From assembly GCF_032917945.1 (NCBI RefSeq), contig NZ_CP136624.1:7502001-7566000 (forward strand): a DNA stretch of 64,000 nucleotides, written 5' to 3'. The position numbers and the translations under genes are program-made. Of this stretch, positions 1-64,000 are shown one piece after another. The number at the start of each line of letters is the position of its first letter. The first letter of the stretch is position 1. Below the pieces are notes generated by a model. The model saw nothing but the letters and a program-made list of their open reading frames with translations. It did no database searches and was not told where the DNA came from. The DNA is from Bradyrhizobium sp. sBnM-33. GTDB taxonomy: Bacteria; Pseudomonadota; Alphaproteobacteria; Rhizobiales; Xanthobacteraceae.

Positions 1-215
1 TGCGGGACGACCTTGCGGAACCAGATCGAGCCGAGGTCGGCGAGCTGGTCCGCCGCGTAAAACTCAAATTGCTGCGTTCGGTCTGGGAAAGCGGCTGGGG
101 CGATCCGTCGACGTTCGACGGCTGGCTCGCAAGCGATCGCCCTGATCCGCCTCCCGCGCTCATCGACGCGGCAGAACTCTACTTTAGCGGAAACTCCAAG
201 CGGGTGCGACCATGA
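1..215 (+). CDS. 3' end of an unidentified gene, coupled to the next gene
   Basis: An open frame enters from the left edge (codons begin at position 3) and ends with TGA at 213-215. Its last residues read AAELYFSGNSKRVRP. The stop overlaps the ATG of the following peptidase gene as ATGA, which normally means translational coupling within one operon. Only 71 codons are visible, rich in Arg, Asp and Trp, with no motif I can assign. Function unknown; the operon link to an exported metallopeptidase is the only clue. Confidence 0.7.
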   Translation, partial: RDDLAEPDRAEVGELVRRVKLKLLRSVWESGWGDPSTFDGWLASDRPDPPPALIDAAELYFSGNSKRVRP

Positions 216-1459
216 GGCAACTCGTTTTGTTGCTAGCGACCCTCGTTGCCTGGATGGCCACGGCGCCGGCCAAAGGAGGCGACATGAATGACCTGTCGGC
301 CCTCTACGATCGCGCGACGCTGCAATACTGGGGCAAGCGCTACCAGGCCTCCACCGGGAAGATCCTGGATCAGGTCATTGCGCCGGTTCTGCTATCGGAG
401 GAGCGGCGCGCCCTGGGCCAGGTGCAGATATTCTACCCCTTGCCCGGCGAGGATCCGCGCGCCAGCAGGCCTTTCGGCTACTATAGCGTGAGCGATCCAG
501 GCGGCGGCAAGATCGTTCTTCCTATACTGTCACTCAAATTCCTCGACGATCTCTGCATAGCCTATGCTTGGCTTCAAGTGCACAACTACAGCCTGGAGAC
601 GATTTCCGACTACGTCGCAATGCTCAAATACCAAGATCTGCCGAGCTTGCCGCCGGTGCTCCCGACGCTCGGCATCCCCGTCGACGCGCTCAGCGACAAG
701 GAGGTGGCCCAGCTCGCGCTCGGCCACTTCGTCACCGCGCGTACCTTTATCCTGGCGCACGAGCTCGGCCATCTGCGCTTTCACCACGACGGATCGAGCA
801 TTTCAAACGAGGAGCAGGCCGACGCCTTCGCGGTCGATGTGATGCAGCGCACCCCGCTGCCGGCGCTCGGCATCATGGTTTTCTTCATGGCGGACGCGCA
901 GATGGAGGACTATCCGCCACAACGAAACGCGACGCATCCCTTGAGTGCCGACCGGCTGCGCGCTCTGGCGGCGCGCCTCTCCGACCGGACGCTCGCGCTC
1001 AAGATCGCCACGCTCGGCAAGTTTCTCGCCGAACCGGACATCCAGGCCAGCATCATCGCGGTCGGCAAAGCCACGACCCCCGCCGATCTCGGTCCTCGGC
1101 GTCCGGGCGCGCCAGCGACGCTCCGGCAGTCGCCTGGGGCCACCGACCAAGCATTCAATGGCCGTTTCGTCGGGCAGTTCACACAATACTCCGACCCGGA
1201 TGAGCCGGGCGCGATCGTTGTCACCCTGCGCCGCAGCGGCAACAGCGTAACCGGCGAGTACAGCTTCGGCCTTGGTGCAGGACGGATCTCAAAAGGAATT
1301 GTCGACGGCGACACGCTGTACTTCGTCTGGGAATGGGCCACCAGCTATGGCCATGGCGCTCTCCACGCGACCGACGGCGGCGCAGGGTTCGATGGCTATT
1401 GGGGATATCAGGAGTCGCGCACCGACGCCGGCCGTTGGACCGCCCATCGTGAGAGGTAA
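212..1459 (+). CDS. exported M48-like zinc metallopeptidase
   Basis: The 415-residue product starts with a Sec-type signal peptide (LVLLLATLVAWMATAPAKG, about residues 4-23). The zinc site is visible near residue 182 as HELGH (HExxH class). A downstream EEQADAFAVD segment has the E-xxx-D spacing of gluzincins, and a THPLSADRLRAL stretch is typical of M48-like peptidases. About 100 C-terminal residues resemble no domain I recognise. It probably acts in the periplasm or on the membrane; the substrate is unknown. The start overlaps the upstream stop (ATGA), so it is probably the second gene of an operon. The family call rests on motifs only. Confidence 0.85.
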   Translation: MRQLVLLLATLVAWMATAPAKGGDMNDLSALYDRATLQYWGKRYQASTGKILDQVIAPVLLSEERRALGQVQIFYPLPGEDPRASRPFGYYSVSDPGGGKIVLPILSLKFLDDLCIAYAWLQVHNYSLETISDYVAMLKYQDLPSLPPVLPTLGIPVDALSDKEVAQLALGHFVTARTFILAHELGHLRFHHDGSSISNEEQADAFAVDVMQRTPLPALGIMVFFMADAQMEDYPPQRNATHPLSADRLRALAARLSDRTLALKIATLGKFLAEPDIQASIIAVGKATTPADLGPRRPGAPATLRQSPGATDQAFNGRFVGQFTQYSDPDEPGAIVVTLRRSGNSVTGEYSFGLGAGRISKGIVDGDTLYFVWEWATSYGHGALHATDGGAGFDGYWGYQESRTDAGRWTAHRER

Positions 1460-1777
1460 CGCCGATAACTAACGCGACGGCAATTGCGAATCGCTCTGCA
1501 AAGTGCAGGGTCCCGATTCCCTGGTTGAATTCGCAAACGCGCTATAACCTTCAGCGCGCCGAGCGCCGGCTTGAGAGAAGCACTCCATTCCTGCATTGGA
1601 AGTGGCACGCTTTCGTCACACAATGAGTCATCAGTTAGAACTATTGCGGTTGGCTAAGCACTGTGGCCTTGCTCAGTAGCCGGCACGGGATCGAATCTCC
1701 TCGCATGCGCCAGCTCCTTGAGGCCAGCTCGGCCTCGCAGAGCGGACCTGCGCGCAGCGCCTTTCATGGTCCGTTGA

Positions 1778-1886
1778 GGGTCAATCGGGTCGGTTTGGCT
1801 ATGTCCGAGCCACTTCCGCTTTACCCCTCATAACCGACGTTCGCTGCGAGGATCGGCAGATCCGAAAGGTGCCAGAAGCCGACATT
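1778..1886 (+). repeat. dispersed ~110-bp intergenic repeat, copy 1
   Basis: Starts GGGTCAATCG, contains the CACTTCCGCTTTACCCC core and ends with TCCGAAAGGTGCCA...GACATT, the pattern seen in more than 20 gaps of this window. The 1460-2072 gap holds nothing else I can identify apart from the ribosome binding site of the next gene. Confidence 0.8.
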
Positions 1887-2061
1887 ACGCGTGGCTCGCC
1901 GGTGGGGTTACTCGGGTAAGACGATGATTGCGATTGCGCTGGCAACTCGAGCCGGCGCCGATCCCAGCTAGTCTATTTCTTTGCCAGTTGGTTGGACCGG
2001 GGATGGTGTGCTGTCACAGGCTGCGGTAGGCTCGACCTGCGACTAAACACGACCCTCTTGC

Positions 2062-2067
2062 GGGAGG
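2062..2067 (+). promoter_or_regulatory. ribosome binding site selecting GTG start at 2073
   Basis: GGGAGG lies five bases before GTG at 2073. An ATG at 1992 is in frame further upstream but has no such site, and it would add 27 residues absent from the two paralogues at 22033 and 35565. Confidence 0.65.
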
Positions 2068-2072
2068 TCGAT

Positions 2073-5000
2073 GTGGACATAGCGGATTGGCTGCGCCGCC
2101 TCGGGTTGCATCAGTACGAGAGCGTGTTTCGCGACAACGACGTAGACGCGGAGACCCTGCCCAGCTTGACGGCAGAGGATCTGCGTGAACTCGGCATCAC
2201 ATCGCTGGGTCACCGCAAGAAGCTCCTCGCGGCGATCGCCGCACTATCCCCAACACTTGGCAGGCTGGAGGACGATCGCGGGCCGCCGCTAGCGGAGGCT
2301 AGCCCTTCGCGACCGTCGATTAAAAATCGCCCCGCCGAGCGCCGTCATCTGACGGTGATGTTCGTCGACCTCGTTGGTTCGACTGCCCTTTCGGTGCGCC
2401 TCGATCCCGAGGAGTTGAGGGAGATCCTTGCCGCCTACCACCAGGCGGTCGCAGCGGAGGTGGCCCGTTTCGAGGGATACATCGCCAAGCTCATGGGCGA
2501 TGGCGTGCTGGTCTATTTCGGCTGGCCGCAGGCGCATGAGGACGAGGCCGAACGTGCGGTGCGCAGCGGGCTTGCTATTGTGGAAGCCGTAGAGGGGTTA
2601 GAGAAACGAGCCGGCGCAGCTCTTTCCGCGCGCGTTGGGATTGCGACCGGGCTGGTCGTGGTCGGCGATCTGATCGGGGATGGCGCTGCCCAGGAAGAAG
2701 GGGTCGTCGGCGCCACGCCCAACCTCGCCGCGCGTCTGCAGCAGCTCGCAGAACCCGGCGGCGTGGTGATCTCCGAGAGCACACGACGCCTTCTTGGCAG
2801 CTGGTTCGCGCTCACCGACCTGGGCCCGCAACAGATCCGGGGGATCGAGTCCCCGGAACTGGCGTTCCGAGTTCTTGGCGAAGCGGCCGCCGAGGATCGG
2901 TTCGAGGCCCTGCGACGCGCGGAGGTGGGTCCATTGATCGGCCGCGAACAGGAACTCGCTCTCCTCCTCGATCGCTGGGAGATGGGCAAGGGCGGCGAAG
3001 GTCAGGTCGTCGTGTTGTCCGGCGAGGCCGGCATCGGCAAGTCTCGCATTGTCCTTGCGATGCGTGAGCGTATCCGCAACGAACCTCGGTTCCGGATCGG
3101 CTATTCCTGCTCGCCGCATCATATGGATAGCGCGCTCTGGCCCGTGTTCGTGCAGCTCCAACGGGCGGCAGGGTATCTGCGTGAAGATGCACCCTCGCTG
3201 AAGCTCGAGAAGCTGGAGCAGCTCCTCGACAAAGCGGGCGGGTTCGGCGAGGACGCGACGCCGCTGCTCGCTGACCTGATGGGGCTGCCGCTCCTTGGAC
3301 GCTACGCAGCGCCCGCTGGCACGCCGCAAGAGAAAAAGGCGCGCGTCTTTGGCATCCTCTTGGCGCAAATGGAGGGGCTCTCACGACAGCGGCCGATGCT
3401 GATGGTCCTTGAGGACGCGCATTGGCTCGATCCGACGTCGGCGGAGCTTTTCGAGCGGATGGTGGACAGGATCCGGGTTCTGCCGATACTTCTCGTCACC
3501 ACATTGCGGCCCGACGTGCCGACGCCTTGGACGAATTTCCCGCATGTTACATTCCTCAGCCTCAATCGCTTCGGGCGGCCAGCATCCCGCGCGCTTATCC
3601 AGAGTGCAGCGGGCGGACGGCAGCTTCCGCCCATCGTCATCGAAGCCATCCTCTCCCGCACTGAGGGCGTGCCGCTGTTCGTCGAGGAATTGACGAAAGC
3701 GGTCCTCGAATCGGTGATCTGGAAGACAACGGCCGGCGATGACCATCTCGAGCTCGTCGGCCCACTTCCGCCGCTGGCCATTCCGGCGACGCTGCAGGAG
3801 TCGCTCATGGCGCGCCTCGACCGCCTGGCTCCGGCACGCGAGGTGGCGCAGATCGCTGCCTGTATCGGCCGGGAGTTCGACGAGGAGATCGTCGGTGCGG
3901 TCGCGGGATACCCAAATCTGCAGCAGCTGACGGCGGTGCTCGATCAGCTATGCCGGGCGGGTCTCATCCAACGACGTGGGACGCCGCCTCATCATACGTA
4001 CAGCTTCAAACACGCGCTCGTCCGCGACGCGGCCTACGCCACCTTGCTTAAGTCACCGCGTCAGCAGCTGCATGCACATATCGCGCAAGCGATCGAGCGG
4101 TTGCGGCCGGAGATCGCGGCGGGCCAGCCCGAGATCGTCGCCCATCATTTCATCGAAGGCGGCCTGCTCGACCAAGGGGCAGTCTTTCTTCTGGCCGCCG
4201 GTCGGCTGGCAAAGGCGCGGCATGCGGTCAAAGAGGCGATCTCCCACCTTGAAACGTGCCTGCAGCTCACGGCCCGTCCTCGGGACAATGCACCATCGGC
4301 CGATCGAGGCACCGAGCGCGAGTGCCTCCTGATGTTGGGTGACTTGGCCGGCGTTGAGGACGATCTCGACAGAGCGAACGACTACTACGAGCGCGCGATG
4401 GCGCTCGGCGAGACCGATGCCGACCGCGACCGCGCGCGCAACTGCGTTCACCGCGCCCGGTACGCGGAGCGAGACGGCGCGCGTCTCGTCTTCTACGAGC
4501 ACGGCAGCGGCGAGCCGCTAATCGTATTCATCAATCCAATTGTCTACGGGCTGTCGACCTTTGAGCCGATTCTCGAGCAGCTTCGCCAGGAATTCTGTGT
4601 CATCACGGTTGACTGCCGGGGCGCCGGACGATCCGCACCTCTGGTGCGTCCTTACTCGACGCTCCAACACATGGAGGACCTCCGCGCGATCATCGAGGCC
4701 GCCGCTGCCGTCCCGATCGTCGGCGTCGGCATCTCGCGCGGCTCCAACCTGCTGATCCAGCTCGCCCATGCGCACCGTGAACTCGTCGGAAAGATTATGA
4801 CGGTGGGCACGCCGATGATGGGAGCGCTGCCGGACGGGCGGCCGGTGTTCAACCCAGATTACATGGCGCATCGTCAGGACGCCTACGCTCGGGGCGGCGT
4901 TGAGGAATTGATCCGCTTGCAAACTCGGTACGTCTACAGCGAGCCAGATGCAGAAGATTTGCGGCGGATGGCCATCGAGCGCATGTGCAAGTTGCCAACC

Positions 5001-5288
5001 GAGACGATCCTCAGCTTCTACGATCCGGATCCGGGCATGGACATCGCGCCCCTGCTCGAATCGATCGCTGTTCCGACGCTTGTCGCGCACGGCCGAGAAG
5101 ACCAGCTCGTCACCAGCGCCGCGAGCGAATTTATCGCGTCCCGCATCCCGGGCGCGCAGCTCTACATGTTTGAAGGCAAGGGGCACAACCCGATGTTCTC
5201 GGCCACGGACGAGTTTTGCGATGTGCTTCGCAATTTCATTCGCACGGGACGCGCGGAAAGAACGTCTCGAGGATCGCTGGCAGCTTGA
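2073..5288 (+). CDS. SAM domain - class III nucleotidyl cyclase - STAND ATPase - alpha/beta hydrolase fusion
   Basis: A 1071-residue signalling protein. Residues 1-60 form a SAM domain (MDIADWLRRLGLHQYE from the GTG start). Residues ~90-265 are a cyclase domain with both metal aspartates (FVDLVGST, MGDGVLVYF), the adenine lysine (IAKLMGD) and the Asn/Arg pair (NLAARL), so cAMP synthesis is plausible. A STAND/AAA_16 ATPase follows with P-loop GEAGIGKS (~317) and Walker B LMVLEDAHW (~443). Unlike the paralogues at 22033 and 35565, the long TPR tail is replaced from ~805 by an alpha/beta hydrolase with nucleophile elbow GISRG, acid GREDQ and GKGHNP histidine. Probably cytoplasmic. The architecture is read from sequence; the signal sensed and hydrolase substrate are unknown. 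Confidence 0.88.
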   Translation: MDIADWLRRLGLHQYESVFRDNDVDAETLPSLTAEDLRELGITSLGHRKKLLAAIAALSPTLGRLEDDRGPPLAEASPSRPSIKNRPAERRHLTVMFVDLVGSTALSVRLDPEELREILAAYHQAVAAEVARFEGYIAKLMGDGVLVYFGWPQAHEDEAERAVRSGLAIVEAVEGLEKRAGAALSARVGIATGLVVVGDLIGDGAAQEEGVVGATPNLAARLQQLAEPGGVVISESTRRLLGSWFALTDLGPQQIRGIESPELAFRVLGEAAAEDRFEALRRAEVGPLIGREQELALLLDRWEMGKGGEGQVVVLSGEAGIGKSRIVLAMRERIRNEPRFRIGYSCSPHHMDSALWPVFVQLQRAAGYLREDAPSLKLEKLEQLLDKAGGFGEDATPLLADLMGLPLLGRYAAPAGTPQEKKARVFGILLAQMEGLSRQRPMLMVLEDAHWLDPTSAELFERMVDRIRVLPILLVTTLRPDVPTPWTNFPHVTFLSLNRFGRPASRALIQSAAGGRQLPPIVIEAILSRTEGVPLFVEELTKAVLESVIWKTTAGDDHLELVGPLPPLAIPATLQESLMARLDRLAPAREVAQIAACIGREFDEEIVGAVAGYPNLQQLTAVLDQLCRAGLIQRRGTPPHHTYSFKHALVRDAAYATLLKSPRQQLHAHIAQAIERLRPEIAAGQPEIVAHHFIEGGLLDQGAVFLLAAGRLAKARHAVKEAISHLETCLQLTARPRDNAPSADRGTERECLLMLGDLAGVEDDLDRANDYYERAMALGETDADRDRARNCVHRARYAERDGARLVFYEHGSGEPLIVFINPIVYGLSTFEPILEQLRQEFCVITVDCRGAGRSAPLVRPYSTLQHMEDLRAIIEAAAAVPIVGVGISRGSNLLIQLAHAHRELVGKIMTVGTPMMGALPDGRPVFNPDYMAHRQDAYARGGVEELIRLQTRYVYSEPDAEDLRRMAIERMCKLPTETILSFYDPDPGMDIAPLLESIAVPTLVAHGREDQLVTSAASEFIASRIPGAQLYMFEGKGHNPMFSATDEFCDVLRNFIRTGRAERTSRGSLAA

Positions 5289-5512
5289 ATTAAAAGTCAG
5301 GGCAGCTGGCTGTGGCCAAGCGTCAGCTGAGGGCGGCGTGGCCAGCAGAGTTGACCCGTGCACTTAAGGATCGATGCGGCGAGATCGAGACCAATGCGAC
5401 TAACACTCATGGTGGACCTCCCGGGGGCAGGTCGTCCTGCGGCGAGGATCGAGATTGCCGCGCATCACTGGCATCGTCCAAACGTCACCGAAGCGCAGCA
5501 GATGTCTCAATT

Positions 5513-5620
5513 GGGTCACTTTCGGAAATTTGGCCTCGTAGCAGAGGTGTCCGGTCTGCCCTCAGAAGCGGAAATCGTCAGGTGACAAGGCAGGTCCGAA
5601 AAGTGCCAACACCTGTCATT
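5513..5620 (+). repeat. dispersed ~110-bp intergenic repeat, copy 2
   Basis: Begins GGGTCACTTT, contains GTCCGGTCTGCCCTC and ends GGTCCGAAAAGTGCCAAC...GTCATT. Its terminal TCA (5616-5618) is the reversed TGA stop codon of the convergent gene at 5616-6038. The rest of the 5289-5512 gap shows nothing recognisable. Confidence 0.8.
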
Positions 5621-6038
5621 GCTTCATCCCGGGCGCCGATGCTGTGACACCGTATATCCAAATGCCGTCCTCCGCTCCATTCTTGAAGCGTTTCATGACG
5701 CGCTGCACCGGCCATAAAATCGTGCCCGTCTTTAGGCGAACGGCAACATTGATCTCGGCGTGAGTGTCATTGTCGTCACCCTGCCACTCGCCACTATTCT
5801 GACGACGGATGACCTCGCCAACATAGGCACCGATTGCAAACAGACGTGCACCCAATTGTTGTGACAGAAGTCCACCCGCCTTAGGCTGTCCGTTCTCCGC
5901 CTGCTCCTCGAAAAATCGGTCAACTTGCTTAAGGCTTTCCAAGGTGAAATCCGCCTTATAGCCCGACTGCGAAAGCGCTCTTGATATCCACTCGGCCGAC
6001 GCGAGGGCGTCGCTCACGATTTTTAATTGAGTAGTCAT
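5616..6038 (-). CDS. conserved hypothetical protein
   Basis: A 140-residue soluble protein with no signal peptide or membrane segment. The middle has a FTLESLKQVDRFFEEQ helix, then GAYVGEVIRR and NVAVRLKTGTILWPVQRV. Such blocks recur in uncharacterised proteins of about this length in several bacterial phyla; I recognise the pattern but no assigned function. The reading frame ends inside the tail of a dispersed repeat, which supplies its TGA stop, so the C-terminus may have been trimmed or replaced when the repeat arrived. It converges on the upstream cyclase gene. Confidence 0.75.
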   Translation of the reverse strand: MTTQLKIVSDALASAEWISRALSQSGYKADFTLESLKQVDRFFEEQAENGQPKAGGLLSQQLGARLFAIGAYVGEVIRRQNSGEWQGDDNDTHAEINVAVRLKTGTILWPVQRVMKRFKNGAEDGIWIYGVTASAPGMKQ

Positions 6039-6285
6039 GTTGTTGTGGGTGCTCCGCGACCGGCAGACCCTTGCGGTTCAATAGCCAACGCAGGTGCTGC
6101 CACGGCGACCAGAAAAGCCACTGCGCACCACCAAGGTTGGAAACTGTCGAGCCTTCGCATCATTGCATTTTGGACAAGATATCAGTTTTCAGCAACCGAC
6201 TGTCCGCTAATGGGATGGTCCGGCCGTGCTCCGGCCCTGCCAGCACGAGAAGCTGGCAAGGGGCGCTCAAGACAAGGAGCACGCC

Positions 6286-7350
6286 ATGTCTCAGAAAATC
6301 AACGCAGCAATCGCCGTGATCGGCATCGATATTGGCAAAAACTCGCTCCACATCGTGGGGCATGATCACCGCGGTGCCATCGTGCTGCGGCAGAAGTGGT
6401 CACGCGGCCAGGTGGAAACGCGGCTCGCCAACCTGCCGCCGTGCTTGATCGGTATGGAGGCCTGCGTAGGCGCCCATCATCTGAGCCGCAAACTCCAGAT
6501 GCTTGGCCACGACGCCCGCCTGATGCCGGCGAAGTACGTGCGTCCGTATTCGAAGGGACAGAAGAATGACTTCCGAGATGCGGAAGCCATCGCCGAGGCG
6601 GTCCAACGCCCGACGATGAAGTTCGTCGCGACCAAGACCGCCGAACAGCTCGCCCTTCAGGCACTGCACCGCGTCCGCTATCGATTGGTCGGTCAGCGTA
6701 CCGGCGTCATCAATCAGATCCGTGCGTTCCTGCTGGAGCGGGGCATCGCCGTGCGGCAAGGCCTGCATTCCCTGCGGTTCGAGTTGCCGGGCATCTTGGC
6801 GACACGCATCGATGTGCTCTCGCCTCGCATGTCGCTCATCATCGAGGGCCTGGTGGAAGACTGGCGCCGGCTGGATCAGCGTATCGAGAGGCTATCTAGC
6901 GAGATCGAAACACTAGCCCATCAAGATGAGGCCTGCCGGCGACTGATGACGGTGCCTGGTATTGGCCCGATCATCTCGAGCGCAATGGTGGCCGCGATCG
7001 GCGCTGGAGACGTGTTCTCGAAAGGCCGCGACTTCGGCGCCTGGCTTGGACTTGTGCCGAAGCAGACATCGACCGGCGACCGCACGATCCTCGGCAGTAT
7101 ATCAAGGCGCGGCAATCGCTACCTGCGCGCGCTGTTCGTGCAAGCCGCTTGGGTTGTGCTGGTCAAGATCAGGTGTTGGGAGCGCTATGGCCTCAACTTT
7201 TGGATCCGAGCCGCCAAGAAACGATTGCATCACAACGTGCTGGCGATTGCGCTCGCTAACAAACTCGCCCGAATTGCCTGGGCGGTCCTCAACAAGGGAC
7301 GCGCCTTCGCGAGCGTCAAGACGGAGGAGACAGCGTCCCGACCTGCTTGA
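6286..7350 (+). CDS. IS110-family DEDD transposase
   Basis: 354 residues from ATG 6286, chosen because AAGGAG lies just upstream. The N-terminal RuvC-like DEDD part shows IGIDIGKN, GMEAC and the acidic pair in NDFRDAEAIAEA. The C-terminal transposase_20 region has a helix-hairpin-helix (TVPGIGPI) and the conserved GRDFGAWLGLVP and SRRGNRYLR segments, the latter near the family's catalytic serine. Length is normal and the frame is intact, so it may be active. It moves its own element by an RNA-guided recombination according to recent work on the family. Confidence 0.92.
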   Translation: MSQKINAAIAVIGIDIGKNSLHIVGHDHRGAIVLRQKWSRGQVETRLANLPPCLIGMEACVGAHHLSRKLQMLGHDARLMPAKYVRPYSKGQKNDFRDAEAIAEAVQRPTMKFVATKTAEQLALQALHRVRYRLVGQRTGVINQIRAFLLERGIAVRQGLHSLRFELPGILATRIDVLSPRMSLIIEGLVEDWRRLDQRIERLSSEIETLAHQDEACRRLMTVPGIGPIISSAMVAAIGAGDVFSKGRDFGAWLGLVPKQTSTGDRTILGSISRRGNRYLRALFVQAAWVVLVKIRCWERYGLNFWIRAAKKRLHHNVLAIALANKLARIAWAVLNKGRAFASVKTEETASRPA

Positions 7351-7645
7351 CCCTCGCGCCGTGCGCGGGGCCGTCAAGGCGCAGCCTGGCAGCAGAGAGC
7401 AAGACGTCAGGAAAGCACGACGGCCGGCCTTGACGACCCCTTGCGCGCGGCGCGTCTGCGCGCGCAGGCCGGGACGAAGGAACGACCGCCAGGCACGAAC
7501 AAAGGAACAGCGCGAAGTGAGGAGCTATCGATGACGTAACAACACCCCTTACCCGCCGAGGTCTGCGAGAAGATGAGACGACGATGGAGAATCGGTCTTC
7601 CCGACGCATGCGAACACTGGTGACCCAAATGGCCCGGTCGAGGCC
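7351..7645 (+). ncRNA. candidate guide (bridge/seek) RNA region of the IS110 element
   Basis: About 295 GC-rich non-coding bases follow the transposase inside the element. IS1111-type members of this family encode their guide RNA downstream of the transposase, so this is the expected place. No structure was computed and no guide/target pairing has been shown. Confidence 0.3.
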
Positions 7646-7790
7646 TGTCCGCTAACCAGATCACATGCGCGCTGACATCCATGATGGCCCGGAGCACTGC
7701 GCTCCAAGCAGAGGCCGGATACATTGATGCAAGACCGCATCTACCGGATCATCGAAATCTTCTTGCACCGCACGGCCGGACCATACATCA

Positions 7791-7898
7791 GGGTCAGTCG
7801 CGACAGTTTGGGGATGTCCGGTCGACTTCCGCTTTCGTCCTGCAAGCGACATCCACACCAAGCCTCGGGATGTCTCAAAGGTGCCAATAGGCGACATG
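7791..7898 (+). repeat. dispersed ~110-bp intergenic repeat, copy 3
   Basis: GGGTCAGTCGCG...GACTTCCGCTTTCGTCC...GATGTCTCAAAGGTGCCAATAGGCGACAT. The surrounding gap (7656-8572) holds no gene I can support. Open frames around 8060-8530 have odd composition and no recognisable motif. Confidence 0.8.
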
Positions 7899-8572
7899 CG
7901 CGCTTGCATTTCTTACGACGAGGAGAGCGCCACTGAGAAGGCTATAAGCAAATGTCCCGGACAATGCCGAGGCTTTGAAGATTTCTATTTTTCTGTTGTC
8001 GATTAGGAGACTGCGACAAACGGGTTGTTCTCCTTCGTTCGAGGATAGTTGCGTCCTCAATGGCCGCGAAAGCTCTTCACTCCTCGAATAGGTCGGTGCT
8101 GATGAGGATGACCGGCTCGGACGAGGCAGGCTCGCAATCGAAAAACGACGCGCATGGTTTGTTACATCTCGTTACGAGTTGCGGCCTTCTTAAGCACGAT
8201 CATAACGAGATGGCATCGCACGTTTTATGGCAGCAGCGCCGTCTTGAAGTCACCCCGCGGCTGCACCATGTTGGGGTCGTCGATGAGACGCGTAGGACTT
8301 ATCGACATCACGGTAGGCAACGCGACGCGCCTCGGCGCATCGTAACGTTCCACCACGCGACGCTGCGCGTCGCAACACATCGCTACGCAACGCTTGAGCC
8401 GCTGGGGGAAGCCCGGCGGCTCGCGCGCGTTTGGCGCGGACGCTTCCCCTCAATCGCCTGTGGCTCCGAGACGCCTACCGCAGCCAGCCGGAGGCTGAAA
8501 CCGAGGAGATCTGACAACGAGGGCGCGAGCTAGTCCTGCGCCGTCCGGTCGGTCGGTTCACGTCGGCGGGCC

Positions 8573-8821
8573 TTACTTCGATGAGTGCAAATCGCCTTGA
8601 AGCCAGCGTCCAAGGCCCTTGGACTTCATGGGGTCTTCAAACGCGGCAAAGCTCGTAAGTACCTGATTGCAGACAGCGCATTCAAACGTTTGCAAGTCGA
8701 CGCCCCGGGCGCGTGCTGGCGCGATGCTAACGAGCATCATCTGGGCCTTGCACTTCGGACAGGCGGGGCGCTCAATTGCAGCGAATGGAATGACGGACGA
8801 GAGGCATTGAGATTGGGGCAT
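8573..8821 (-). CDS. small zinc-ribbon-like protein
   Basis: 82 residues from the ATG at 8821, preceded by GAGGGA. Two CxxC knuckles (CPKC near residue 24 and CAVC near 50) predict a treble-clef or zinc-ribbon fold. The spacer includes VDLQTFEC, a signature I associate with small Bradyrhizobium zinc-ribbon proteins. Role unknown; likely a small metal-binding or nucleic-acid-associated protein. It shares a ~115-bp upstream segment with the gene at 11233-11433. Confidence 0.75.
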   Translation of the reverse strand: MPQSQCLSSVIPFAAIERPACPKCKAQMMLVSIAPARARGVDLQTFECAVCNQVLTSFAAFEDPMKSKGLGRWLQGDLHSSK

Positions 8822-8839
8822 GATGCTTCCCTCGAACAG

Positions 8840-8955
8840 GCGGGAGCGCAACACTCTCTGTCACCGGTAATGCCTGGGAGGCGGAGCGGTGATTGTCGGA
8901 GTATACGCCTCCAGGGATCTCAAACGCGAGTTAATTCGCGGATATTGGAAGGAAG
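8840..8955 (-). repeat. shared upstream module, family B, copy 1
   Basis: Nearly the same ~115 bases recur at 11409-11522. Both copies lie just upstream of, or run into the start of, a minus-strand small gene. This copy also overwrites the 3' end of a DCC-family gene, marking a rearrangement junction near 8957. Confidence 0.75.
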
Positions 8956-9205
8956 CTTGGCCGCTCGCCAAGAAGGCAAAGGAATCCGGGTGATCAGGAT
9001 CGATGCCGAGCTGCTCAGCGAGCGGACGTCCCTCGGCCAACTGGATCGGAACGAAGCGAAAATAGGCGCGGCGATCACGTTTGCTCACGAAGCGGCAGCC
9101 GCGCGAGCATAGGACGCATACGCCGTCGAACAGGATCAGGCCGTGCGGAGAGTTGATGCCGCCAGGACTTTCTGGGTCAACGACGATTGACTGCTCCGCC
9201 TGCAT
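8861..9205 (-). pseudogene. truncated DCC (DUF393) thiol-disulfide oxidoreductase-like gene
   Basis: The N-terminal half matches the DCC family: LILFDGVCVLCSRGCRFV has the DGxCxxC redox motif, followed by RAYFRFVPIQLAEG. After FAFLASG the frame enters the duplicated family-B upstream module and reads a non-homologous tail (YPRINSRLRSLEAY...). Family members are usually about 130-150 residues and have a conserved second half that is missing here. The active-site cysteines survive, but the fold is probably incomplete. ATG 9205 is the likely start; a GTG at 9220 is possible. Confidence 0.65.
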
Positions 9206-9372
9206 GGAACAAGCAAACACCCGCGGGACGGCCGGCGCAACAGGGGTGGTCGCCCCTTAGAGCCTGTCTCGAAATGGCTGCCGACCTCACTGATGACCGG
9301 GTCCCAGCTTGAGCTTGAGCGGTAACAGCACCACCTCCGAGAGGTCGATATCTCCGAAGCCGGAGAACCTTG

Positions 9373-9609
9373 ATGGAGGAGATGCCGCGTAAATCCGCAG
9401 CCGAACTTGAGGCCGAGTGCCTTCGGCTTCTGGCGATGGATCCGCACACGCGAGGCATTAAGCGCGTCGAGATAATTCGCATGTACCCTAAAGGAACGGG
9501 GCCGAATTGGACCTACGGCGCGCTTGATCCGATGCCGACGCGCGCGGGCGTGGCCATTGCCCAAACGCTTATCGCGTCGGTCTATGGAAGATGGGCGCTG
9601 GCAGATTAA
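9373..9609 (+). CDS. small conserved hypothetical protein
   Basis: About 78 residues with no signal peptide. It has a helical N-terminus (PRKSAAELEAECLRLL) and a PKGTGPNWTYGAL segment, followed by an amphipathic helix ending GRWALAD. I recognise this as a type of small rhizobial protein of unknown function. Start is uncertain between ATG 9373 and ATG 9382; purine-rich sequence overlaps both. Confidence 0.65.
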   Translation: MEEMPRKSAAELEAECLRLLAMDPHTRGIKRVEIIRMYPKGTGPNWTYGALDPMPTRAGVAIAQTLIASVYGRWALAD

Positions 9610-9687
9610 TGCTCATGCAGTCCTCGCTTGTAGGGGGCCGGAAAAACCACCATATGTTAGTCTCACCCCCGTCTGAGGACCATTCTC

Positions 9688-9939
9688 ATGGTTGTTGCTG
9701 GCGGCGATTACGTCCATTTCGTTGTGGAGTACGGCGGCAAAATCGAAAAGTGCCGGGTAACGGCGACTGCCCTTCTGAACAGAGAGCGTATGAGCAGAAA
9801 GGACGCAGGCTATGCACAGCTCATCGCTACCTTTGTAAGGCACCGAGCCGAGATCGAACATCTCGCTCTCGCGAAGTTGCAGCGGGAGGGGCACTCTGAC
9901 CGCGGTGTTGTAGTGACCACTGAGGATCTGAACCCTTGA
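9688..9939 (+). CDS. DUF1488-like small protein
   Basis: 83 residues preceded by GAGGA eight bases before the ATG. It opens with a beta-rich part (YVHFVVEYGGKIEKCRVT) and ends with a helix containing FVRHRAEIEHLALAKL, which resembles the C-terminal helix of DUF1488 proteins of rhizobia and Burkholderia. Function unknown. It is transcribed opposite to the minus-strand small-gene cluster that follows. The family assignment is tentative; that it is a real gene is more secure. Confidence 0.65.
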   Translation: MVVAGGDYVHFVVEYGGKIEKCRVTATALLNRERMSRKDAGYAQLIATFVRHRAEIEHLALAKLQREGHSDRGVVVTTEDLNP

Positions 9940-10054
9940 TGCAGGTTGGCTGTTCGACGTCCTCGTTTGCGCAAGCGACAACGTGGCCATTAGCTGTTGA
10001 GCGGCTATGACGTGAAAACGGAGAACCCGTATGGACGTTTGGAGTGCTTGTCGG

Positions 10055-10249
10055 TCATTTGCCTTCCGCAATCCTCAGCCTGCCGGCGTTCGTTAGTCGA
10101 AGTCCGCCCGACAATTCCTGTATGTACCCTAGTTGGATCAATCGGACTTTGTGTTCGGCTGGGATTGTGTGGTGCATCAAATCCTTAGCGCAGTCCCGCA
10201 ACGAGACGAATTCTTCGTGGGTCAATGGCGCAGACAAATCGGGGTTCAT
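10055..10249 (-). CDS. small conserved hypothetical protein with family-A leader
   Basis: 64 residues, mostly helical. The segments LTHEEFVSLRDCAKDLM, ERxRLIQLGY-like KVRLIQLGYIQE and GGLRLTNAGRLRIAEG suggest a small winged-helix-like fold ending in the usual LTxxGR wing. A DNA-binding role is possible but not shown. The ATG directly follows the family-A leader at 10250-10316. Confidence 0.7.
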   Translation of the reverse strand: MNPDLSAPLTHEEFVSLRDCAKDLMHHTIPAEHKVRLIQLGYIQELSGGLRLTNAGRLRIAEGK

Positions 10250-10316
10250 TTTCTAAATATGCGCCTCCGGCTGCGCTGCCGTTCAAGCCAGTCATCCTGC
10301 CACAATCAAACTGACC
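10250..10316 (-). promoter_or_regulatory. family-A leader module, copy 1
   Basis: Read on the minus strand: GGTCAGTTTGATTGTGGCAG, then a GGCTTGAACGG block, then GGAGGCGCATATT a few bases before the start codon. The same order of blocks precedes the genes starting at 10663 and 11910. It is probably a promoter or 5' UTR element; which one cannot be told from sequence. Confidence 0.6.
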
Positions 10317-10480
10317 TACTACCGGGCTTTCCGTCCGGACGTTTGACAAGTTCGAATGAGGGAACGTGGGGCTTTTCCACCACGACTCTGGCGCAGCCCC
10401 GCAGGCCGTGCAGACCGCGTTACCCGTATGCGGTACCGATGGCGAACTGAGCAGCGTCGAGTTGGGGATCATTCCATTTC

Positions 10481-10663
10481 TTAGAACTCATTTAGTTTTC
10501 CCTGCCAGCCCTCGGAATGTTTGGCGATCCACTCGGCGGCTTGTTGTTCGGTGGCGAAACCCTTGACTACTTCCGTCTCGCCATCGGGCCAAAGAACATC
10601 GACCACCCAGCCAAATCCGGGATTACCTTTTCGCGCCACGAAAGCGGGTCGGTATTCGGACAT
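10481..10663 (-). CDS. small conserved hypothetical protein with family-A leader
   Basis: 60 residues. A beta-hairpin-like start (FGWVVDVLWPDGETEVV) is followed by a helix (TEQQAAEWIAKH). This beta-beta-alpha layout is common in small rhizobial proteins of unknown function. No cysteines, signal peptide or membrane segment. The start codon directly follows a family-A leader, supporting the start choice and suggesting co-regulation with the genes at 10055 and 11598. Confidence 0.7.
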   Translation of the reverse strand: MSEYRPAFVARKGNPGFGWVVDVLWPDGETEVVKGFATEQQAAEWIAKHSEGWQGKLNEF

Positions 10664-10730
10664 CTCGGGAATATGCGCCTACGGCGCGCCGGTTCAAGCC
10701 GGTCGTCCGACAACAATCAAACCACCGGAC
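10664..10730 (-). promoter_or_regulatory. family-A leader module, copy 2
   Basis: On the minus strand: GTGGTTTGATTGTTGTCGGA, then CGGCTTGAACCGG, then GTAGGCGCATATT, ending just before ATG 10663. The ends are conserved and the central ~15 bases vary. Confidence 0.6.
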
Positions 10731-10862
10731 GCGCAGTAGCCAAGCCCTCACGAGCGGCTTTAGCAGGTGCACTATTGCCATCGACCGCAGGTTGCGGTCG
10801 GTCTGGTATTCGCGGCGTCAGCTGGCCGCTTCTGGATCTCGCAAGAGCGCCAGGGGGTGATC

Positions 10863-11165
10863 TCATGGTTTGAATTTATCGTTTTCCGCCGCGATATCGT
10901 CGTCGGGAGCCTCTTCGGCGGCCACCAATTCCTGGGCAAGGCCGCGCCGAAAATCACGCTCCGCTGTTTCCATCAGCCCGGCCACCAAATCTTCCGGCAC
11001 TCCGTCGATCGCAGCATCTTGATAGACTTCGGCGTCGACTGAATAAGTGAAGCCAGTTGCCGGGATGCCCTCGACGAAAATGCGAACCTTCCAACCGTTT
11101 AACGTTGGGATCGCGCGAACTTCGTAGACCTTGCCGCCGTGTTCGAAGGTCGTAGCCTTATGCAT
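10863..11165 (-). CDS. conserved hypothetical protein
   Basis: 100 residues from ATG 11165. The N-terminal half looks like a beta-sheet (FEHGGKVYEVRAIPTLNGW, VRIFVEGIPATGFTYSV). The C-terminal half is an acidic helix (EDLVAGLMETAERDFRRGLA) with an Asp/Glu-rich end. No signal peptide, membrane segment or catalytic motif. It lacks either leader module found before its neighbours. Function unknown; similar small proteins occur in Bradyrhizobium. Confidence 0.65.
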   Translation of the reverse strand: MHKATTFEHGGKVYEVRAIPTLNGWKVRIFVEGIPATGFTYSVDAEVYQDAAIDGVPEDLVAGLMETAERDFRRGLAQELVAAEEAPDDDIAAENDKFKP

Positions 11166-11232
11166 CGCACTCTCCAACTGCCATGGCGGGCCCCGCGCAA
11201 ACGCACAAAACTATCCGGCGCGGAATGTCAAA

Positions 11233-11433
11233 TCAGCAAATCAGGCGGGCTTTTTTGCCCAAGGATCTAACCCCGTCGGTCGACGGCAGTCCCAATTTCC
11301 TGCGTAGATCAGAGAGCGAGCCCTTTCCAAAATCCGGAAGGCTGATCAGTGTCTCGTCCGATATCTCGCGCACCTCGCCAACGGTTTTCAGGTCGGCTGC
11401 TCGGAGGGGCGGGAGCGCAACACTCTCTGTCAC
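11233..11433 (-). CDS. RNA polymerase alpha C-terminal-domain-like small protein
   Basis: 66 residues resembling the alpha-CTD helix-hairpin-helix fold: LRAADLKTVGEVREIS, then ETLISLPDFGKGSLSDLRR, matching the alphaCTD pattern 'IKTVGEL...L...NFGKKSL'. No alpha N-terminal domain is present. It could bind DNA or partner proteins, or be a relic. The start is GTG 11433 inside the family-B module, so the first eight codons belong to the duplicated segment. No good ribosome binding site is seen. Confidence 0.6.
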   Translation of the reverse strand: MTESVALPPLRAADLKTVGEVREISDETLISLPDFGKGSLSDLRRKLGLPSTDGVRSLGKKARLIC

Positions 11434-11522
11434 CGGTAATGCCTGGAAGGCGGAGCGGTGATTGTTTGATTATGCGCCGCCAGGGCCCAAACGCGAGTTA
11501 ATTCGCCGATATGTGGAAGGAA
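11409..11522 (-). repeat. shared upstream module, family B, copy 2
   Basis: Matches 8840-8955 with scattered substitutions. Conserved blocks include AACACTCTCTGTCACCGGTA and CAAACGCGAGTTAATTCG on the plus strand. It covers the start and upstream region of the gene at 11233-11433. Confidence 0.75.
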
Positions 11523-11597
11523 AGGTCGGCACCCGCCCGCCGGTTCGCGCCCGAAGATTTCTTAATTAGCCGCGCGGCCGGCCTGCACCGCCCGGCA

Positions 11598-11910
11598 TCA
11601 CCTGGACGATGGAAGGTGAGAGCTGGCGCCCAACTCCGCCGCAGCCGGGTCCTTGCCCTGCTCTTCTAGCGTGGGATCGCGGTCCGGCTTCTGCCCCGTC
11701 GCGATATCCACGATGGATTTGGCGTCATTGGGCGTCCTAGCTGGACGGGCAATGAATCGATATCGAGGAACCCAAGCGGAGTTCCAGTTCTCGATAGTTG
11801 CACCGCACACGGCGCATTCCAAAGCTGCTGATCTCGCGCTCCTCTACAATGTGCTCGCTTCGGTCGTAAACCGCGCCGCATTTACAAGTGCGATGATTGG
11901 ATTCTGACAT
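11598..11910 (-). pseudogene. frameshifted small zinc-ribbon protein gene
   Basis: The first frame reads MSESNHRTCKCGAVYDRSEH...EREISSF from ATG 11910. The second frame continues with ECAVCGATIENWNSAW...YRFIARPA. Together they give one protein with two Cys pairs (CKC and CAVC), a type I know from Bradyrhizobium. One extra base at about 11820/11821 (on the minus strand TTTGGAATGC where TTTGAATGC would keep frame) separates them. It could be a genuine frameshift or a sequencing error. The family-A leader lies directly upstream, so transcription is probably intact. Confidence 0.7.
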
Positions 11911-11974
11911 GCCCCCAATATGCGCTTCGGACTGTCCGGTTCGAGTTAACAATCCTGCCATAATCAAACTGACC
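11911..11974 (-). promoter_or_regulatory. family-A leader module, copy 3
   Basis: On the minus strand: GGTCAGTTTGATTATGGCAG, then CTCGAACCGG, then GAAGCGCATATT, ending a few bases before ATG 11910. Confidence 0.6.
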
Positions 11975-12079
11975 CCACCCGCGTGGGGTTGATCCTTGGG
12001 GCGGTCCAATCGCGTACCGCCCTATTTTCATGTGTGCTAACCTAGTTGGGTAGCAAAATGGTAGCAGGAAAAGCAGATC

Positions 12080-12298
12080 ATGACTGACGATCAGGTCAAT
12101 CTCGTCGTTCAGCACCTTTGCGAGCAATTGCACTTGGCGCTCCGATTGAAGGGCCGCGAGGCACATCCACCAAACGCCAAGGATATTGGATTCGATCCTG
12201 CCTCTGTAAGAACTGTATTGCTGACCGGGTTGCGTTCGGCGGGTGTCACGATCCACCACGAGGCAGCCGGGGCGAGCGAAGAGCCGCCGTGGTCCTAA
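12080..12298 (+). CDS. small hypothetical protein
   Basis: 72 residues. The N-terminus is a helix (DDQVNLVVQHLCEQLHLALR); the remainder has no recognisable motif. AGGAAAAG lies nine bases before the ATG, supporting translation. It sits alone between a minus-strand cluster and a dispersed repeat. I do not recognise the family, and a non-coding alternative remains possible. Confidence 0.5.
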   Translation: MTDDQVNLVVQHLCEQLHLALRLKGREAHPPNAKDIGFDPASVRTVLLTGLRSAGVTIHHEAAGASEEPPWS

Positions 12299-12340
12299 AC
12301 GCAAAACGCGGGACAGAAGCCCCGCGCCAATGTCTCAGTT

Positions 12341-12447
12341 GGGTCAATCGCGTCGATTTAGCGATGTCCGAGCCACTTCCGATTTACACCTCATAGCCGA
12401 CGTTCACTGCGAGGATCAGCAGGTCCGAAAGGTGCCACAACCGGACT
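12341..12447 (+). repeat. dispersed ~110-bp intergenic repeat, copy 4
   Basis: GGGTCAATCGCGTCGATTTA...CACTTCCGATTTACACC...CAGGTCCGAAAGGTGCCACA. It is close to copy 1 over its whole length. Confidence 0.85.
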
Positions 12448-12502
12448 CTGTTCGCTGACTGGCTGTCTAGTGACTACCTCCGTCTATAACGCGGAGAGTC
12501 GG

Positions 12503-13867
12503 TTAACTAGCGGTGAGCGGAACGTTGTAGGTGACGACCGGCTGGGTGAGACCCTTCAATGCGAGAGCGCCAACTTGTTCAGTCGCTACGCTTCCGTTGA
12601 GCGCCACGTTTACGCGCTTACTGAGCAGAATTTGGCCGTCCTTGGCCTCGCCGCAGAGCCGTGCCGCGACATTGCACACTGTGCCTATCGCAGTGTATCC
12701 GGAGCGCTCGGAATATCCGATCTGGCCCAAGGTCGCGTAACCCTGTGCGATGCCAGCACCAAAGCCCAACTCGCGACCCCGCTCGCGCCACGCGGCGATC
12801 AGCGTCGACACAGCCTCGCGCATCGCGACGGCCATCTTGACCGCACGTTCGGCCGGGTCGGGGACAGGCACGGGGTCGTTGAAGAACACCATGATCCCAT
12901 CGCCCGAGAATTGGTCGAGCGTCCCCTCGAACTGGCTGATTAGACGCCCCAGCTCGCCGTGATACTCGCGCAGGAAATCCAAAACCTCCTCGGGCTCGGC
13001 GGTCTCGGTGAAGGCGGTGTAGCCGCGAAGATCGCAGAATACGACAACGATCTCACGGCGGTGACTCTCCAGGATCCTTTCATTGCCTTGCGAGACGATC
13101 ATTTCGGCAAGCTGTGGCGCAAGGAACCGCTTCAGCCGCCCAACCCGGCCCAGCTCCTCAACCTGCTCCTTGACCCGCGCTTCCAGGTCGCGATTCCAGC
13201 CGGCGATCTCCTCGTTGCGCTCGCGTAATTCGTTCAATAGCCTGGCATTCTCGATCGCGATCACCGCCTGGTCGGCGAAGGTCTTCAGAAGCTCCTCCTG
13301 GGCCTTAGCGACAGGTCCGGCCTCGGCCCAACCCACCACGATGACGCCGAGCACATCGCGATCGCGCATTATCGGCATTCCCAGCATGCGACGCCAACCC
13401 ATGGCCCGGGGAAACCGCTGATCGTAGTCTGGATCGGCAAGCGCATCGGCGAGCCGGACCACTGATTGATTAAGCAGTACGCGTCCGGATACCTGAGAAT
13501 GATCGGGCCGCATCGGGTAGGTCGCTCGAAGCATATCGACGTAGCTCGGCCCGACGTTGTGACTGGCGACGAAATGGATGAGGTCTCCATCAAAGCGGAA
13601 CACGTTCGCGAACAAACTGCCGCAAAGCGCGACGGCGCGGCGCACGATCATCTCGAATACCGGCTGCGGATCGGCCGGCACGGCGCTGATCAGGCGGAGA
13701 ATCTCCGCGGTAGCCGTCTGCTGCTCAAGCGCCTCTTTCAGTTCGCTAGCGAGAGCGCCTACCTGATTCTGTAGGTCGGCGATGGATGCGGCGGCGATGG
13801 ATACTTTGTGAGCCCTAGTCGCGCGCCGACCTTCGACCGGTTGTTTGCGTCCACCGCGTTTTCGCAT
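12503..13867 (-). CDS. GAF domain - class III nucleotidyl cyclase
   Basis: 454 residues from an ATG preceded by GAGGGAG. A basic N-terminus and coiled-coil (LQNQVGALASELKEALEQQ) lead into a GAF sensor (~60-205), a second coiled-coil (~210-240), then a cyclase domain (~265-450). Both metal aspartates are present (FCDLRGYT, SGDGIMVFF) and so is the Asn/Arg pair (NVAARL). The usual adenine-selecting lysine position reads LDQFSGDG, with Gln instead of Lys, so substrate choice may differ or activity be low; I believe this variant recurs in a rhizobial subfamily. Soluble, probably dimeric. The GAF ligand is unknown. Confidence 0.88.
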   Translation of the reverse strand: MRKRGGRKQPVEGRRATRAHKVSIAAASIADLQNQVGALASELKEALEQQTATAEILRLISAVPADPQPVFEMIVRRAVALCGSLFANVFRFDGDLIHFVASHNVGPSYVDMLRATYPMRPDHSQVSGRVLLNQSVVRLADALADPDYDQRFPRAMGWRRMLGMPIMRDRDVLGVIVVGWAEAGPVAKAQEELLKTFADQAVIAIENARLLNELRERNEEIAGWNRDLEARVKEQVEELGRVGRLKRFLAPQLAEMIVSQGNERILESHRREIVVVFCDLRGYTAFTETAEPEEVLDFLREYHGELGRLISQFEGTLDQFSGDGIMVFFNDPVPVPDPAERAVKMAVAMREAVSTLIAAWRERGRELGFGAGIAQGYATLGQIGYSERSGYTAIGTVCNVAARLCGEAKDGQILLSKRVNVALNGSVATEQVGALALKGLTQPVVTYNVPLTAS

Positions 13868-13995
13868 TTCGCTCCCTCGGGTGGGTCAGGACAAGGACGG
13901 GGGTTAATCTTATGCAAATGCTCAGTTTCGCGCCATGGAAGGAAGTCCGCTCCGGAGCACTGGACCGCGGTAGAGGCCAATGTCCTCTCTGGGTC

Positions 13996-14216
13996 GACTT
14001 CGTTGTAAAAGTCTTTTTGGGGTGACGAACGAAAATTTTCAGGGGCGCTGACGCGTGTTGCACGTGGCGACGTGAGGGAACCACGTCGTTCCTCGGAAAA
14101 ACGACCACGGACCTGGCGTAGCGGCGTGATGTGGCTTCGCAACGTTACAGCTCTCTGAAAATCACCTTTCGCGAGATTTTCGGGATCGTTCGATTTTCGA
14201 CTTTTGCAACAAAATC
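13996..14216. mobile_element. MITE, divergent copy
   Basis: A 221-bp segment bounded by imperfect inverted ends (GACTTCGTTGTAAAAGTC and, reversed, GATTTTGTTGCAAAAGTC) and flanked by the direct repeat GGTC (13992-13995 and 14217-14220). The interior resembles the other three MITE copies in patches, including GTGAGGGA. The remainder of the 13868-14524 gap shows nothing recognisable apart from the start signals of the next gene. Confidence 0.65.
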
Positions 14217-14524
14217 GGTCATTTTCGGACTTCGGCGCTCTCCTAAACGATTTCCGATTTACTCCGAGGAACGGACATTCATCTCTCTCACAGCTCGCGC
14301 TGAGAGCGCCGCACAGATAGTGAACCAGCGGCGGTTTTTTGCCGGGAACCTTTTCTATCCAATCCCATCCAACGGGACGGCAACAAAGTGCCGATGTGAC
14401 TGGTAGGCGGACGCGCGCAAAGCCGACGGACCCGTTTGTGATGTCACCGGTCGTTGCCAAACTAGTCCAGCGCCCACACCCGCTGGAAGGGAATACTTTC
14501 GAACTATGCTCAAGAAGGTAACCA

Positions 14525-15085
14525 ATGGCACGACCTCTTTCGACTTCCATGACAAGACGAAACATTGTCACCGGGCTGGCGCTGGCCGCCGCCCCGGCGG
14601 CTTTGGCAGGAGCTGGCAACGCGTACGCGCAGACGCAGCAGACCAAGCCCGAAAAAACTCTGTATGAGCGGCTGGGCGGTGTTTTCGCCATCGCGGCAGT
14701 AGTTGATCACTTTAGCGATGCCGTCATGAAGAATCCCATCGTTGGCCGGAAATCCAAGAACCCGCAGCTGCGGCAATGGCACACCAAGAATCTGACAAGG
14801 CTGCCCGGTCTCAAGTTCATGCGCACGTTATGGGTCTGCGACGTTTCCGGCGGGCCTTTCCGGTTCAAGGCCACGAAGCCCGGGACGACGCCGCTTGGCC
14901 TTGAGGAGGCCCACCGCGAGCTCCGGATCTCCCCGGCAGAATTTGACGAGGTCGCAGCCGAACTCGCTCGGAGCCTGGATTTTGCTAAGGTTCCGAAGCG
15001 CGAGAAAGCCGAAGTCCTGGCAGCCTTCGCCGCCCACAAAGACGAGGTTACTGCCGGTTACCTCGCGCGCAGTAAGCGGGGCTGA
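14525..15085 (+). CDS. Tat-exported truncated hemoglobin (group I-like)
   Basis: 186 residues. A twin-arginine leader (MTRRNIVTGLALAAAPAAL) ends near AYAQ, predicting export of a folded cofactor-bearing protein. The mature part begins TLYERLGGVFAIAAVVDHF, a truncated-globin start, and carries a likely proximal histidine in EEAHRELRIS; RQWHTKNLTRL may hold the distal side. It may bind or detoxify O2/NO in the periplasm, which is inferred. AAGAAGGT upstream supports ATG 14525, though ATG 14549 directly before the RR motif would also work. Confidence 0.8.
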   Translation: MARPLSTSMTRRNIVTGLALAAAPAALAGAGNAYAQTQQTKPEKTLYERLGGVFAIAAVVDHFSDAVMKNPIVGRKSKNPQLRQWHTKNLTRLPGLKFMRTLWVCDVSGGPFRFKATKPGTTPLGLEEAHRELRISPAEFDEVAAELARSLDFAKVPKREKAEVLAAFAAHKDEVTAGYLARSKRG

Positions 15086-15258
15086 GGCATCCAGGTCTCC
15101 ACAAGCGATCCCACTCAGTCAAGGACGAGCGGGATTGTAGCTGCTTCGTAAGGTCCGCTTCGTGCGCAACAGCGTATCTCTGTTGGGGTGCACAGTGTAT
15201 CGGTATGTCTATCGAGGAACCGGCAGACGGGAAGCAACGTTTTGTCCCTGTCAATAGG

Positions 15259-16744
15259 CTAGCTGATTCACACATCTTTGAGGGTCTCCCAGGCGGAAGC
15301 CACGCCCAAGAAGTATTGGAGGCCATGCCTCATGGTGATGGGGCCGGGTTTGGTGCGAGGGTATCCATCCCATCCGCCGAGGCGAGCAATGATCCATGAG
15401 GCCCAAGCCAAGGTTTGCGGGCGATGTGGATTGCTTTGGAGTTTGGTTCTGCCTTCGTACTTGGTGGCCAGTGCGGCGAGCAGCTTGATCTGCTCTTTGT
15501 TGAACGCGTTGCTGGCAGGTTCGGCGCTGCGTCCGTCGCGAGCCTGAACCAGTTGCAGGATCACGACGGCAGCCTTGGCGGCGATCGCGGTGAGCTTGAG
15601 CAGCCGATCGGCGGTTTCGATCCGGCTGTCTTCGAGTTGCAGCCCCTGCGTTTTGATCAGGCGGAACAGCTGCTCGATAATCCAACGCTTTTTGTACCAG
15701 TTGACGATCTGCCAGGCAGACGCGACATCGTTGACGTCATGGGTCGTCAGCAGGTACCAGTGCAGCGGCTCGACGCCCGCTGGCGGATCGACTTCAACGA
15801 CCTCGACCAAAGCGAGTTCGACTGTCCGCGGTAAGTCGGCAGACGCGTTCTGCGGCCTTCTGAGGGTGACCCGACCGAACCGCAGCACCAGCTTGGCCTG
15901 TCGGGCGGGCCGATCGGCACGCGCCACAACGTCGATGGTGGCAGTGTCGACGACGGGCCAACTGCTGGCGGTGGCATACATGCTTGCACCGTCGGCCAGC
16001 ACGCGATCATGCATGCTCCGCGTCAACAGATGGAAGTTTGAGGCCGATACGCTCGCCCATTTGGCATAGATGTCGCCCTCGCGATCGTCGATCACCGTGA
16101 CCATCGTGGCCGCAGAGAGCACCTGCTTGGCTCGATGGGCCGTGCTGATCCAACGTTCCGACTCCTTCTGCTCCAGTGGCCGCTGATCGTGCGGCACCGT
16201 AACCCGGCCCTGGCGCGTCCAAATCTTCCCGCCTACCAGCCCCAGACAGGCGTCACTGGCGGCATCCACGGCGGCCATCGCATGCAACAGCAAGCCGTGG
16301 CTGTTCCCTTTGCCGATCTCACCCAGCCCGTGCCGACGCTCGGGTTGGGTCCTAAAGTTGATCTCGCTTGTATCCTGGATCGCCAGCACGTGCCGGCCGG
16401 CCGCCGCAACCGCCGTCTGTTCGCCCCAGCCTGCGAGCAGTGCTTCCAAGCTCACGTTCTCATTGGCGAGAAATCGGCCGTATCGGACTATCTTGGCCCG
16501 ATCACCATCCGCCGCTCGACGCAAGCACGAGCTGGCGCGCGTGACCATCCCTTCGAGCAGAGCCGCCCCCCTTTATCGAGACGGCCATCCCCGAACCGAC
16601 CAAGCCTGAATTGTTCGTTCAACATCTTGGCACCTCAATGGAATCGAAGTGCCAGATACAGAATCACAGCAGACCGTCGCTGCGGAAGGCCAAATCAAGA
16701 CATCGAGTCATTCCGTCGCAGCCGGCAATGTGTGCATCTGCTAG
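15259..16744 (-). mobile_element. IS4-family (Tn5-like) insertion sequence with 10-bp target duplication
   Basis: 1486 bp with imperfect terminal inverted repeats, CTAGCTGATTCACACAT at the left and CTAGCAGATGCACACAT (reversed) at the right, 15 of 17 matching. TGTCAATAGG flanks both sides (15249-15258, 16745-16754), a target duplication of a length usual for the IS4 family. The insertion lies 19 bp upstream of the next gene's start codon. The short gap 15086-15248 is therefore the likely original upstream DNA of that gene. Confidence 0.85.
15268..16625 (-). pseudogene. IS4-family transposase, frameshifted near the N-terminus
   Basis: From ATG 16625 the frame reads MLNEQFRLGRFGDGRLDKGG, a normal start for Tn5-like transposases. 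It loses frame in a run of six G residues; one more G would join it to GAALLEGMVTRASS and the remaining ~426 residues. The downstream part keeps DDE features: AIQDTSEINF, VIDDREGDIY and the YKKRWIIEQLFRLIKTQG signature with the catalytic Glu. The ATG at 16548 could start a product lacking 25 residues of the DNA-binding N-terminus. Slippage on the G-run might restore some full-length protein. Confidence 0.8.
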
Positions 16745-16763
16745 TGTCAATAGGGAGATCGTT

Positions 16764-16991
16764 ATGCGCTTCATTGTCCTCGTTCTAGTACTTTTGCTGA
16801 CTGAAACTTCGCTATCTTTTGCGCAGGGTCACATGGGCACGCCACAAGAGCAGCAGGCCTGCAGGCGAGATGCGCAGCGATTTTGCCGACAGCAACTTGG
16901 CAATGATGGAGCGGTTCAACAATGCTTGCGGCAGAACAGGGCCAGACTGAGCAAGAGCTGCCAAAAAGTATTTGCCAGCCACGGCATGTGA
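16764..16991 (+). CDS. small exported Cys-rich repeat protein
   Basis: 75 residues. Signal peptide MRFIVLVLVLLLTETSLSFA; the mature part has four cysteines in the pattern CRRDAQRFC...VQQCLRQNRARLSKSC, as in the 'cysteine rich repeat' proteins common in Bradyrhizobium. Probably a disulfide-bonded periplasmic protein of unknown role. GGGAGA lies directly before the ATG. The IS4 element ends 19 bp upstream, so its own promoter is separated by 1.5 kb and expression would depend on IS-borne or end-created signals. Confidence 0.75.
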   Translation: MRFIVLVLVLLLTETSLSFAQGHMGTPQEQQACRRDAQRFCRQQLGNDGAVQQCLRQNRARLSKSCQKVFASHGM

Positions 16992-17339
16992 GGCTCTTAA
17001 CGCCGGCTCGTTGCAACGCGTAAGATCTTTCCCGAAAACAGTAGAGCCGGGCGCCTCTGCGGACCGGCTGAGGCAAAGTTGGACGAATGAAGCGGGAACT
17101 CGCGATTGATCGCACTCGCCGTCAAACGTAACCGCTGGTTAATCTTCAAGCTCCAACGCAAGATGTTTCTGCGCCCGGTTTGATGCTTTCGCCCTGCCTG
17201 CGCCCCCAACCCTGTGAAGGTTAGAATCGGAGCGACAAGCGCCTTCAAGCACCTTACATTAATTGAGCATGCGCCCGCACGGGGAGCTGTAGGGGAGCCG
17301 GCAAGGCGGGACGGCGCGACAACCGCAACTCTTGTCCGA

Positions 17340-17422
17340 GAAGTCCCAGCACTCCTGCGGTGGTCGGCCCTACTCCCAACAGCGGACATCATGGCCAGCT
17401 CGCAGTCCGTCTGCGTTCGGCC
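17340..17422 (+). repeat. dispersed intergenic repeat, copy 5 (interrupted by MITE)
   Basis: CGGCCCTACTCCCAACAGCG (followed by GACATCATGGCC) is the repeat core. Its tail GGCC is split by a MITE and resumes as GGCCAATAGCAGACCTC at 17634. The rest of the 16992-17339 gap has no recognisable gene. Confidence 0.6.
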
Positions 17423-17633
17423 GATATTGTTGCAAAAGTCGATTTTCGCCGATGACCAAAATTCTGCGGGCCGTGGGCGCGACCTTCGTGTACAAGATGT
17501 GAGGGACCTCACGGCCTCACGCAAAATTCACAGGCGACTTCGGTAAAGGTTATACGAATCAGCGATCGCTCGCTGCTTAGCGTTGTCGCGAAAAATCTTG
17601 AGCCCTGCAACTTTCGACTTTTGCAACAATATC
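17423..17633. mobile_element. MITE with IS1182-like termini, copy at GGCC
   Basis: 211 bp bounded by GATATTGTTGCAAAAGTCGA and its near-perfect inverse, flanked by GGCC on both sides. It contains an internal palindrome GTGAGGGACCTCAC but no gene. About 90% alike by eye to the copies at 34862 and 40624. Confidence 0.85.
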
Positions 17634-17651
17634 GGCCAATAGCAGACCTCA

Positions 17652-17730
17652 GTGTCTACCGGGCCTCAGCCCGCTCTACCTCCAAAGCGGACATCACAGG
17701 CGCCAACTGGCAAGTCCGCTTAGGCCCGCT
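17652..17730 (+). repeat. dispersed intergenic repeat, partial copy 6
   Basis: CAGCCCGCTCTACCTCCAAA (followed by GCGGACATCAC) and a degenerate tail. It lies just downstream of the ftsZ-like gene. Confidence 0.6.
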
Positions 17731-17762
17731 TTTAAGCGAGCCGATTTGGTTCCTACGAGAAT

Positions 17763-18920
17763 TCAGTTAGCCTTGCGGCCCAGGAAGGCCGGGATATCGC
17801 AAACAACTTGCTCGATCGAATTGCGCACAGTGGAAAAGCGGCTGTATAAATTCGGCCGCGGTGCACTACTCTCGATCCGCTGGGGGCTGCGATGATTTTC
17901 CTTGCGCAGCCTGCTAGCGAGTTCCGTAAGTGAGCCCGTTGGTTGCGTCTGGCGCGTCGCACCAAGATTATCGATGCCGGTCGCTACCACCGACACGCGG
18001 ACAATACCTTGCAGGCTTTCATCGAAAGTGGCGCCGACGATGACGTTGGCGTCCTTATCGACCTCTTCGCGAATGCGGGTCGCGGCTTCGTCTACCTCGA
18101 ACAGCATAAGGTCCTTGCCGCCGGTGATGGAGATTATGAGGCCACTGGCGCGCTTGATCGACGGGTCATCGATCAATGGATTGGAAATTGCGGCCACAGC
18201 TGCATTGAGCACGCGCTTTGTACCGGAAGCCTCGCCCCTGCCCATCATGGCTTTGCCCTTCTCGCGCATTACGGTGAGAACGTCGGCAAAATCGAGATTG
18301 ATCAGGCCTTCCTTGACTACAAGGTCGCTAATGCAGGCCACACCGGAATAAAGCACTTGATCGGCCAGCACGAAGGCATCGGCGAAGGTGGTCTTCTCGT
18401 TGGCCACCCGGAAGAGGTTCTGGTTTGGGATGACCAGCAGAGTGTCCACCGCCCTGAGCAGTTCCGCGATGCCTGCTTCGGCAGAGCGCATGCGGCGCTG
18501 GCCCTCGAAGTGGAACGGCTTGGTGACTACACCGATGGTGAGAATGCCAAGCTCACGGGCGGTCTTGGCTATAACCGGCGCTGCCCCAGTGCCGGTACCG
18601 CCGCCCATGCCGGCAGTAACGAACACCATGTGTGCGCCGGTTAAATGATCGCGGATCGAATTGATTGCCTCTTCGGCCGCCGTGCGCCCCACTTCGGGCT
18701 GCGAGCCGGCACCAAGGCCTTGGGTGACTTGGGCGCCCATCTGGATGATCCGGTTGGCCCTTGACATGGCGAGCGCCTGTGCGTCGGTATTAGCGACGAT
18801 AAATTCGACGCCTTGCAGCTCAGACGCGATCATGTTGTTGACGGCATTGCCGCCAGCGCCGCCGACCCCAAACACGATAATGCGCGCCTTCATCTCGCTG
18901 ATATCGGCAATGCTGGTCAT
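17763..18920 (-). CDS. FtsZ paralogue (tubulin-like GTPase)
   Basis: 385 residues from ATG 18920, preceded by GGGAGAG. The GTPase core is complete: [14 protein letters not shown] (~16), the tubulin signature [10 protein letters not shown] (~108) and the T7 synergy loop NLDFADV. The linker is short (about 60 residues), and the end [11 protein letters not shown] resembles the conserved FtsZ C-terminal peptide that binds FtsA and ZipA-like partners. Rhizobial main FtsZ proteins are far longer (near 590), and no dcw genes (ftsA, ftsQ, ddl) are adjacent. It is therefore most likely a secondary FtsZ that modulates or competes with the main ring; role inferred. Confidence 0.88.
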
Positions 18921-18963
18921 TTTTTCTCTCCCGATTGCTCCGCTACGTCGGGGACACGCATGC

Positions 18964-19447
18964 TTACCCACGAGCAGCCTTGCGGTCTGCTGCCATTAAG
19001 TCCGCAGCTAGGTGCTCCGGGCGGGGTGCAGCTAGTCCGCGGCTGTCGGTCGAGCCATCACCAGCTCGGCCATCTTTCCGAAGAAAACCTTCGAGCCGCG
19101 CCGTCGCCTCCTTAGCTGCCGTAGCCTCGGCGGTCGCCTGTAGCACTTCAACCATCAGCCGATCGGCGCGCTCACGCTCGAAATCGGCCCGGTGACCCGC
19201 TGCTGTTGCTTCGAGCCGCGCGATCTCCCCTGCAATGCTAGATCTTTGCAGCTAGGACGACCTTGCCTGCTTCACGTGGTGGCCGACGCTTGTGCCGTAT
19301 TTCCGTGAGATCCACGCTCACCATTGCTTTGCCGTCATCTGAAAGTGAGCGCGGCAGCCGGAGCCGCTTGACAAGCGAACGAGCGGCATTAGGCGAGATT
19401 GTCAAGCGGGCGCCAAGTGCGGCATATGTCAGTGTTTCAACAGGCAT
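18964..19447 (-). pseudogene. frameshifted HTH/coiled-coil protein gene
   Basis: ATG 19447 (preceded by GGAGAAC) gives a helix-turn-helix-like start, TLTYAALGARLTISPNAARS with KRLRLPRSL, ending at a TAG at 19238-19240. Removing one T there continues the frame into IAGEIARLEATAAGHRADFE and a Glu/Arg/Ala coiled-coil ending near 18964. The combined product matches a ~150-residue type of DNA-binding coiled-coil protein that I recall from Bradyrhizobium. The first 69 residues alone could still be made. It lies just upstream of the ftsZ-like gene, same strand. Confidence 0.65.
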
Positions 19448-19458
19448 CGGCTGTTCTC

Positions 19459-19679
19459 CTGGAACGAACCGCGCGGTCTATTAACCGAAAGTTAAGTTGT
19501 GATGGTTAAGAGATCGTTAACAGTGGGCGGATTCCGCCCATTGAGCGTCCCGCGACCAGAATGGATGGTTTGCCTATCAGACTTCACCTCGGAAACGCGC
19601 CGGCGTCGTGGGACACGCCGAGCCAATCTCTATTGTCCGCCCTATGTCGACCGGCTGGTAGGAATGTCCGTCCCGGGTC
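19459..19679. repeat. 220-bp duplicated segment, copy 1
   Basis: About 220 bases starting CTGGAACGAACCGCGCGGTC and ending GGTAGGAATGTCCGTCCCGG recur at 52644-52874 with few differences. This copy is the upstream region of the gene starting at 19447. In both places it runs straight into a dispersed-repeat copy. Confidence 0.85.
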
Positions 19680-19784
19680 AAACTCGGAAGTGTCTCTGCT
19701 CGCACGGCAGGTCCGTTGTACCCCCAAAAGCGGACGTCGCTAGGCCGCCCCGGCATGTCCGTTTCGTGCCCAATAATGGTCATT
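19675..19784 (+). repeat. dispersed ~110-bp intergenic repeat, copy 7
   Basis: GGGTCAAACTCGGAAGTG...GTCCGTTGTACCCCC...GGCATGTCCGTTTCGTGCCC...TGGTCATT. As at 5616, the terminal TCA supplies the TGA stop of the convergent minus-strand gene (19780-19782). Confidence 0.8.
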
Positions 19785-21555
19785 CCGGCATCCCCGCGAT
19801 GCGGAAAGCCTGCGCCAATCTGTCGATATCTTCCGCCCTGCGAAATGGGGTTCTGTCCCTGATTCGAGAAATTCGTGGGGGCGGGTTCAGTTGCGCGCAG
19901 ATCTCTCGTGCTTCCTCAATCCGTCCAGACGTCGCATGGCATGCCGCCAGAATAAATTGTGCGCTCCGATAATTTGGTTGCTGCCGAAAAGCAGTTGTCG
20001 CCCATAATGTGGCGTCCGCATTGCGGGCAGCGAAAAAATGAGCATAGGCCAGCCCGGTCTGGACAATGAAGATCCGTGGATCCAGCGGGTTCAAACGCAA
20101 GGTGACCTGGAATTGCTCGATCGCAGCATCTACGTCACCGAGATAAAGGTGGACCCAACCGCTCCAATGTCGTGCGGTAGCCAGATTTGGGTCTAGATTA
20201 ATCGCGCGTGAGAGGAGCGCTGCGCCCTCCTCGACCTCACCTAGGAAAGCGAGCACATTTCCGGCCCTTGCGAGCACCGATGGATCGTCTCTATCGAGTT
20301 CGATCGCCCGCCTCGCGAGCCGGCGGGCTTCAACTCTTTCCTGAGCCGCGGTGCTCCATCCGAATGTTTTCCTTTGTACATAGCAACGAGCGCCGAGCGC
20401 GTACGCTGCCGCGAATTCGGGATCGATATCGCTGGCAATTCTTTTGGTGAGCTTGAGCGCTTCAATGTTCGCTTCACTGGTGAATTTACGAAAATAAGCG
20501 AGCGCGCGAAGATAATAGTCGTAGGCCTGAAGGCTCGCAGTCGGCTTGTGCTTTGCGCGCTCGATTTCGGCGCGTTCAAGCTGAGGAGAGATTGCGCCGA
20601 TCACGCTCATGGTGACCCGATCCTGCAGATCGAAAATATCATCGAGTTGGCTGTCGAACCGGTCCGCCCAAATATGCTTTCCTGTTGCGGCATCAATGAG
20701 CTGTCCCGAGATGCGAACGCGATTGCCGGCCCTGCGGACGCTGCCCTCCAGCACATAGCGGACGCCAAGCTCGCGGCCGACCTGTTTGATATCGAAGGCT
20801 TTGCCTTTGTAAGTGAAGGTGGAGTGCCGCGCGATGACGAAAAGCGATTTGGACCGCGACAGACCGGTAATGATGTCCTCGACCATCCCGTCGGCAAAAT
20901 ACTCCTGTTTCGGATCGCCGCTCATATTCTCGAACGGCAGCACCGCAATGGAGGGCTCGTCGGGGAGAGGGAGCGGCTGCGCAGTCTCGCTCGATAGGTT
21001 TGTTACCATTGCCGGAGAAGAGATAGCGGCAATGCGCACGCGCCAGACCCGTATCGGTTCGGCGATATTCTTCAAAGATTGCGAACCGGTGTCCTCAAAG
21101 GTGATATCTACCTTGCCACGAATTTGCCGGTACGCATCGTCGGAAATGCTAATGCCGCCCGGTTCTGCGATCTCTTCGAGACGCACCGCAATATTGACCC
21201 CTTCGCCAAAGATATCGTTCTCTTCGATAACAATATCACCGACATGAATGCCGATGCGAAATTCGATCCGCTTGACCGGCGGCACATCGATATTTTGTTC
21301 GGCCATGCCGCGCTGAATTTCGACGGCGCAGCGTAGGGCATCTACGACGCTCCCGAACTCAACGAGAGCGCCGTCCCCGGTATTCTTGACGATGCGCCCG
21401 CGATGATCGCTGATTTTGGGATCAAAAAGCGTCTTTCTCAGAGCTTTCAGTTGCGCCAGCGCGCCTTCTTCGTCGATCCCTATCAAGCGGCAAGAGCCCG
21501 CAACATCCGCCGCCAGAATCGCTGCCAGTCGCCGCTCTACGTGCTCTCTGCTCAA
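19780..21555 (-). CDS. class III nucleotidyl cyclase - TolB-like - TPR protein
   Basis: 591 residues. An N-terminal cyclase domain (~8-190) starts RRLAAILAADVAGSCRLIG, with metal aspartates in AADVAGS and NTGDGALVEF, the adenine lysine in RIVKNTGDG, and the VNIAVRL Asn/Arg pair; it looks catalytically competent. Residues ~205-330 match the cyclase-associated FlgO/TolB-like region (PSIAVLPFENMSGDPKQEY, GVRYVLEGSVRRAGNRVRIS). TPR-like helices with NLDPNLATARHWSGW follow. No membrane segment is seen. Rhizobia carry many proteins of this layout; signals are unknown. Its stop codon lies in a dispersed repeat. Confidence 0.88.
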   Translation of the reverse strand: MSREHVERRLAAILAADVAGSCRLIGIDEEGALAQLKALRKTLFDPKISDHRGRIVKNTGDGALVEFGSVVDALRCAVEIQRGMAEQNIDVPPVKRIEFRIGIHVGDIVIEENDIFGEGVNIAVRLEEIAEPGGISISDDAYRQIRGKVDITFEDTGSQSLKNIAEPIRVWRVRIAAISSPAMVTNLSSETAQPLPLPDEPSIAVLPFENMSGDPKQEYFADGMVEDIITGLSRSKSLFVIARHSTFTYKGKAFDIKQVGRELGVRYVLEGSVRRAGNRVRISGQLIDAATGKHIWADRFDSQLDDIFDLQDRVTMSVIGAISPQLERAEIERAKHKPTASLQAYDYYLRALAYFRKFTSEANIEALKLTKRIASDIDPEFAAAYALGARCYVQRKTFGWSTAAQERVEARRLARRAIELDRDDPSVLARAGNVLAFLGEVEEGAALLSRAINLDPNLATARHWSGWVHLYLGDVDAAIEQFQVTLRLNPLDPRIFIVQTGLAYAHFFAARNADATLWATTAFRQQPNYRSAQFILAACHATSGRIEEAREICAQLNPPPRISRIRDRTPFRRAEDIDRLAQAFRIAGMPE

Positions 21556-21638
21556 GATGCACCCCCGGGGCTCGGGGAAACTTAATGTTCATATAGCACA
21601 ATTGTGGACCAATGTCTGGCTATGCTGATCTCCGAAAT

Positions 21639-21742
21639 GGGTCAATCGCGTCGTCTTGCCCCTCCGCCAGCCACTTCCGGTCTACCCCGATCAACGGACA
21701 TCGCCACGCTGGCCCAGTTGGTCCGTTCCGTGCCAACAACGG
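21639..21742 (+). repeat. dispersed ~110-bp intergenic repeat, copy 8
   Basis: GGGTCAATCGCGTCGTCTTG...CCACTTCCGGTCTACCCCGA...GTCCGTTCCGTGCCAACAAC. The rest of the divergent gap 21556-22032 should hold promoters for both flanking cyclase genes, but no clear consensus was found. Confidence 0.85.
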
Positions 21743-22032
21743 AAGGAGCCTTCTCACTCGATCACCTCCTCAGCGAGCACGAGAAGTGCGGCCGGATCGT
21801 GAGGCTGAGCGCCGTTTTCTGGGGAGTCCTCCCAGGCTCGCTTCGGGGTGGTTCCCGGATTAAACGCGTCAGAAGCCAAAAAAACATGCTTCGCCCCAAG
21901 GGATGGAGTAAACTGGTTACCTCATTCTGGTGCGACGGGTTTGACCCCGAACGGCTCGACCGACAGCGCACAGCCAGCGTGGCGGCGGCCATCGCCAGTG
22001 GATGAGTGCGGCCAAGTGTGCGTGTGAACGCC

Positions 22033-25000
22033 ATGGATATCTCTGCCTGGCTGCGCGGCCTCGGCCTGGAACGCTACGAGCAGGCATTCCGGGAAAACGC
22101 GATCGATGAGGCAATCCTGCCCAAGCTGACCGCGGAGGACCTCAAAGACCTCGGCGTGACGGCAGTTGGCCATCGCCGTATTCTCCTCGATGCGATCGCC
22201 GCCTTGCGAACCGAGAGTTTTCACGACACGACCACACATTCGGTCGAGCCCAACCGCCCCCGCGGCAAGGCTCCCGAAGCCGAACGCCGCCAGCTCACGG
22301 TCATGTTCGCCGACCTCGTCGGTTCCACGGCCTTGTCGGCGCGGCTCGACCCAGAGGAGCTGCGCGACATCATCGGCGCCTATCACCGCCGTTGCGCCGA
22401 GGTCATCACCAAGACTGGCGGCTTTGTTGCCAAGTATCTCGGCGACGGCGTGCTGGCCTATTTCGGTTACCCACAGGCACATGAGGAGGACGCCGAACAA
22501 GCGGTGCGCGCGGGCCTCGCCTTGATCGAAGCCGTGGCCAAGCTCGATGCAGGCCAGGGGACCTCGTTGCGGGTGCGTGTCGGTATCGCCACGGGCCTCG
22601 TCGTCGTCGGTGATCTGCTCGGTGAGGGCGCAGCCCAGGAACAGGCGGTCATTGGTGAAACCCCTAACCTCGCGGCACGGCTACAGGGGCTTGCCGAACC
22701 GAACTCGGTTGTCATCGCAGATGACACGCGCCGCCTGCTTGGCGGCCTGTTTGATTATTGCGATCTGGGCACAATGCCGATCGCGGGAATTCACTATCCG
22801 GTGCGTGTCTGGCGGGTCGTGGGCGCGAGCCTGGTCGGCAGTCGGTTCGAGGCCCTGCGCGCCGCCAGCACGCCGTTGATCGGTCGCGAGGAAGAGATCG
22901 CGTTGTTGACGCGCCGCTGGGAGCGGGCCAAGGCCGGCGACGGTTCCGTCGTCCTGATCGTCGGTGAGCCGGGCATCGGCAAGTCGCGCATCGCAGAAAG
23001 TCTGCAGGAGCAGTTGGGCAAGGAGCCGCACACGCGGCTGCGTTATTTCTGCTCGCCACATCATCAGCACAGTGCGCTTTATCCCAGCATCACCCAGCTC
23101 GAGCAGGCGGCCGGATTTCGACGCGAGGATACGGCCGAGACCCGCCTGGATAAGCTTGTGGCGGTGCTGGCACTGGCCAACCAGGAGCTGAGCGAAGCCG
23201 TCCCCCTATTGGCGGACTTGCTGTCGATACCGACCGGCGACCGCTACCCGCCGCTCAATATCACGCCGCAGAAGCGCAAACAGAAAACGCTTCATGTGCA
23301 GGTGGCCCAGGTCGAAGGACTCGCGGCGCGGCAGCCGCTGCTGATGCTATGGGAAGACATCCATTGGAGCGACCCCACCACGCTGGAGTCGCTGGATCTG
23401 CTCATAGACCGCGCCGCGACGCTGCGGGTCCTGATGATACTCACATTTCGCCCCGAGTTCACGCCGCCCTGGGTCGGCCGTCCGCACGTGACATTGCTCA
23501 GTCTCAACCGCTTGGCACCCCGCCACCGCGCCGAGATGATCGCGCACGTAACTGGGGGCAAGACATTGCCCAAGAAGATTGCGGATCAGATCATTGATCG
23601 CACGGACGGCGTGCCGCTATTCATCGAGGAGCTGACCAAGTCTGTCGTTGAGAGCGGACGGAGGATCGATGCCGGCGACCATCTGGCGATCCCAACGACG
23701 CTCCAAGCCTCCCTTCTGGCCCGGCTCGATCGATTGGCGCCGGTGCGAGAAGTGGCTCAGATCGGAGCGGCGCTCGGCCGACAATTCTCACATGAGTTGA
23801 TCGGCGCGGTGTCGCGGATGCCGCAGCAGGAACTGGACGATGCCTTGGTGCGGCTCGTGCGCGCCGAGTTGATTTTCCGGCGCGGGACGCCGCCTGACGC
23901 GGAGTACACTTTCAAGCACGTGCTTGTACAGGATGCCGCCTACAGCACCTTGCTGCGCGGCCGGCGCCAGCAACTTCACGCCAGCATCGTGCGGGTGCTG
24001 GAGGAGCAGTTTCCAGGTACCGGCGAAACACAGCCCGAGCTTCTTGCCCACCACTGCACACGAGCGGGTCTTATTGAGAAAGGGGTCGCCTATCGGCACC
24101 GGGCCGGACGTCACGCGATGGCGCGCTCGGCGATGATCGAGGCCGTGGCCCAGTTGGCGCAAGGTCTGGAATTATTAGCCGACCTGCCCGCCGGAGACGA
24201 GCGTGACCATCTCGAGCTTGACGTGCAGGTGGCGTTGGGGGCGGCGATCGCCGCCACCAAGGGCTTCGCAGCGCTGGAGGTCGGAAGGGCCTATGAACGT
24301 GCCCGTGAACTGTGCCGGCAGCGGGCCGATCATCCCGAGTTGCCCGCCGTTCTGTCCGGTTTGTTCGGGCATCATCTGCATCGATCCGGCGTCCATGTCG
24401 CGTACGACGTTGCCGAGGAGCTGCTGCGCCTCGCAGAACAGCGGCAAGACCCAGCTGCTTGTGCCGTTGGGCACCGGTTTTTAGCGGGGAGCGCGCTCCA
24501 CGGTGGCAACCAGCAGCTTGCTCTCGCGCACTTCGAGCGGGCGCTCGCGTTTTGGGATCAGGCTGATCGCCGATCCCCGGTGTTCCTGTCGGCGTCTGAC
24601 AGCCGGGTCGCCTCGCTGAATTTTATCCCTTTGATCCTGCTGTGGCGGGGCGAAATAGACCAGGCGATAGCGCGTAGCCGCGCGGCATTTGCCGCGGCAG
24701 AGGAGCTAAATGATGCCTATACTCTCAGTCATGTCTTGCATCTGAACTGCTGGCTTTATCAGCATCTCGGCGATTCGACGACCGTGAGAGAGCGGGCGGA
24801 GGCGGCGATGAAGCTTACCGCGGAGCACGGTTTTCCGCTCTGGGAAGTTTGTGCTGCGTTTTGGTACGGCTGGGCGCTCGCCGCCGCTGGTGAGGTCACA
24901 GCAGGCTCTGCGCAGATGCGCAGTGCCATAGCGGCCAACAAAGGCCTGGGCGTTGTCAACCAGGTACCCTTCCTTCTGGGCTTGCTGGCAGACATTTGCA

Positions 25001-25368
25001 CTCAAGCTGGAGACCCAACCGAAGCGCGTGACCTGCTGACCGAGGCGCTGGGAATTGTCGACAGAACGCAGGAGCGGTGGTTTGAAGCGGAGCTGCATCG
25101 CCTCAGGGCCGAGGCGGTCCTTGCGAGCTCGCCCTGTGATTCTGCGGAAGCCGAAGCCTCGCTCCGCCACGCCCTGGCCGTGGCTCGAGACCAGGAGGCC
25201 AGGTTTTGGGAGCTGCGCGTCGCCACAAGTCTCGCTCGCCTCTGGCGCGACCACGGCAAGCGCATCGAGGCTCGCGATCTCCTTGCGCCGGTCTACGGCT
25301 CCTTCACCGAAGGCTTCGATACGCGCCATCTCAAAGAAGCCGCCGCGCTACTTGCTGAGTTGGACTAG
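22033..25368 (+). CDS. SAM domain - class III nucleotidyl cyclase - STAND ATPase - TPR protein
   Basis: 1111 residues from ATG 22033, chosen so that MDISAWLRGLGLERYEQAF aligns with the paralogues. Order: SAM (1-60); cyclase (~85-260) with FADLVGST, VAKYLGDGVLAYF and NLAARL, so all key residues are kept; STAND/AAA_16 ATPase with P-loop GEPGIGKS (~312) and Walker B LMLWEDIHW (~436); then from ~690 a long TPR-like helical array (ELARQRAD-type repeats, e.g. EGRAYERARELCRQRAD-like). Probably a signal-integrating cAMP synthase whose TPR tail binds a partner. Divergent from the cyclase at 19780. No strong ribosome binding site is visible. Confidence 0.88.
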   Translation: MDISAWLRGLGLERYEQAFRENAIDEAILPKLTAEDLKDLGVTAVGHRRILLDAIAALRTESFHDTTTHSVEPNRPRGKAPEAERRQLTVMFADLVGSTALSARLDPEELRDIIGAYHRRCAEVITKTGGFVAKYLGDGVLAYFGYPQAHEEDAEQAVRAGLALIEAVAKLDAGQGTSLRVRVGIATGLVVVGDLLGEGAAQEQAVIGETPNLAARLQGLAEPNSVVIADDTRRLLGGLFDYCDLGTMPIAGIHYPVRVWRVVGASLVGSRFEALRAASTPLIGREEEIALLTRRWERAKAGDGSVVLIVGEPGIGKSRIAESLQEQLGKEPHTRLRYFCSPHHQHSALYPSITQLEQAAGFRREDTAETRLDKLVAVLALANQELSEAVPLLADLLSIPTGDRYPPLNITPQKRKQKTLHVQVAQVEGLAARQPLLMLWEDIHWSDPTTLESLDLLIDRAATLRVLMILTFRPEFTPPWVGRPHVTLLSLNRLAPRHRAEMIAHVTGGKTLPKKIADQIIDRTDGVPLFIEELTKSVVESGRRIDAGDHLAIPTTLQASLLARLDRLAPVREVAQIGAALGRQFSHELIGAVSRMPQQELDDALVRLVRAELIFRRGTPPDAEYTFKHVLVQDAAYSTLLRGRRQQLHASIVRVLEEQFPGTGETQPELLAHHCTRAGLIEKGVAYRHRAGRHAMARSAMIEAVAQLAQGLELLADLPAGDERDHLELDVQVALGAAIAATKGFAALEVGRAYERARELCRQRADHPELPAVLSGLFGHHLHRSGVHVAYDVAEELLRLAEQRQDPAACAVGHRFLAGSALHGGNQQLALAHFERALAFWDQADRRSPVFLSASDSRVASLNFIPLILLWRGEIDQAIARSRAAFAAAEELNDAYTLSHVLHLNCWLYQHLGDSTTVRERAEAAMKLTAEHGFPLWEVCAAFWYGWALAAAGEVTAGSAQMRSAIAANKGLGVVNQVPFLLGLLADICTQAGDPTEARDLLTEALGIVDRTQERWFEAELHRLRAEAVLASSPCDSAEAEASLRHALAVARDQEARFWELRVATSLARLWRDHGKRIEARDLLAPVYGSFTEGFDTRHLKEAAALLAELD

Positions 25369-25578
25369 TAAGGCAATCCACGGATCGGCGTTCATTGGTG
25401 CAGTGTCCGCAAGGTCAAACAGGACACGTATGCTGAACCTACCCAATTCACGGATGTGACCCCTCCCAATGGCTTGAACGGCGTAGTGGCGCCCGAAGAG
25501 GTTCGAGCTCCTGACTCCGGATTCGAGGCTGGTACCGGTGTCAGAGATTCAGACTATCTTGATCTCTGACTTCTGCTC

Positions 25579-25680
25579 CGGGTCAATTTCGGAAGTCCGA
25601 TCGTGCAACTCGGCAGTCCGCTTTACTCTCAAGAACAGACATCATCGGCTGGGCCTATCAGGTCCGAAAAGTGTGCCACT
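25579..25680 (+). repeat. dispersed ~110-bp intergenic repeat, copy 9
   Basis: CGGGTCAATTTCGGAAGTCC...GTCCGCTTTACTCTC...CAGGTCCGAAAAGTGTGCCA. The 25369-25821 gap holds nothing else I can support. Confidence 0.75.
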
Positions 25681-25821
25681 TGCAGGCTAGTCGCACCTGA
25701 TACCCGACCCATAGCGGCCAGGGTCGAAGCCGGGCTCACGTCCGTTCGAATATTGAATAGCGAGGCAGGGACAAGCCACTGCCTCGCTTTTCGGAATGCG
25801 ACGGCGGGTAGGGTGACGACT

Positions 25822-27156
25822 TCAATCCGCGAGTGCCTGATAAACGAGCGACTTGAACATCTTGCGGTAATACGCGCGTATCGGGCTCGGCGCCTGTGTC
25901 ATGTAGACACCGACGATCTCTTCCTTGGGATCTACCCAGAAAAAAGTGCCGGCGTAACCAGCCCACATGAACTCGCCCGCGGAGCCGGAAACGCCAGCAA
26001 TCCCGTCGCTCTGGCGCACTGCAAAGCCAAGGCCGAATGTATAGCCTGGCGTTCCCAGCAGAAGCTCACCCGGCTGGAACGGTGTTGCGATGCGCGTGCC
26101 GAGATGGTCTGAGGTCATCAGTTTGATGGTGGAGCGGCTCATCACGCGCACGCCGTCGAGCTCGCCACCATTCAATAGCATCTGTCCGAATCGCAAATAA
26201 TCAGTGGCGGTTGAAAGTGCTCCAGCGCCGCCGGAATCGTTCCCCGGCTCCGCAGACACATCAAGTACGCTTATTTTCTGGCCCGACGCCGGGTCGACTG
26301 GCAGTGGTTGCGCGAGGCGCGACATCTTTGACACAGGAAGCCAAAAACTCGTGTCCACCATCTTGAGCGGCGTGAACAGCCGCTCATCCAAAAAGACGGC
26401 GAGCCGCTTGCCCGACGCAGCCTCGACGACACGGCCGAGAATATCGACGGCCATGCTGTATTCCCACATCGTGCCAGGTTGATGAATTAAGGGCGCCTTG
26501 GCGATGCGCTCGACTTGCTCGGCTGGCGTCATGCCGCGGGAGTCGTACTCGATGATGCCCGGCTGGGAGAACTTGGCCTCGACGTAGGCCGCCTTAACTG
26601 GCTCGTTCTTGGTGATCTCCGCATAGGCAAGACCCGCGCTATGTCGCAGAAGGTCCTGCACGATGATCGGCTTGGCAGCCGGTACGTTCGTATAGGTGGC
26701 CTTACCATCGGGACCAGGGGTTGCCACGCTCACTTGCATGTCTTTGAAGGCTGGCAGGAATTTGGAGATGGGATCGGTGAGCTGGATGACGCCATCTTCG
26801 ACCAGCATCATCGCCGCCACCGAGGCAAGCGGCTTGGTCATCGAGTAAATGCGGAAAATTGAGTCGAGCTTCATGGGCGTATTCGCGCCCTTGTCTTGGA
26901 AGCCAATGGCGTCCGAATAGACGATCTTCCCCTTGCGGGCGACCATGACTACCGCCCCTGGCAACTTACCATCGGCAATCTCTTTCCTTAGCACCGAGGT
27001 AATGCGCCCAAGGCGCTCGAGTGACATGCCCACCTGTTCAGGCGTTGCCGTGGCGAGGGGCTGGAGTTCGCGTGCGCAGACTGGTAGCGACGCTGTCGTG
27101 GCGATCATCATCGCAGCCAATGCCGTCGTCGCTGCTAATATTTTCCACCTAGACAT
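25822..27156 (-). CDS. exported beta-lactamase-family serine hydrolase
   Basis: 444 residues with a signal peptide (ILAATTALAAMMIATTASLPVCA). The class C beta-lactamase/esterase fold is shown by the SxxK nucleophile motif in IYSMTKPLAS (~115), a WEYSMAVDILGR segment in the Tyr-Ser-x position, and EFMWAGYAGTFFWVDP near the end in the HxG/KTG position. Such proteins are usually esterases or peptidases rather than antibiotic resistance enzymes. Probably periplasmic; substrate unknown. A second, distantly related member lies at 33459-34736. Confidence 0.85.
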   Translation of the reverse strand: MSRWKILAATTALAAMMIATTASLPVCARELQPLATATPEQVGMSLERLGRITSVLRKEIADGKLPGAVVMVARKGKIVYSDAIGFQDKGANTPMKLDSIFRIYSMTKPLASVAAMMLVEDGVIQLTDPISKFLPAFKDMQVSVATPGPDGKATYTNVPAAKPIIVQDLLRHSAGLAYAEITKNEPVKAAYVEAKFSQPGIIEYDSRGMTPAEQVERIAKAPLIHQPGTMWEYSMAVDILGRVVEAASGKRLAVFLDERLFTPLKMVDTSFWLPVSKMSRLAQPLPVDPASGQKISVLDVSAEPGNDSGGAGALSTATDYLRFGQMLLNGGELDGVRVMSRSTIKLMTSDHLGTRIATPFQPGELLLGTPGYTFGLGFAVRQSDGIAGVSGSAGEFMWAGYAGTFFWVDPKEEIVGVYMTQAPSPIRAYYRKMFKSLVYQALAD

Positions 27157-27438
27157 GACGTTCCTCCGTGACCGTTCTTGCGAGGACCGAGTTCGCTCGA
27201 TCTGGCAACGATCTTATCCGACATCGTCGCCTTGGGACATGGTTCCGGATATCGGATAAGTACCTAGGCCCGGGCACCAGCGTCCTCATTTGATTGCCGG
27301 TGAAATCAAAGAACAACGCATTCGCGGGCGACGGTCCAGCCGTGGTTATATGCGCGGTACTGTCAGCGTTGATGGCATTTCTTGGGATTAGGCCTCGAAG
27401 CTCCTTCATTTCGATTTCCGCCCAATCGACGTCCGGTT

Positions 27439-27541
27439 CGGGTCAAAAGCGCCGTTCTGACTGAGCGCCGATGACTTCCGCTCTACCCCAATAAGCAGAC
27501 GATCCCAGTGTCAGTCGGCACTTCGCATTTGTGCCAACAGG
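27439..27541 (+). repeat. dispersed ~110-bp intergenic repeat, copy 10
   Basis: GGGTCAAAAGCGCCGTTCTG...GACTTCCGCTCTACCCCAAT...GCATTTGTGCCAACAGG. No gene is evident elsewhere in the 27157-27699 gap. Confidence 0.8.
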
Positions 27542-27699
27542 AGACTCACGCAGCGCAGCAATTACCAGCTTTATTCAATCACCTGGTCGGCGCGCAGTAG
27601 GAATGATTCTGGTATCATGAGGCCGAGCGCCTTGGCGGCTTTGGGGTTTGATGATCAGCACCGAACTTGCACGGCTGGATGGCCGATGCATCGGCGCGC

Positions 27700-29052
27700 T
27701 CACCTTACGAGTTCATTTGGAAGAGCCCGAAACATAAGCCACTCGTTCGGCACACCTCTCAGTCTCTGTGGGCCGCGCTCCTCGAATACCAGGCCGGAGC
27801 CGGCCACTAGATCACGCACCGTCTGCGAAACTAGCACTTCACCCGGCGCGGCAAGGCTGGCAACGCGCGCGCCAATGTGCACTGCGATTCCGGCGAGGTC
27901 CTTGCCGACAAGCTCGCATTCGCCGGTGTGCAGGCCACAGCGCACCTCCAGACCGAGCGAACGCACGGTATCACGGATCGCGCCGGCACAGCGGATCGCT
28001 CGCGCTGGCCCGTCGAAGGCGGCGAGCAAGCCGTCGCCCGAAGTGTTGACCTCACGTCCCCGGTAATGCTGCAGAACCTCGCGAACCTTTGCATAGAATG
28101 CCTCAAGTAATTCACGCCAGGCATTGTCGCCAAGCGCTGCGGCGCGCTCTGTTGAGCCCACGATATCGGCAAACAGCACCGTAGCGAGCACGCGTTCCGG
28201 CTCGTACACATGGCGCACGCCGGTCAAAAAGACCTCGACTTCATCTAGCAGCGCGTCGCGGTCGCCTACGAGGTAACTATGGTCCACGCCAACAAGCTCG
28301 ATAAGCTTCGAACCCGAAATGTGCTCCGCCATGTAGCGTGCGTTCGCAACGTCGATCGCGCGGTCCGCCGCGCGGTGCAGGATGAGCGTTGGCACCCGAA
28401 TGGCAGGCAGCACGTGCCGCACGTCGATTTCGCGGTTCATCTTCATAATCGAGATGGCCGCGCCCGGACTTGCCGATGCGCGGAAATAGGCAGCCCGGCG
28501 CTCGGAAGCCTCGGGGTCGCCGGCGAGGCTCGGCGCATACATTGTGACAGCTATGCTTTGCGGCGTCCCCCAGTGGTGTTCGAAGTCGTCAAACACGCGC
28601 GCCCATTGCTCGTCCTTCCACCCAAACGGATAGTCCGGCGCCCAGGAGCGCTTGCCGTAGGAGCCGTACAGCACAAGGGCCGACGTGCGCGCAGGGTACG
28701 TCGCGGCATAGAGCAGCGACATCGGTCCACCCTCAGACACTCCGAACAGCGCCGCCCGCTCGCACCCGACTGCATCAAGGATTGCTTGAACGTCATGCAT
28801 GCGCTGCTCAAGCGTGAAGATCTGTGAGCCCCGGTCGGACATGCCGGTGCCACGTTTGTCGAAAAGGATAACGCGACAGAACGAGGCGAGGCGCCGGAAG
28901 AATGCGCGGTGGTCGGGTGATTCCCAGATCGCTTCGATGTTCGAAACGAAACCCGGAACGAACAGCAAGTCGAGCGAACCCTCGCCGAAGACCTGATAGG
29001 CAATGTGAACGTCGTCGCTCTTCAGGTAGTGGGTTTTGGGTAGACCGTCCAT
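27700..29052 (-). CDS. alpha/beta hydrolase - degenerate class III cyclase fusion
   Basis: 450 residues from ATG 29052, preceded by GGGGGTGCAGG. The N-terminal alpha/beta hydrolase (~1-275) has oxyanion region FVPGFVSNIE, nucleophile elbow FGVSEGG, an acid in HRAADRAID and histidine in VGVDHSYL. The C-terminal cyclase domain (~285-445) keeps both metal aspartates (FADIVGST, TSGDGLLAAF). The adenine lysine position is Asn (REVNTSGDG) and the usual Asn of NxxxR is His (VHIGAR). Cyclase activity is therefore doubtful; the domain may only bind nucleotide. The order is the reverse of the fusion at 2073. Similar proteins occur in Bradyrhizobium and mycobacteria. Confidence 0.85.
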   Translation of the reverse strand: MDGLPKTHYLKSDDVHIAYQVFGEGSLDLLFVPGFVSNIEAIWESPDHRAFFRRLASFCRVILFDKRGTGMSDRGSQIFTLEQRMHDVQAILDAVGCERAALFGVSEGGPMSLLYAATYPARTSALVLYGSYGKRSWAPDYPFGWKDEQWARVFDDFEHHWGTPQSIAVTMYAPSLAGDPEASERRAAYFRASASPGAAISIMKMNREIDVRHVLPAIRVPTLILHRAADRAIDVANARYMAEHISGSKLIELVGVDHSYLVGDRDALLDEVEVFLTGVRHVYEPERVLATVLFADIVGSTERAAALGDNAWRELLEAFYAKVREVLQHYRGREVNTSGDGLLAAFDGPARAIRCAGAIRDTVRSLGLEVRCGLHTGECELVGKDLAGIAVHIGARVASLAAPGEVLVSQTVRDLVAGSGLVFEERGPQRLRGVPNEWLMFRALPNELVR

Positions 29053-29217
29053 CCTGCACCCCCGTAGGTGAAGTGCGGGCAACTCACCGCATGTTGGCCA
29101 GAATTCCCGCCCTGATGTTATACAAAACATGCCAATCGTGCCATGGTCCCTCGGCACTTGGAGCAGCACAGAGGACGCGAATCTGCATCAAGTTTTCGCG
29201 CGCCCGAATGACCGGTT

Positions 29218-29311
29218 TGGGTCACAAGCGGCGGTCGAAGCAGCGCTGCTGCGGAGTCCGGAATGCCCTCAATACCAGACCAGCAGCAGACGATGAAGTT
29301 GGTCGGCTTGG
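29218..29311 (+). repeat. dispersed intergenic repeat, copy 11 (truncated by IS1182)
   Basis: TGGGTCACAAGCGGCGGTCG...GGAGTCCGG..., then TCGGCTTGG, ending at GGCC where IS1182 copy 1 begins. Confidence 0.55.
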
Positions 29312-29315
29312 GGCC

Positions 29316-30805
29316 GATTCCGTTGAAGAAGTCGGCCCGCGAGCGAGGCGAGCCGCAAATGCGGCACAGCCGACCGCTTCTCAGGCCGGATTTGGCTGCG
29401 GCATTGGGACCAGCTTGGCTAGTTTCCGGAGGTTCTGGGCGGTTGCTGCAAGGAGGAACTCGTCGCGAGCCCCGTTTGGTCCACGTAATCGCAGTCGGTC
29501 GAGCTTGAGAATGCGCTTGAGGTGAGCGAACAACATTTCGACCTTCTTACGTAGCCGTCGCGATGCTCGACCTTCCCAGGATTTAGCAATCGCCCGCGCC
29601 ATGTCGCGGGCTCTCTCATGGATCGAGCGAGGCACCTTTCGAGCAGGCGTGTTCGGGCAGCAGTGTGGCCTCAAGGCGCAGGCGTCACAGTCAGCCTTGC
29701 TCGCTCGATAAAGCAACGTCTCGCCATCATTCACACGTGTCCCTGTTGTGGTCAGCGTCTTGCCGCCAGGACAGATATAGACGTCGCTGACTGGATCGTA
29801 GTTGAAGTCCTCCCGTGTGAAGGTCCCATCCTTGCGCGCTGATTTGTCGAACACGGTCACATGCGGCTCGATGCCGTGCTCATCGACCAGCCAGCCCAGC
29901 ATGTCGGCTGAACCATAGGCGCTGTCACCGAGAAGCCTGGACGGGTGAAGACCGAAGTTCTTTGCGGTCCGCTCGATCATGCGCTTGGCAGCGAGAACTT
30001 CTGCCTGCCGGATCGCTGTGGTCGGCTCAACGTCGACAATGATCGCATTTTCCACATCGATCAGATAGTTCGTGGAGTAGGCAAAGAAAGCCTGTCCGCC
30101 ATGGGCACCGGTCCAGCGCGCGGCAGGATCAGCCGGTGAGATGAACTTGGGGACGATCTCGGTCGCGGCCCCAAACGCCGCATCGTCCAGGACAGCTAGA
30201 TACTCGTCGACGGCACGGCTTGCGGCTTTTGGCGGCAACCCCTTTTCGCCCTCGACGCCGTTCTGCCGGTTAGCATCGGCCTTGATCAGGCTAGCATCGA
30301 CCGCAAAGCCTTCTCCGCCAACCAGACCCTCGTCGATGCAGCGGCGCAAGACGTCTTCGAACAGCCGTCGCAGCAGATCACTATCGCGGAAGCGGCCATG
30401 TCGGTTCTTTGAGAAGGTCGAATGATCGGGCACGTCACCATCGAGCCCAAGGCGGCAGAACCAGCGGTATGCCAGGTTGAGGTGAACCTCTTCGCACAGG
30501 CGCCGCTCCGAGCGGATGCCGAAGCAGTAACCGACCAACAGCATCCGGATCATCAGCTCGGGCGCGATCGAGGGCCGCCCGATCGTGCTGTAGAAGGGGG
30601 ATAGCTCTCGCCTTAACCCATCGAGGTCCACGAACCTGTCGATCGATCGCAACAAATGATCGGCCGGAACGTGCCGCTCGAGCGAAAACTCATAGAACAA
30701 CGCGACCTGCTCAACTCGCTGATGTCCCATCATGATTCAGTCCTCTCGCAACGACTGAATCAGCGAACATCAACCAGCGCAACCGAAGACTTTTTCAACA
30801 CAATC
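29316..30805 (-). mobile_element. IS1182-family insertion sequence, copy 1
   Basis: 1490 bp, termini GATTGTGTTGAAAAAGTC (inner, right end as drawn) and GATTCCGTTGAAGAAGTC. Flanks are GGCC on the left and GACC on the right, so unlike copies 2 and 3 the flanks are not identical. It differs from copies 2 and 3 by at least one silent base in the transposase gene. Inverted relative to copy 2. Confidence 0.9.
29381..30733 (-). CDS. IS1182-family transposase
   Basis: 450 residues, identical in protein sequence to those at 31959 and 47755. The N-terminal DUF772-type domain reads PSIAPELMIRMLLVGYCFGI and LAYRWFCRLGLDGDVPDHST. DDE catalytic features follow: FAVDASLIKADAN, LGDSAYGSADML and, near the end, RLRKKVEMLFAHLKRIL with the acidic residue. 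CDACALRPHCC is a zinc-binding-like Cys cluster typical of this family. Full length, so presumed active. Cut-and-paste or copy-out movement of the element follows from the family. Confidence 0.93.
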   Translation of the reverse strand: MMGHQRVEQVALFYEFSLERHVPADHLLRSIDRFVDLDGLRRELSPFYSTIGRPSIAPELMIRMLLVGYCFGIRSERRLCEEVHLNLAYRWFCRLGLDGDVPDHSTFSKNRHGRFRDSDLLRRLFEDVLRRCIDEGLVGGEGFAVDASLIKADANRQNGVEGEKGLPPKAASRAVDEYLAVLDDAAFGAATEIVPKFISPADPAARWTGAHGGQAFFAYSTNYLIDVENAIIVDVEPTTAIRQAEVLAAKRMIERTAKNFGLHPSRLLGDSAYGSADMLGWLVDEHGIEPHVTVFDKSARKDGTFTREDFNYDPVSDVYICPGGKTLTTTGTRVNDGETLLYRASKADCDACALRPHCCPNTPARKVPRSIHERARDMARAIAKSWEGRASRRLRKKVEMLFAHLKRILKLDRLRLRGPNGARDEFLLAATAQNLRKLAKLVPMPQPNPA

Positions 30806-30809
30806 GACC

Positions 30810-30840
30810 CATACCGGAAGTCGCGTCCTCTGATCTGGCG
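30810..30840 (-). repeat. dispersed intergenic repeat fragment, minus orientation
   Basis: Read on the minus strand this is ...GCGACTTCCGGTATGGGTC up to the IS end, i.e. the repeat core cut off by IS1182 copy 1. Its orientation is opposite to the fragment on the other side of the same IS. Confidence 0.45.
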
Positions 30841-30897
30841 ACTTGTTAAGTGATGTGTCTATGGTGACTGTTGTGCAGGAAGACCGAGGGCAGGAAC

Positions 30898-31854
30898 ATG
30901 GATAGTGGGTCGGCGAACGCCTCTTCGACGGATGGAGGCGGTACAGATTCGGCTCCTACCGGCCTTAAGCCGATGTATCTTCTGCTGCTTGCATTTGCCC
31001 CCGCCTGCTTCGCTTTCAATCCGGTCGCGGGGCGCGCGCTGGTGGACGCCTTCGGACCGGCCACACTTACGCTCGTGCGCTGGTCGCTGTCGGGCCTCGT
31101 TATCGGGACACTCGCCCTTATGCGGCCCGGCTACGACCGCTGGCAGGCCCCTCTCTCTCATCTGCTACAGTTGTCGGTCCTCGCTGCGCTCGGTATGGGC
31201 TTCTGCTCCATTGCCGCCTACGTCGCCTCACGGACGACGGAAGCTACCAACATCGGCCTGATCTACGGCTGCGCCTCCGCATTGGTGGCAGCATGGGAGA
31301 TCGTCGCCCGCCGCCAAGCCGCGAGCACGCCGCTTATCGTCGGCATTTCCGCTTGCCTCCTCGGCGCAACCTTGATCTTCACCAAGGGCCATCCCGACGC
31401 ACTCGCAGCTCTGCGTTTTAATCCGGGAGACTTGTGGGCGGCCGCGGGCATGCTTGTGTTTGTGGGATACACGGTGGCCATGCGCCGCATGCCAGCGCGC
31501 CTCACGCCGATGGCGCAGTTCGCCGTCATGTCCGTCGGCGCGAGCATTGCCGTGCTGCCCTTCGCCGCGAGCGAAATCGTCTCAACGGGTTTGCCCATCA
31601 TTGATGAACAAACGCTTCCGTGGATAGCCGTGGTTGTGCTCGCGACGGGCATCGGCGCTTACCTCGGCTACAACATCTCGCTGACCCGCAATGGCCCGGT
31701 GCTGACCGCGGCGTCGCTTACCCTTACCCCTGCCTTCGCCGCCGTCCAGGCCATGGCATTGATTGGCGAAAGGCTCGGCTGGTACCACGCCGCCGCGATC
31801 CCCTTAGTGGTTATATGATTGATTCTCATCAGCCGCTCTCAGCGAGCCCGGTGA
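30898..31854 (+). pseudogene. EamA/DMT-family transporter with premature stop near the C-terminus
   Basis: From ATG 30898 (GCAGGA upstream) the product has ten predicted membrane helices in two EamA repeats, e.g. YLLLLAFAPACFAFNPVAG, then WAAAGMLVFVGYTVAMRR. An in-frame TGA (31816-31818) ends it at 306 residues; reading on gives LILISRSQRAR and a second stop at 31852-31854. A GGA-to-TGA change in the last helix would explain this. The missing 12 residues include part of helix ten, so function may be reduced. Drug/metabolite exporter by family; substrate unknown. It is the only gene between inverted IS1182 copies. Confidence 0.75.
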
Positions 31855-31886
31855 TCAATCGACGCCCGTAATGTCCCCTTGTGGCC

Positions 31887-33376
31887 GATTGTGTTGAAAA
31901 AGTCTTCGGTTGCGCTGGTTGATGTTCGCTGATTCAGTCGTTGCGAGAGGACTGAATCATGATGGGACATCAGCGAGTTGAGCAGGTCGCGTTGTTCTAT
32001 GAGTTTTCGCTCGAGCGGCACGTTCCGGCCGATCATTTGTTGCGATCGATCGACAGGTTCGTGGACCTCGATGGGTTAAGGCGAGAGCTATCCCCCTTCT
32101 ACAGCACGATCGGGCGGCCCTCGATCGCGCCCGAGCTGATGATCCGGATGCTGTTGGTCGGTTACTGCTTCGGCATCCGCTCGGAGCGGCGCCTGTGCGA
32201 AGAGGTTCACCTCAACCTGGCATACCGCTGGTTCTGCCGCCTTGGGCTCGATGGTGACGTGCCCGATCATTCGACCTTCTCAAAGAACCGACATGGCCGC
32301 TTCCGCGATAGTGATCTGCTGCGACGGCTGTTCGAAGACGTCTTGCGCCGCTGCATCGACGAGGGTCTGGTTGGCGGAGAAGGCTTTGCGGTCGATGCTA
32401 GCCTGATCAAGGCCGATGCTAACCGGCAGAACGGCGTCGAGGGCGAAAAGGGGTTGCCGCCAAAAGCCGCAAGCCGTGCCGTCGACGAGTATCTAGCTGT
32501 CCTGGACGATGCGGCGTTTGGGGCCGCGACCGAGATCGTCCCCAAGTTCATCTCACCGGCTGATCCTGCCGCGCGCTGGACCGGTGCCCATGGCGGACAG
32601 GCTTTCTTTGCCTACTCCACGAACTATCTGATCGATGTGGAAAATGCGATCATTGTCGACGTTGAGCCGACCACAGCGATCCGGCAGGCAGAAGTTCTCG
32701 CTGCCAAGCGCATGATCGAGCGGACCGCAAAGAACTTCGGTCTTCACCCGTCCAGGCTTCTCGGTGACAGCGCCTATGGTTCAGCCGACATGCTGGGCTG
32801 GCTGGTCGATGAGCACGGCATCGAGCCGCATGTGACCGTGTTCGACAAATCAGCGCGCAAGGATGGGACCTTCACACGGGAGGACTTCAACTACGATCCA
32901 GTCAGCGACGTCTATATCTGTCCTGGCGGCAAGACGCTGACCACAACAGGGACGCGTGTGAATGATGGCGAGACGTTGCTTTATCGAGCGAGCAAGGCTG
33001 ACTGTGACGCCTGCGCCTTGAGGCCACACTGCTGCCCGAACACGCCTGCTCGAAAGGTGCCTCGCTCGATCCATGAGAGAGCCCGCGACATGGCGCGGGC
33101 GATTGCTAAATCCTGGGAAGGTCGAGCATCGCGACGGCTACGTAAGAAGGTCGAAATGTTGTTCGCTCACCTCAAGCGCATTCTCAAGCTCGACCGACTG
33201 CGATTACGTGGACCAAACGGGGCTCGCGACGAGTTCCTCCTTGCAGCAACCGCCCAGAACCTCCGGAAACTAGCCAAGCTGGTCCCAATGCCGCAGCCAA
33301 ATCCGGCCTGAGAAGCGGTCGGCTGTGCCGCATTTGCGGCTCGCCTCGCTCGCGGGCCGACTTCTTCAACGGAATC
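31887..33376 (+). mobile_element. IS1182-family insertion sequence, copy 2
   Basis: 1490 bp between two GGCC tetramers (31883-31886 and 33377-33380). The outer context TTGTGGCC...GGCCACAAGCCGAC rebuilds a dispersed-repeat tail when the element is removed, supporting GGCC as the target duplication. Confidence 0.9.
31959..33311 (+). CDS. IS1182-family transposase
   Basis: Same 450-residue protein as at 29381 (see there for motifs). The start ATG is doubled (MMGHQ...), and the coding region starts 72 bp inside the element. Identity with the other copies implies recent transposition or gene conversion. Confidence 0.93.
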   Translation: MMGHQRVEQVALFYEFSLERHVPADHLLRSIDRFVDLDGLRRELSPFYSTIGRPSIAPELMIRMLLVGYCFGIRSERRLCEEVHLNLAYRWFCRLGLDGDVPDHSTFSKNRHGRFRDSDLLRRLFEDVLRRCIDEGLVGGEGFAVDASLIKADANRQNGVEGEKGLPPKAASRAVDEYLAVLDDAAFGAATEIVPKFISPADPAARWTGAHGGQAFFAYSTNYLIDVENAIIVDVEPTTAIRQAEVLAAKRMIERTAKNFGLHPSRLLGDSAYGSADMLGWLVDEHGIEPHVTVFDKSARKDGTFTREDFNYDPVSDVYICPGGKTLTTTGTRVNDGETLLYRASKADCDACALRPHCCPNTPARKVPRSIHERARDMARAIAKSWEGRASRRLRKKVEMLFAHLKRILKLDRLRLRGPNGARDEFLLAATAQNLRKLAKLVPMPQPNPA

Positions 33377-33458
33377 GGCCACAAGCCGACCTGTCGCGGT
33401 GCAGTTTCTGAAGTTCGCTAAGGGCCACAAACCGAAACGCTGTCTTGCCACCCGCGGC

Positions 33459-34736
33459 CTACCGAACCTGCGCTCGCAGCGCATTCCAAAGAGCAAACAG
33501 CTCAGCGGTCGCGGTCTGCTCACCGCCGAGCGCGGTCTGCACGAGAACAAGCTTTAGGTCCGGATCGACAAAGACAAATTGTCCGCGGAGGCCCTGGAGC
33601 GAGAAACGCCTGGTGTCTGCGGAATACCAGACTTGATAACCGTACTTCGCCAGGGGTGAGTCTGTGGGAAGCGCATCAGCAGCCGATGCCGTGAGCCAGT
33701 CTGCAGGCACGATATGCTTTCCATTCCAATTGCCGTGATTGGCCAGCATCAGGCCGAGCCGCGCCCAATCGCGCAGCACCGCGTTGACATAGGCAAACGT
33801 GATTTCCTGCCCGGTCGCATCGACGATCCACGTCGCATCAGCTTCCGCCCCCATTGGCTGCCAGAGCTTTTCGGCGGCATAGTCGGACACGGTTCGCTCG
33901 GTGGCAGCCGCGAGCACTAGGCCCAGTACCAGCGATTCAGCGGACGAATAAGAAAAACGCACGCCGGGCGGGGAGAGACGGGTATTGAACTGCTTCACCG
34001 CGGAGAGGCTGCCGGGAGAGCCCAGCTCGATCGTGAGACGGGCCAGCTTGTTAATATCGCTGGATCTGCTGCCGTAATCCTCCGAGAATGCGACACCTGA
34101 AGACATCAGCAGCAAAGCCTTGATCGGTGTCCGGCCGTATTCGGTGTCCTTCAGGTCAGGGACATAGCTTCCCGCGAGATCATCGACGGACCGGATAGCG
34201 CCCTCCTTAACGGCGATCCCGATTAGCAGCGAAAGCACGGTCTTCGCCATCGAGAAGGACGCTAGGCGATCCCTATCGGTGCGTCCGTACTGGTAACGCT
34301 CGACTAGGATCGTATTGTCTTTCGCGATCAATAGGCCGGTGACCGGTTGGCGATTGAGGTAGTCGTCGAGCGTCAGCTTGAGTCCGGCGAAGGCATATTG
34401 AATGACGGGTTCGTGCGCTGCGCGAGCCAGCGGGATTGACTGTTTCGGAGCACTGATAGTGCGTGCAGGAAACAGCGTGTCATAGCGGCTTAGCGCGCCT
34501 ACCCGGCAGCGCTTTTGGTCAACATAGTCGATACCCTTGCAATTCGGATATCCGTCCTTCTGGCCAAATTCGTCTGCAGTCGGTCCATCCGCACGAAAGC
34601 GGGGACTGGCAGCTTGTGGTGCCGGTTCTGCTTGGGCGAAGGCGCGATGCGAATTCAGCGTGAGCACATCCAAAAGGAGGGGAAATGCCACCGCACTGGC
34701 GACGCAAAGTAGCTGTTTGAAGCTTCGTCCAGTCAT
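33459..34736 (-). CDS. exported beta-lactamase-family serine hydrolase
   Basis: 425 residues from ATG 34736; the longer frame upstream is MITE sequence and is rejected. A signal peptide (LLCVASAVAFPLLLDVLTL) is followed by the serine hydrolase domain. The nucleophile motif is SMAK in LASFSMAKTVLSLL, the Tyr motif is FSYSSAESLVLG, and a GLRGQFVFVDP strand occupies the C-terminal active-site edge. The N-terminal ~110 residues with two Cys (PNCKGID, KRCRVG) are typical of 6-aminohexanoate-dimer-hydrolase-like members. Possible amidase or esterase of the periplasm. It ends about 80 bp from IS1182 copy 2. Confidence 0.83.
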   Translation of the reverse strand: MTGRSFKQLLCVASAVAFPLLLDVLTLNSHRAFAQAEPAPQAASPRFRADGPTADEFGQKDGYPNCKGIDYVDQKRCRVGALSRYDTLFPARTISAPKQSIPLARAAHEPVIQYAFAGLKLTLDDYLNRQPVTGLLIAKDNTILVERYQYGRTDRDRLASFSMAKTVLSLLIGIAVKEGAIRSVDDLAGSYVPDLKDTEYGRTPIKALLLMSSGVAFSEDYGSRSSDINKLARLTIELGSPGSLSAVKQFNTRLSPPGVRFSYSSAESLVLGLVLAAATERTVSDYAAEKLWQPMGAEADATWIVDATGQEITFAYVNAVLRDWARLGLMLANHGNWNGKHIVPADWLTASAADALPTDSPLAKYGYQVWYSADTRRFSLQGLRGQFVFVDPDLKLVLVQTALGGEQTATAELFALWNALRAQVR

Positions 34737-34805
34737 TGAGAGAGCACCCAAAGCAAATGAAGCTAGGGAAGATGATAATTGACCCTCATGCGTTAGCCAA
34801 TGTCG

Positions 34806-35145
34806 GCTTGGGGTCATCAACTGACCTCCGGCGCCGGACGCGCTTGGTCCGCTCTGCCATCGATAGTGTTGCAAAAGTCGATTTTCGCCGATGACCAAAA
34901 TTCTGCGGGCAGTGGGCGCGGCATTCGTGTACAAGATGTGAGGGACCTCACGACCTCACGCAAAATTCACAGGCGACGTCGGTAACGCGATTGAGGTCAT
35001 ACGAATCAGCGATCGCTCGCTACTTAGTGTTTTCGCGAAAATCTTTAGCCCTGCAACTTTGGACTTTTGCAACAGTATCCCATCAACTACGGACATCGGC
35101 GAAATGCGCGGGCGAGTCTGTTTCGTGCCAATCGGCGACATACCA
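34806..35145 (+). repeat. dispersed ~110-bp intergenic repeat, copy 12, split by MITE
   Basis: The first half reads GGCTTGGGGTCATCAACTGA...GGTCCGCTCTGCCATC. The second half resumes at 35080 as CCATCAACTACGGACATCGG...GTTTCGTGCCAATCGGCGACAT. Removing the MITE and one CCATC restores the repeat. From 35146 to 35564 no gene is evident; this should contain the promoter of the cyclase gene at 35565. Confidence 0.8.
34862..35079. mobile_element. MITE with IS1182-like termini, inside a dispersed repeat
   Basis: 218 bp, termini GATAGTGTTGCAAAAGTCGA and (reversed) GATACTGTTGCAAAAGTCCA, flanked by the 5-bp duplication CCATC (34857-34861, 35080-35084). No gene inside. Confidence 0.9.
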
Positions 35146-35564
35146 TTGTTGCCCAAAACAAGAGGCCCCAACTGAGGCGGCATTTTCTGTCAGAGAACCT
35201 GACGGTATGCCCCGGATAGACGGCTGTCGGACATTCAAAAAATGTCACTTTCCTTCCAAGAGTATACTTGCATTCGCTGGCACAGTTGCCGAGCTTTCGC
35301 CTTCGTCGGTAGAAGCGAACGGAGCGACGGTGGCACTGAATCCGGGGTCGATAACTGGAGCATTCAGTCTGCACTCGTAACACTTTCGCCCGAAGCGCTG
35401 AATAGCACTTGGTCAAGGAGCGTTTCAGCGCGGGGCGCTATCGCCTCTAGATGCCCTCGGCTACACGTTCACGGCGCGCTGAAATTTCCCAGCGCCTGTC
35501 GTGAAATTTTGGGGTAGACTGAAGGTCTTGGTACTCTGCGGAGGAATCCGGCCAGGAGGCGCCC

Positions 35565-38500
35565 ATGAATGTTGCGGCTTGGCTGCACGGTCTAGGGCTG
35601 GGGCAATACGAACAGGCGTTCCGCGAGAACGACATCGACGCTTCGGTCCTTGCCCGCCTGACCGCCGACGATCTGATCGGGATTGGCGTCGCCTCGGTCG
35701 GTCACCGCCGCAAACTGCTTACCGCGATCGCGGGGTTGCGTGACGGACCGACGCCGACGCCTCTCCCAGTCCCGAGCGCACCGGCCGCGACATCGGGGGT
35801 AGCTTCGCCGCTTCCGGAGGCTGAGCGGCGGCAGGTGACAGTGCTGTTCGCTGACATCGCCGGCTACACGAAGCTCGCCGACGAACTCGACGCTGAGGAA
35901 GTCCACGCCCTCCTCGGAAGCTTCTTCGATCTTGCCGACGCAAGCGTCGTCGATCACGGTGGGACTGTTGACAAGCACATCGGTGATTGCGTGATGGCTG
36001 TTTTCGGTGCCCCGGTGGCATATGGCAACGATCCTGAGCGATGCGTCCGGGCTGCCCTCGATATCGGCAGCCGCATGCCCCTGGTCGCGGCCGATCTCGG
36101 CCGCCCTATTGGCGTGCACATCGGCATTGCCAGTGGCGAGGTTATGGCCACCGGCACCGGCAGCGCACGCCACGTTGAATACACTGTCACCGGCGAGTCC
36201 GTGAACCTCGCCTCACGCCTGAAGGATAAGGCGCCCACGGGCGAAATCTTCATTTCGGATTCAGTCTACCGTGCGCTGGCCGAACGGGTCGACTGCTCCG
36301 AGGTCGGTGAGCTCGCCATCAAAGGGCTCGCAAAGCCGGTAAGGGCGTGGCGACTGCGCGCCTTTCGCGAACCGGCCCGCTCCAGCCGCCAAGCCTTTGT
36401 TGGACGGCACCGCGTACTGAGGGAGCTCGAAGCGGCGCTTGTCCGGTGCCGGAACACGCTACGCGGCCGGACCATCTACATCCGCGGGGAGGCCGGCATC
36501 GGCAAAACCCGCCTGCTCGAGCAGTTCCGGACAATGGCCGAGGGGGAGAACTTCGCCTGTCACAGCGGGCTGGTGCTCGACTTCGGAATGGGCTCCGGCC
36601 AGGACGCAATCCGCTCGCTCGTCCGCAGCCTGCTCGGTTTGTCGGGCGAGAGCAGCCAGGAAGAGATCGCTGTTGCTGCTGCTGAGAAGACCATCGCGGA
36701 TGGCATGCTGGCTGACGAGCGGCGAGTGTACCTGAACGACCTCCTCAACGTGCCGCAGCCGACTGAACTGCGTACGCTCTATGATGCAATGGACAATCCC
36801 GCCCGCAACCGCGGCAAGCGGGCGACGGTCGCCGAACTCGTCACCCACGCGAGCGGCCATCGTCCTCTGTTGCTGGCGATTGAGGACCTGCACTGGGCTG
36901 ATCAGATGACTCTCGATCATCTGGCGAACCTCGCCGAGACGGTCGCTGGATGTCCGGCGCTTCTGGTCATGACCTCGCGGCTCGAGCGCGACCTGCTCCA
37001 TGAGATCTGGGGGCCGACGATTGCCGGCCAGCCGATCGTGACGATCGACCTCGGCCCGCTTCAGCCGAGCGAAGCCAACGGGCTCGCCGAGGCCTATCTT
37101 GGCGCACTAGGCGAGCTCGCCCAGCGTTGCGTCGAACGGGCCGACGGGAATCCGCTGTTTCTGGAGCAACTGTTGCGGCATGCCGAGGAAAGCGCCGAGG
37201 GCAACGTGCCGGGGTCGATCCGGAGTTTGGTACAGGCGCGCTTGGATCGGCTTGCATTGCCCGACAAGCGGGCGCTGCAAGCAGCCTCAGTTCTCGGCCA
37301 GCGCTTTACTGCCGAAGCGTTGGCAGCCCTACTCGACCAGCCCGGTTGGAATTGCGCCGGCCTGGTGCGGCATCTCTTGGTGCGCCCGCAGGGCGATCAC
37401 TTTCTTTTTGCCCACGCGCTGATTCAGGAGGGCGTCTACGACACGCTGCTCAGGAGCCGGCGCCGCGAGTTGCACCGCCAGGCGGCAGATTGGTTTAGGA
37501 GCCGAGACCTGATGTTGTGCGCACAGCATCTCGATCGAGGCGATGACGATGGCGCTCCCCGCGCCTACCTGGAAGCGGCAGGCGCGCAAGCAGCGGAGTA
37601 CCGGACCGAACGGGCCCTGCGTCTCGTCGAGCGCGGCGTAATCTTGGCCAGGAATCGGGCCGATCTAAGCGCGCTGCATCTGCTCCGGGGCGAAATCCTG
37701 CATGACCTCGGTTCAATCTCAGAATCGATTGCTGCTTTTGAGCAGGCCTTGGCAGTCGCCGATGTTGACATCGAGCGGTGTCGAGCCTGGCTTGGGCTCG
37801 CTGCCGGCCTGCGCGTGACGGATCGTTTCGATGAGGCTTTTGCGATGCTGGACAAGGCCGCGACCGCCGCTATCGACGACCTCGCGGCGGAGCGCGCGCG
37901 GATCCACCACCTGCGTGGCAATCTCTGCTTCCCGCTCGGAAGGCTCGTCGAGTGCTTGCATGAACATGAGCGCGCTCTCGACTGCGCCCGGATAGCCAGT
38001 TCGCCAGAGCTGGAGGCGCGTGCGCTTGGCGGGTTGGGCGATGCGGAATACGCGCGCGGCCGAATGGCCAGCGCTCATCGGCACTTCAGCCGATGCGTGG
38101 AGCTGTCGCGCGCGTCTGGCGCCGGGCGCATCGAAGTCGCCAACCTCAGTATGGTCGCGCATACCCAGGTGTACCTCAACGATTTCTCCGAGGCGCTCGC
38201 GACGAGCCAGATGGCAGTCGAACTGGCGGCGCGGGTCGGGCATCATCGTGCGGAAATCATCGCCCATTACGCGGCGTGCAACGTGTTTCGCACGACCGGC
38301 GAGTTTGCGCGTGTGAAGATTCATGCCGAGCGGGCGCTGGTCCTCGCTCGACAGCTTGGCGCTAAAAGGTTCGAGGCGGTCAGCCTCAACGATCTAGCCA
38401 TGGTCGCTCGCGCAGAGGCGAGCAGCGCGGAGGCGATGGACCTGCTGCACCGTGCCTTGATGATCAGCCGCGAGACCGGGGTCAGCTTTGTGGGTCCGTG

Positions 38501-38903
38501 GATCCTCGGCCACCTCGCGGTCACAACCGAGGATCCGGTTGAACTTCAAACGGCGCTGACGGAAGGCGAGGATATCCTTCGCAAAGGTGCGGTGAGCCAC
38601 AATCATTTGTGGTTCTTCCGGTACGCGATCGACGCATCGCTGCACTCTCAGGATTGGGACGGCGCGGAGCGCTATAGTGCTGCCCTCGAGGATTTTACGC
38701 GGTCAGAGCCGCTACCCTTGGCCAACTTCTTCGTTCGATACGGACGCACTGTTTGCGCACATGGTCGGGGTCGTCCCGAACAGGAGACGACATGGAAGCT
38801 TGGGGACCTGCTGGTCGAAGCCGAGCGCCTAGGCATCGGTCCTGCGCTTGGGGCCCTCGCGTTATTGCAACGGGCCCGTCGCCAGCAAGAAAATTTGACG
38901 TGA
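35565..38903 (+). CDS. SAM domain - class III nucleotidyl cyclase - STAND ATPase - TPR protein
   Basis: 1112 residues; AGGAGGC directly precedes ATG 35565. SAM domain 1-60 (MNVAAWLHGLGLGQYEQAF). The cyclase (~88-255) has FADIAGYT, the lysine in TVDKHIGDCVMAVF and VNLASRL, so all catalytic positions are kept. STAND ATPase: P-loop GEAGIGKT (~308), Walker B LLLAIEDLHW (~435). From ~680 a long TPR-like region runs to the end (e.g. LEARALGGLGDAEYARGRMA). Its cyclase and ATPase are more distant from those at 2073 and 22033 than these are from each other. Probable cytoplasmic cAMP-producing signal integrator; stimulus unknown. Confidence 0.88.
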   Translation: MNVAAWLHGLGLGQYEQAFRENDIDASVLARLTADDLIGIGVASVGHRRKLLTAIAGLRDGPTPTPLPVPSAPAATSGVASPLPEAERRQVTVLFADIAGYTKLADELDAEEVHALLGSFFDLADASVVDHGGTVDKHIGDCVMAVFGAPVAYGNDPERCVRAALDIGSRMPLVAADLGRPIGVHIGIASGEVMATGTGSARHVEYTVTGESVNLASRLKDKAPTGEIFISDSVYRALAERVDCSEVGELAIKGLAKPVRAWRLRAFREPARSSRQAFVGRHRVLRELEAALVRCRNTLRGRTIYIRGEAGIGKTRLLEQFRTMAEGENFACHSGLVLDFGMGSGQDAIRSLVRSLLGLSGESSQEEIAVAAAEKTIADGMLADERRVYLNDLLNVPQPTELRTLYDAMDNPARNRGKRATVAELVTHASGHRPLLLAIEDLHWADQMTLDHLANLAETVAGCPALLVMTSRLERDLLHEIWGPTIAGQPIVTIDLGPLQPSEANGLAEAYLGALGELAQRCVERADGNPLFLEQLLRHAEESAEGNVPGSIRSLVQARLDRLALPDKRALQAASVLGQRFTAEALAALLDQPGWNCAGLVRHLLVRPQGDHFLFAHALIQEGVYDTLLRSRRRELHRQAADWFRSRDLMLCAQHLDRGDDDGAPRAYLEAAGAQAAEYRTERALRLVERGVILARNRADLSALHLLRGEILHDLGSISESIAAFEQALAVADVDIERCRAWLGLAAGLRVTDRFDEAFAMLDKAATAAIDDLAAERARIHHLRGNLCFPLGRLVECLHEHERALDCARIASSPELEARALGGLGDAEYARGRMASAHRHFSRCVELSRASGAGRIEVANLSMVAHTQVYLNDFSEALATSQMAVELAARVGHHRAEIIAHYAACNVFRTTGEFARVKIHAERALVLARQLGAKRFEAVSLNDLAMVARAEASSAEAMDLLHRALMISRETGVSFVGPWILGHLAVTTEDPVELQTALTEGEDILRKGAVSHNHLWFFRYAIDASLHSQDWDGAERYSAALEDFTRSEPLPLANFFVRYGRTVCAHGRGRPEQETTWKLGDLLVEAERLGIGPALGALALLQRARRQQENLT

Positions 38904-39064
38904 ATGTAGACGGAGTTTTTAGCGGAGGTCCGTTGCGCATCAAGAGACGTCATTTCTGCGATGACGTCCGCTGATCCCTGGTTTGCTGAGCAACATCGGA
39001 AGCCCAACAATGGGAGCAACCTCAGGCCTCATCGAACGATCATCGTGTGAAAGAGGAGGAGATC

Positions 39065-40450
39065 ATGCAAGCCATGGCCACTGAAGCCTTCATCGGCAAC
39101 ATGCGCGACCCCGTCATCAGGCGAACGGACGCCGACTATGACGCCGTACGCAGCCTCTACAACGGGATGATCGATAAGAGTCCGGAAATGATTGCGCGAT
39201 GCGCCGACGTCGCTGACGTTGTCACCGCCGTAAATTTTGCAAGGCAGAACGATCTTAAGGTTGCGATCCGCGGAGGCGGACACAACGGGCCGGGCCTTGG
39301 CAGTGTCGATGACGGGCTGATGATCGACATGTCGATGATGAAGGGCGTGCGGGTCGATCCCACCGCTCGCACTGTCCGCGTTGGTCCCGGCTGCACGCAG
39401 GGCGATGTCGACCACGCTACGCACATGTCTACGGGCTCGCAGTGCCGGCGGGTATCGTGTCGACGACCGGGATCGCCGGCCTCACCCTCGGCGGCGGCAC
39501 CGGATACCTCACCCGCAAGTATGGCCTCACCAGCGACAATCTGCTCGAGGCGGATGTCGTGCTCGCCGATGGTCGCATTGTCACCGCCAATAAATCTGAG
39601 AACGCTGACCTCTACTGGGGCCTGCGCGGCGGTGGCGGCAATTTTGGCATCGTCACAAGCTTCCTGTTCCAGGCCCATCCGGTGAACATGGTCTATGCCG
39701 GTCCAATCTTCTGGGATCTCAAAGATGCCCGGACCGTCATGCAGACGTACCGGGTTCCTGCCTGGCGCCCCCGAGGAGCTCGGGGCCTTTGTCGGGTTGA
39801 AGACCGTTCCGCCGGTAGACCCGTTCCCGGCTGAGCATCAGGGTAAGCGCGCCTGCGCCATCATCGCCTGCTACAATGGTCCGACAGAAGACGGCCAGGC
39901 GGTCATGGCCAAGTTGCTCGCTGAACTGCCCCCGCCGTTGTTCAACTGGATGGGCGAAATGCCTTATCCGGCTCTCCAGTCCATGTTCGATCCGTTCTTT
40001 CCAAAAGGCCTGCAATGGTACTGGCGCGGCGATTTCGTGAAAGAACTGACCGACGAAGCGATTGACGCCCATATCGCCCAAGCACAGAAACTGCCGAGCT
40101 CGCTCTCGCTCATGCATCTTTATCCGATCGACGGCGCCGTCCGTCGCATTGGCAAGAGCGACACTGCCTGGAATACGCGCGACGCGACCTGGTCGATGGT
40201 CATCGCCGGCATCGATCCCAATCCGCAAAAGGCGGGCGAAATCACCCGCTGGACCAAAGGCTATTGGGAGGCCGTGCATCCATACTCGGCTGACGGTGGT
40301 TATGTGAATTTCATGATGGACGATGGGGACGACAGTAGGCTCAAAGCAACATATGGCGACAACTACGATCGTCTTGTTGCATTGAAAGCCAAATACGACC
40401 CCACGAACTTCTTCAGCGTCAACCAGAACATCAAGCCTATGCACTCGTAG
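39065..40450 (+). pseudogene. FAD-linked (BBE-type) oxidoreductase with two compensating frameshifts
   Basis: ATG 39065 follows GAGGAGGAG. The FAD domain has AIRGGGHNGPGLG with the His used for covalent flavin, then breaks near 39424, where CACA looks like a CA duplication (frame shifts by +2). The next frame carries [20 protein letters not shown] and ends near 39750, where about two bases are missing. The original frame then resumes to the BBE C-terminus (DPTNFFSVNQNIKP). Intact it would be ~461 residues. The second flavin-linking Cys of the family is Ser (GLTSDN). Unless these are sequence errors the gene is dead. Confidence 0.8.
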
Positions 40451-40571
40451 ACGGTGGCTGCGCGGTTCAAGCGTGCCAAAGAGTCTTGTCGGAGCGTTCT
40501 TTCGTTTCATGAAACGAAGGAACGCTCTGGCCATCATTTGCGTCCGCCGCTCTTGCCGTCGACTTCCGCTC

Positions 40572-40910
40572 CGGGTCAGAATCAGAAGTGATCCAGGCCG
40601 AATGGCCTGTCCGTACTACCCTCGATAGTGTTTGCAAAAGTCGATTTTCGCCGATGACCAAAATTCTGCGGGCAGTGGGCGCGGCATTCGTGTACAAGAT
40701 GTGAGGGGACCTCACGACCTCACGCAAAATTCACAGGCGACGTCGGTAACGCGATTGAGGTCATACGAATCAGCGATCGCTCGCTGCTTAGTGTTTTCGA
40801 GAAAAATCTTTAGCCCTGCAACTTTCGACTTTTCCAACAGTATCCCCTCAAGAGCGGACATCGTCGGACCGCCCAGGCATGTCAGTTTCGTGCCAATGAC
40901 AGACATCGCC
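40572..40910 (+). repeat. dispersed ~110-bp intergenic repeat, copy 13, split by MITE
   Basis: CGGGTCAGAATCAGAAGTGA...CCTGTCCGTACTACCCTC, then after the MITE CCCTCAAGAGCGGACATCGT...GTTTCGTGCCAATGACAGACAT. The stretch 40911-41248 has no gene I can support other than the leader of the acetamidase. Confidence 0.8.
40624..40844. mobile_element. MITE with IS1182-like termini, inside a dispersed repeat
   Basis: 221 bp starting GATAGTGTTTGCAAAAGTCG, ending with the inverse, flanked by the duplication CCCTC (40619-40623, 40845-40849). Inserted at the same position of the repeat as the copy at 34862. Confidence 0.9.
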
Positions 40911-41248
40911 CATCATTCGACCACGTTATCAGCGCGCAATAGTATTGATGTCAGAGCTTCAATACCTCTCATTTTCGCGGTCTTCAGAGTCACCCCATTG
41001 CTGACAATTTATTGCATGGCAGCGGTGGACACTCTTAGCGCTCAAGCAATGTCCGTATTTCTCAAAGTTTGAGCACACAATGCTTAAGCAATAGGCGAGC
41101 GTCTAATTATCCTAGGCTTCGTTATGCGGCGACGCGGCCTTCGCCGCCCAACAGTCGAACTGACATGACGTACAAGTTTGACTGTTCCGATGAACTGCGA
41201 TGGGATGAAGGTGCGCGTAAAATGCACGTTCAAACCAGGAGAGATCCG

Positions 41249-42703
41249 ATGTGCGCGGGTGACGACAAGAACTGTCCGGAATTCGAATTGCACCACCGCA
41301 AGTTCAAGGAGACGCTCGATCGGGAACGCCGGTCGTTCCTGAGGTCCAGCTTCGCCGCGGCCGGCGGCGCAGCGGCGATGACTGCGGGCGGCATTTCTCT
41401 GGTGACGCCGCAGATGGCGGCTGCCGCCGAGAGGAACCAACCAGCTAAGCGGTCCTATCACCATTTGCCGGCGAATGCCGACACGGTGCATTGGGGCTAT
41501 TTCAGCAAGAAGCTGAAACCGCAAGTCGAGATCGATTCCGGCGACTTCATCACCATTGAGGCATTAACCCACCATGCCAACGACGACGCCGAGCGCATGG
41601 TGAAGGGCGATCCCGGCGCCGAAGGCGTGTTCCTGTGGACCAAGGAGAAGAAGGGCGTAAACCGACGCGGCGCAGGACCGATGGATGCCTCGCTGTTCGG
41701 GCGCGGCGCCGGCGAGGGCCTTGGCGTGCACATCTGCACCGGCCCGGTCTACGTACGCGGCGCCCAGGAGGGTGACGTGATTGAGTTACGCATTATCGAC
41801 GTCACACCCCGGCCTTGCGCCAATCCGCAATATCCGGGAAAGGCTTTCGGCAGCAACGCGGCCGCATGGTGGGGCTTTCACTATAAGGACCTGCTCACCG
41901 AGCCAAAACCGCGCGAAGTGGTCACGATCTACGAAGTCGACGCCACCGGCGAACGCAACTGGGCGAAAGCCGTGTATAATTTCCGATGGACTCCGCAGAC
42001 CGATCCTTCGGGGGTGGTGCACAAAACCATCGACTATCCTGGCGTTCCAGTCGATCACTCTACGATCAAGGAGAACCACGGCATCTTGAAGAACGTGCGC
42101 ATCCCGATACGTCCGCATTTCGGCGTAATCGGCTTGGCGCCCAAGGAAGCCGATATCGTCGACTCGATTCCGCCGAGCTATACCGGTGGCAACATCGATA
42201 ATTGGCGGATCGGCAAGGGCGCGACGATGTATTATCCGGTTGCGGTCGAAGGTGGCCTGTTATCGGTTGGCGACTCGCACGCTTCCCAGGGAGATTCCGA
42301 GCTGTGCGGTACAGCAATCGAATGCTCGCTGAACGGCACCTTCCAGATCATCCTGCACAAGAAAAACGATCTCGTCGGTACGGCTCTCGAAGCTCTGGAT
42401 TATCCGATGCTGGAAACCAAGGACGAGTGGCTGGTGCACGGCTTCAGCTTCGCCAACTATCTCACCGAATTAGGTGACAAGGCACAGTCGGACATTTACT
42501 CGAAATCGTCGGTTGACCTTGCTTTGCGCGATGCGTTCCGCAAGATGCGCAAGTTTTTGATGACGACCAAAAAGCTCACCGAGGATGAGGCGATCTCTTT
42601 GATTACGATTGGCGTCGACTTCGGCATCACCCAAGTGGTGGATGGAAATTGGGGCGTCCACGCAGTCATCAAGAAGGATATCTTCGCCGGCGGCGAGACC
42701 TGA
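41249..42703 (+). CDS. Tat-exported acetamidase/formamidase-family protein
   Basis: 484 residues from ATG 41249, which follows AGGAGAG; longer upstream frames lack such a site. A twin-arginine leader (RRSFLRSSFAAAGGAAAM, ~27-45) precedes the FmdA/AmdA domain: TVHWGYFSKKLKP, ALTHHANDDAERM, GRGAGEGLGVHICTGPVYVR, HFGVIGLAPKEADIVDS and YYPVAVEGGLLSVGDSHASQ (the conserved GDxHxxQGD acid/His cluster). Family enzymes hydrolyse formamide or short amides to ammonia and acid. Periplasmic location is inferred from the leader, which is unusual for formamidases and may mean another amide substrate. Confidence 0.85.
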   Translation: MCAGDDKNCPEFELHHRKFKETLDRERRSFLRSSFAAAGGAAAMTAGGISLVTPQMAAAAERNQPAKRSYHHLPANADTVHWGYFSKKLKPQVEIDSGDFITIEALTHHANDDAERMVKGDPGAEGVFLWTKEKKGVNRRGAGPMDASLFGRGAGEGLGVHICTGPVYVRGAQEGDVIELRIIDVTPRPCANPQYPGKAFGSNAAAWWGFHYKDLLTEPKPREVVTIYEVDATGERNWAKAVYNFRWTPQTDPSGVVHKTIDYPGVPVDHSTIKENHGILKNVRIPIRPHFGVIGLAPKEADIVDSIPPSYTGGNIDNWRIGKGATMYYPVAVEGGLLSVGDSHASQGDSELCGTAIECSLNGTFQIILHKKNDLVGTALEALDYPMLETKDEWLVHGFSFANYLTELGDKAQSDIYSKSSVDLALRDAFRKMRKFLMTTKKLTEDEAISLITIGVDFGITQVVDGNWGVHAVIKKDIFAGGET

Positions 42704-42784
42704 TCCGTAACACCGACGCGGTCGGCTTCGGCGGGAGCTGGTCGCGTCGCGCTGCATTCGGGGCAACCGCGCTGAGGTCCGTCT

Positions 42785-42889
42785 CGGGTTAATCGCGCCG
42801 GTTGGCTGCGTGCCGGTCTCTTCCGGTCTTCCACGAACAACGGACATCATCTGACCGCCCTGGCATGTCTCAAACGTGCCAATTCCGGA
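42785..42889 (+). repeat. dispersed ~110-bp intergenic repeat, copy 14
   Basis: GGGTTAATCGCGCCGGTTGG...TCTTCCGGTCTTCCACG...GGCATGTCTCAAACGTGCCA. The remainder of the 42704-43149 gap has no supported gene. Confidence 0.8.
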
Positions 42890-43149
42890 AGTGGCTATCC
42901 TTGTGGTTGAGGACGTGGCGATCAGCCGCATTTCAAAGATGCTACGATCCCGTAGTCTTCAAAGAGCTGCCACTTTGAGCGGGAAAAGCCGAAATTTCGC
43001 AAGGTCAATGGGCAGCGGTTATGCCGTCGGCAGGCATCGCACTGAAATTGCCGACTTCCTTTTGCGCCGGTGCTGTCAGCATTCGCAATGGCACGGTCGT
43101 GCGCGCGGCAGCGCGCGCGGTGTATGTGCAATGATCAGGGAGGGAAGTC

Positions 43150-44130
43150 ATGAAACATCACTACACAGTGACATTAGGATTAGGCGCTATTGGCCTTCTT
43201 GGCTGTTGTCTCGCTTTTGCCACATGCCTTGTGTTGCCGTCGCCCGCAATGTCCGGGCCATCGGCCAGGGAAGTCGAGGTCAACAGTGTTCGCCTGCACT
43301 ATGTGGAGGAGGGTTCGGGGGACCCGATGATCGTCGTGCATGGAGGCGCGTCCGACCTTCGCACTTGGGAGCCACTCAGAGAGAGAATCGCCGCGAAGTA
43401 TCGCTTTATCGCCTATACCCAGCGATATTTCGGGACCGGGCCATGGCCCGACGAGGGAAAGAACTTCAGCGTCGCGACCCACGCCGATGATCTCGCCAAG
43501 TTCATTACCTCACTCAACGCGGGACCTGTTCATCTCGTTGGCTGGTCTTACGGCGGTACGGTGGCCACGGTCGCGGCGGTGAAGAATCCATCGCTGGTAC
43601 GCAGCCTCATTGTGTATGAGCCGGGCCTCGTCTCGGTGCTTTCCGAAGAGAGCGTCGAGGGAAAAGCCGCGCGGGAAGATCGGGCAAAGATTTTTGGTCC
43701 GGCCATCGCTGCGGCCAAGGCCGGTGACGCCATCCAGGCAGCCAAGCTACTGAGGGAGGGCGTGATGCAACTCGGGCCTGGTGGGTTCGACCGCGAGCCG
43801 CAAGCGACTCAGACGAGGGTGCTCGATAACGCTCGAACGGTCCCGCTGGCGTTTGCAGCTCCGCCATCGCCAGCCATCACGTGCGACATGCTGAAGAATT
43901 TTGCTCGCCCGACGCTGGTGATGCGGGGGGACAAGACGCAGCCATACTTCGCGCTGATTAGTGACGCGATCAGCAAGTGCGTGCCAGCGGCGCGGTTGGA
44001 CGTTCTTAAAAATGTCCACCACGGCGGCCCGCATCAGGATCCGGCAGCGTTTACTGCTGCCGTATTCGAGTTCTTGTCGCAGCGCGCTTTTCTGATAGCC
44101 CCCGCGATGAGCCCAGGGGCTCAGCAGTGA
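43150..44130 (+). CDS. exported alpha/beta hydrolase
   Basis: 326 residues; AGGGAGGGA precedes the ATG. The N-terminus is hydrophobic (LGLGAIGLLGCCLAFATCLV) and could be a signal peptide or anchor. The hydrolase domain shows the oxyanion segment MIVVHGGASDLRTW, nucleophile elbow VGWSYGG (Ser ~131), an acid in MRGDKTQPY, and a histidine in NVHHGGPHQDP. Resembles small-molecule esterase/haloperoxidase-like hydrolases. Substrate unknown; probably periplasmic. It is a stand-alone gene. Confidence 0.83.
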   Translation: MKHHYTVTLGLGAIGLLGCCLAFATCLVLPSPAMSGPSAREVEVNSVRLHYVEEGSGDPMIVVHGGASDLRTWEPLRERIAAKYRFIAYTQRYFGTGPWPDEGKNFSVATHADDLAKFITSLNAGPVHLVGWSYGGTVATVAAVKNPSLVRSLIVYEPGLVSVLSEESVEGKAAREDRAKIFGPAIAAAKAGDAIQAAKLLREGVMQLGPGGFDREPQATQTRVLDNARTVPLAFAAPPSPAITCDMLKNFARPTLVMRGDKTQPYFALISDAISKCVPAARLDVLKNVHHGGPHQDPAAFTAAVFEFLSQRAFLIAPAMSPGAQQ

Positions 44131-44469
44131 GTCCATTAGCGCGTGCCGGGGCGGTGGTCCGGCCCGCCACGTCCTGATCCTCACTCGTGGGCGGCAGAGA
44201 CGACGGCGTTGGTCTTCTTCCCGGTCGCGGTCAATGCCGTCAAGAGCGACCCGCTGCCCGCGGAGCGACACCGGTGATACCGTCTCGGAACCAATCTTGC
44301 GGGTAAATAGAAGTAGCCCGGATCAAGCAAACGAATTCCGGGAGCCGCCTCGGCTAAGGGCATCCCTGGATTGCGCGGTCGCTCAACCCGGGCGGCGTTT
44401 CTCGCGCCTGAGCGCAGGAAGCGCACCCATATTCATGTGCTCCGTCAAATCGCCAGATAAGGTCGGCTT

Positions 44470-44579
44470 AGGGTCAATCGCGTCGCTCTGAACAGAGACG
44501 GGCCACGTCCGGTCTGCCCCGATGAACGGACTTCATCGGGGTGCGTTGGCACGTCTCAAACGGGCCAGAAGCAGACATA
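44470..44579 (+). repeat. dispersed ~110-bp intergenic repeat, copy 15
   Basis: GGGTCAATCGCGTCGCTCTG...CCACGTCCGGTCTGCCCCGA...CACGTCTCAAACGGGCCAGA...GACAT. No gene is evident in the rest of 44131-44731. Confidence 0.85.
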
Positions 44580-44731
44580 ACTTCGCGTTCCAATGCATGC
44601 CGCATAGGACAATCGCCAAGCGCTCGGAAGCAATCGGCTCGCCTGCTTTATAATCACTCTAAGGTTGCTATCCCGCATCGGTTATACTACGTGCAAGAGC
44701 GACATTACATTCAAAGCGGAATGGGCTCACG

Positions 44732-44971
44732 ATGAACGACGGCAATAGCATGTTGATATCTCTTCTTCCCTTTTTGATCATGAGCATTCCCGTCGCGATC
44801 TGCGCCGCAGCTCTTGCTCCAAGCTTGGGAAAAAGCAGAGCGTTGTGGGCAATCCTCTGCTTGATACCGCTGATCAACCTCTTCTTTTTGTACTATGTAT
44901 TCTATTGCGTATCTGCTCGCGTTTTGGACCGGCTAGATGAGATCGCAAAACGGGTCGGCGTTGAAGTTTAG
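44732..44971 (+). CDS. small two-helix membrane protein
   Basis: 79 residues with two hydrophobic segments (LISLLPFLIMSIPVAICAAA and ALWAILCLIPLINLFFLYYV) and a charged cytoplasmic-type tail (RLDEIAKRVGVEV). The middle SLGKSRALWAILCLIPLIN resembles a common superinfection-exclusion/phospholipase-like membrane motif but is too short for assignment. It is followed after 14 bp by another membrane protein gene on the same strand, so the two are probably an operon. Confidence 0.65.
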   Translation: MNDGNSMLISLLPFLIMSIPVAICAAALAPSLGKSRALWAILCLIPLINLFFLYYVFYCVSARVLDRLDEIAKRVGVEV

Positions 44972-44985
44972 GGGAGCAGCGCCGG

Positions 44986-45369
44986 GTGCTCTGGAAACTT
45001 TACTTTGGACTAATGAGCCTTTTTATGGTGCACAGTATTGGTTTGACTGTCGTCGAGGGACCGCACGCGATCTATCCCGTGGCGGATTACATCATTCAAG
45101 GACTGACTGTCGCTCAGCTTGTCGGCTTGTATGGCTACGCATTCAGGCAACCGATACTGTCTGAGCGGGTTTGGCAGATAGCTTTACCGGTATTCGTGCT
45201 CAACTTAATTGCAACGCTCATTGTTGCCAGCATACGCTTTGCAGCGGCTAAGCCCGACTACGGAATGCCAGTCGCTACTATCGCCGTTCTTATGTTTGGA
45301 TTACCGTTGCATCTTCCATTGCTTCTCGCTGATCGACGGTACGCATTGCATTCGGCGATTTGGAAATAG
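44986..45369 (+). CDS. four-helix membrane protein of unknown function
   Basis: 127 residues starting at GTG 44986 with GGGGAG ten bases upstream. Four hydrophobic segments are visible: YFGLMSLFMVHSIGLTVV, YIIQGLTVAQLVGLYGYAF, IALPVFVLNLIATLIVA and MPVATIAVLMFGLPLHLPLL. No catalytic motif. Base composition is a little lower in GC than the surrounding genes. With the preceding small membrane protein it forms a likely two-gene operon of unknown role. Confidence 0.65.
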   Translation: MLWKLYFGLMSLFMVHSIGLTVVEGPHAIYPVADYIIQGLTVAQLVGLYGYAFRQPILSERVWQIALPVFVLNLIATLIVASIRFAAAKPDYGMPVATIAVLMFGLPLHLPLLLADRRYALHSAIWK

Positions 45370-45434
45370 TGATGTGGACCCTTCATGCCGCCGTTGGGCC
45401 ACAAGTTGACTTCGCGCCAGCTCGGCGCCATGTC

Positions 45435-45513
45435 CACTAGGGGTCAAGTGCGGCGGTCGATCCTAACGGCAGCTACGTCCGGTCCACCTCAGAAAGCCGA
45501 CGCTGCGGCGTAG
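45435..45513 (+). repeat. dispersed intergenic repeat, degenerate copy 16
   Basis: GGGGTCAAGTGCGGCGGTCG...CTACGTCCGGTCCACCTCAG...; the tail is missing. The 45514-45852 stretch holds nothing recognisable. Confidence 0.55.
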
Positions 45514-45852
45514 GTTCTGATCTTCAGCTAAGGGCCAAATGGCGCCATCAGCAAACCTGGACGGCCGAAAAGTACGCTCGCTGGGACTGCGGCGAGTGCA
45601 CGGCCCACGCCTTGGCCGTTACCGGGGTTCCAGCCAAAATCCGAGGGTGACAAATGATCTTGCGCGCGATGGCATTTGATTTTGCGCGCTACACGAAGTC
45701 GGCCCCCTGCTGAGAGTCAGAAGCGGACATTGGCTACGCGACCAATATGTTGGCTAAAAGCCAACACCGAGGAATGCGCTGCCTGTGTCACATTGTCGTC
45801 GCTCCCTCGTCCTTGCCAAACAGCACTTACACCACCATCCGCGTGGGGACCT

Positions 45853-46455
45853 CTATGCTGCCAGAAACGGTATCTCGACCGCCAGTGTGTAGCCGTTGAC
45901 CATCAGCAGGCCACCCGCGGCACCGACGATGCCGCCGACCATCGCAAGCCAGGGCAGCGTCGCGACGATCGAGACCGAGATCAGCACGATGGCGATCTGC
46001 AGAAGAGCTTCGGCATAGTCGAAGTAGGGATCCTGCTTCAGCGCATGGTCGCGCCTGCTCTCGTAGTCCTTGGCCCGCGCCATCAATTCCTTCTTGCCCT
46101 CCTGCGTCTCGGGCTCGGACTCGTAGCGTGCCGCCGTCTTGCGATAGGCCTCCGCTTTTGCCTTCAGGGCCGTTCTGGCCTCGGCATTGAGGCTTCCGTC
46201 CTGCAGGAAAGCCAGTTCGATCGCGTCGGCCGCGAGGTTGTAGTCGGTCTGGCGGATGTTCTTGGCCTGGTAGAAGGCATAGTGGTTCGCGGCATAGATG
46301 TTGTTGTTGGTCGCCTCCTTGCCGGCGTTGGCGCCGCCAAGCCCGGTGATGGCCAGCAGCATCGCCAGAATGGCGATGCCGACCGCGGCGTGCTGCTTGA
46401 AACGGTCGTTCTCCTTCTCCTGATCCATCATGTCGGCGGCGTCTTCGGCTTTCAT
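45853..46455 (-). CDS. DUF4337-like membrane protein
   Basis: 200 residues. An N-terminal helix (AAVGIAILAMLLAITGLGG) is followed by NNIYAANHYAFYQAKNIRQT, a pattern I associate with DUF4337, then a long soluble coiled-coil part (EARTALKAKAEAYRKTAARY) and a C-terminal helical hairpin (IAIVLISVSIVATLPWLAMV, IVGAAGGLLMVNGYTLAV). Inner-membrane protein with a periplasmic or cytoplasmic coiled-coil; function unknown. Single gene with a good GGAGGAGCC-type site before the ATG. Confidence 0.78.
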   Translation of the reverse strand: MKAEDAADMMDQEKENDRFKQHAAVGIAILAMLLAITGLGGANAGKEATNNNIYAANHYAFYQAKNIRQTDYNLAADAIELAFLQDGSLNAEARTALKAKAEAYRKTAARYESEPETQEGKKELMARAKDYESRRDHALKQDPYFDYAEALLQIAIVLISVSIVATLPWLAMVGGIVGAAGGLLMVNGYTLAVEIPFLAA

Positions 46456-46733
46456 CGATCGGCTCCTCCTCGCTCCTAAAGGGCAGGCACGATAAACAAC
46501 GGCGTTATGTCACCATCGCGACGCACGAGCACGTTGATTTGTTCCGAAAATGCGGCAGGCGCGATCGGTCATACGAAGGGATCGGCAATTCCCACGCAGC
46601 GATCAAGGTTTACGCAAACGTTCGGATGCTTCAGTTCAAGCGTCACAGGAACGGCGCGCCTTTACGGGAGAGAAGTCGACCAATATGAGGTCGAAACAGG
46701 CCAGCCACAAGGCCAATACAAACGGTCCGGTCC

Positions 46734-46843
46734 GGGTCAAAAGCGTCGTTTTCACCGTCCGACGAAGACTTCCGGTGTACCCCGGTGAACGGACATCGCC
46801 AGGGCCGGTCGGCATGTCTCAAACGGGCCAAGAGGCGACATGC
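46734..46843 (+). repeat. dispersed ~110-bp intergenic repeat, copy 17
   Basis: GGGTCAAAAGCGTCGTTTTC...GACTTCCGGTGTACCCCGGT...GGCATGTCTCAAACGGGCCA...GACATGC, close to the consensus. The gap 46456-46733 has no supported gene. Confidence 0.88.
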
Positions 46844-46848
46844 CAGAT

Positions 46849-47287
46849 TCAAACTGCCTGTGCGGTCGCGTTCTCTCGCGATGCGGCTGCCGCATCACGC
46901 ATGACGCCGGACACGGTGCTGTATGCCACCACCCAGGCGGACTTCGCCGCCGGCGTCCAAGCCTCTTTCAACCCCTGCTCTAGTGTCCATAGCAAGGCTG
47001 CGCCAACCGTGTCGTAATGCCGATCCTCTATGCCATACCGGATATGGTTTCGCCCAAGGATCTCTTGCGTCGGTATCAACGACGGCAAGTCATCGACACT
47101 GTTGATCACGGCACTCAATGCCTGGACCAGTTTCCGGCGCTGCTCTTTCATATCCGCATTCTTGAACAATCGCTGCAGCGATGGATCGAGCGTAAACAAC
47201 CTCTCATAGAACAAACCAGCCGACATCGCTGATCGGAATGACCTTTGCCCAGGTCGACTTGAGAAGTTCTTTGGTTTCAGGAGACAT
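46849..47287 (-). pseudogene. frameshifted single-domain globin
   Basis: ATG 47287 starts MSPETKELLKSTWAKVIPIS, a bacterial globin A-helix, but frame is lost after SDV. Removing one base near 47220 continues as AGLFYERLFTLDPSLQRLFK and a full globin of ~145 residues with the likely proximal histidine in EDRHYDTVG and the YGIEDRHY region. It resembles flavohemoglobin-type single-domain globins that bind O2 or scavenge NO. One extra base inactivates it unless it is a sequencing error. Ends next to a dispersed repeat. Confidence 0.75.
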
Positions 47288-47585
47288 GGCAATACTTTCC
47301 TATCTGATTGAATCATCTGGTCGGAACACCGCAAGTATGTGCTGGGCCGACGCGCCAAGGTTCGATACCGGCACAATGATTTGTTGAGATTAGTACGTTC
47401 TCATATTGCGAACGGCCCCAAAGGGAGCAGAGGGTCGCAGTTCATCTTCAGACCCACAGCAGCGGTGAGACTGACCAGCGCCGGCTCTATCAGGCCTGCT
47501 GCGGATTGCTGGTCGTGACGGCGTTGAAATTCTTGTGACGGTGCTTCGGCTACCTCGGGTAAGATCGGACGCGAATGTCTGCCTA

Positions 47586-47682
47586 GGGTCAAAAGCGGCG
47601 GTGAGGCTGTGCGCGGGCCGATGTCCGCTCTATCGCTGACAAGCGACGTGATGAAGATCTGAGCGATGTTCGGCTAAGGGCC
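47586..47682 (+). repeat. dispersed intergenic repeat, copy 18 (interrupted by IS1182)
   Basis: GGGTCAAAAGCGGCGGTGAG...GATGTCCGCTCTATCGCTGA...TTCGGCTAAGGGCC, then IS1182 copy 3, then GGCCAATAGCAGACAC (from 49173). No gene is supported in 47288-47585. Confidence 0.75.
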
Positions 47683-49172
47683 GATTGTGTTGAAAAAGTC
47701 TTCGGTTGCGCTGGTTGATGTTCGCTGATTCAGTCGTTGCGAGAGGACTGAATCATGATGGGACATCAGCGAGTTGAGCAGGTCGCGTTGTTCTATGAGT
47801 TTTCGCTCGAGCGGCACGTTCCGGCCGATCATTTGTTGCGATCGATCGACAGGTTCGTGGACCTCGATGGGTTAAGGCGAGAGCTATCCCCCTTCTACAG
47901 CACGATCGGGCGGCCCTCGATCGCGCCCGAGCTGATGATCCGGATGCTGTTGGTCGGTTACTGCTTCGGCATCCGCTCGGAGCGGCGCCTGTGCGAAGAG
48001 GTTCACCTCAACCTGGCATACCGCTGGTTCTGCCGCCTTGGGCTCGATGGTGACGTGCCCGATCATTCGACCTTCTCAAAGAACCGACATGGCCGCTTCC
48101 GCGATAGTGATCTGCTGCGACGGCTGTTCGAAGACGTCTTGCGCCGCTGCATCGACGAGGGTCTGGTTGGCGGAGAAGGCTTTGCGGTCGATGCTAGCCT
48201 GATCAAGGCCGATGCTAACCGGCAGAACGGCGTCGAGGGCGAAAAGGGGTTGCCGCCAAAAGCCGCAAGCCGTGCCGTCGACGAGTATCTAGCTGTCCTG
48301 GACGATGCGGCGTTTGGGGCCGCGACCGAGATCGTCCCCAAGTTCATCTCACCGGCTGATCCTGCCGCGCGCTGGACCGGTGCCCATGGCGGACAGGCTT
48401 TCTTTGCCTACTCCACGAACTATCTGATCGATGTGGAAAATGCGATCATTGTCGACGTTGAGCCGACCACAGCGATCCGGCAGGCAGAAGTTCTCGCTGC
48501 CAAGCGCATGATCGAGCGGACCGCAAAGAACTTCGGTCTTCACCCGTCCAGGCTTCTCGGTGACAGCGCCTATGGTTCAGCCGACATGCTGGGCTGGCTG
48601 GTCGATGAGCACGGCATCGAGCCGCATGTGACCGTGTTCGACAAATCAGCGCGCAAGGATGGGACCTTCACACGGGAGGACTTCAACTACGATCCAGTCA
48701 GCGACGTCTATATCTGTCCTGGCGGCAAGACGCTGACCACAACAGGGACGCGTGTGAATGATGGCGAGACGTTGCTTTATCGAGCGAGCAAGGCTGACTG
48801 TGACGCCTGCGCCTTGAGGCCACACTGCTGCCCGAACACGCCTGCTCGAAAGGTGCCTCGCTCGATCCATGAGAGAGCCCGCGACATGGCGCGGGCGATT
48901 GCTAAATCCTGGGAAGGTCGAGCATCGCGACGGCTACGTAAGAAGGTCGAAATGTTGTTCGCTCACCTCAAGCGCATTCTCAAGCTCGACCGACTGCGAT
49001 TACGTGGACCAAACGGGGCTCGCGACGAGTTCCTCCTTGCAGCAACCGCCCAGAACCTCCGGAAACTAGCCAAGCTGGTCCCAATGCCGCAGCCAAATCC
49101 GGCCTGAGAAGCGGTCGGCTGTGCCGCATTTGCGGCTCGCCTCGCTCGCGGGCCGACTTCTTCAACGGAATC
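47683..49172 (+). mobile_element. IS1182-family insertion sequence, copy 3
   Basis: 1490 bp between GGCC tetramers (47679-47682 and 49173-49176). Same orientation as copy 2, 14.3 kb away. Removing it and one GGCC leaves CTAAGGGCCAATAGCAGACA, a normal dispersed-repeat tail. Confidence 0.92.
47755..49107 (+). CDS. IS1182-family transposase
   Basis: Protein identical to the copies at 29381 and 31959 (450 residues; motifs are given there). The reading frame is intact. Confidence 0.93.
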   Translation: MMGHQRVEQVALFYEFSLERHVPADHLLRSIDRFVDLDGLRRELSPFYSTIGRPSIAPELMIRMLLVGYCFGIRSERRLCEEVHLNLAYRWFCRLGLDGDVPDHSTFSKNRHGRFRDSDLLRRLFEDVLRRCIDEGLVGGEGFAVDASLIKADANRQNGVEGEKGLPPKAASRAVDEYLAVLDDAAFGAATEIVPKFISPADPAARWTGAHGGQAFFAYSTNYLIDVENAIIVDVEPTTAIRQAEVLAAKRMIERTAKNFGLHPSRLLGDSAYGSADMLGWLVDEHGIEPHVTVFDKSARKDGTFTREDFNYDPVSDVYICPGGKTLTTTGTRVNDGETLLYRASKADCDACALRPHCCPNTPARKVPRSIHERARDMARAIAKSWEGRASRRLRKKVEMLFAHLKRILKLDRLRLRGPNGARDEFLLAATAQNLRKLAKLVPMPQPNPA

Positions 49173-49257
49173 GGCCAATAGCAGACACGTAGAATGCTCA
49201 ACTTTGAATGAAGCGGCGCGAAATCGCGCGAGGTCGGCCGCAGCGTCGCGGCCAGCG

Positions 49258-49404
49258 CTACAGGTCAACGCTAACTGATCCGCAGGGCTTGAAGGTATGG
49301 AGCGAGCGCCCGTGCAAGCACCCCTCATGTTTGTGGGCGTAGGCAAGCACGCCCATGATAATCAAAGCCACCACGACCAATCCCGCTACTAGGTTCTGCA
49401 CCAT
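49258..49404 (-). CDS. very small single-helix membrane protein (candidate)
   Basis: 48 residues: MVQNLVAGLVVVALIIMGVL gives one membrane helix, followed by AYAHKHEGC and a short polar tail with two Cys. GGAG lies nine bases before the ATG. Short single-helix proteins are easily overlooked and easily false, so this needs expression or conservation evidence. It starts 80 bp from IS1182 copy 3. The rest of the 49405-49980 gap holds two tandem dispersed repeats. Confidence 0.45.
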   Translation of the reverse strand: MVQNLVAGLVVVALIIMGVLAYAHKHEGCLHGRSLHTFKPCGSVSVDL

Positions 49405-49662
49405 GGCTGTCACTCCAGGTGAACTCATGAACAAGGCGACCGGCTCGAATCGTGGGGATCAACGCCCGGGCAGCGCTCCCTTTCGAGCCGACCAAGGGGC
49501 TGGGGCTGAAATGATCAGCGAAAGGTCGCGCAGCCAAAGAGAGCACAACCGTCGGCCTGATGGCAGCGCAAACTTGTTGCCGCGCTGCGCAAATTCGATG
49601 CGCGATCAGAAGGCGCGTCTTCGGTTGATCTCCTGTTCTGCTTCGACCATGATATCTGCTCC

Positions 49663-49741
49663 GGGTCAAAAAGCGACTTCGCCGACCCAGCCGCGCTTAG
49701 TCAGCTCTCAACCCGAAAGCCGACGTGGGTGGCCAAAATAG
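49663..49741 (+). repeat. dispersed intergenic repeat, partial copy 19
   Basis: GGGTCAAAAAGCGACTTCGC...GCCGACGTGGGTGGCCAAAA. Followed directly by copy 20 in tandem. Confidence 0.6.
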
Positions 49742-49753
49742 GCACGTCGGCTG

Positions 49754-49860
49754 GGGCCAAAAGCGTCGTTTTGACCGTCTCTCGATCACTTCCGATCTAC
49801 CGCGATAAGCGGACCATTCAGCTTCCATCGGCATGTCTCAAAGTGCCATTTGCAGACATC
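49754..49860 (+). repeat. dispersed ~110-bp intergenic repeat, copy 20
   Basis: GGGGCCAAAAGCGTCGTTTT...CACTTCCGATCTACCGCGAT...GGCATGTCTCAAAGTGCCAT...AGACATC, close to the consensus. Confidence 0.85.
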
Positions 49861-49980
49861 AGTCACGCTCACTCGTCCACGTCGTCAGCGCCGGGCGAGC
49901 AGAATCGGCTGCAGGCCGAGCACAGCGGCAGCCGCGAACTAGCAAACGCAACAACTGTCTTGCCGGGCCACTGTCGATTT

Positions 49981-50433
49981 TTATTGTTTTTGAGGAATAG
50001 GTGTGGTGCCCGTTGGACCCATGCCCGTGGTTTGGATGATGACCTCACCATCTTTCGCCCAGACGTAGTGTGGCGTCTTGGGCGGTTCTGAATAGAACGT
50101 GCCCGCGGGATAGGCCTTGAATTTGCTTTCGTCCCATTGTTCGCCGACACCGAAATACAGTGTTCCGGACAAGACCACAGCGGTACGCCACTCGTCTGGG
50201 TGCCAATGCGGCATGACCTTAGTGCCTGGTGGAAATTTGGTTCGCTGAACATACACACCGGGCTTTGTTGGGTCGCCGTACAAGACTGCGGATTGCGATC
50301 CCGGGCTTAGAGGTGCCTTGAACTCGATTTCACTTGGCAATTTGACAACGGGTTCGCTGGTCTGAGCGTAGGCCGTGGCAGTCCAAGCCACCGTACAGGC
50401 AGTGAGAGTCAGATATGCGCACCGCAGGTTCAT
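49981..50433 (-). CDS. exported cupin-domain protein
   Basis: 150 residues with a signal peptide (YLTLTACTVAWTATAYAQ). A single cupin barrel is indicated by motif 1, MPHWHPDEWRTAVVLSG (two His and a Glu for metal), and motif 2, YPAGTFYSEPPKTPHYVWA (third His). Small periplasmic cupins of this type are common in Bradyrhizobium; the reaction or ligand is unknown. Single gene, with a dispersed repeat directly upstream. Confidence 0.83.
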   Translation of the reverse strand: MNLRCAYLTLTACTVAWTATAYAQTSEPVVKLPSEIEFKAPLSPGSQSAVLYGDPTKPGVYVQRTKFPPGTKVMPHWHPDEWRTAVVLSGTLYFGVGEQWDESKFKAYPAGTFYSEPPKTPHYVWAKDGEVIIQTTGMGPTGTTPIPQKQ

Positions 50434-50457
50434 TGTTTTCTCCCATTGCTTTTCAGA

Positions 50458-50566
50458 TGGGTCATTCGCGTCATTTTGGTTCGTCGGCCGACTACTTCCG
50501 GTCCTCCTCTGAAAATGGACCTCGTCAGGGCCGGTCGCCGTGTCTCAAAGGTGCCACGAGCGGACT
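50458..50566 (+). repeat. dispersed ~110-bp intergenic repeat, copy 21
   Basis: GGGTCATTCGCGTCATTTTG...CTACTTCCGGTCCTCCTCTG...GCCGTGTCTCAAAGGTGCCA. It lies between the cupin start and the stop of the cytochrome remnant. Confidence 0.85.
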
Positions 50567-50583
50567 AAGGCCCGGCCCCGAAG

Positions 50584-51124
50584 CTACTTCTGATTGCGCG
50601 GGAACGGGATAAACCCGTCCCGGTTCGGCATTCTCACCTTGGGCAGCGACTGCGCATCGATCACATCGTTCGACCCGACGATCCCGTTGAGATTGAGGAT
50701 ATAGGCCGATACTGCGTAGACTTCGTCCGCGGTGAGCGATTTCGATTCTTGAAATGGCATTGCGCGACGGACATAGTCGAACAGTGTTGTTGCATAGGGC
50801 CAGAAACTTCCCACAGTCTTTATCGGTATTTTGTCCGGTGCCAGCGTGCCCATGCCGCCGACCAACGCGCCAGCGAGCGCGACATCGGGCCTGGTTCCCT
50901 TCTCGCCGTGACAGGCCTGGCACTTCGCTACATAGATGGCTTCACCCTCGCTTGCGGTGCCACGACCAGGCGGCAGACCCTACGCCATCCGGTCCGATGC
51001 TGATGTCCCACGCTGCGATGTCGGCGGGCGCTATCGGTTGCCCGAACTGCGGGGCTTGGGCCAGGGCCGCCGATGCGTTCGTCAGCATAGATATGCAGAC
51101 TGCAATGGGTTTAAGCGTAAACAT
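50584..51124 (-). pseudogene. frameshifted SoxD-like c-type cytochrome
   Basis: ATG 51124 (GGGGAGG upstream) gives a signal peptide (LKPIAVCISMLTNASAALA) and mature QFGQPIAPADIAAWDISIGP. One extra T near 50980 breaks the frame; removing it continues VGLPPGRGTASEGEAIYVAK and the heme site CQACH, then GTLAPDKIPIKTVGSFW to the end at 50584. Full product ~180 residues. The start overlaps the end of the SoxC-like gene, so the pair was an operon, as in sulfur-oxidising soxCD. Probably non-functional. Confidence 0.72.
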
Positions 51125-52380
51125 TGCTGGCCTCCCCCGTCTCGTCAATGCGCCAGCTTGCGATGGCGTTGTAGTGATAGACCCCACGCAAGCCGCGCTC
51201 GTCAGCGAACTGCGCGCGCGTTGGTTGCACCATGCCGGTGTCGTTCGTGGCGCGACTCTGCAACACGGCGGGACCGCCGTTCCATTGCCACGCTGCGCGG
51301 AAGCGCACAGGCGCCTTTGGCAGGATCGGGCCCTGCAAAGCTGCCTGCGACCAGCTTCGTCCGCCGTCAGCCGACACTTCGACCTGCCGGATGCTGCCGT
51401 TGCCCGACCAGGCCAGGCCGGAAATTTCGTAGAACCCGGGTCCCTTCAGCGCGAGTCCCGGCGAGGGACGCGCGATGAAGGACTTCACCTCCATCGGGAA
51501 CACGACTGCCAGGCTTTCTCATCCTTGAGCAGGATCGTGTATTTCGAGGTCTCGTCTTTGGTCATGGCGGGGCCGGCAGTCGCCTTGAGCCGGCGCAGCC
51601 ACTTCACGTTCATGTTGCCCTCAAAGCCAGGCAGCAGCAGCCGCCTGGATAGCCGTTCGAGGGCCGCACTCGCTCGCCGTTCTGATAGAGACAGACGAGC
51701 GCATCATCCATCGCCTTGGGAAGGGGAATGCTGCGGCTCATGGAAGCGGCATCAGCGCCCTCGGCGATCACCCAGCGAGCCGCGGGTTCGACGCCGGCTT
51801 CGTCGAGCAGCATGGAGAGCGGCACGCCGGTCCATTCCGAGCAACCCACCAGCCCGTGAATAGCCGTCACATTGAGCGGCTGCGCCTGCGGCGCGTTGAG
51901 CGCCTGACTGTTGCCGCCACACTCGATGAAGGCGATACGCGACAGCATCGGGTAGCGCGATAGAGCTTCGACCGTAAACACGAGCGGGCGCTTCACCAGT
52001 CCATGGATCACTAGCCTGTGTTGATCGGGATCGATGTCCGGGATGCCGGAATGGCTGCGCTCGAAATGCAGTCCGGATGGCGTGATCATTCCTTCGAGCA
52101 GGTGCAGCGGCGTGCGTGACGCGCCGACGCCGGCCGGGCTGGGGGGCGGCGGAAAGACCTTGACGACCTTGCTCTCGAACTGTGACGGCTGGCCGTAGCC
52201 CGCAAATCCCCGACCCGGCACTTTCATCCATGGCGGCACCGTAAGCGGTTCTGCCGATCCGCAGGACAGGCCCGCGCCCGTCGCACCAACAACGAGCGCG
52301 CCTTCAAGAAAGATACGGCGGCTTAGAATTCCATTGCCCGCCACCGGATCGCCTGTTTCGGGATGTGTTTTTCTAACCAT
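51111..52380 (-). pseudogene. frameshifted SoxC-like sulfite/sulfane dehydrogenase
   Basis: ATG 52380 (GGAG upstream) begins a Tat leader, SRRIFLEGALVVGATGAGL. The molybdopterin domain follows, with the Mo-ligand Cys in IAFIECGGNSQAL and SEWTGVPLSMLLDEAGV. Frame is lost near 51645 (one base missing), resumes as RRLLLPGFEGNMNVKWLRRL, and is lost again near 51517 (one T missing before FPMEVKSFIARPSPG), then runs to 51111. About 422 residues if repaired. A molybdenum enzyme oxidising sulfite or thiosulfate-bound sulfane in the periplasm, now apparently inactive. Confidence 0.75.
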
Positions 52381-52643
52381 GAGCGGCACTCCGTCGTTGC
52401 GGTCAAATCAAGCATTTCGCGTGCTCATGCGCACGGCGAGTGCTCGGTGATAGACCGGCAAAAAAGATGGTCGGTTTTATTGAGAGTGCGATGCCCGCCG
52501 ACGGCATTCCCCGCTGCCATTCGCCTCGAACGGAGACGTCGGCACGTCCCGTGTCAAAAAGCAGTTCTAAAGAAGATTACAGGATCCCAAGCCCATCCAA
52601 AAGACGTTCATATTGGGCCAGGATGTCGCACAAACAATCCAGT

Positions 52644-52874
52644 CTGGAACGAACCGCGCGGTCTATTAACCGAAAAGTAACCGGAAGTTAAGTTGCGATG
52701 GTTAAGAGATCGTTAACAGTGGGCGGATTCCGCCAATTGAGCGTCCCGCGACCAGGATGGATGGTTTGCTATCAGGCTTCACCTCGGAAACGCGCCGCCC
52801 TCGTGGGACACGCCGAGCCAATCTCTATTGTCCGCCCTATGTCGACCGGCTGGTAGGAATGCCCGTCCCGGGCC
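52644..52874. repeat. 220-bp duplicated segment, copy 2
   Basis: Matches 19459-19679 apart from an ~11-base insertion (AGTAACCGGAA near 52675) and scattered changes. No counterpart of the gene that starts next to copy 1 is present here, so this is an orphan upstream region. 52390-52643 has no recognisable gene. Confidence 0.85.
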
Positions 52875-52979
52875 AGTTGCGGAAAGCCTAGCAGCGCCCT
52901 GCTCTCGTCCGCTCTTGCTCTGAAAACCGACATTCGCCGACACGACGGCGAAATCCGTTTGGGGGCCAGAAGCTGACGA
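52868..52979 (+). repeat. dispersed ~110-bp intergenic repeat, copy 22
   Basis: CCCGGGCCAGTTGCGGAAAG...GTCCGCTCTTGCTCTGAAAA...CCGTTTGGGGGCCAGAAGCT. As at 19675, it follows directly after the 220-bp duplicated segment. Confidence 0.7.
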
Positions 52980-53207
52980 TAGCGAAAGAAGTAATCCCCA
53001 GCTTCAAATGTGCATGACGTCGCAGCGGTTCTCCCAAGCTTCCGATTACGGGCGTGAGGCCGACAGCGGCGACAAATGGTGATGTGCGATTATCCATTGG
53101 CCGTCGCGTTTTGTGACAACCATGGTGAAGCGCGATGGCCGGGGAGTATCGTTTTCTTTCGCCCGAGCGACTACGAGGGACGGCTGCGCACTGGGCCGCC
53201 CTCGCCC

Positions 53208-53378
53208 AATTCAATTGCCACCAATCAAAGCGCGATTGCCGCCCTCTTCCGCGTCATGAACCGCTATCTCGGCAACCTGCCGCCGATGCTCCGCGCCAGT
53301 CGTGCGGAACGCCGGCGCAGAGCGCGAGCTCGTCCTGATGCGCTGGGGCATGCCACCACCACCGCGCACCGGCGGTCC
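53208..53378 (+). pseudogene. 5' fragment of a SRAP (YedK-like) gene
   Basis: NSIATNQSAIAALFRVMNRY with GNLPPM is the N-terminal region of SRAP proteins, which bind abasic sites in DNA through Cys2. The MCN start is missing, an internal piece (the usual PGVFPDYP) is deleted, and a frameshift leads to APVVRNAGAERELVLMRWGM with PPPPRTGG. The homologous continuation ([14 protein letters not shown]) appears only at 55331, 1.95 kb away. The catalytic Cys is lost, so the gene is dead. The DNA upstream (52980-53207) has no recognisable gene. Confidence 0.7.
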
Positions 53379-53442
53379 TTCCCCTCTGCCATCTCCTGCT
53401 TCATGGCAGGGATAACGTGAGAGGCAACCTGCCCGGCCGCAT

Positions 53443-54398
53443 CTATGTGGTGCCGCGTCTGCTGTTCGGAGGCGTCGTTCCAGCCTCCTCTGTAATCGTT
53501 CCCGCGACAGCGGTGAGGATAATCAGTGCCGCGACCAGCATGGTCGCGGTCACCGGCTCCCCGAGCACCGCCCAGCCGAGCACAAGAGCGACCACCGGAT
53601 TGACGTAGGCATAGGTGGCGGTGCGTTCCGGCGTACTTGCATGCAGCAAAAAGACATAGGCGCTAAATCCGAGTAGCACAGGATCAGGTAGCCGAGCCCT
53701 GCCAGGGACGTCGCCGACACTGCAGCCAGGTCGAGGACCGCCATTTCGCCGATGGTCATGCTGATAATGAAAAGAAGGGCGCCGCCAATGAGCAGTTCCA
53801 TACCCGCCGTCTGCACCCGCGAGGCGGGTAAGGCGAGCTCGCGCGAAACGACCATGCCTACAGCCCACGAGATGGCTGCGAACAACACTGCGGCGATGTA
53901 CAAAATCTCCACGGCGCCCGTTAGAGGAGCCTGCCGCGCTGCGAGAAGAAGAGCGACCCCGGCAAACCCGACGCTGACGGTCAGTATGGCTCTGGCACTC
54001 GGGGGATGTCCGGCGGGACGCACCCATGAGATGAGCGGCACCCAGAGCGGGATGGTCGCCATCAGCAACGCCGCGAGACCAGACGGCACGCGCTGCTGCG
54101 CGTAAGCCAGGACGCCGTGACAGAACACAAAGAAGAGAGTTCCGAGGATGGCCGTAGCGCGCCACTCCCGCCAAGCTGGAAACGGAGTGGCCCACGCGCA
54201 AGCCACGGCAAGGAGCACGGCGCCGGCGGCTACAGACCGGACCGCCATTAGGAAGAAGGGCGGCAGAGTCTCCAGGCCCAGACGAACGCCTAGGTACGTC
54301 CCGCCCCAGAGGACATAAACAGCAGCGAAGGCGGCGACCAGCTTGAGGCTGCAACGATCGAGGTAAGAGGCCGGGGCGGGAATGGATGCGCAGCGCAT
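53443..54398 (-). pseudogene. frameshifted EamA/DMT-family transporter
   Basis: ATG 54398 begins the protein; membrane helices start with LKLVAAFAAVYVLWGGTYLG. Two EamA repeats are visible, but frame breaks near 53680 after GLGYLILC. Another frame resumes with LLGFSAYVFLLHASTPERTA and VVALVLGWAVLGEPVT. The spacing fits a loss of about seven bases in helix eight. Intact it would be ~320 residues. Divergent from a CGNR regulator, a pairing often seen for EamA exporters. It lies inside the DNA that splits the SRAP gene. Confidence 0.75.
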
Positions 54399-54505
54399 GA
54401 CAGTTCTCTTTGTAACCATCATTCTGGCAGAACAACGGTTACAAGGCTTCGCGGTTCCGTAACCGCCGAAGTGACTTTTGCGGGTTTTTGGCGCAGGATA
54501 GTTCA

Positions 54506-55117
54506 ATGGCCGAGGCAGCAACCATAGCCGACTTGCCGCTGGTCGCCGGACATCCGGCGCTTGATTTCACCAACACGGCAGCGTGGGCATCGGACAGGGT
54601 GCTCAAAGAGCACCTTGTCGACTACTCAGCGCTCCTAGCCTGGAGTCTGCGGACCGGACTGATCGGCCTCGCGCAGGAAAAGGCAATGCGCGCCCGGAGT
54701 GTAGCGCGGCCTCGGGAGGCCGACCGGGTCTTGCACCGGGCGCAAGAGCTTCGGGAAGCTCTCCACGACATCTTTGCCGCGCATGCAGAGAACACGACAG
54801 CCCCGCAGCACGCCCTCAAGCGGCTGAACCGCTCCTTGGCTGAAGGTCTTGTCCACGCGCGGATTGCCAAAAAGGGCAGCGCCTTCGAATGGACATGGGA
54901 GGGGGCGCCTGATGCTCTCGACCGTATGCTTTGGCCCGTCGCCCGGTTCGCCGCCGAATTGCTCGCCAGCAATCAGTTATCCCGCGTGCGCCAGTGCGCT
55001 GGCGAAAACTGCGGCTGGCTCTTCATCGATACGTCCAAGAACCGGGCGCGCCGCTGGTGCAGCATGAGCGATTGCGGTAATCGGGCCAAGGTGCGGCGTT
55101 TCCGGGAGCGGCAGTAG
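54506..55117 (+). CDS. ABATE/CGNR zinc-finger transcriptional regulator
   Basis: 203 residues. The N-terminal ABATE-type domain (LVAGHPALDFTNTAAW) is followed by helices. The C-terminal CGNR zinc finger is clear: RQCAGENCGWLFIDTSKN, then RRWCSMSDCGNRAKVRRF, with four Cys ligands and the CGNR signature. Such proteins are probable ligand-sensing DNA-binding regulators. It is divergent from the EamA gene, with a ~107-bp gap holding both promoters, so it most likely controls that exporter. AGGAT precedes ATG 54506. Confidence 0.85.
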   Translation: MAEAATIADLPLVAGHPALDFTNTAAWASDRVLKEHLVDYSALLAWSLRTGLIGLAQEKAMRARSVARPREADRVLHRAQELREALHDIFAAHAENTTAPQHALKRLNRSLAEGLVHARIAKKGSAFEWTWEGAPDALDRMLWPVARFAAELLASNQLSRVRQCAGENCGWLFIDTSKNRARRWCSMSDCGNRAKVRRFRERQ

Positions 55118-55139
55118 GCTCCAGCCATCTTCCCCTCCG

Positions 55140-56095
<956 letters not shown>

Positions 56096-56140
56096 TGAAC
56101 CATTGCGAATTCCGGGATTTGTCATTGACCGGAGGCAATG

Positions 56141-56485
56141 ATGTCCAATTTCATAGCCCTTGTTGTGGAGGATGATGCGTTCCAGCGCGAGTGCCTCGCC
56201 GATCTCCTGAAAAGCGAAGGTCTCGAGGTGGTGGAGTGTGCCAATGGAGAGGTCGCGGAACTGGTGCTTGCTTCAACCGGCCCTGAACTGCGGGCTCTCG
56301 TGACCGATGTAGAGCTTGGTGGTGAGATGTCCGGGGTAGAACTTGCGCAGTATGCAAAGCGTCGGTTCCCGGGCCTGAATGTCGTGTTGGTTTCTGGACA
56401 TGGCCCGCCCTACGTGCCGCACGACACCCACTTTCTTATGAAGCCCTATGAGCCCCAGCAGCTACTTGACGCAGTCCTGAAGTGA
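56141..56485 (+). CDS. single-domain response regulator (CheY-like receiver)
   Basis: 114 residues; GGAGG is four to seven bases before tandem ATGs at 56138 and 56141. Receiver features: acidic pocket VVEDD (residues ~8-12), phospho-acceptor Asp in ALVTDVELGG (~52), Ser in VLVSGHG and Lys in FLMKPYEPQQ. No output domain, so it must act by protein contact, as in general stress or cell-cycle phosphorelays. No histidine kinase is in the window. It overlaps the 3' end of the next gene, which is convergent. Confidence 0.87.
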   Translation: MSNFIALVVEDDAFQRECLADLLKSEGLEVVECANGEVAELVLASTGPELRALVTDVELGGEMSGVELAQYAKRRFPGLNVVLVSGHGPPYVPHDTHFLMKPYEPQQLLDAVLK

Positions 56486-56677
56486 GTGAGCGCGACGCCG
56501 GCGCTTTGTAGTGTGGCCAAGTAAATGCTTGAGGCCCTCGACAGCCAATCCGTGCTCATCGCCGTCTTTTTCTTTCAAGAAGCGGGAGACCTCCTCCCGG
56601 ACTTCGGCCTCTTGTGTCGGTGTGAGGTTGACCATCATGCCGTAGGTTTGCATTACACGATCAATGGCCGCTTGCAT
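56462..56677 (-). CDS. small conserved hypothetical protein
   Basis: 71 residues from ATG 56677, which follows GGGAGG. Almost wholly helical: MQAAIDRVMQTYGMMVNLTP, then QEAEVREEVSRFLKEK, then a basic tail (TTKRRRRAHS). I recognise it as a Bradyrhizobium-type small protein with no assigned function. The basic end could bind nucleic acid or be disordered. Convergent with the receiver gene, overlapping it by 24 bp. Confidence 0.68.
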   Translation of the reverse strand: MQAAIDRVMQTYGMMVNLTPTQEAEVREEVSRFLKEKDGDEHGLAVEGLKHLLGHTTKRRRRAHSLQDCVK

Positions 56678-57006
56678 TTGAGGTCCTCCCAGCTCCCAGC
56701 AAAGGACTCCCGAAGGAGCAAGGCGTTCCGGTGATAACGCCGCCACAAGTCCACCTTCGCCTAAAGCCGACCCTGGCCTTGAGCGCGTTAATTCACCTCC
56801 GCAAAACTTGGAGGCGCACTGATGACCCTACTCAAGTGACGTACCTGAGCCAAAAACCGAAAAGTTCCTTGGAGGGAACGAAATAATCCTGCGGCCAGCC
56901 GCTCCTAGCTGGGCGCAAAATGTTCCCGTCACCGCACGGTCCGACGGCAGTTATCGGTGATGAGAACGCCGGTCGCGCTCCCGCCAACCTCGCGTGGAGC
57001 AGCGCC

Positions 57007-57204
57007 ATGCAGCGACGCCGTTTCAAACATGTGGTGTCCTTTCCCGATGACCTTACCCGAGAGGCCGAACGCTTACGCGCGGAAGCCGAGAAACTACCGC
57101 CCGGAACGGAGCGGCATGACCTCGAACGTAAGGCCCGTCAGGCCGAGACCGGCGCCCATATCGACGAGTGGCTGAAGTCGCCCGGTTTGCGACCCCCGGA
57201 ATGA
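57007..57204 (+). CDS. small conserved hypothetical protein
   Basis: 65 residues from ATG 57007: MQRRRFKHVVSFPDDLTREA, then ERLRAEAEKLPPGTERHDLE and RKARQAETGAHIDEWLKSPG. A charged helical hairpin typical of small rhizobial proteins of unknown function. No cysteine, signal peptide or membrane segment. The gap 56678-57006 holds nothing else I can identify. Confidence 0.7.
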   Translation: MQRRRFKHVVSFPDDLTREAERLRAEAEKLPPGTERHDLERKARQAETGAHIDEWLKSPGLRPPE

Positions 57205-57214
57205 CGAGGGCAAG

Positions 57215-57499
57215 GTGCGTTGCGTCAGGAAATATTTGGAGAGAGCGGCGGAATTCGAAGCACTGGCTGCGTCAGCTACCGTTGATGTATTGAGAAAGTG
57301 ATATGACGACATCGCGGCTTGCTATCGTCTGCTCGCAAAGGAGCGAGAATGGCTGATCGGAACGGGCGCCATTGAAGACGACCGATCGATCACGGTTCAG
57401 CAATCCGACACAGCCAAAAATGATTCCTATATCTCGAACTCGACGTTTCCTTTAAGGTCGATCAATCACCGCGCGATCAAATCGGTAAGCTATCGGTGA
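57215..57499 (+). pseudogene. small helical protein gene with an internal stop
   Basis: GTG 57215 starts VRCVRKYLERAAEFEALAAS and stops at TGA 57299-57301. The same frame continues YDDIAACYRLLAKEREWLI... to 57499. Arg in place of the stop would give KRYDDIAACYRLLAKERE, a segment I recognise in short rhizobial proteins, so CGA-to-TGA is the likely change. Only 28 residues precede the stop, so the product is presumably lost. Confidence 0.6.
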
Positions 57500-57541
57500 C
57501 AGAGAGACGCTACTGCGCTCCCGCCTCGTCGGAGAGCGACA

Positions 57542-57712
57542 ATGCCTCCACCATCAATTCCAAAGGTCATCTCAGGCAAAGAGCCGGTCAGGTGCCGATG
57601 CGGCCTTGAACCTAAGCTCGTTCACAAGGTTCATGATCCTCGGAAGGATCAAACGGTCCGTACGTATCAGTGCTCATGCGGAGAGCAGGCTTGGATCGCC
57701 AGCACAGAGTAA
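57542..57712 (+). CDS. 56-residue zinc-ribbon-like protein
   Basis: ATG 57542 is preceded by GGAGAG. The product has two CxC knuckles: VRCRCGLEPKLVHKV and YQCSCGEQAWIAST, a compact zinc-ribbon pattern. Too short for many gene finders but supported by the ribosome binding site, the paired Cys motifs and the terminator ~70 bp downstream. Function unknown; small zinc-ribbon proteins are frequent in this window (8573, 11598, 60151). Confidence 0.65.
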   Translation: MPPPSIPKVISGKEPVRCRCGLEPKLVHKVHDPRKDQTVRTYQCSCGEQAWIASTE

Positions 57713-57784
57713 CGCCGAATGAACCTAGCCGCACTTTGCGCCGACATAAGCTTACTGGAGGATTGCGATTTCCAGTTCCAGCGC

Positions 57785-57827
57785 ACCGCCACTGAGCATT
57801 ATTCGGCTCGGTGGCGGTTTCGTTTTT
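57785..57827 (+). terminator. rho-independent terminator
   Basis: Stem ACCGCCACTGAG / CTCGGTGGCGGT (one mismatch) with a ten-base loop, followed by TTCGTTTTT. It lies downstream of the zinc-ribbon gene ending at 57712. Confidence 0.7.
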
Positions 57828-57833
57828 AGTGGA

Positions 57834-57862
57834 AAGGGCCCCAGCGCGGCGCTGGGGCCCTT
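57834..57862. other. perfect 14-bp inverted repeat
   Basis: AAGGGCCCCAGCGC, one base, then its exact inverse. It sits seven bases after the terminator and lacks a T-run. As RNA it would fold to a very stable hairpin with a forced small loop; it could act as a bidirectional terminator back-up or be a mobile-repeat relic. Confidence 0.55.
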
Positions 57863-57990
57863 CCTTGCGGCTTAGGTGTCGCATCGGGGAAAGTGCGACT
57901 ATCATTTTAATCCGCCCCTCCGCGGGCGGTTCCTAACGTTCGAGCCGGCGCTTCGGCCGGAACGATCCAGTCGGGCTGAATCTAGGGCGT

Positions 57991-58236
57991 ATGAAGAAGC
58001 GCTATTATTTCGGCTTGCGAGAGGGTGACGATATTGCTCCAGATGAGGAGGGCATGGAACTAACCATTGAAGCGGTGCAGGAGGAAGCGCCTCGTGCGCT
58101 TGCCGACATGGCCAGGGACACGGTCCGAAGACATCCACGCGGCGCGGGACACGACATGGCAATCGACGTGCGGGATGACGATGGACCGGTATTACAAGTC
58201 AAGTTCACCTTCGCAATCAGTCGGCACAGAAACTAG
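57991..58236 (+). CDS. DUF6894-family small protein
   Basis: 81 residues: MKKRYYFGLREGDDIAPDEE, then TIEAVQEEAPRALADMARD, then MAIDVRDDDGPVLQVKFTF. This beta-alpha-beta pattern with an aromatic MKKRYYF start and a D-x-x-G-x-E segment is the DUF6894 type, abundant in Bradyrhizobium and Methylobacterium. Function unknown. A second member lies at 62944. No strong ribosome binding site is seen. Confidence 0.78.
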   Translation: MKKRYYFGLREGDDIAPDEEGMELTIEAVQEEAPRALADMARDTVRRHPRGAGHDMAIDVRDDDGPVLQVKFTFAISRHRN

Positions 58237-58562
58237 AGCCGTCGCAGTAGGTGGCCACATGCATGGTGACGATCGTCATCGGCCGGCGGCGCTCGACCCG
58301 CTTGCGGCTGCTGCCGATTCTCTTGACCGCCTTCTTCACGGCAGCCGCCGATATCCTTCTTGGCCTCATAAACGCACTTCGTGGTCCTGTCCTCCGCCGA
58401 CCCGCGCCCGGTCCTGGTTACGCCCGCGGCTCGATTGCTTCTTTGCCATCCCGCGACACCTCCTGTTGCACGGCAACGCGTCATAATGGCGCCCGCTCCA
58501 GTTCTTCCCAACGGAACGATTCAGCTCAGGTCAATTTGAATCCGCATCGCGTGGAGTTCATC

Positions 58563-58916
58563 ATGCGCAGGTTCAGTTGGACGCCGTCGATCGTCCCGAG
58601 CGGCAATGATGAGGCGGTTTACTTGGTGGCAGATGATTTCGGTCGATTGGGCCGCGCCTGGCGCGAAGCCGATTACGAGGCGACCGATCTTGAGACTGTC
58701 GTTCAGGGTCTGCTGACCGGCCAATATAGCAACCCTATCCGTATCGTCGCCTTCAATACCGCCGAGCGCTGGTCGGAAGACATTTCCGAAGACGTCGCCC
58801 GCGAGCTGCGCCGTCGCTGCGATCTGCAGATGCGCGAACTGCCCGCTGCGATTTCTGATTTTGTCGAACGGCACGAGGACCAAGATCGGCGTCAGTTGAC
58901 CCTTCAGCTGGTCTGA
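58563..58916 (+). CDS. conserved hypothetical protein
   Basis: 117 residues from ATG 58563: FSWTPSIVPSGNDEAVYLVA, then DDFGRLGRAWREADYEATDL, LLTGQYSNPIRIVAFNTAER and WSEDISEDVARELRRRCDLQ. I recognise this as a widespread conserved protein of Bradyrhizobium with no assigned function. Soluble, with a mixed alpha/beta start and a helical, charged end. The gap 58237-58562 shows no gene I can support. Confidence 0.75.
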   Translation: MRRFSWTPSIVPSGNDEAVYLVADDFGRLGRAWREADYEATDLETVVQGLLTGQYSNPIRIVAFNTAERWSEDISEDVARELRRRCDLQMRELPAAISDFVERHEDQDRRQLTLQLV

Positions 58917-58957
58917 ATCCGACTCGCATTTCATCTGCGGTTGCCTATTTATCCCGC

Positions 58958-59563
58958 ATGCCGAAGCCTGCGTTCGACCCCTGCATTCCGACGCGCGGGG
59001 TCAAGGTCCCTGGTAGGCCGGAATGGCTCCACGAGATCAAGCACGACGGTTATCGGCTAATTGTTCAACGTGAAGGCATAGCGCGTTCGGCTGTTCACCC
59101 GCAACGGGTACGACTGGAGCCACCGTTTCCCGCTGATCGTGCAGGGCGCTTTACGAAACCGTCAGACCTCGTTTGTGATCGACGGTGAAGCCGTGCTGCT
59201 CGGCGTCGATGGTAGATCTGACTTCAACGGCTTGCACTCGCGCCAGCACGACGAGGAGGTCCAGTTCTATGCCTTCGACATGTTGGCGAGCGACGGCGAC
59301 GATATCTGTAACCTGCCGCTCACGATGCGAAAGTCGAACTTGGCCAGACTCCTTGCGCGGCGGGTGGACGGCATCTTCCTGAGTGATTTGAACAGGGAGA
59401 GATCGGCCCCGACTTATTCAGGCATGCCTGCCTGATGGGGCTCGAGGGGCTTGTGTCGAAGCGCGCTGATAGCCGCTATCGTAGCGGACGCTCGCCCGGT
59501 TGGGTCAAGGTCAAGAACCGCCAGCATCCCGCGATGGAACGGGTCATGGAGGCAATGTCATGA
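58958..59563 (+). pseudogene. decayed ATP-dependent DNA ligase-like gene
   Basis: The start reads RPEWLHEIKHDGYRLIVQRE, with the AMP-accepting Lys of ATP-dependent ligases (EIKHDGYR). Frame shifts near 59080; then RNRQTSFVIDGEAVLLGVDG (motif III-like) with FNGLHSRQHDEEVQFYAFDM is seen in another frame. Near 59395 it shifts again to CLMGLEGLVSKRADSRYRSG and GWVKVKNRQHPAMERV, containing motifs IV and V. About 200 residues in total, the size of short LigD-like ligase cores. Several shifts make it a pseudogene. Confidence 0.75.
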
Positions 59564-59613
59564 GCGTCGCGCTCATCGCCAGGAACGGATCGGCCCGCCG
59601 CGCATGATAGGGC

Positions 59614-59940
59614 ATGACACCTGCAGATGCAGAACGGTATCGCCGAAAGGCTGAGGAGTGCCGCGCTAACGCGAGGACGGTAACTGACGACGCTGATAGA
59701 GCGGCGTGGCTTCGGCTCGCTGAGGTTTGGACGGAACTGGCGCGATCCCCGAACAGGGATGACGGCGCATCGGGTAACGCCGAAGAAGAAATCAAGAAGC
59801 GCGCTTATGAGATCTGGGAGCGCCATGGCAGGCCAAACGGCAAGGAAGACGAGTTCTGGCAGCAAGCGGAGCAAGAACTGCGAAACCAGGATAAATCGTC
59901 CCCCATCCGCACGCCCGGCACGAGAGCGGAACGTTCTTGA
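59614..59940 (+). CDS. DUF2934-containing small protein
   Basis: 108 residues. The first half, DAERYRRKAEECRANARTVT with AWLRLAEVWTELAR, is a helical element that I usually see as a separate protein. The second half, IKKRAYEIWERHGRPNGKED with EFWQQAEQEL, is a DUF2934 motif (RAYxxWExxGRPxGxxxxxWxxAE). The two appear fused in one frame here. Function unknown; DUF2934 proteins are numerous in rhizobia and often respond to stress. Confidence 0.72.
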   Translation: MTPADAERYRRKAEECRANARTVTDDADRAAWLRLAEVWTELARSPNRDDGASGNAEEEIKKRAYEIWERHGRPNGKEDEFWQQAEQELRNQDKSSPIRTPGTRAERS

Positions 59941-60150
59941 ATTTAACGTAGAGCGATGCGGATCTTTTTGCCTAAGCCAAGGCCCGAGCTCCGGGGACGG
60001 CAGAGCTGAAAGCAGCCGTCACCAAGGATGCGCCGGTATCGCAGCATTGGCCAGCCGTCGCCTCTACAACATAAGTTAGTCGCACTCTAAGCCCCTAGAA
60101 CCCACTGCCTGCACCGACATTGATTTTCCTTTGCTGGAGGACGCTCGTCG

Positions 60151-60333
60151 ATGCGGTACTGCCCCCGGTGCGACAATACGCGGTGGTTTCATCTCGACCG
60201 GCCGCTCTTGGGTGGCAGGGCCTGCGGCTGCGGCGGCGCCGGCGCACCATGCCCCGTCTGCAACAAAACCAATCCGGCCGATCCCGACGACGTCCCCGCA
60301 ATGCCGGCCGGCTTCACCTCCGATCTTAGTTAG
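60151..60333 (+). CDS. small Cys-rich zinc-ribbon protein
   Basis: 60 residues; GGAGG ends ten bases before ATG 60151. MRYCPRCDNTRWFHLDRPLL, then GRACGCGGAGAPCPVCNKTN, then PAMPAGFTSDLS. Six Cys as CPRC, CGC and CPVC form a zinc-binding, DnaJ-zinc-finger-like pattern. I recognise close relatives as annotated hypothetical proteins in Bradyrhizobium. Function unknown. Confidence 0.78.
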   Translation: MRYCPRCDNTRWFHLDRPLLGGRACGCGGAGAPCPVCNKTNPADPDDVPAMPAGFTSDLS

Positions 60334-60395
60334 GCACTTTTCGGGCATTGCGAGGTTGGAATAAGCCGCGTTGGTCCGGCATCCAGCGTGGTAAG

Positions 60396-60442
60396 GCCCG
60401 ACGGTAGACTCCTCTGTCGACTCCTCAAGCCGACCGTCGGGC
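60396..60442. other. long-loop hairpin with CUCCU-type repeats
   Basis: GCCCGACGGT and ACCGTCGGGC form a perfect 10-bp stem around a 27-base loop that contains GACTCCT twice. CU-rich anti-Shine-Dalgarno loops are known from alphaproteobacterial small RNAs, so this could be part of an sRNA or a weak terminator; no T-run follows. 60334-60740 has no supported gene. Confidence 0.35.
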
Positions 60443-60824
60443 TCTTGTAGCCGCCGCGAGTGCAGTAAATAGCCTTCCAGCTTCCAATTCCGATTGCGTG
60501 CGTTTTCGCGCGCGATCTTGAGGTGGTAGTGTGAAGTTGCAACCGCAGAGAAAAGGATGAAGCGATGAACTTCGCTCCCGTTCTGGCGGCACCACTGCTG
60601 ACGCCGGACTCCCAGATGCGCCGTGAAGCCGTCGGCAAAGACCGCATCGCGAAGTGAGCCAGCTGCAATCAACGTGAAGCAGCACGTGGCGCAATGCCGC
60701 CTTTTACCCGGCGCTTCAAAGGGAGCGAACGTCTGAATTTGATGTGGTGGACGGCGCCCGCTCCCGGCATCGCAGTGCCATAGGGTGGTTCGTCGAAACG
60801 AATCACATGAGGGGAGCCGTCCAC

Positions 60825-61850
60825 ATGCAAATTACCACGATCGGTTTGGATATCGCCAAGAACGTGTTCCAGGTTCACGGCATTGACGCGGCCGAGAAGG
60901 TGATCGTCAGAAAGCAACTTCGCCGCGGCCAGATTATAGCGTTCTTCGAAGCTCTGGCGCCGTGCCTGGTCGGCATGGAGGCCTGTGCCACGTCGCACCA
61001 TTGGGCGCGCGAGTTGACGAAGCTGGGCCACGAGGTCCGTCTGATGCCAGCGAAGGATGTGAAGGCCTACGTCAAGCGCAATAAGAACGATGCCGCCGAC
61101 GCGGAGGCAATCTGTGAGGCGGTGCGGCGCCCGACCATGCGTTTCGTGCGGATTAAGTCGGCCGAGCAGCAGGGCCAGTTGATGCTGCATCGAGCCCGCG
61201 ACCTGCTGATGCGCCAACGCACCCAGTTGATCAATGCATTACGGGCGCATTTGGCCGAGTTCGGCGTTACGGCTGCACAGGGGCGCGAAGGGATCAAAGA
61301 GTTGTTGGCGATCGTCGCACAGGATGAGAGTTCGCGCTTGCCGATCGACGCCCACGCCAGCCTGACCGTACTAGCGGCGCAGCTTCAGGCTGTGCAGACG
61401 ATGATCGGATCGATCGAGAAACGGATCGTTGCGCAGCATCGCTCGAACGAGGCAAGTCAGCGGCTCGAGACCATCCCCGGTATCGGCGTCGTAGGCGCGA
61501 CGACCATCACCGCCGTCGTCACGGACCCGAAGGCATTCCGGTCGGGTCGTGATTTTGCGGCCTGGATCGGGATCGTGCCGCGGCAGGATTCGACTGGCGG
61601 CAAACAGAAGCTCGGGCCGATCTCGAAACAGGGTGACCAATACCTCAGGCGTATTCTTATTGTCGGAGCCCATTCTGTCTTGCGACGTGCGCGCCAGCAG
61701 CCGGAGAAGTATCCCTGGCTCACTCAGCTTCTCGCTCGGCGACCGTTCAAGGTCGTCGCCGTCGCGCTGGCCAACAAGATGGCGCGGATCGCCTGGGCAT
61801 TGCTGGCCAGGGGTGGGACCTACCGGGCGCCCCAACTTGTGGCAATCTAA
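60825..61850 (+). CDS. IS1111-type (IS110 family) DEDD transposase
   Basis: 341 residues from ATG 60825, with GGGGAG upstream (ATG 60807 is an alternative). DEDD residues appear in IGLDIAKNVFQVHG, VGMEACATSHHW and NKNDAADAEAICEA. The C-terminal half has the helix-hairpin-helix TIPGIGVVGATTI, then GRDFAAWIGIVPRQDSTGGK and the serine-region SKQGDQYLRRILI. Intact. It differs clearly from the IS110 transposase at 6286 (about a third identical by eye). Confidence 0.92.
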   Translation: MQITTIGLDIAKNVFQVHGIDAAEKVIVRKQLRRGQIIAFFEALAPCLVGMEACATSHHWARELTKLGHEVRLMPAKDVKAYVKRNKNDAADAEAICEAVRRPTMRFVRIKSAEQQGQLMLHRARDLLMRQRTQLINALRAHLAEFGVTAAQGREGIKELLAIVAQDESSRLPIDAHASLTVLAAQLQAVQTMIGSIEKRIVAQHRSNEASQRLETIPGIGVVGATTITAVVTDPKAFRSGRDFAAWIGIVPRQDSTGGKQKLGPISKQGDQYLRRILIVGAHSVLRRARQQPEKYPWLTQLLARRPFKVVAVALANKMARIAWALLARGGTYRAPQLVAI

Positions 61851-62110
61851 CAAAGGGCTCGGCAATGGGAGGATGAGGTTGCGTCCGTGCGTTCACGAAC
61901 TGCAGGGGTGAAGACGACATTGATGCGAAACGGTCGAGACCGTCGATTGGGAAAACCCGTAAGGTGCCACGCGAGGAAAGAACGCGTGCTTTTGTTTGGG
62001 ACCCGATCAGCGGATCACATCAAGGCCAGCGGCCAAAGCGGCTGCATTCAAAGGCCGAATACATGGCTGCACCCGAACGCTTCGCTGAAACGTCAGATTC
62101 CTCTTGCACC
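61851..62110 (+). ncRNA. candidate guide (seek/bridge) RNA region of the IS1111 element
   Basis: About 260 non-coding bases between the transposase stop and the right subterminal repeat, where IS1111-type elements encode their target-selecting RNA. Short internal hairpins such as GGTCGAGACC are visible, but no fold was computed. Confidence 0.35.
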
Positions 62111-62124
62111 GCGGGCGCCGTCCA

Positions 62125-62215
62125 TACATGGCACCTTTGAGACATGCCCGCCCACCCTGAGAATGTCCGTCGCCGGCATAGACCGGAAGTCGCCGTGGTC
62201 CGGCCCGAACCGGAC
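62125..62215 (-). repeat. dispersed intergenic repeat, copy 23 (minus orientation)
   Basis: On the minus strand: GCGACTTCCGGTCTATGCCG...GACGGACATTCTC...GGGCATGTCTCAAAGGTGCC. It is the only near-complete copy in reverse orientation and it directly abuts the IS1111 element. 62216-62526 holds nothing recognisable. Confidence 0.75.
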
Positions 62216-62526
62216 GTCGCGGTCCCTGCGCAACAATCTCTTGGTATCTCCACTACAGCTTCCTTGGCTTGCTGCCCGCAACATTGGATCGAGTCAGCCC
62301 CTTATCTCGGACGGTTCGTCGCCCTTTCGACCTGTTAACTGCGGGAAGGCACTCACCACACCCCAGCAAACCTCGGCGATCAGGCCAGTCGTAAGCGACC
62401 TCCTTAAGAAAGCCGCAGGAATCGCCGGGGCTCGCGTGGACGTCCGGAGTCGAGAGCTAGATGACTCCCGCTCATATGCCGCGAAGAGGGTTTAAGGCGG
62501 CTGCCCCTCTGATTTCGCCAGCTTTT

Positions 62527-62551
62527 GGATCAAAAATCAGCGCGCCGCGTT
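62527..62551 (+). promoter_or_regulatory. possible EcfG-type (general stress) promoter
   Basis: GGATC - 16 bases - CGTT, one mismatch from the alphaproteobacterial general stress consensus GGAAC-N16/17-CGTT, ending 26 bp before the next start codon. A match of this size can occur by chance. Confidence 0.3.
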
Positions 62552-62577
62552 GAGTAAGCTAACTCGTCGAGGTGAAA

Positions 62578-62775
62578 ATGATTAGAGATGACGCCTTTAT
62601 GCGCCGGGAGACGACGCCGGCCGAGCGACAGGCCCACAAGGCGTTCAGAGAGGTCAGAAATGACCTCACTGATCACGAAAAGGCACAGAAATCTTTCCAC
62701 GAAAACCGCGAGCGTCTCAAGGCAGAGCGGCTAGCGCGAGAATCGGAAACGAGGGCTCGATCATCTTCCGATTGA
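62578..62775 (+). CDS. small highly charged helical protein
   Basis: 65 residues from ATG 62578, five bases after GAGG. One long charged helix: TPAERQAHKAFREVRNDLTD, then EKAQKSFHENRERLKAERLA, then a short polar tail. No cysteine or hydrophobic segment. Resembles small stress-associated rhizobial proteins; function unknown. A possible EcfG-type promoter lies upstream. Confidence 0.65.
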   Translation: MIRDDAFMRRETTPAERQAHKAFREVRNDLTDHEKAQKSFHENRERLKAERLARESETRARSSSD

Positions 62776-62943
62776 TGATTTATCGACAAGCCTGCGCGGT
62801 TAACGATCATCACTGCATAATCTACGCAGTTTCTCGGTAACGTACCATGTTGTGCTCCTGCCTTATGGCTACAGGCACCCATAGCAAATCCCACTCTGTG
62901 GTAGCGATTAGGAACAGTCGGCGCAGTGCTGGGTTATGCGCCT

Positions 62944-63183
62944 ATGAAGAAGTTTTTCTTTGACCTAGCCGGAGAGCTTCCGGCCCACGACGTCGTGGGG
63001 CGCCAATGCAAGTCCGGCGAGGAAGCGAAGGACCACGCTCAGTTCATCGCTCATCGCATGAGCACCGAGCGGCCGACTTTCGCAAAGCCAGGGAACTATA
63101 TCTCAGTCCGAGATGAGAGCGGCCGCGAGATATCCGAGGCGCCTATTAAACCGACGATCCGCACTCAAGTTGCGCGTCACTAG
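62944..63183 (+). CDS. DUF6894-family small protein
   Basis: 79 residues from ATG 62944: MKKFFFDLAGELPAHDVVGR, then EEAKDHAQFIAHRMSTERP, then NYISVRDESGREISEAPIKP. It has the aromatic MKKFFF start, Cys-free beta-alpha-beta layout and D-E-S-G-R-E-I segment of DUF6894, as in the paralogue at 57991. Function unknown. No clear ribosome binding site; the start is set by the family N-terminus. Confidence 0.75.
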   Translation: MKKFFFDLAGELPAHDVVGRQCKSGEEAKDHAQFIAHRMSTERPTFAKPGNYISVRDESGREISEAPIKPTIRTQVARH

Positions 63184-63202
63184 TGCCTACTTCGCTTGCT
63201 GA

Positions 63203-63574
63203 ATGAATTCGAAAGTTGGTGACCGAACTAGTCAGATGTACAGAGCTCCGCTTTTCAAACCACATCAGACCAATCGGCGGATGTTCACTTCGTTGATGAT
63301 GTTGGCAGTCGACGCAAATGGCGTAGTTGCGCTGCGGATGATGAAACTGATGCGCGGCGGCAGAAGAGCTCGTCGCGAAGCTGAACTAATGGTCAGCGAA
63401 AAGATACGTGCTGCTTTCGAAGCTACCGCCAGTCTAATGGCTGGTGCTTCGGGTGATGAAATAGTCCATCAATATCGGCGGCATGTAGCGGTAAATGCGA
63501 AGCGGCTGAGCAAGCTTGATTCGGGCCGAAGCCGAAATCGTGCGTTCAAGCGAACGAGGCGCCGACGGAAATAA
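63203..63574 (+). CDS. conserved hypothetical protein with basic C-terminus
   Basis: Up to 123 residues. The conserved-looking part is LMMLAVDANGVVALRMMKLM, then REAELMVSEKIRAAFEATAS and GDEIVHQYRRHVAVNAKRLS, a helical pattern I recognise from Bradyrhizobium proteins of unknown function that often neighbour phasin genes. A Lys/Arg-rich tail follows. The start is uncertain: ATG 63203, 63236 or 63281 are all in frame and none has a good ribosome binding site. Confidence 0.65.
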   Translation: MNSKVGDRTSQMYRAPLFKPHQTNRRMFTSLMMLAVDANGVVALRMMKLMRGGRRARREAELMVSEKIRAAFEATASLMAGASGDEIVHQYRRHVAVNAKRLSKLDSGRSRNRAFKRTRRRRK

Positions 63575-63734
63575 CTCAACGGCCTCAGCCAAGACCGCTG
63601 ATGTTCAGCCGCCGCCGCTGGTTCCCCTACTCTTAGGGATGCGGAGCTCATACCCTGGGTCTGGAACGTACAGGATACTGACCCTACACGAATGACCGTC
63701 GTCGTGGTCGACCAATCAATCCTCGGAGTGTCAA

Positions 63735-64000
63735 ATGAGTAAGCGTAAACCGGCAGCGAAGTCAAAGCACAGCCGCCACCCGAAAATAGCCGCTAAGGCC
63801 CAGCGGGTCGCTCAGGCTGTTGTTAGAAGTCCGAAAGGCAGCCGTCTGCCCTCAGTTGGGGCAGCCTCGACTGAATCAGTCCCAGAGCGACACAACGAAC
63901 AAGAGGCTCTCGTGGGTGATTCGACGACAGCCTTTCAACAAGAGGCTCGCCTTGAGCCGGCGACAGCCTTACAAGATGAGCGCAATAACCACCCAACGAA
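63735..64000 (+). CDS. N-terminus of a phasin-like protein (runs off the window)
   Basis: CGGAG precedes ATG 63735, and the frame is open to the window end (88 codons). The start, MSKRKPAAKSKHSRHPKIAA, is strongly basic and Ala/Lys-rich. It is followed by a Ser/Gln/Glu-rich stretch with a repeated ATAxQ-type element (STTAFQQEARLEPATALQDE). Basic N-terminal extensions like this precede the phasin domain in some Bradyrhizobium polyhydroxyalkanoate granule proteins. The phasin domain itself would lie beyond the window, so the name is an inference from the N-terminus. Confidence 0.6.
   Translation, partial: MSKRKPAAKSKHSRHPKIAAKAQRVAQAVVRSPKGSRLPSVGAASTESVPERHNEQEALVGDSTTAFQQEARLEPATALQDERNNHPT

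Follow-up and report, generated by a model that had tools for sequence, protein, structure and literature searches.

Miniature elements with IS1182-family ends at palindromic targets in Bradyrhizobium

Elements of the window and their family

The window (the whole stretch of 64,000 nucleotides of Bradyrhizobium sp. sBnM-33 DNA that was analysed) carries four short elements of the class called MITEs, three IS1182-family insertion sequences and a number of palindromic repeats (Table 1). The initial annotation had proposed four MITE copies of 211-221 bp with IS1182-like inverted ends, flanked by GGTC, GGCC, CCATC and CCCTC. Its coordinates are exact, the inverted ends are present in all four copies and the flanking repeats are exact at each of them. 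Its assignment of the four to a single family stands only in part: the copies at 17423, 34862 and 40624 form one subfamily, that at 13996 belongs to another, and the four are not homogeneous.

Table 1. Positions of mobile elements and target repeats in the window
Feature	Positions	Strand	Length	Details
MITE copy, 4-bp class	13996-14216	+	221 bp	GGTC at 13992-13995 and 14217-14220; ends GACTTCGTTGTAAAAGTC, GATTTTGTTGCAAAAGTC
MITE copy, 4-bp class	17423-17633	+	211 bp	GGCC at 17419-17422 and 17634-17637; GATATTGTTGCAAAAGTC at both ends
IS1182-family IS, clade C	29316-30805	-	1490 bp	flanks GGTC and GGCC, not identical
IS1182-family IS, clade C	31887-33376	+		GGCC duplicated
~96-bp unit (GGGTC...TGCCA)	34811-35130	.		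MITE 34862 splits central 5-type palindrome
MITE copy, 5-bp class	34862-35079	+	218 bp	CCATC at 34857-34861 and 35080-35084; MITE-free site in relatives
~96-bp unit	40573-40895	.		split by MITE 40624
MITE copy, 5-bp class	40624-40844	+	221 bp	CCCTC at 40619-40623 and 40845-40849; left end with one extra T
Four palindromes in a row	45397-45536	.		45-45.5 bp apart; 4-, 4-, 5- and 4-type
~96-bp unit without insertion	46734-46830	.		5-type palindrome 46780-46784, 4-type cores at ends
IS1182-family IS, clade C	47683-49172	+		GGCC duplicated

The inner 12-mer GTTGCAAAAGTC (up to two mismatches) matches the window 16 times, where 100 shuffles gave 4.6 matches on average and 10 at most; the 18-mer IS end (up to three mismatches) matches 12 times against 0.05. 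Genome-wide, the 12-mer with up to one mismatch has 94 matches versus 31 for the control. The unpaired places inspected among these 94 are MITE copies, a MITE fragment or chance matches, and as far as this check of a subset reaches no other IS family with better-fitting ends emerged. The 9.18 Mb genome holds at least 26 MITE copies plus one fragment; four of the copies are 97-100% identical, which suggests recent activity.

The elements are small, numerous and devoid of a transposase gene. That they are non-coding, as initially annotated, agrees with the stops in their frames: 32 diverse members contain on average 1.7 to 2.6 stops per element, depending on the frame, and only 1 to 5 of the 32 lack a stop in a given frame. 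Four ORFs crossing window copies gave no Pfam match. A beta-lactamase-like ORF (33459-34934, minus strand, TTG start) extends 73 bp into MITE 34862, and its domain match (residues 199-465) falls outside the MITE.

An end-pair scan of other genomes recovered 85 elements in 84 stretches, mostly Bradyrhizobium, with lengths of 209-227 bp. Together with 24 copies of the present genome they make 109 elements, from which the flank tallies below are drawn; two further copies and the fragment lie outside every tally. Among 59 other genomes of the genus (hand tally), 9 of the 16 with MITE matches also have a strong IS1182 match, as do 7 of the 43 without; in two of the 16 the MITE match is short and weak, and ISs may be hidden in draft assemblies. 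A strong IS1182 match is absent from 7 of the 16 MITE-bearing genomes.

Palindromic targets and duplication classes

Flanking repeats of exactly 4 or 5 bp were found at 69 of the 92 usable copies (from the 109, one at a contig edge, two sharing flanks with another element and 14 without a GA..TC end were left out), so that such repeats are the rule rather than missing at most copies. When the flanks of the 92 copies were re-paired, 9.5 exact repeats remained on average and 17 at most. Among the 23 copies without an exact repeat, 17 are nearly exact. The duplication is 5 bp long in 27 of the 69 insertions, and its length correlates with the fifth base of the MITE end (position 5): a T is missing there from both ends in all 27 five-bp insertions and present in 35 of 43 four-bp insertions, the remaining 8 breaking the rule. 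Another exception, L007, belongs to the 14 elements left out and was read by eye. The Fisher value of this association is 2.6e-12, but as the copies are related it is less independent than that value suggests.

The insertion point of MITEs and IS1182 elements alike is the centre of a degenerate palindrome, approximately ATGTCCGCTTT-n-AAAGCGGACAT. The half-site, close to ATGTCCGCTTT, is the same on both sides, and its GTC begins 10 bp away from the duplicated bases on the outer side. A perfect palindrome did not describe the target: the pattern GTCCGCTN{8,16}AGCGGAC has two matches in the genome, as many as its control, a 28-mer (up to three mismatches) has no match in the genome, and arms with up to three mismatches match the window 16 times, compared with 8 on average and 22 at most for shuffled arms. 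The degenerate target was revealed by weight matrices built from real insertions, which at 12 bits or more mark 46 unoccupied-type sites in the window and none in the reversed window; at 7.4 bits, the score of the weakest training site, the 5-bp matrix has 30 matches versus 5 in the reversed window. A folded hairpin as the recognised feature is not favoured, since arms of the same site are no more complementary (0.46/0.50) than arms of different sites (0.48/0.53), both lying above random positions (0.26).

Many of these palindromes are spaced 45.5 bp apart within dispersed intergenic repeats of about 96 bp. The unit at 34811-35130 regains this spacing on both sides after removal of MITE 34862, and near-identical uninterrupted copies with other flanks occur in the relatives G057 and G039. 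The search for empty sites that had been proposed as a check was successful for this copy, whose site lacks the MITE in both relatives. The insertion-free unit at 46734-46830 recurs between different flanks on contig C109 of G039. At the CCCTC site of MITE 40624, locus L118 holds a MITE of another subfamily in the opposite orientation. MITE-free sites and the oppositely oriented MITE at the same 5 bp support transposition. Nothing on the ~96-bp unit came up in the open-access papers searched, among which most subscription journals are missing. RIME is a possible known repeat in this connection.

Candidate transposases and alternative explanations

On sequence grounds, the elements are supported as non-autonomous members of the IS1182 family by their ends, short duplications and lack of coding capacity, and above all by the target which MITEs and IS1182 elements have in common. 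We place the probability of the overall reading at roughly 0.85: the four copies would belong to a MITE family with IS1182 ends, inserted by IS1182 transposases into palindromes in two classes, a family of Bradyrhizobium and its kin that is old and recently active. Besides its IS1182-family ends GATNNTGTTGCAAAAGTC, the MITE has a body distinct to the family, for a total of about 219 bp. Full-length IS1182 transposases may bind these ends and mobilise the MITEs in trans, inserting them at palindrome centres. Insertions into "4-type" palindromes, which duplicate 4 bp, would fit clade A (or C), and those into "5-type" palindromes, which duplicate 5 bp, would fit clade B. The spacing of the half-sites may set the duplication length, and the base at position 5 goes with the class.

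The IS1182 loci provide autonomous relatives with matching ends and target. Of 26 loci examined (L200-L203 excluded), both ends were found in 22, of which 16 have an exact repeat; of the six without, two lie at contig edges. Three of the eight MITE ends in the window agree at 18/18 positions with clade A elements of relatives (the ends GATATTGTTGCAAAAGTC of copy 17423 match one clade A end completely), and 6 of 8 clade A elements have 4-bp duplications. The single clade A copy found in this genome is frameshifted, and none was seen intact. Clade B duplications are 5 bp in 2 of 2, and its transposase frame is open in this genome. We consider the assignment of clades A and B to the two duplication classes moderately probable; for clade B it rests on duplication length and target, not on end identity. 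The ends of MITE 34862 match clade B at 14-16/18, no better than the left end of the window IS (15-16/18), and clade A better (16-17/18). The bodies share nothing clear with the ISs apart from the ends: among the best 30 BLAST matches listed, those between MITE and IS span 24-41 nt at the ends, with a single internal match of 28 nt (E 0.006). An origin of the body from an IS by internal deletion, as holds for some MITEs, is not supported by these matches.

The IS of the window belongs to clade C, with the end TTGAAAAAGTC. It passes NCBIfam NF033551 (425 bits, cut-off 270) and is also barely above one IS5 model (141.8 versus 140). As the only IS1182 with 12 copies of identical protein in the genome, clade C is a candidate for the helper of all MITE copies; it shares with them the palindromic target and 4-bp duplications (exact in 7 of 12), and its left end matches the window MITE ends at 14-16/18 (right end 13-14/18; the left end of 40624 excluded). 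We nevertheless regard this as improbable, because clade A ends match better, because no clade C element with an exact repeat has the 5-bp duplication seen in 27 of 69 MITE insertions, and because clade C has TTGAAAAAG where the MITEs have TTGCAAAAG. The link to IS1182 drawn in the initial annotation is upheld by the family ends and the shared target, but the IS of the window with which it compared them is not the best match.

A role of its own for the MITE body, kept by selection as structured RNA or as DNA spacing for transposition, would be compatible with the main explanation and could account for the exact length of 219 bp in 56 of the 85 elements from other genomes despite a median identity of 62% (105-copy set), for a conserved central block near GTGAGGGACC and for the folding of MITE 34862, which is better than that of shuffles (z -3.7 and -3.1). 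Yet the paired ends alone improve the folding of single copies, 17 of 24 pairs of the consensus fold are the ends with little else, and a search for conserved RNA structure in the body turned up nothing apart from these ends. Rfam has no family at threshold in the window; in five loci, one sub-threshold match (isrG, E 0.021) lies outside the MITE. We judge such selection unlikely. That the MITE spreads solely by being carried along with the ~96-bp unit, or through homologous recombination among repeats, appears very improbable. The units with near-identical bodies at unrelated loci must have spread somehow, and 5 of 24 copies in this genome lack an exact target repeat (hand tally), but the same unit exists with and without a MITE, two MITE subfamilies entered one unit site in opposite orientation, the exact repeats at three quarters of usable copies speak for insertion, and 4-bp insertions are located outside unit centres.

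Relation to known systems and nested mobile DNA

The kind of element is known, whereas the nested targeting and the two duplication classes are new. In the open-access papers searched, no mention of this MITE family came up. Methanosarcina acetivorans has IS1182-family MITEs of 160 and 169 bp in 14 and 7 copies with the partner ISMac2, one of them with a 4-bp direct repeat (PMC3852290). These are likewise short non-autonomous elements with IS1182-family ends, but they belong to another domain of life and have other sequences, and the passage describing them mentions neither a palindromic target nor two duplication classes. IS1272 of Staphylococcus, which is placed in the IS1182 family, targets inverted repeats; that some members of the family target palindromes is credited in the paper on it to Siguier et al. 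(PMC5678879). As described there, IS1272 replaced the target inverted repeat without duplication and its target sequences differ, whereas the Bradyrhizobium MITE sites keep both arms, duplicate 4 or 5 bp and have a conserved half-site sequence. ISPse1 of Paracoccus (1653 bp, 16-bp ends, 4-bp duplication) is, like the Bradyrhizobium elements, an alphaproteobacterial IS1182 member, with no MITE or palindromic target mentioned in the passages on it (PMC3281130). GTAG- and CGTC-tagged REPs, reported in Bradyrhizobium, are likewise short intergenic palindromes of this genus; the motif GTCCGC has 0 occurrences in the main text of that paper, and the passages on them do not mention a 45.5-bp spacing or ~96-bp unit (PMC3733652).

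One IS1111-type element sits in MITE or IS1182 ends in all nine copies found; of 30 IS110-type loci, 28 have no junction to such an end. Its DEDD transposase domains PF01548 (61 bits) and PF02371 (80.5 bits) are both above cut-off. According to PMC11187229, the IS1111 type is defined by subterminal inverted repeats and a downstream non-coding region; by eye, the element has TAATTCCGGG and CCCGGAATTA towards its opposite ends, and a longer stretch downstream of the transposase. A guide RNA (seekRNA) would match both strands of the target; by eye, TTGCAACA and AACAGT of the target occur in this region, but on the same strand, and may be chance matches. A title in the reference list of PMC11187229 names IS4321 and IS5075 as targeting the ends of Tn21-family transposons; these IS1111-family members are similarly specialised on the terminal repeats of another transposon, but the ends used here are those of IS1182 elements and their MITEs.

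Tentatively, these observations may be combined into mobile DNA nested in three layers: a gene-less, itself mobile ~96-bp unit whose ends are half-sites of its own target palindrome, the IS1182 clades with their MITEs, and an RNA-guided IS1111 element on their ends. If true, each insertion of a unit would make two new palindromes and bring a third in its centre, and the two IS1182 clades and their MITEs would use these palindromes as separate landing sites, with a transposase that reads half-sites and duplicates 4 or 5 bp according to their spacing.

The findings link a MITE family that is widespread in Bradyrhizobium with particular clades of transposases and point to an IS1111 element specialised on IS1182-type ends. 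The insertions form a natural series for studying the reading of palindromic targets by a DDE transposase and the determinants of duplication length, and ends and target together could help annotators to mark gene-less elements. The findings also point to the dispersed palindromic repeat, whose near-identical bodies are found at unrelated loci, as a landing platform for other mobile DNA.

MITE copies and their target duplications

The four MITE copies that the initial annotation placed at 13996, 17423, 34862 and 40624 of the window were recovered there, and the flanking repeats it reported (GGTC, GGCC, CCATC and CCCTC, respectively) are exact. The end motif occurs in the window at a frequency far over chance. 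In the 9.18-Mb genome a BLAST search with a single copy found 15 places, and an end-motif search assembled 24 copies, besides two further copies and one fragment. By hand count, six of these 24 have a 5-bp repeat, six a 4-bp repeat and five no exact repeat, while in seven one end is cut by an IS1111-type element. An FtsZ-family protein of 402 aa (17763-18971, reverse strand) adjoins MITE 17423. Adenylate/guanylate cyclase domains are present in three window proteins (1992-5288, 12503-13867 and 27700-29169), with SAM, AAA, GAF or alpha/beta-hydrolase partner domains.

When one genome per species was scanned for GTTGCAAAAGTC-N(165-195)-GACTTTTGCAAC, 85 elements were recovered in 84 stretches. 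Exactly 219 bp were measured in 56 of the 85, within the lengths detectable with this gap range, and the constant length is striking because the median identity among 105 MITE copies is only 62%. Most host titles among the 80 listed of the 84 stretches are Bradyrhizobium, and further listed titles are Xanthobacteraceae, Hyphomicrobiales, Alphaproteobacteria and Pseudolabrys. A few listed metagenome bins carry Rhizobium, Acidobacteriales, Bryobacterales, Gammaproteobacteria or Verrucomicrobia labels, which may reflect misbinning.

Duplications were tallied in 92 usable copies from 109 elements. Exact repeats are of 4 bp in 42 and of 5 bp in 27, compared to a mean of 9.5 and a maximum of 17 exact repeats of 92 with re-paired flanks; 17 of the 23 copies lacking an exact repeat have a near match. 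The class goes with the fifth base of the MITE end. T is absent from this position at both ends in all 27 five-bp insertions and present at one or both ends in 35 of the 42 four-bp insertions (35 of 43 with one further copy; Fisher 2.6e-12, a value that overstates the association because MITE copies are kin). Positions 4-5 are identical at both ends in 44 of the 92 copies (2000 shuffles: mean 21, maximum 35).

The palindromic target and the ~96-bp unit

The joined flanks of both classes form a palindrome with the half-site ATGTCCGCTtt, in which GTC starts 10 bp outside the duplicated bases. Complementarity between arms of the same site is not above that between arms of different sites, so that recognition of a conserved half-site sequence fits best, rather than of a hairpin of any sequence. 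A simple palindrome search for the target failed. Weight matrices were trained on 47 four-bp sites, including seven from IS, and on 25 five-bp sites. At a threshold of 12 bits they detected 46 sites in the window, of which 14208 and 33620 (the latter inside a coding ORF) look spurious, and none in the reversed window. In the window, 17 palindrome pairs are 44-47 bp apart, whereas random placement yields 0.1 (maximum 3 in 5000). At a threshold of 15 bits the 84 other loci contain 164 sites, compared to one in the reversed sequences, and 37 site pairs with 46 bp spacing. After removal of MITEs 34862 and 40624 in silico, the distance from the duplication centre to either neighbouring palindrome is 45.5 bp.

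Palindromes with this spacing make up a ~96-bp intergenic repeat (see table). The GGGTC...GTGCCA stretch around 34862 has near-identical, MITE-free copies at four further places in two relatives, whose flanks differ from the palindrome cores onwards; the unit at 46734-46830 likewise has a near-copy with other flanks. We interpret this as dispersal of the unit on its own. The near-identical bodies at unrelated loci in relatives make it look mobile. No clear target duplication was found around it. A strict form of the 5-type core, the target of 5-bp insertions, occurs 33 times in the genome and its control pattern not at all.

An unoccupied site exists in two relatives (G057 and G039), which possess the 34862 unit with one CCATC and without the MITE. 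At the CCCTC of the 40624 site, Bradyrhizobium sp. sGM-13 has an oppositely oriented MITE from a different subfamily (aligned to 40624 with 170 identities, 48 mismatches and 5 gaps), with flanks 93% alike over about 50-60 bp; this is most simply explained by two elements having inserted independently. The G039 locus corresponding to the IS insertion at 31887-33376 of the window is IS-free and shares the right palindrome half, but its left half differs, and it is therefore no clean empty site.

Coordinates of IS1111-type element examples and ~96-bp repeats
Feature	Sequence	Position	Locus
IS1111-type element	own genome contig (G000:C1)	1406307-1406337	L059
IS1111-type element	own genome contig (G000:C1)	6284864-6284894	L061
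IS1111-type element	own genome contig (G000:C1)	6904117-6904147	L062
~96-bp intergenic repeat, palindromes spaced 45.5 bp	window	1778-1883	
~96-bp intergenic repeat	window	12341-12446	
~96-bp intergenic repeat	window	21616-21744	
~96-bp intergenic repeat	window	27417-27545	
~96-bp intergenic repeat	window	44448-44576	
~96-bp intergenic repeat	window	46711-46839	
~96-bp intergenic repeat, and others	window	49731-49814	

IS1182 relatives and the IS1111-type element

The window IS scores over the NCBIfam cut-off for the IS1182 family. Its 12 copies in the own genome (1490 bp each, protein identical) have exact 4-bp repeats in seven cases, and their flanks yield the same palindrome consensus as the MITE flanks. 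The 426-aa DDE_Tnp_1 transposase at 15268-16548 (reverse strand) differs from that of the window IS. With another IS1182 transposase as query, 80 of 98 genomes of the genus matched; both ends were recovered in 22 of 26 loci examined, and a tree of 22 transposases has three groups. Clade A (eight rows) has ends that are GATTTTGTTGCAAAAGTC or differ from it at one or two positions, with a 4-bp repeat in six and none exact in two. Both clade B rows have a 5-bp repeat and ends GATTGTGTTGCAAAACTC, one end with one base different; one of the two rows comes from the own genome, where the frame is open over 484 aa. Clade C (12 rows, window IS included) has ends TTGAAAAA or TTGAAGAA, a 4-bp repeat in nine and none exact in three.

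Agreement with clade A ends is complete (18 of 18 positions) for 17423 at either end and for 13996 at its right end. The A-like copy in the own genome is frameshifted, with one end interrupted by the IS1111-type element. The ends of 34862 match clade A at 16-17, clade B at 14-16 and the left end of the window IS at 15-16 of 18 positions, so that a helper role of clade B for the 5-bp class would rest on duplication length and target.

The IS1111-type element encodes an IS110-type transposase and has subterminal repeats and a longer non-coding stretch downstream, which contains TTGCAACA and AACAGT, both parts of the target. Its 31-base end was found at nine places, each abutting TGTTGCAAAA (one with a changed base). 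Seven of these places belong to MITEs, one to an IS1182 sibling and the last to an apparently IS1182-like end, judged on sequence similarity. The opposite end is GATNNTGTT in four of the nine and truncated or different in the others. The junction with a MITE/IS1182 end is present in two of 30 transposase loci examined, one in the own genome and one in a relative (94% protein identity), and a MITE of Bradyrhizobium sp. URHD0069 has a similar one. This location parallels the reported one of IS4321 and IS5075 in Tn21 ends.

A probable mechanism for MITE mobilisation

The best reading, to which we assign a probability of about 0.85, is that IS1182 transposases, targeting palindromes strictly, mobilise the MITEs in trans. 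An alignment of the half-sites from the two classes suggests that half-site spacing would set the stagger. IS1182-family MITEs (PMC3852290) and palindrome targeting within the family (PMC5678879) have already been published. Within the literature searched, novelty lies in the division of the duplications into two classes, in the use of ordered palindrome repeats as a target and in the presence of an IS1111-type element within the ends.
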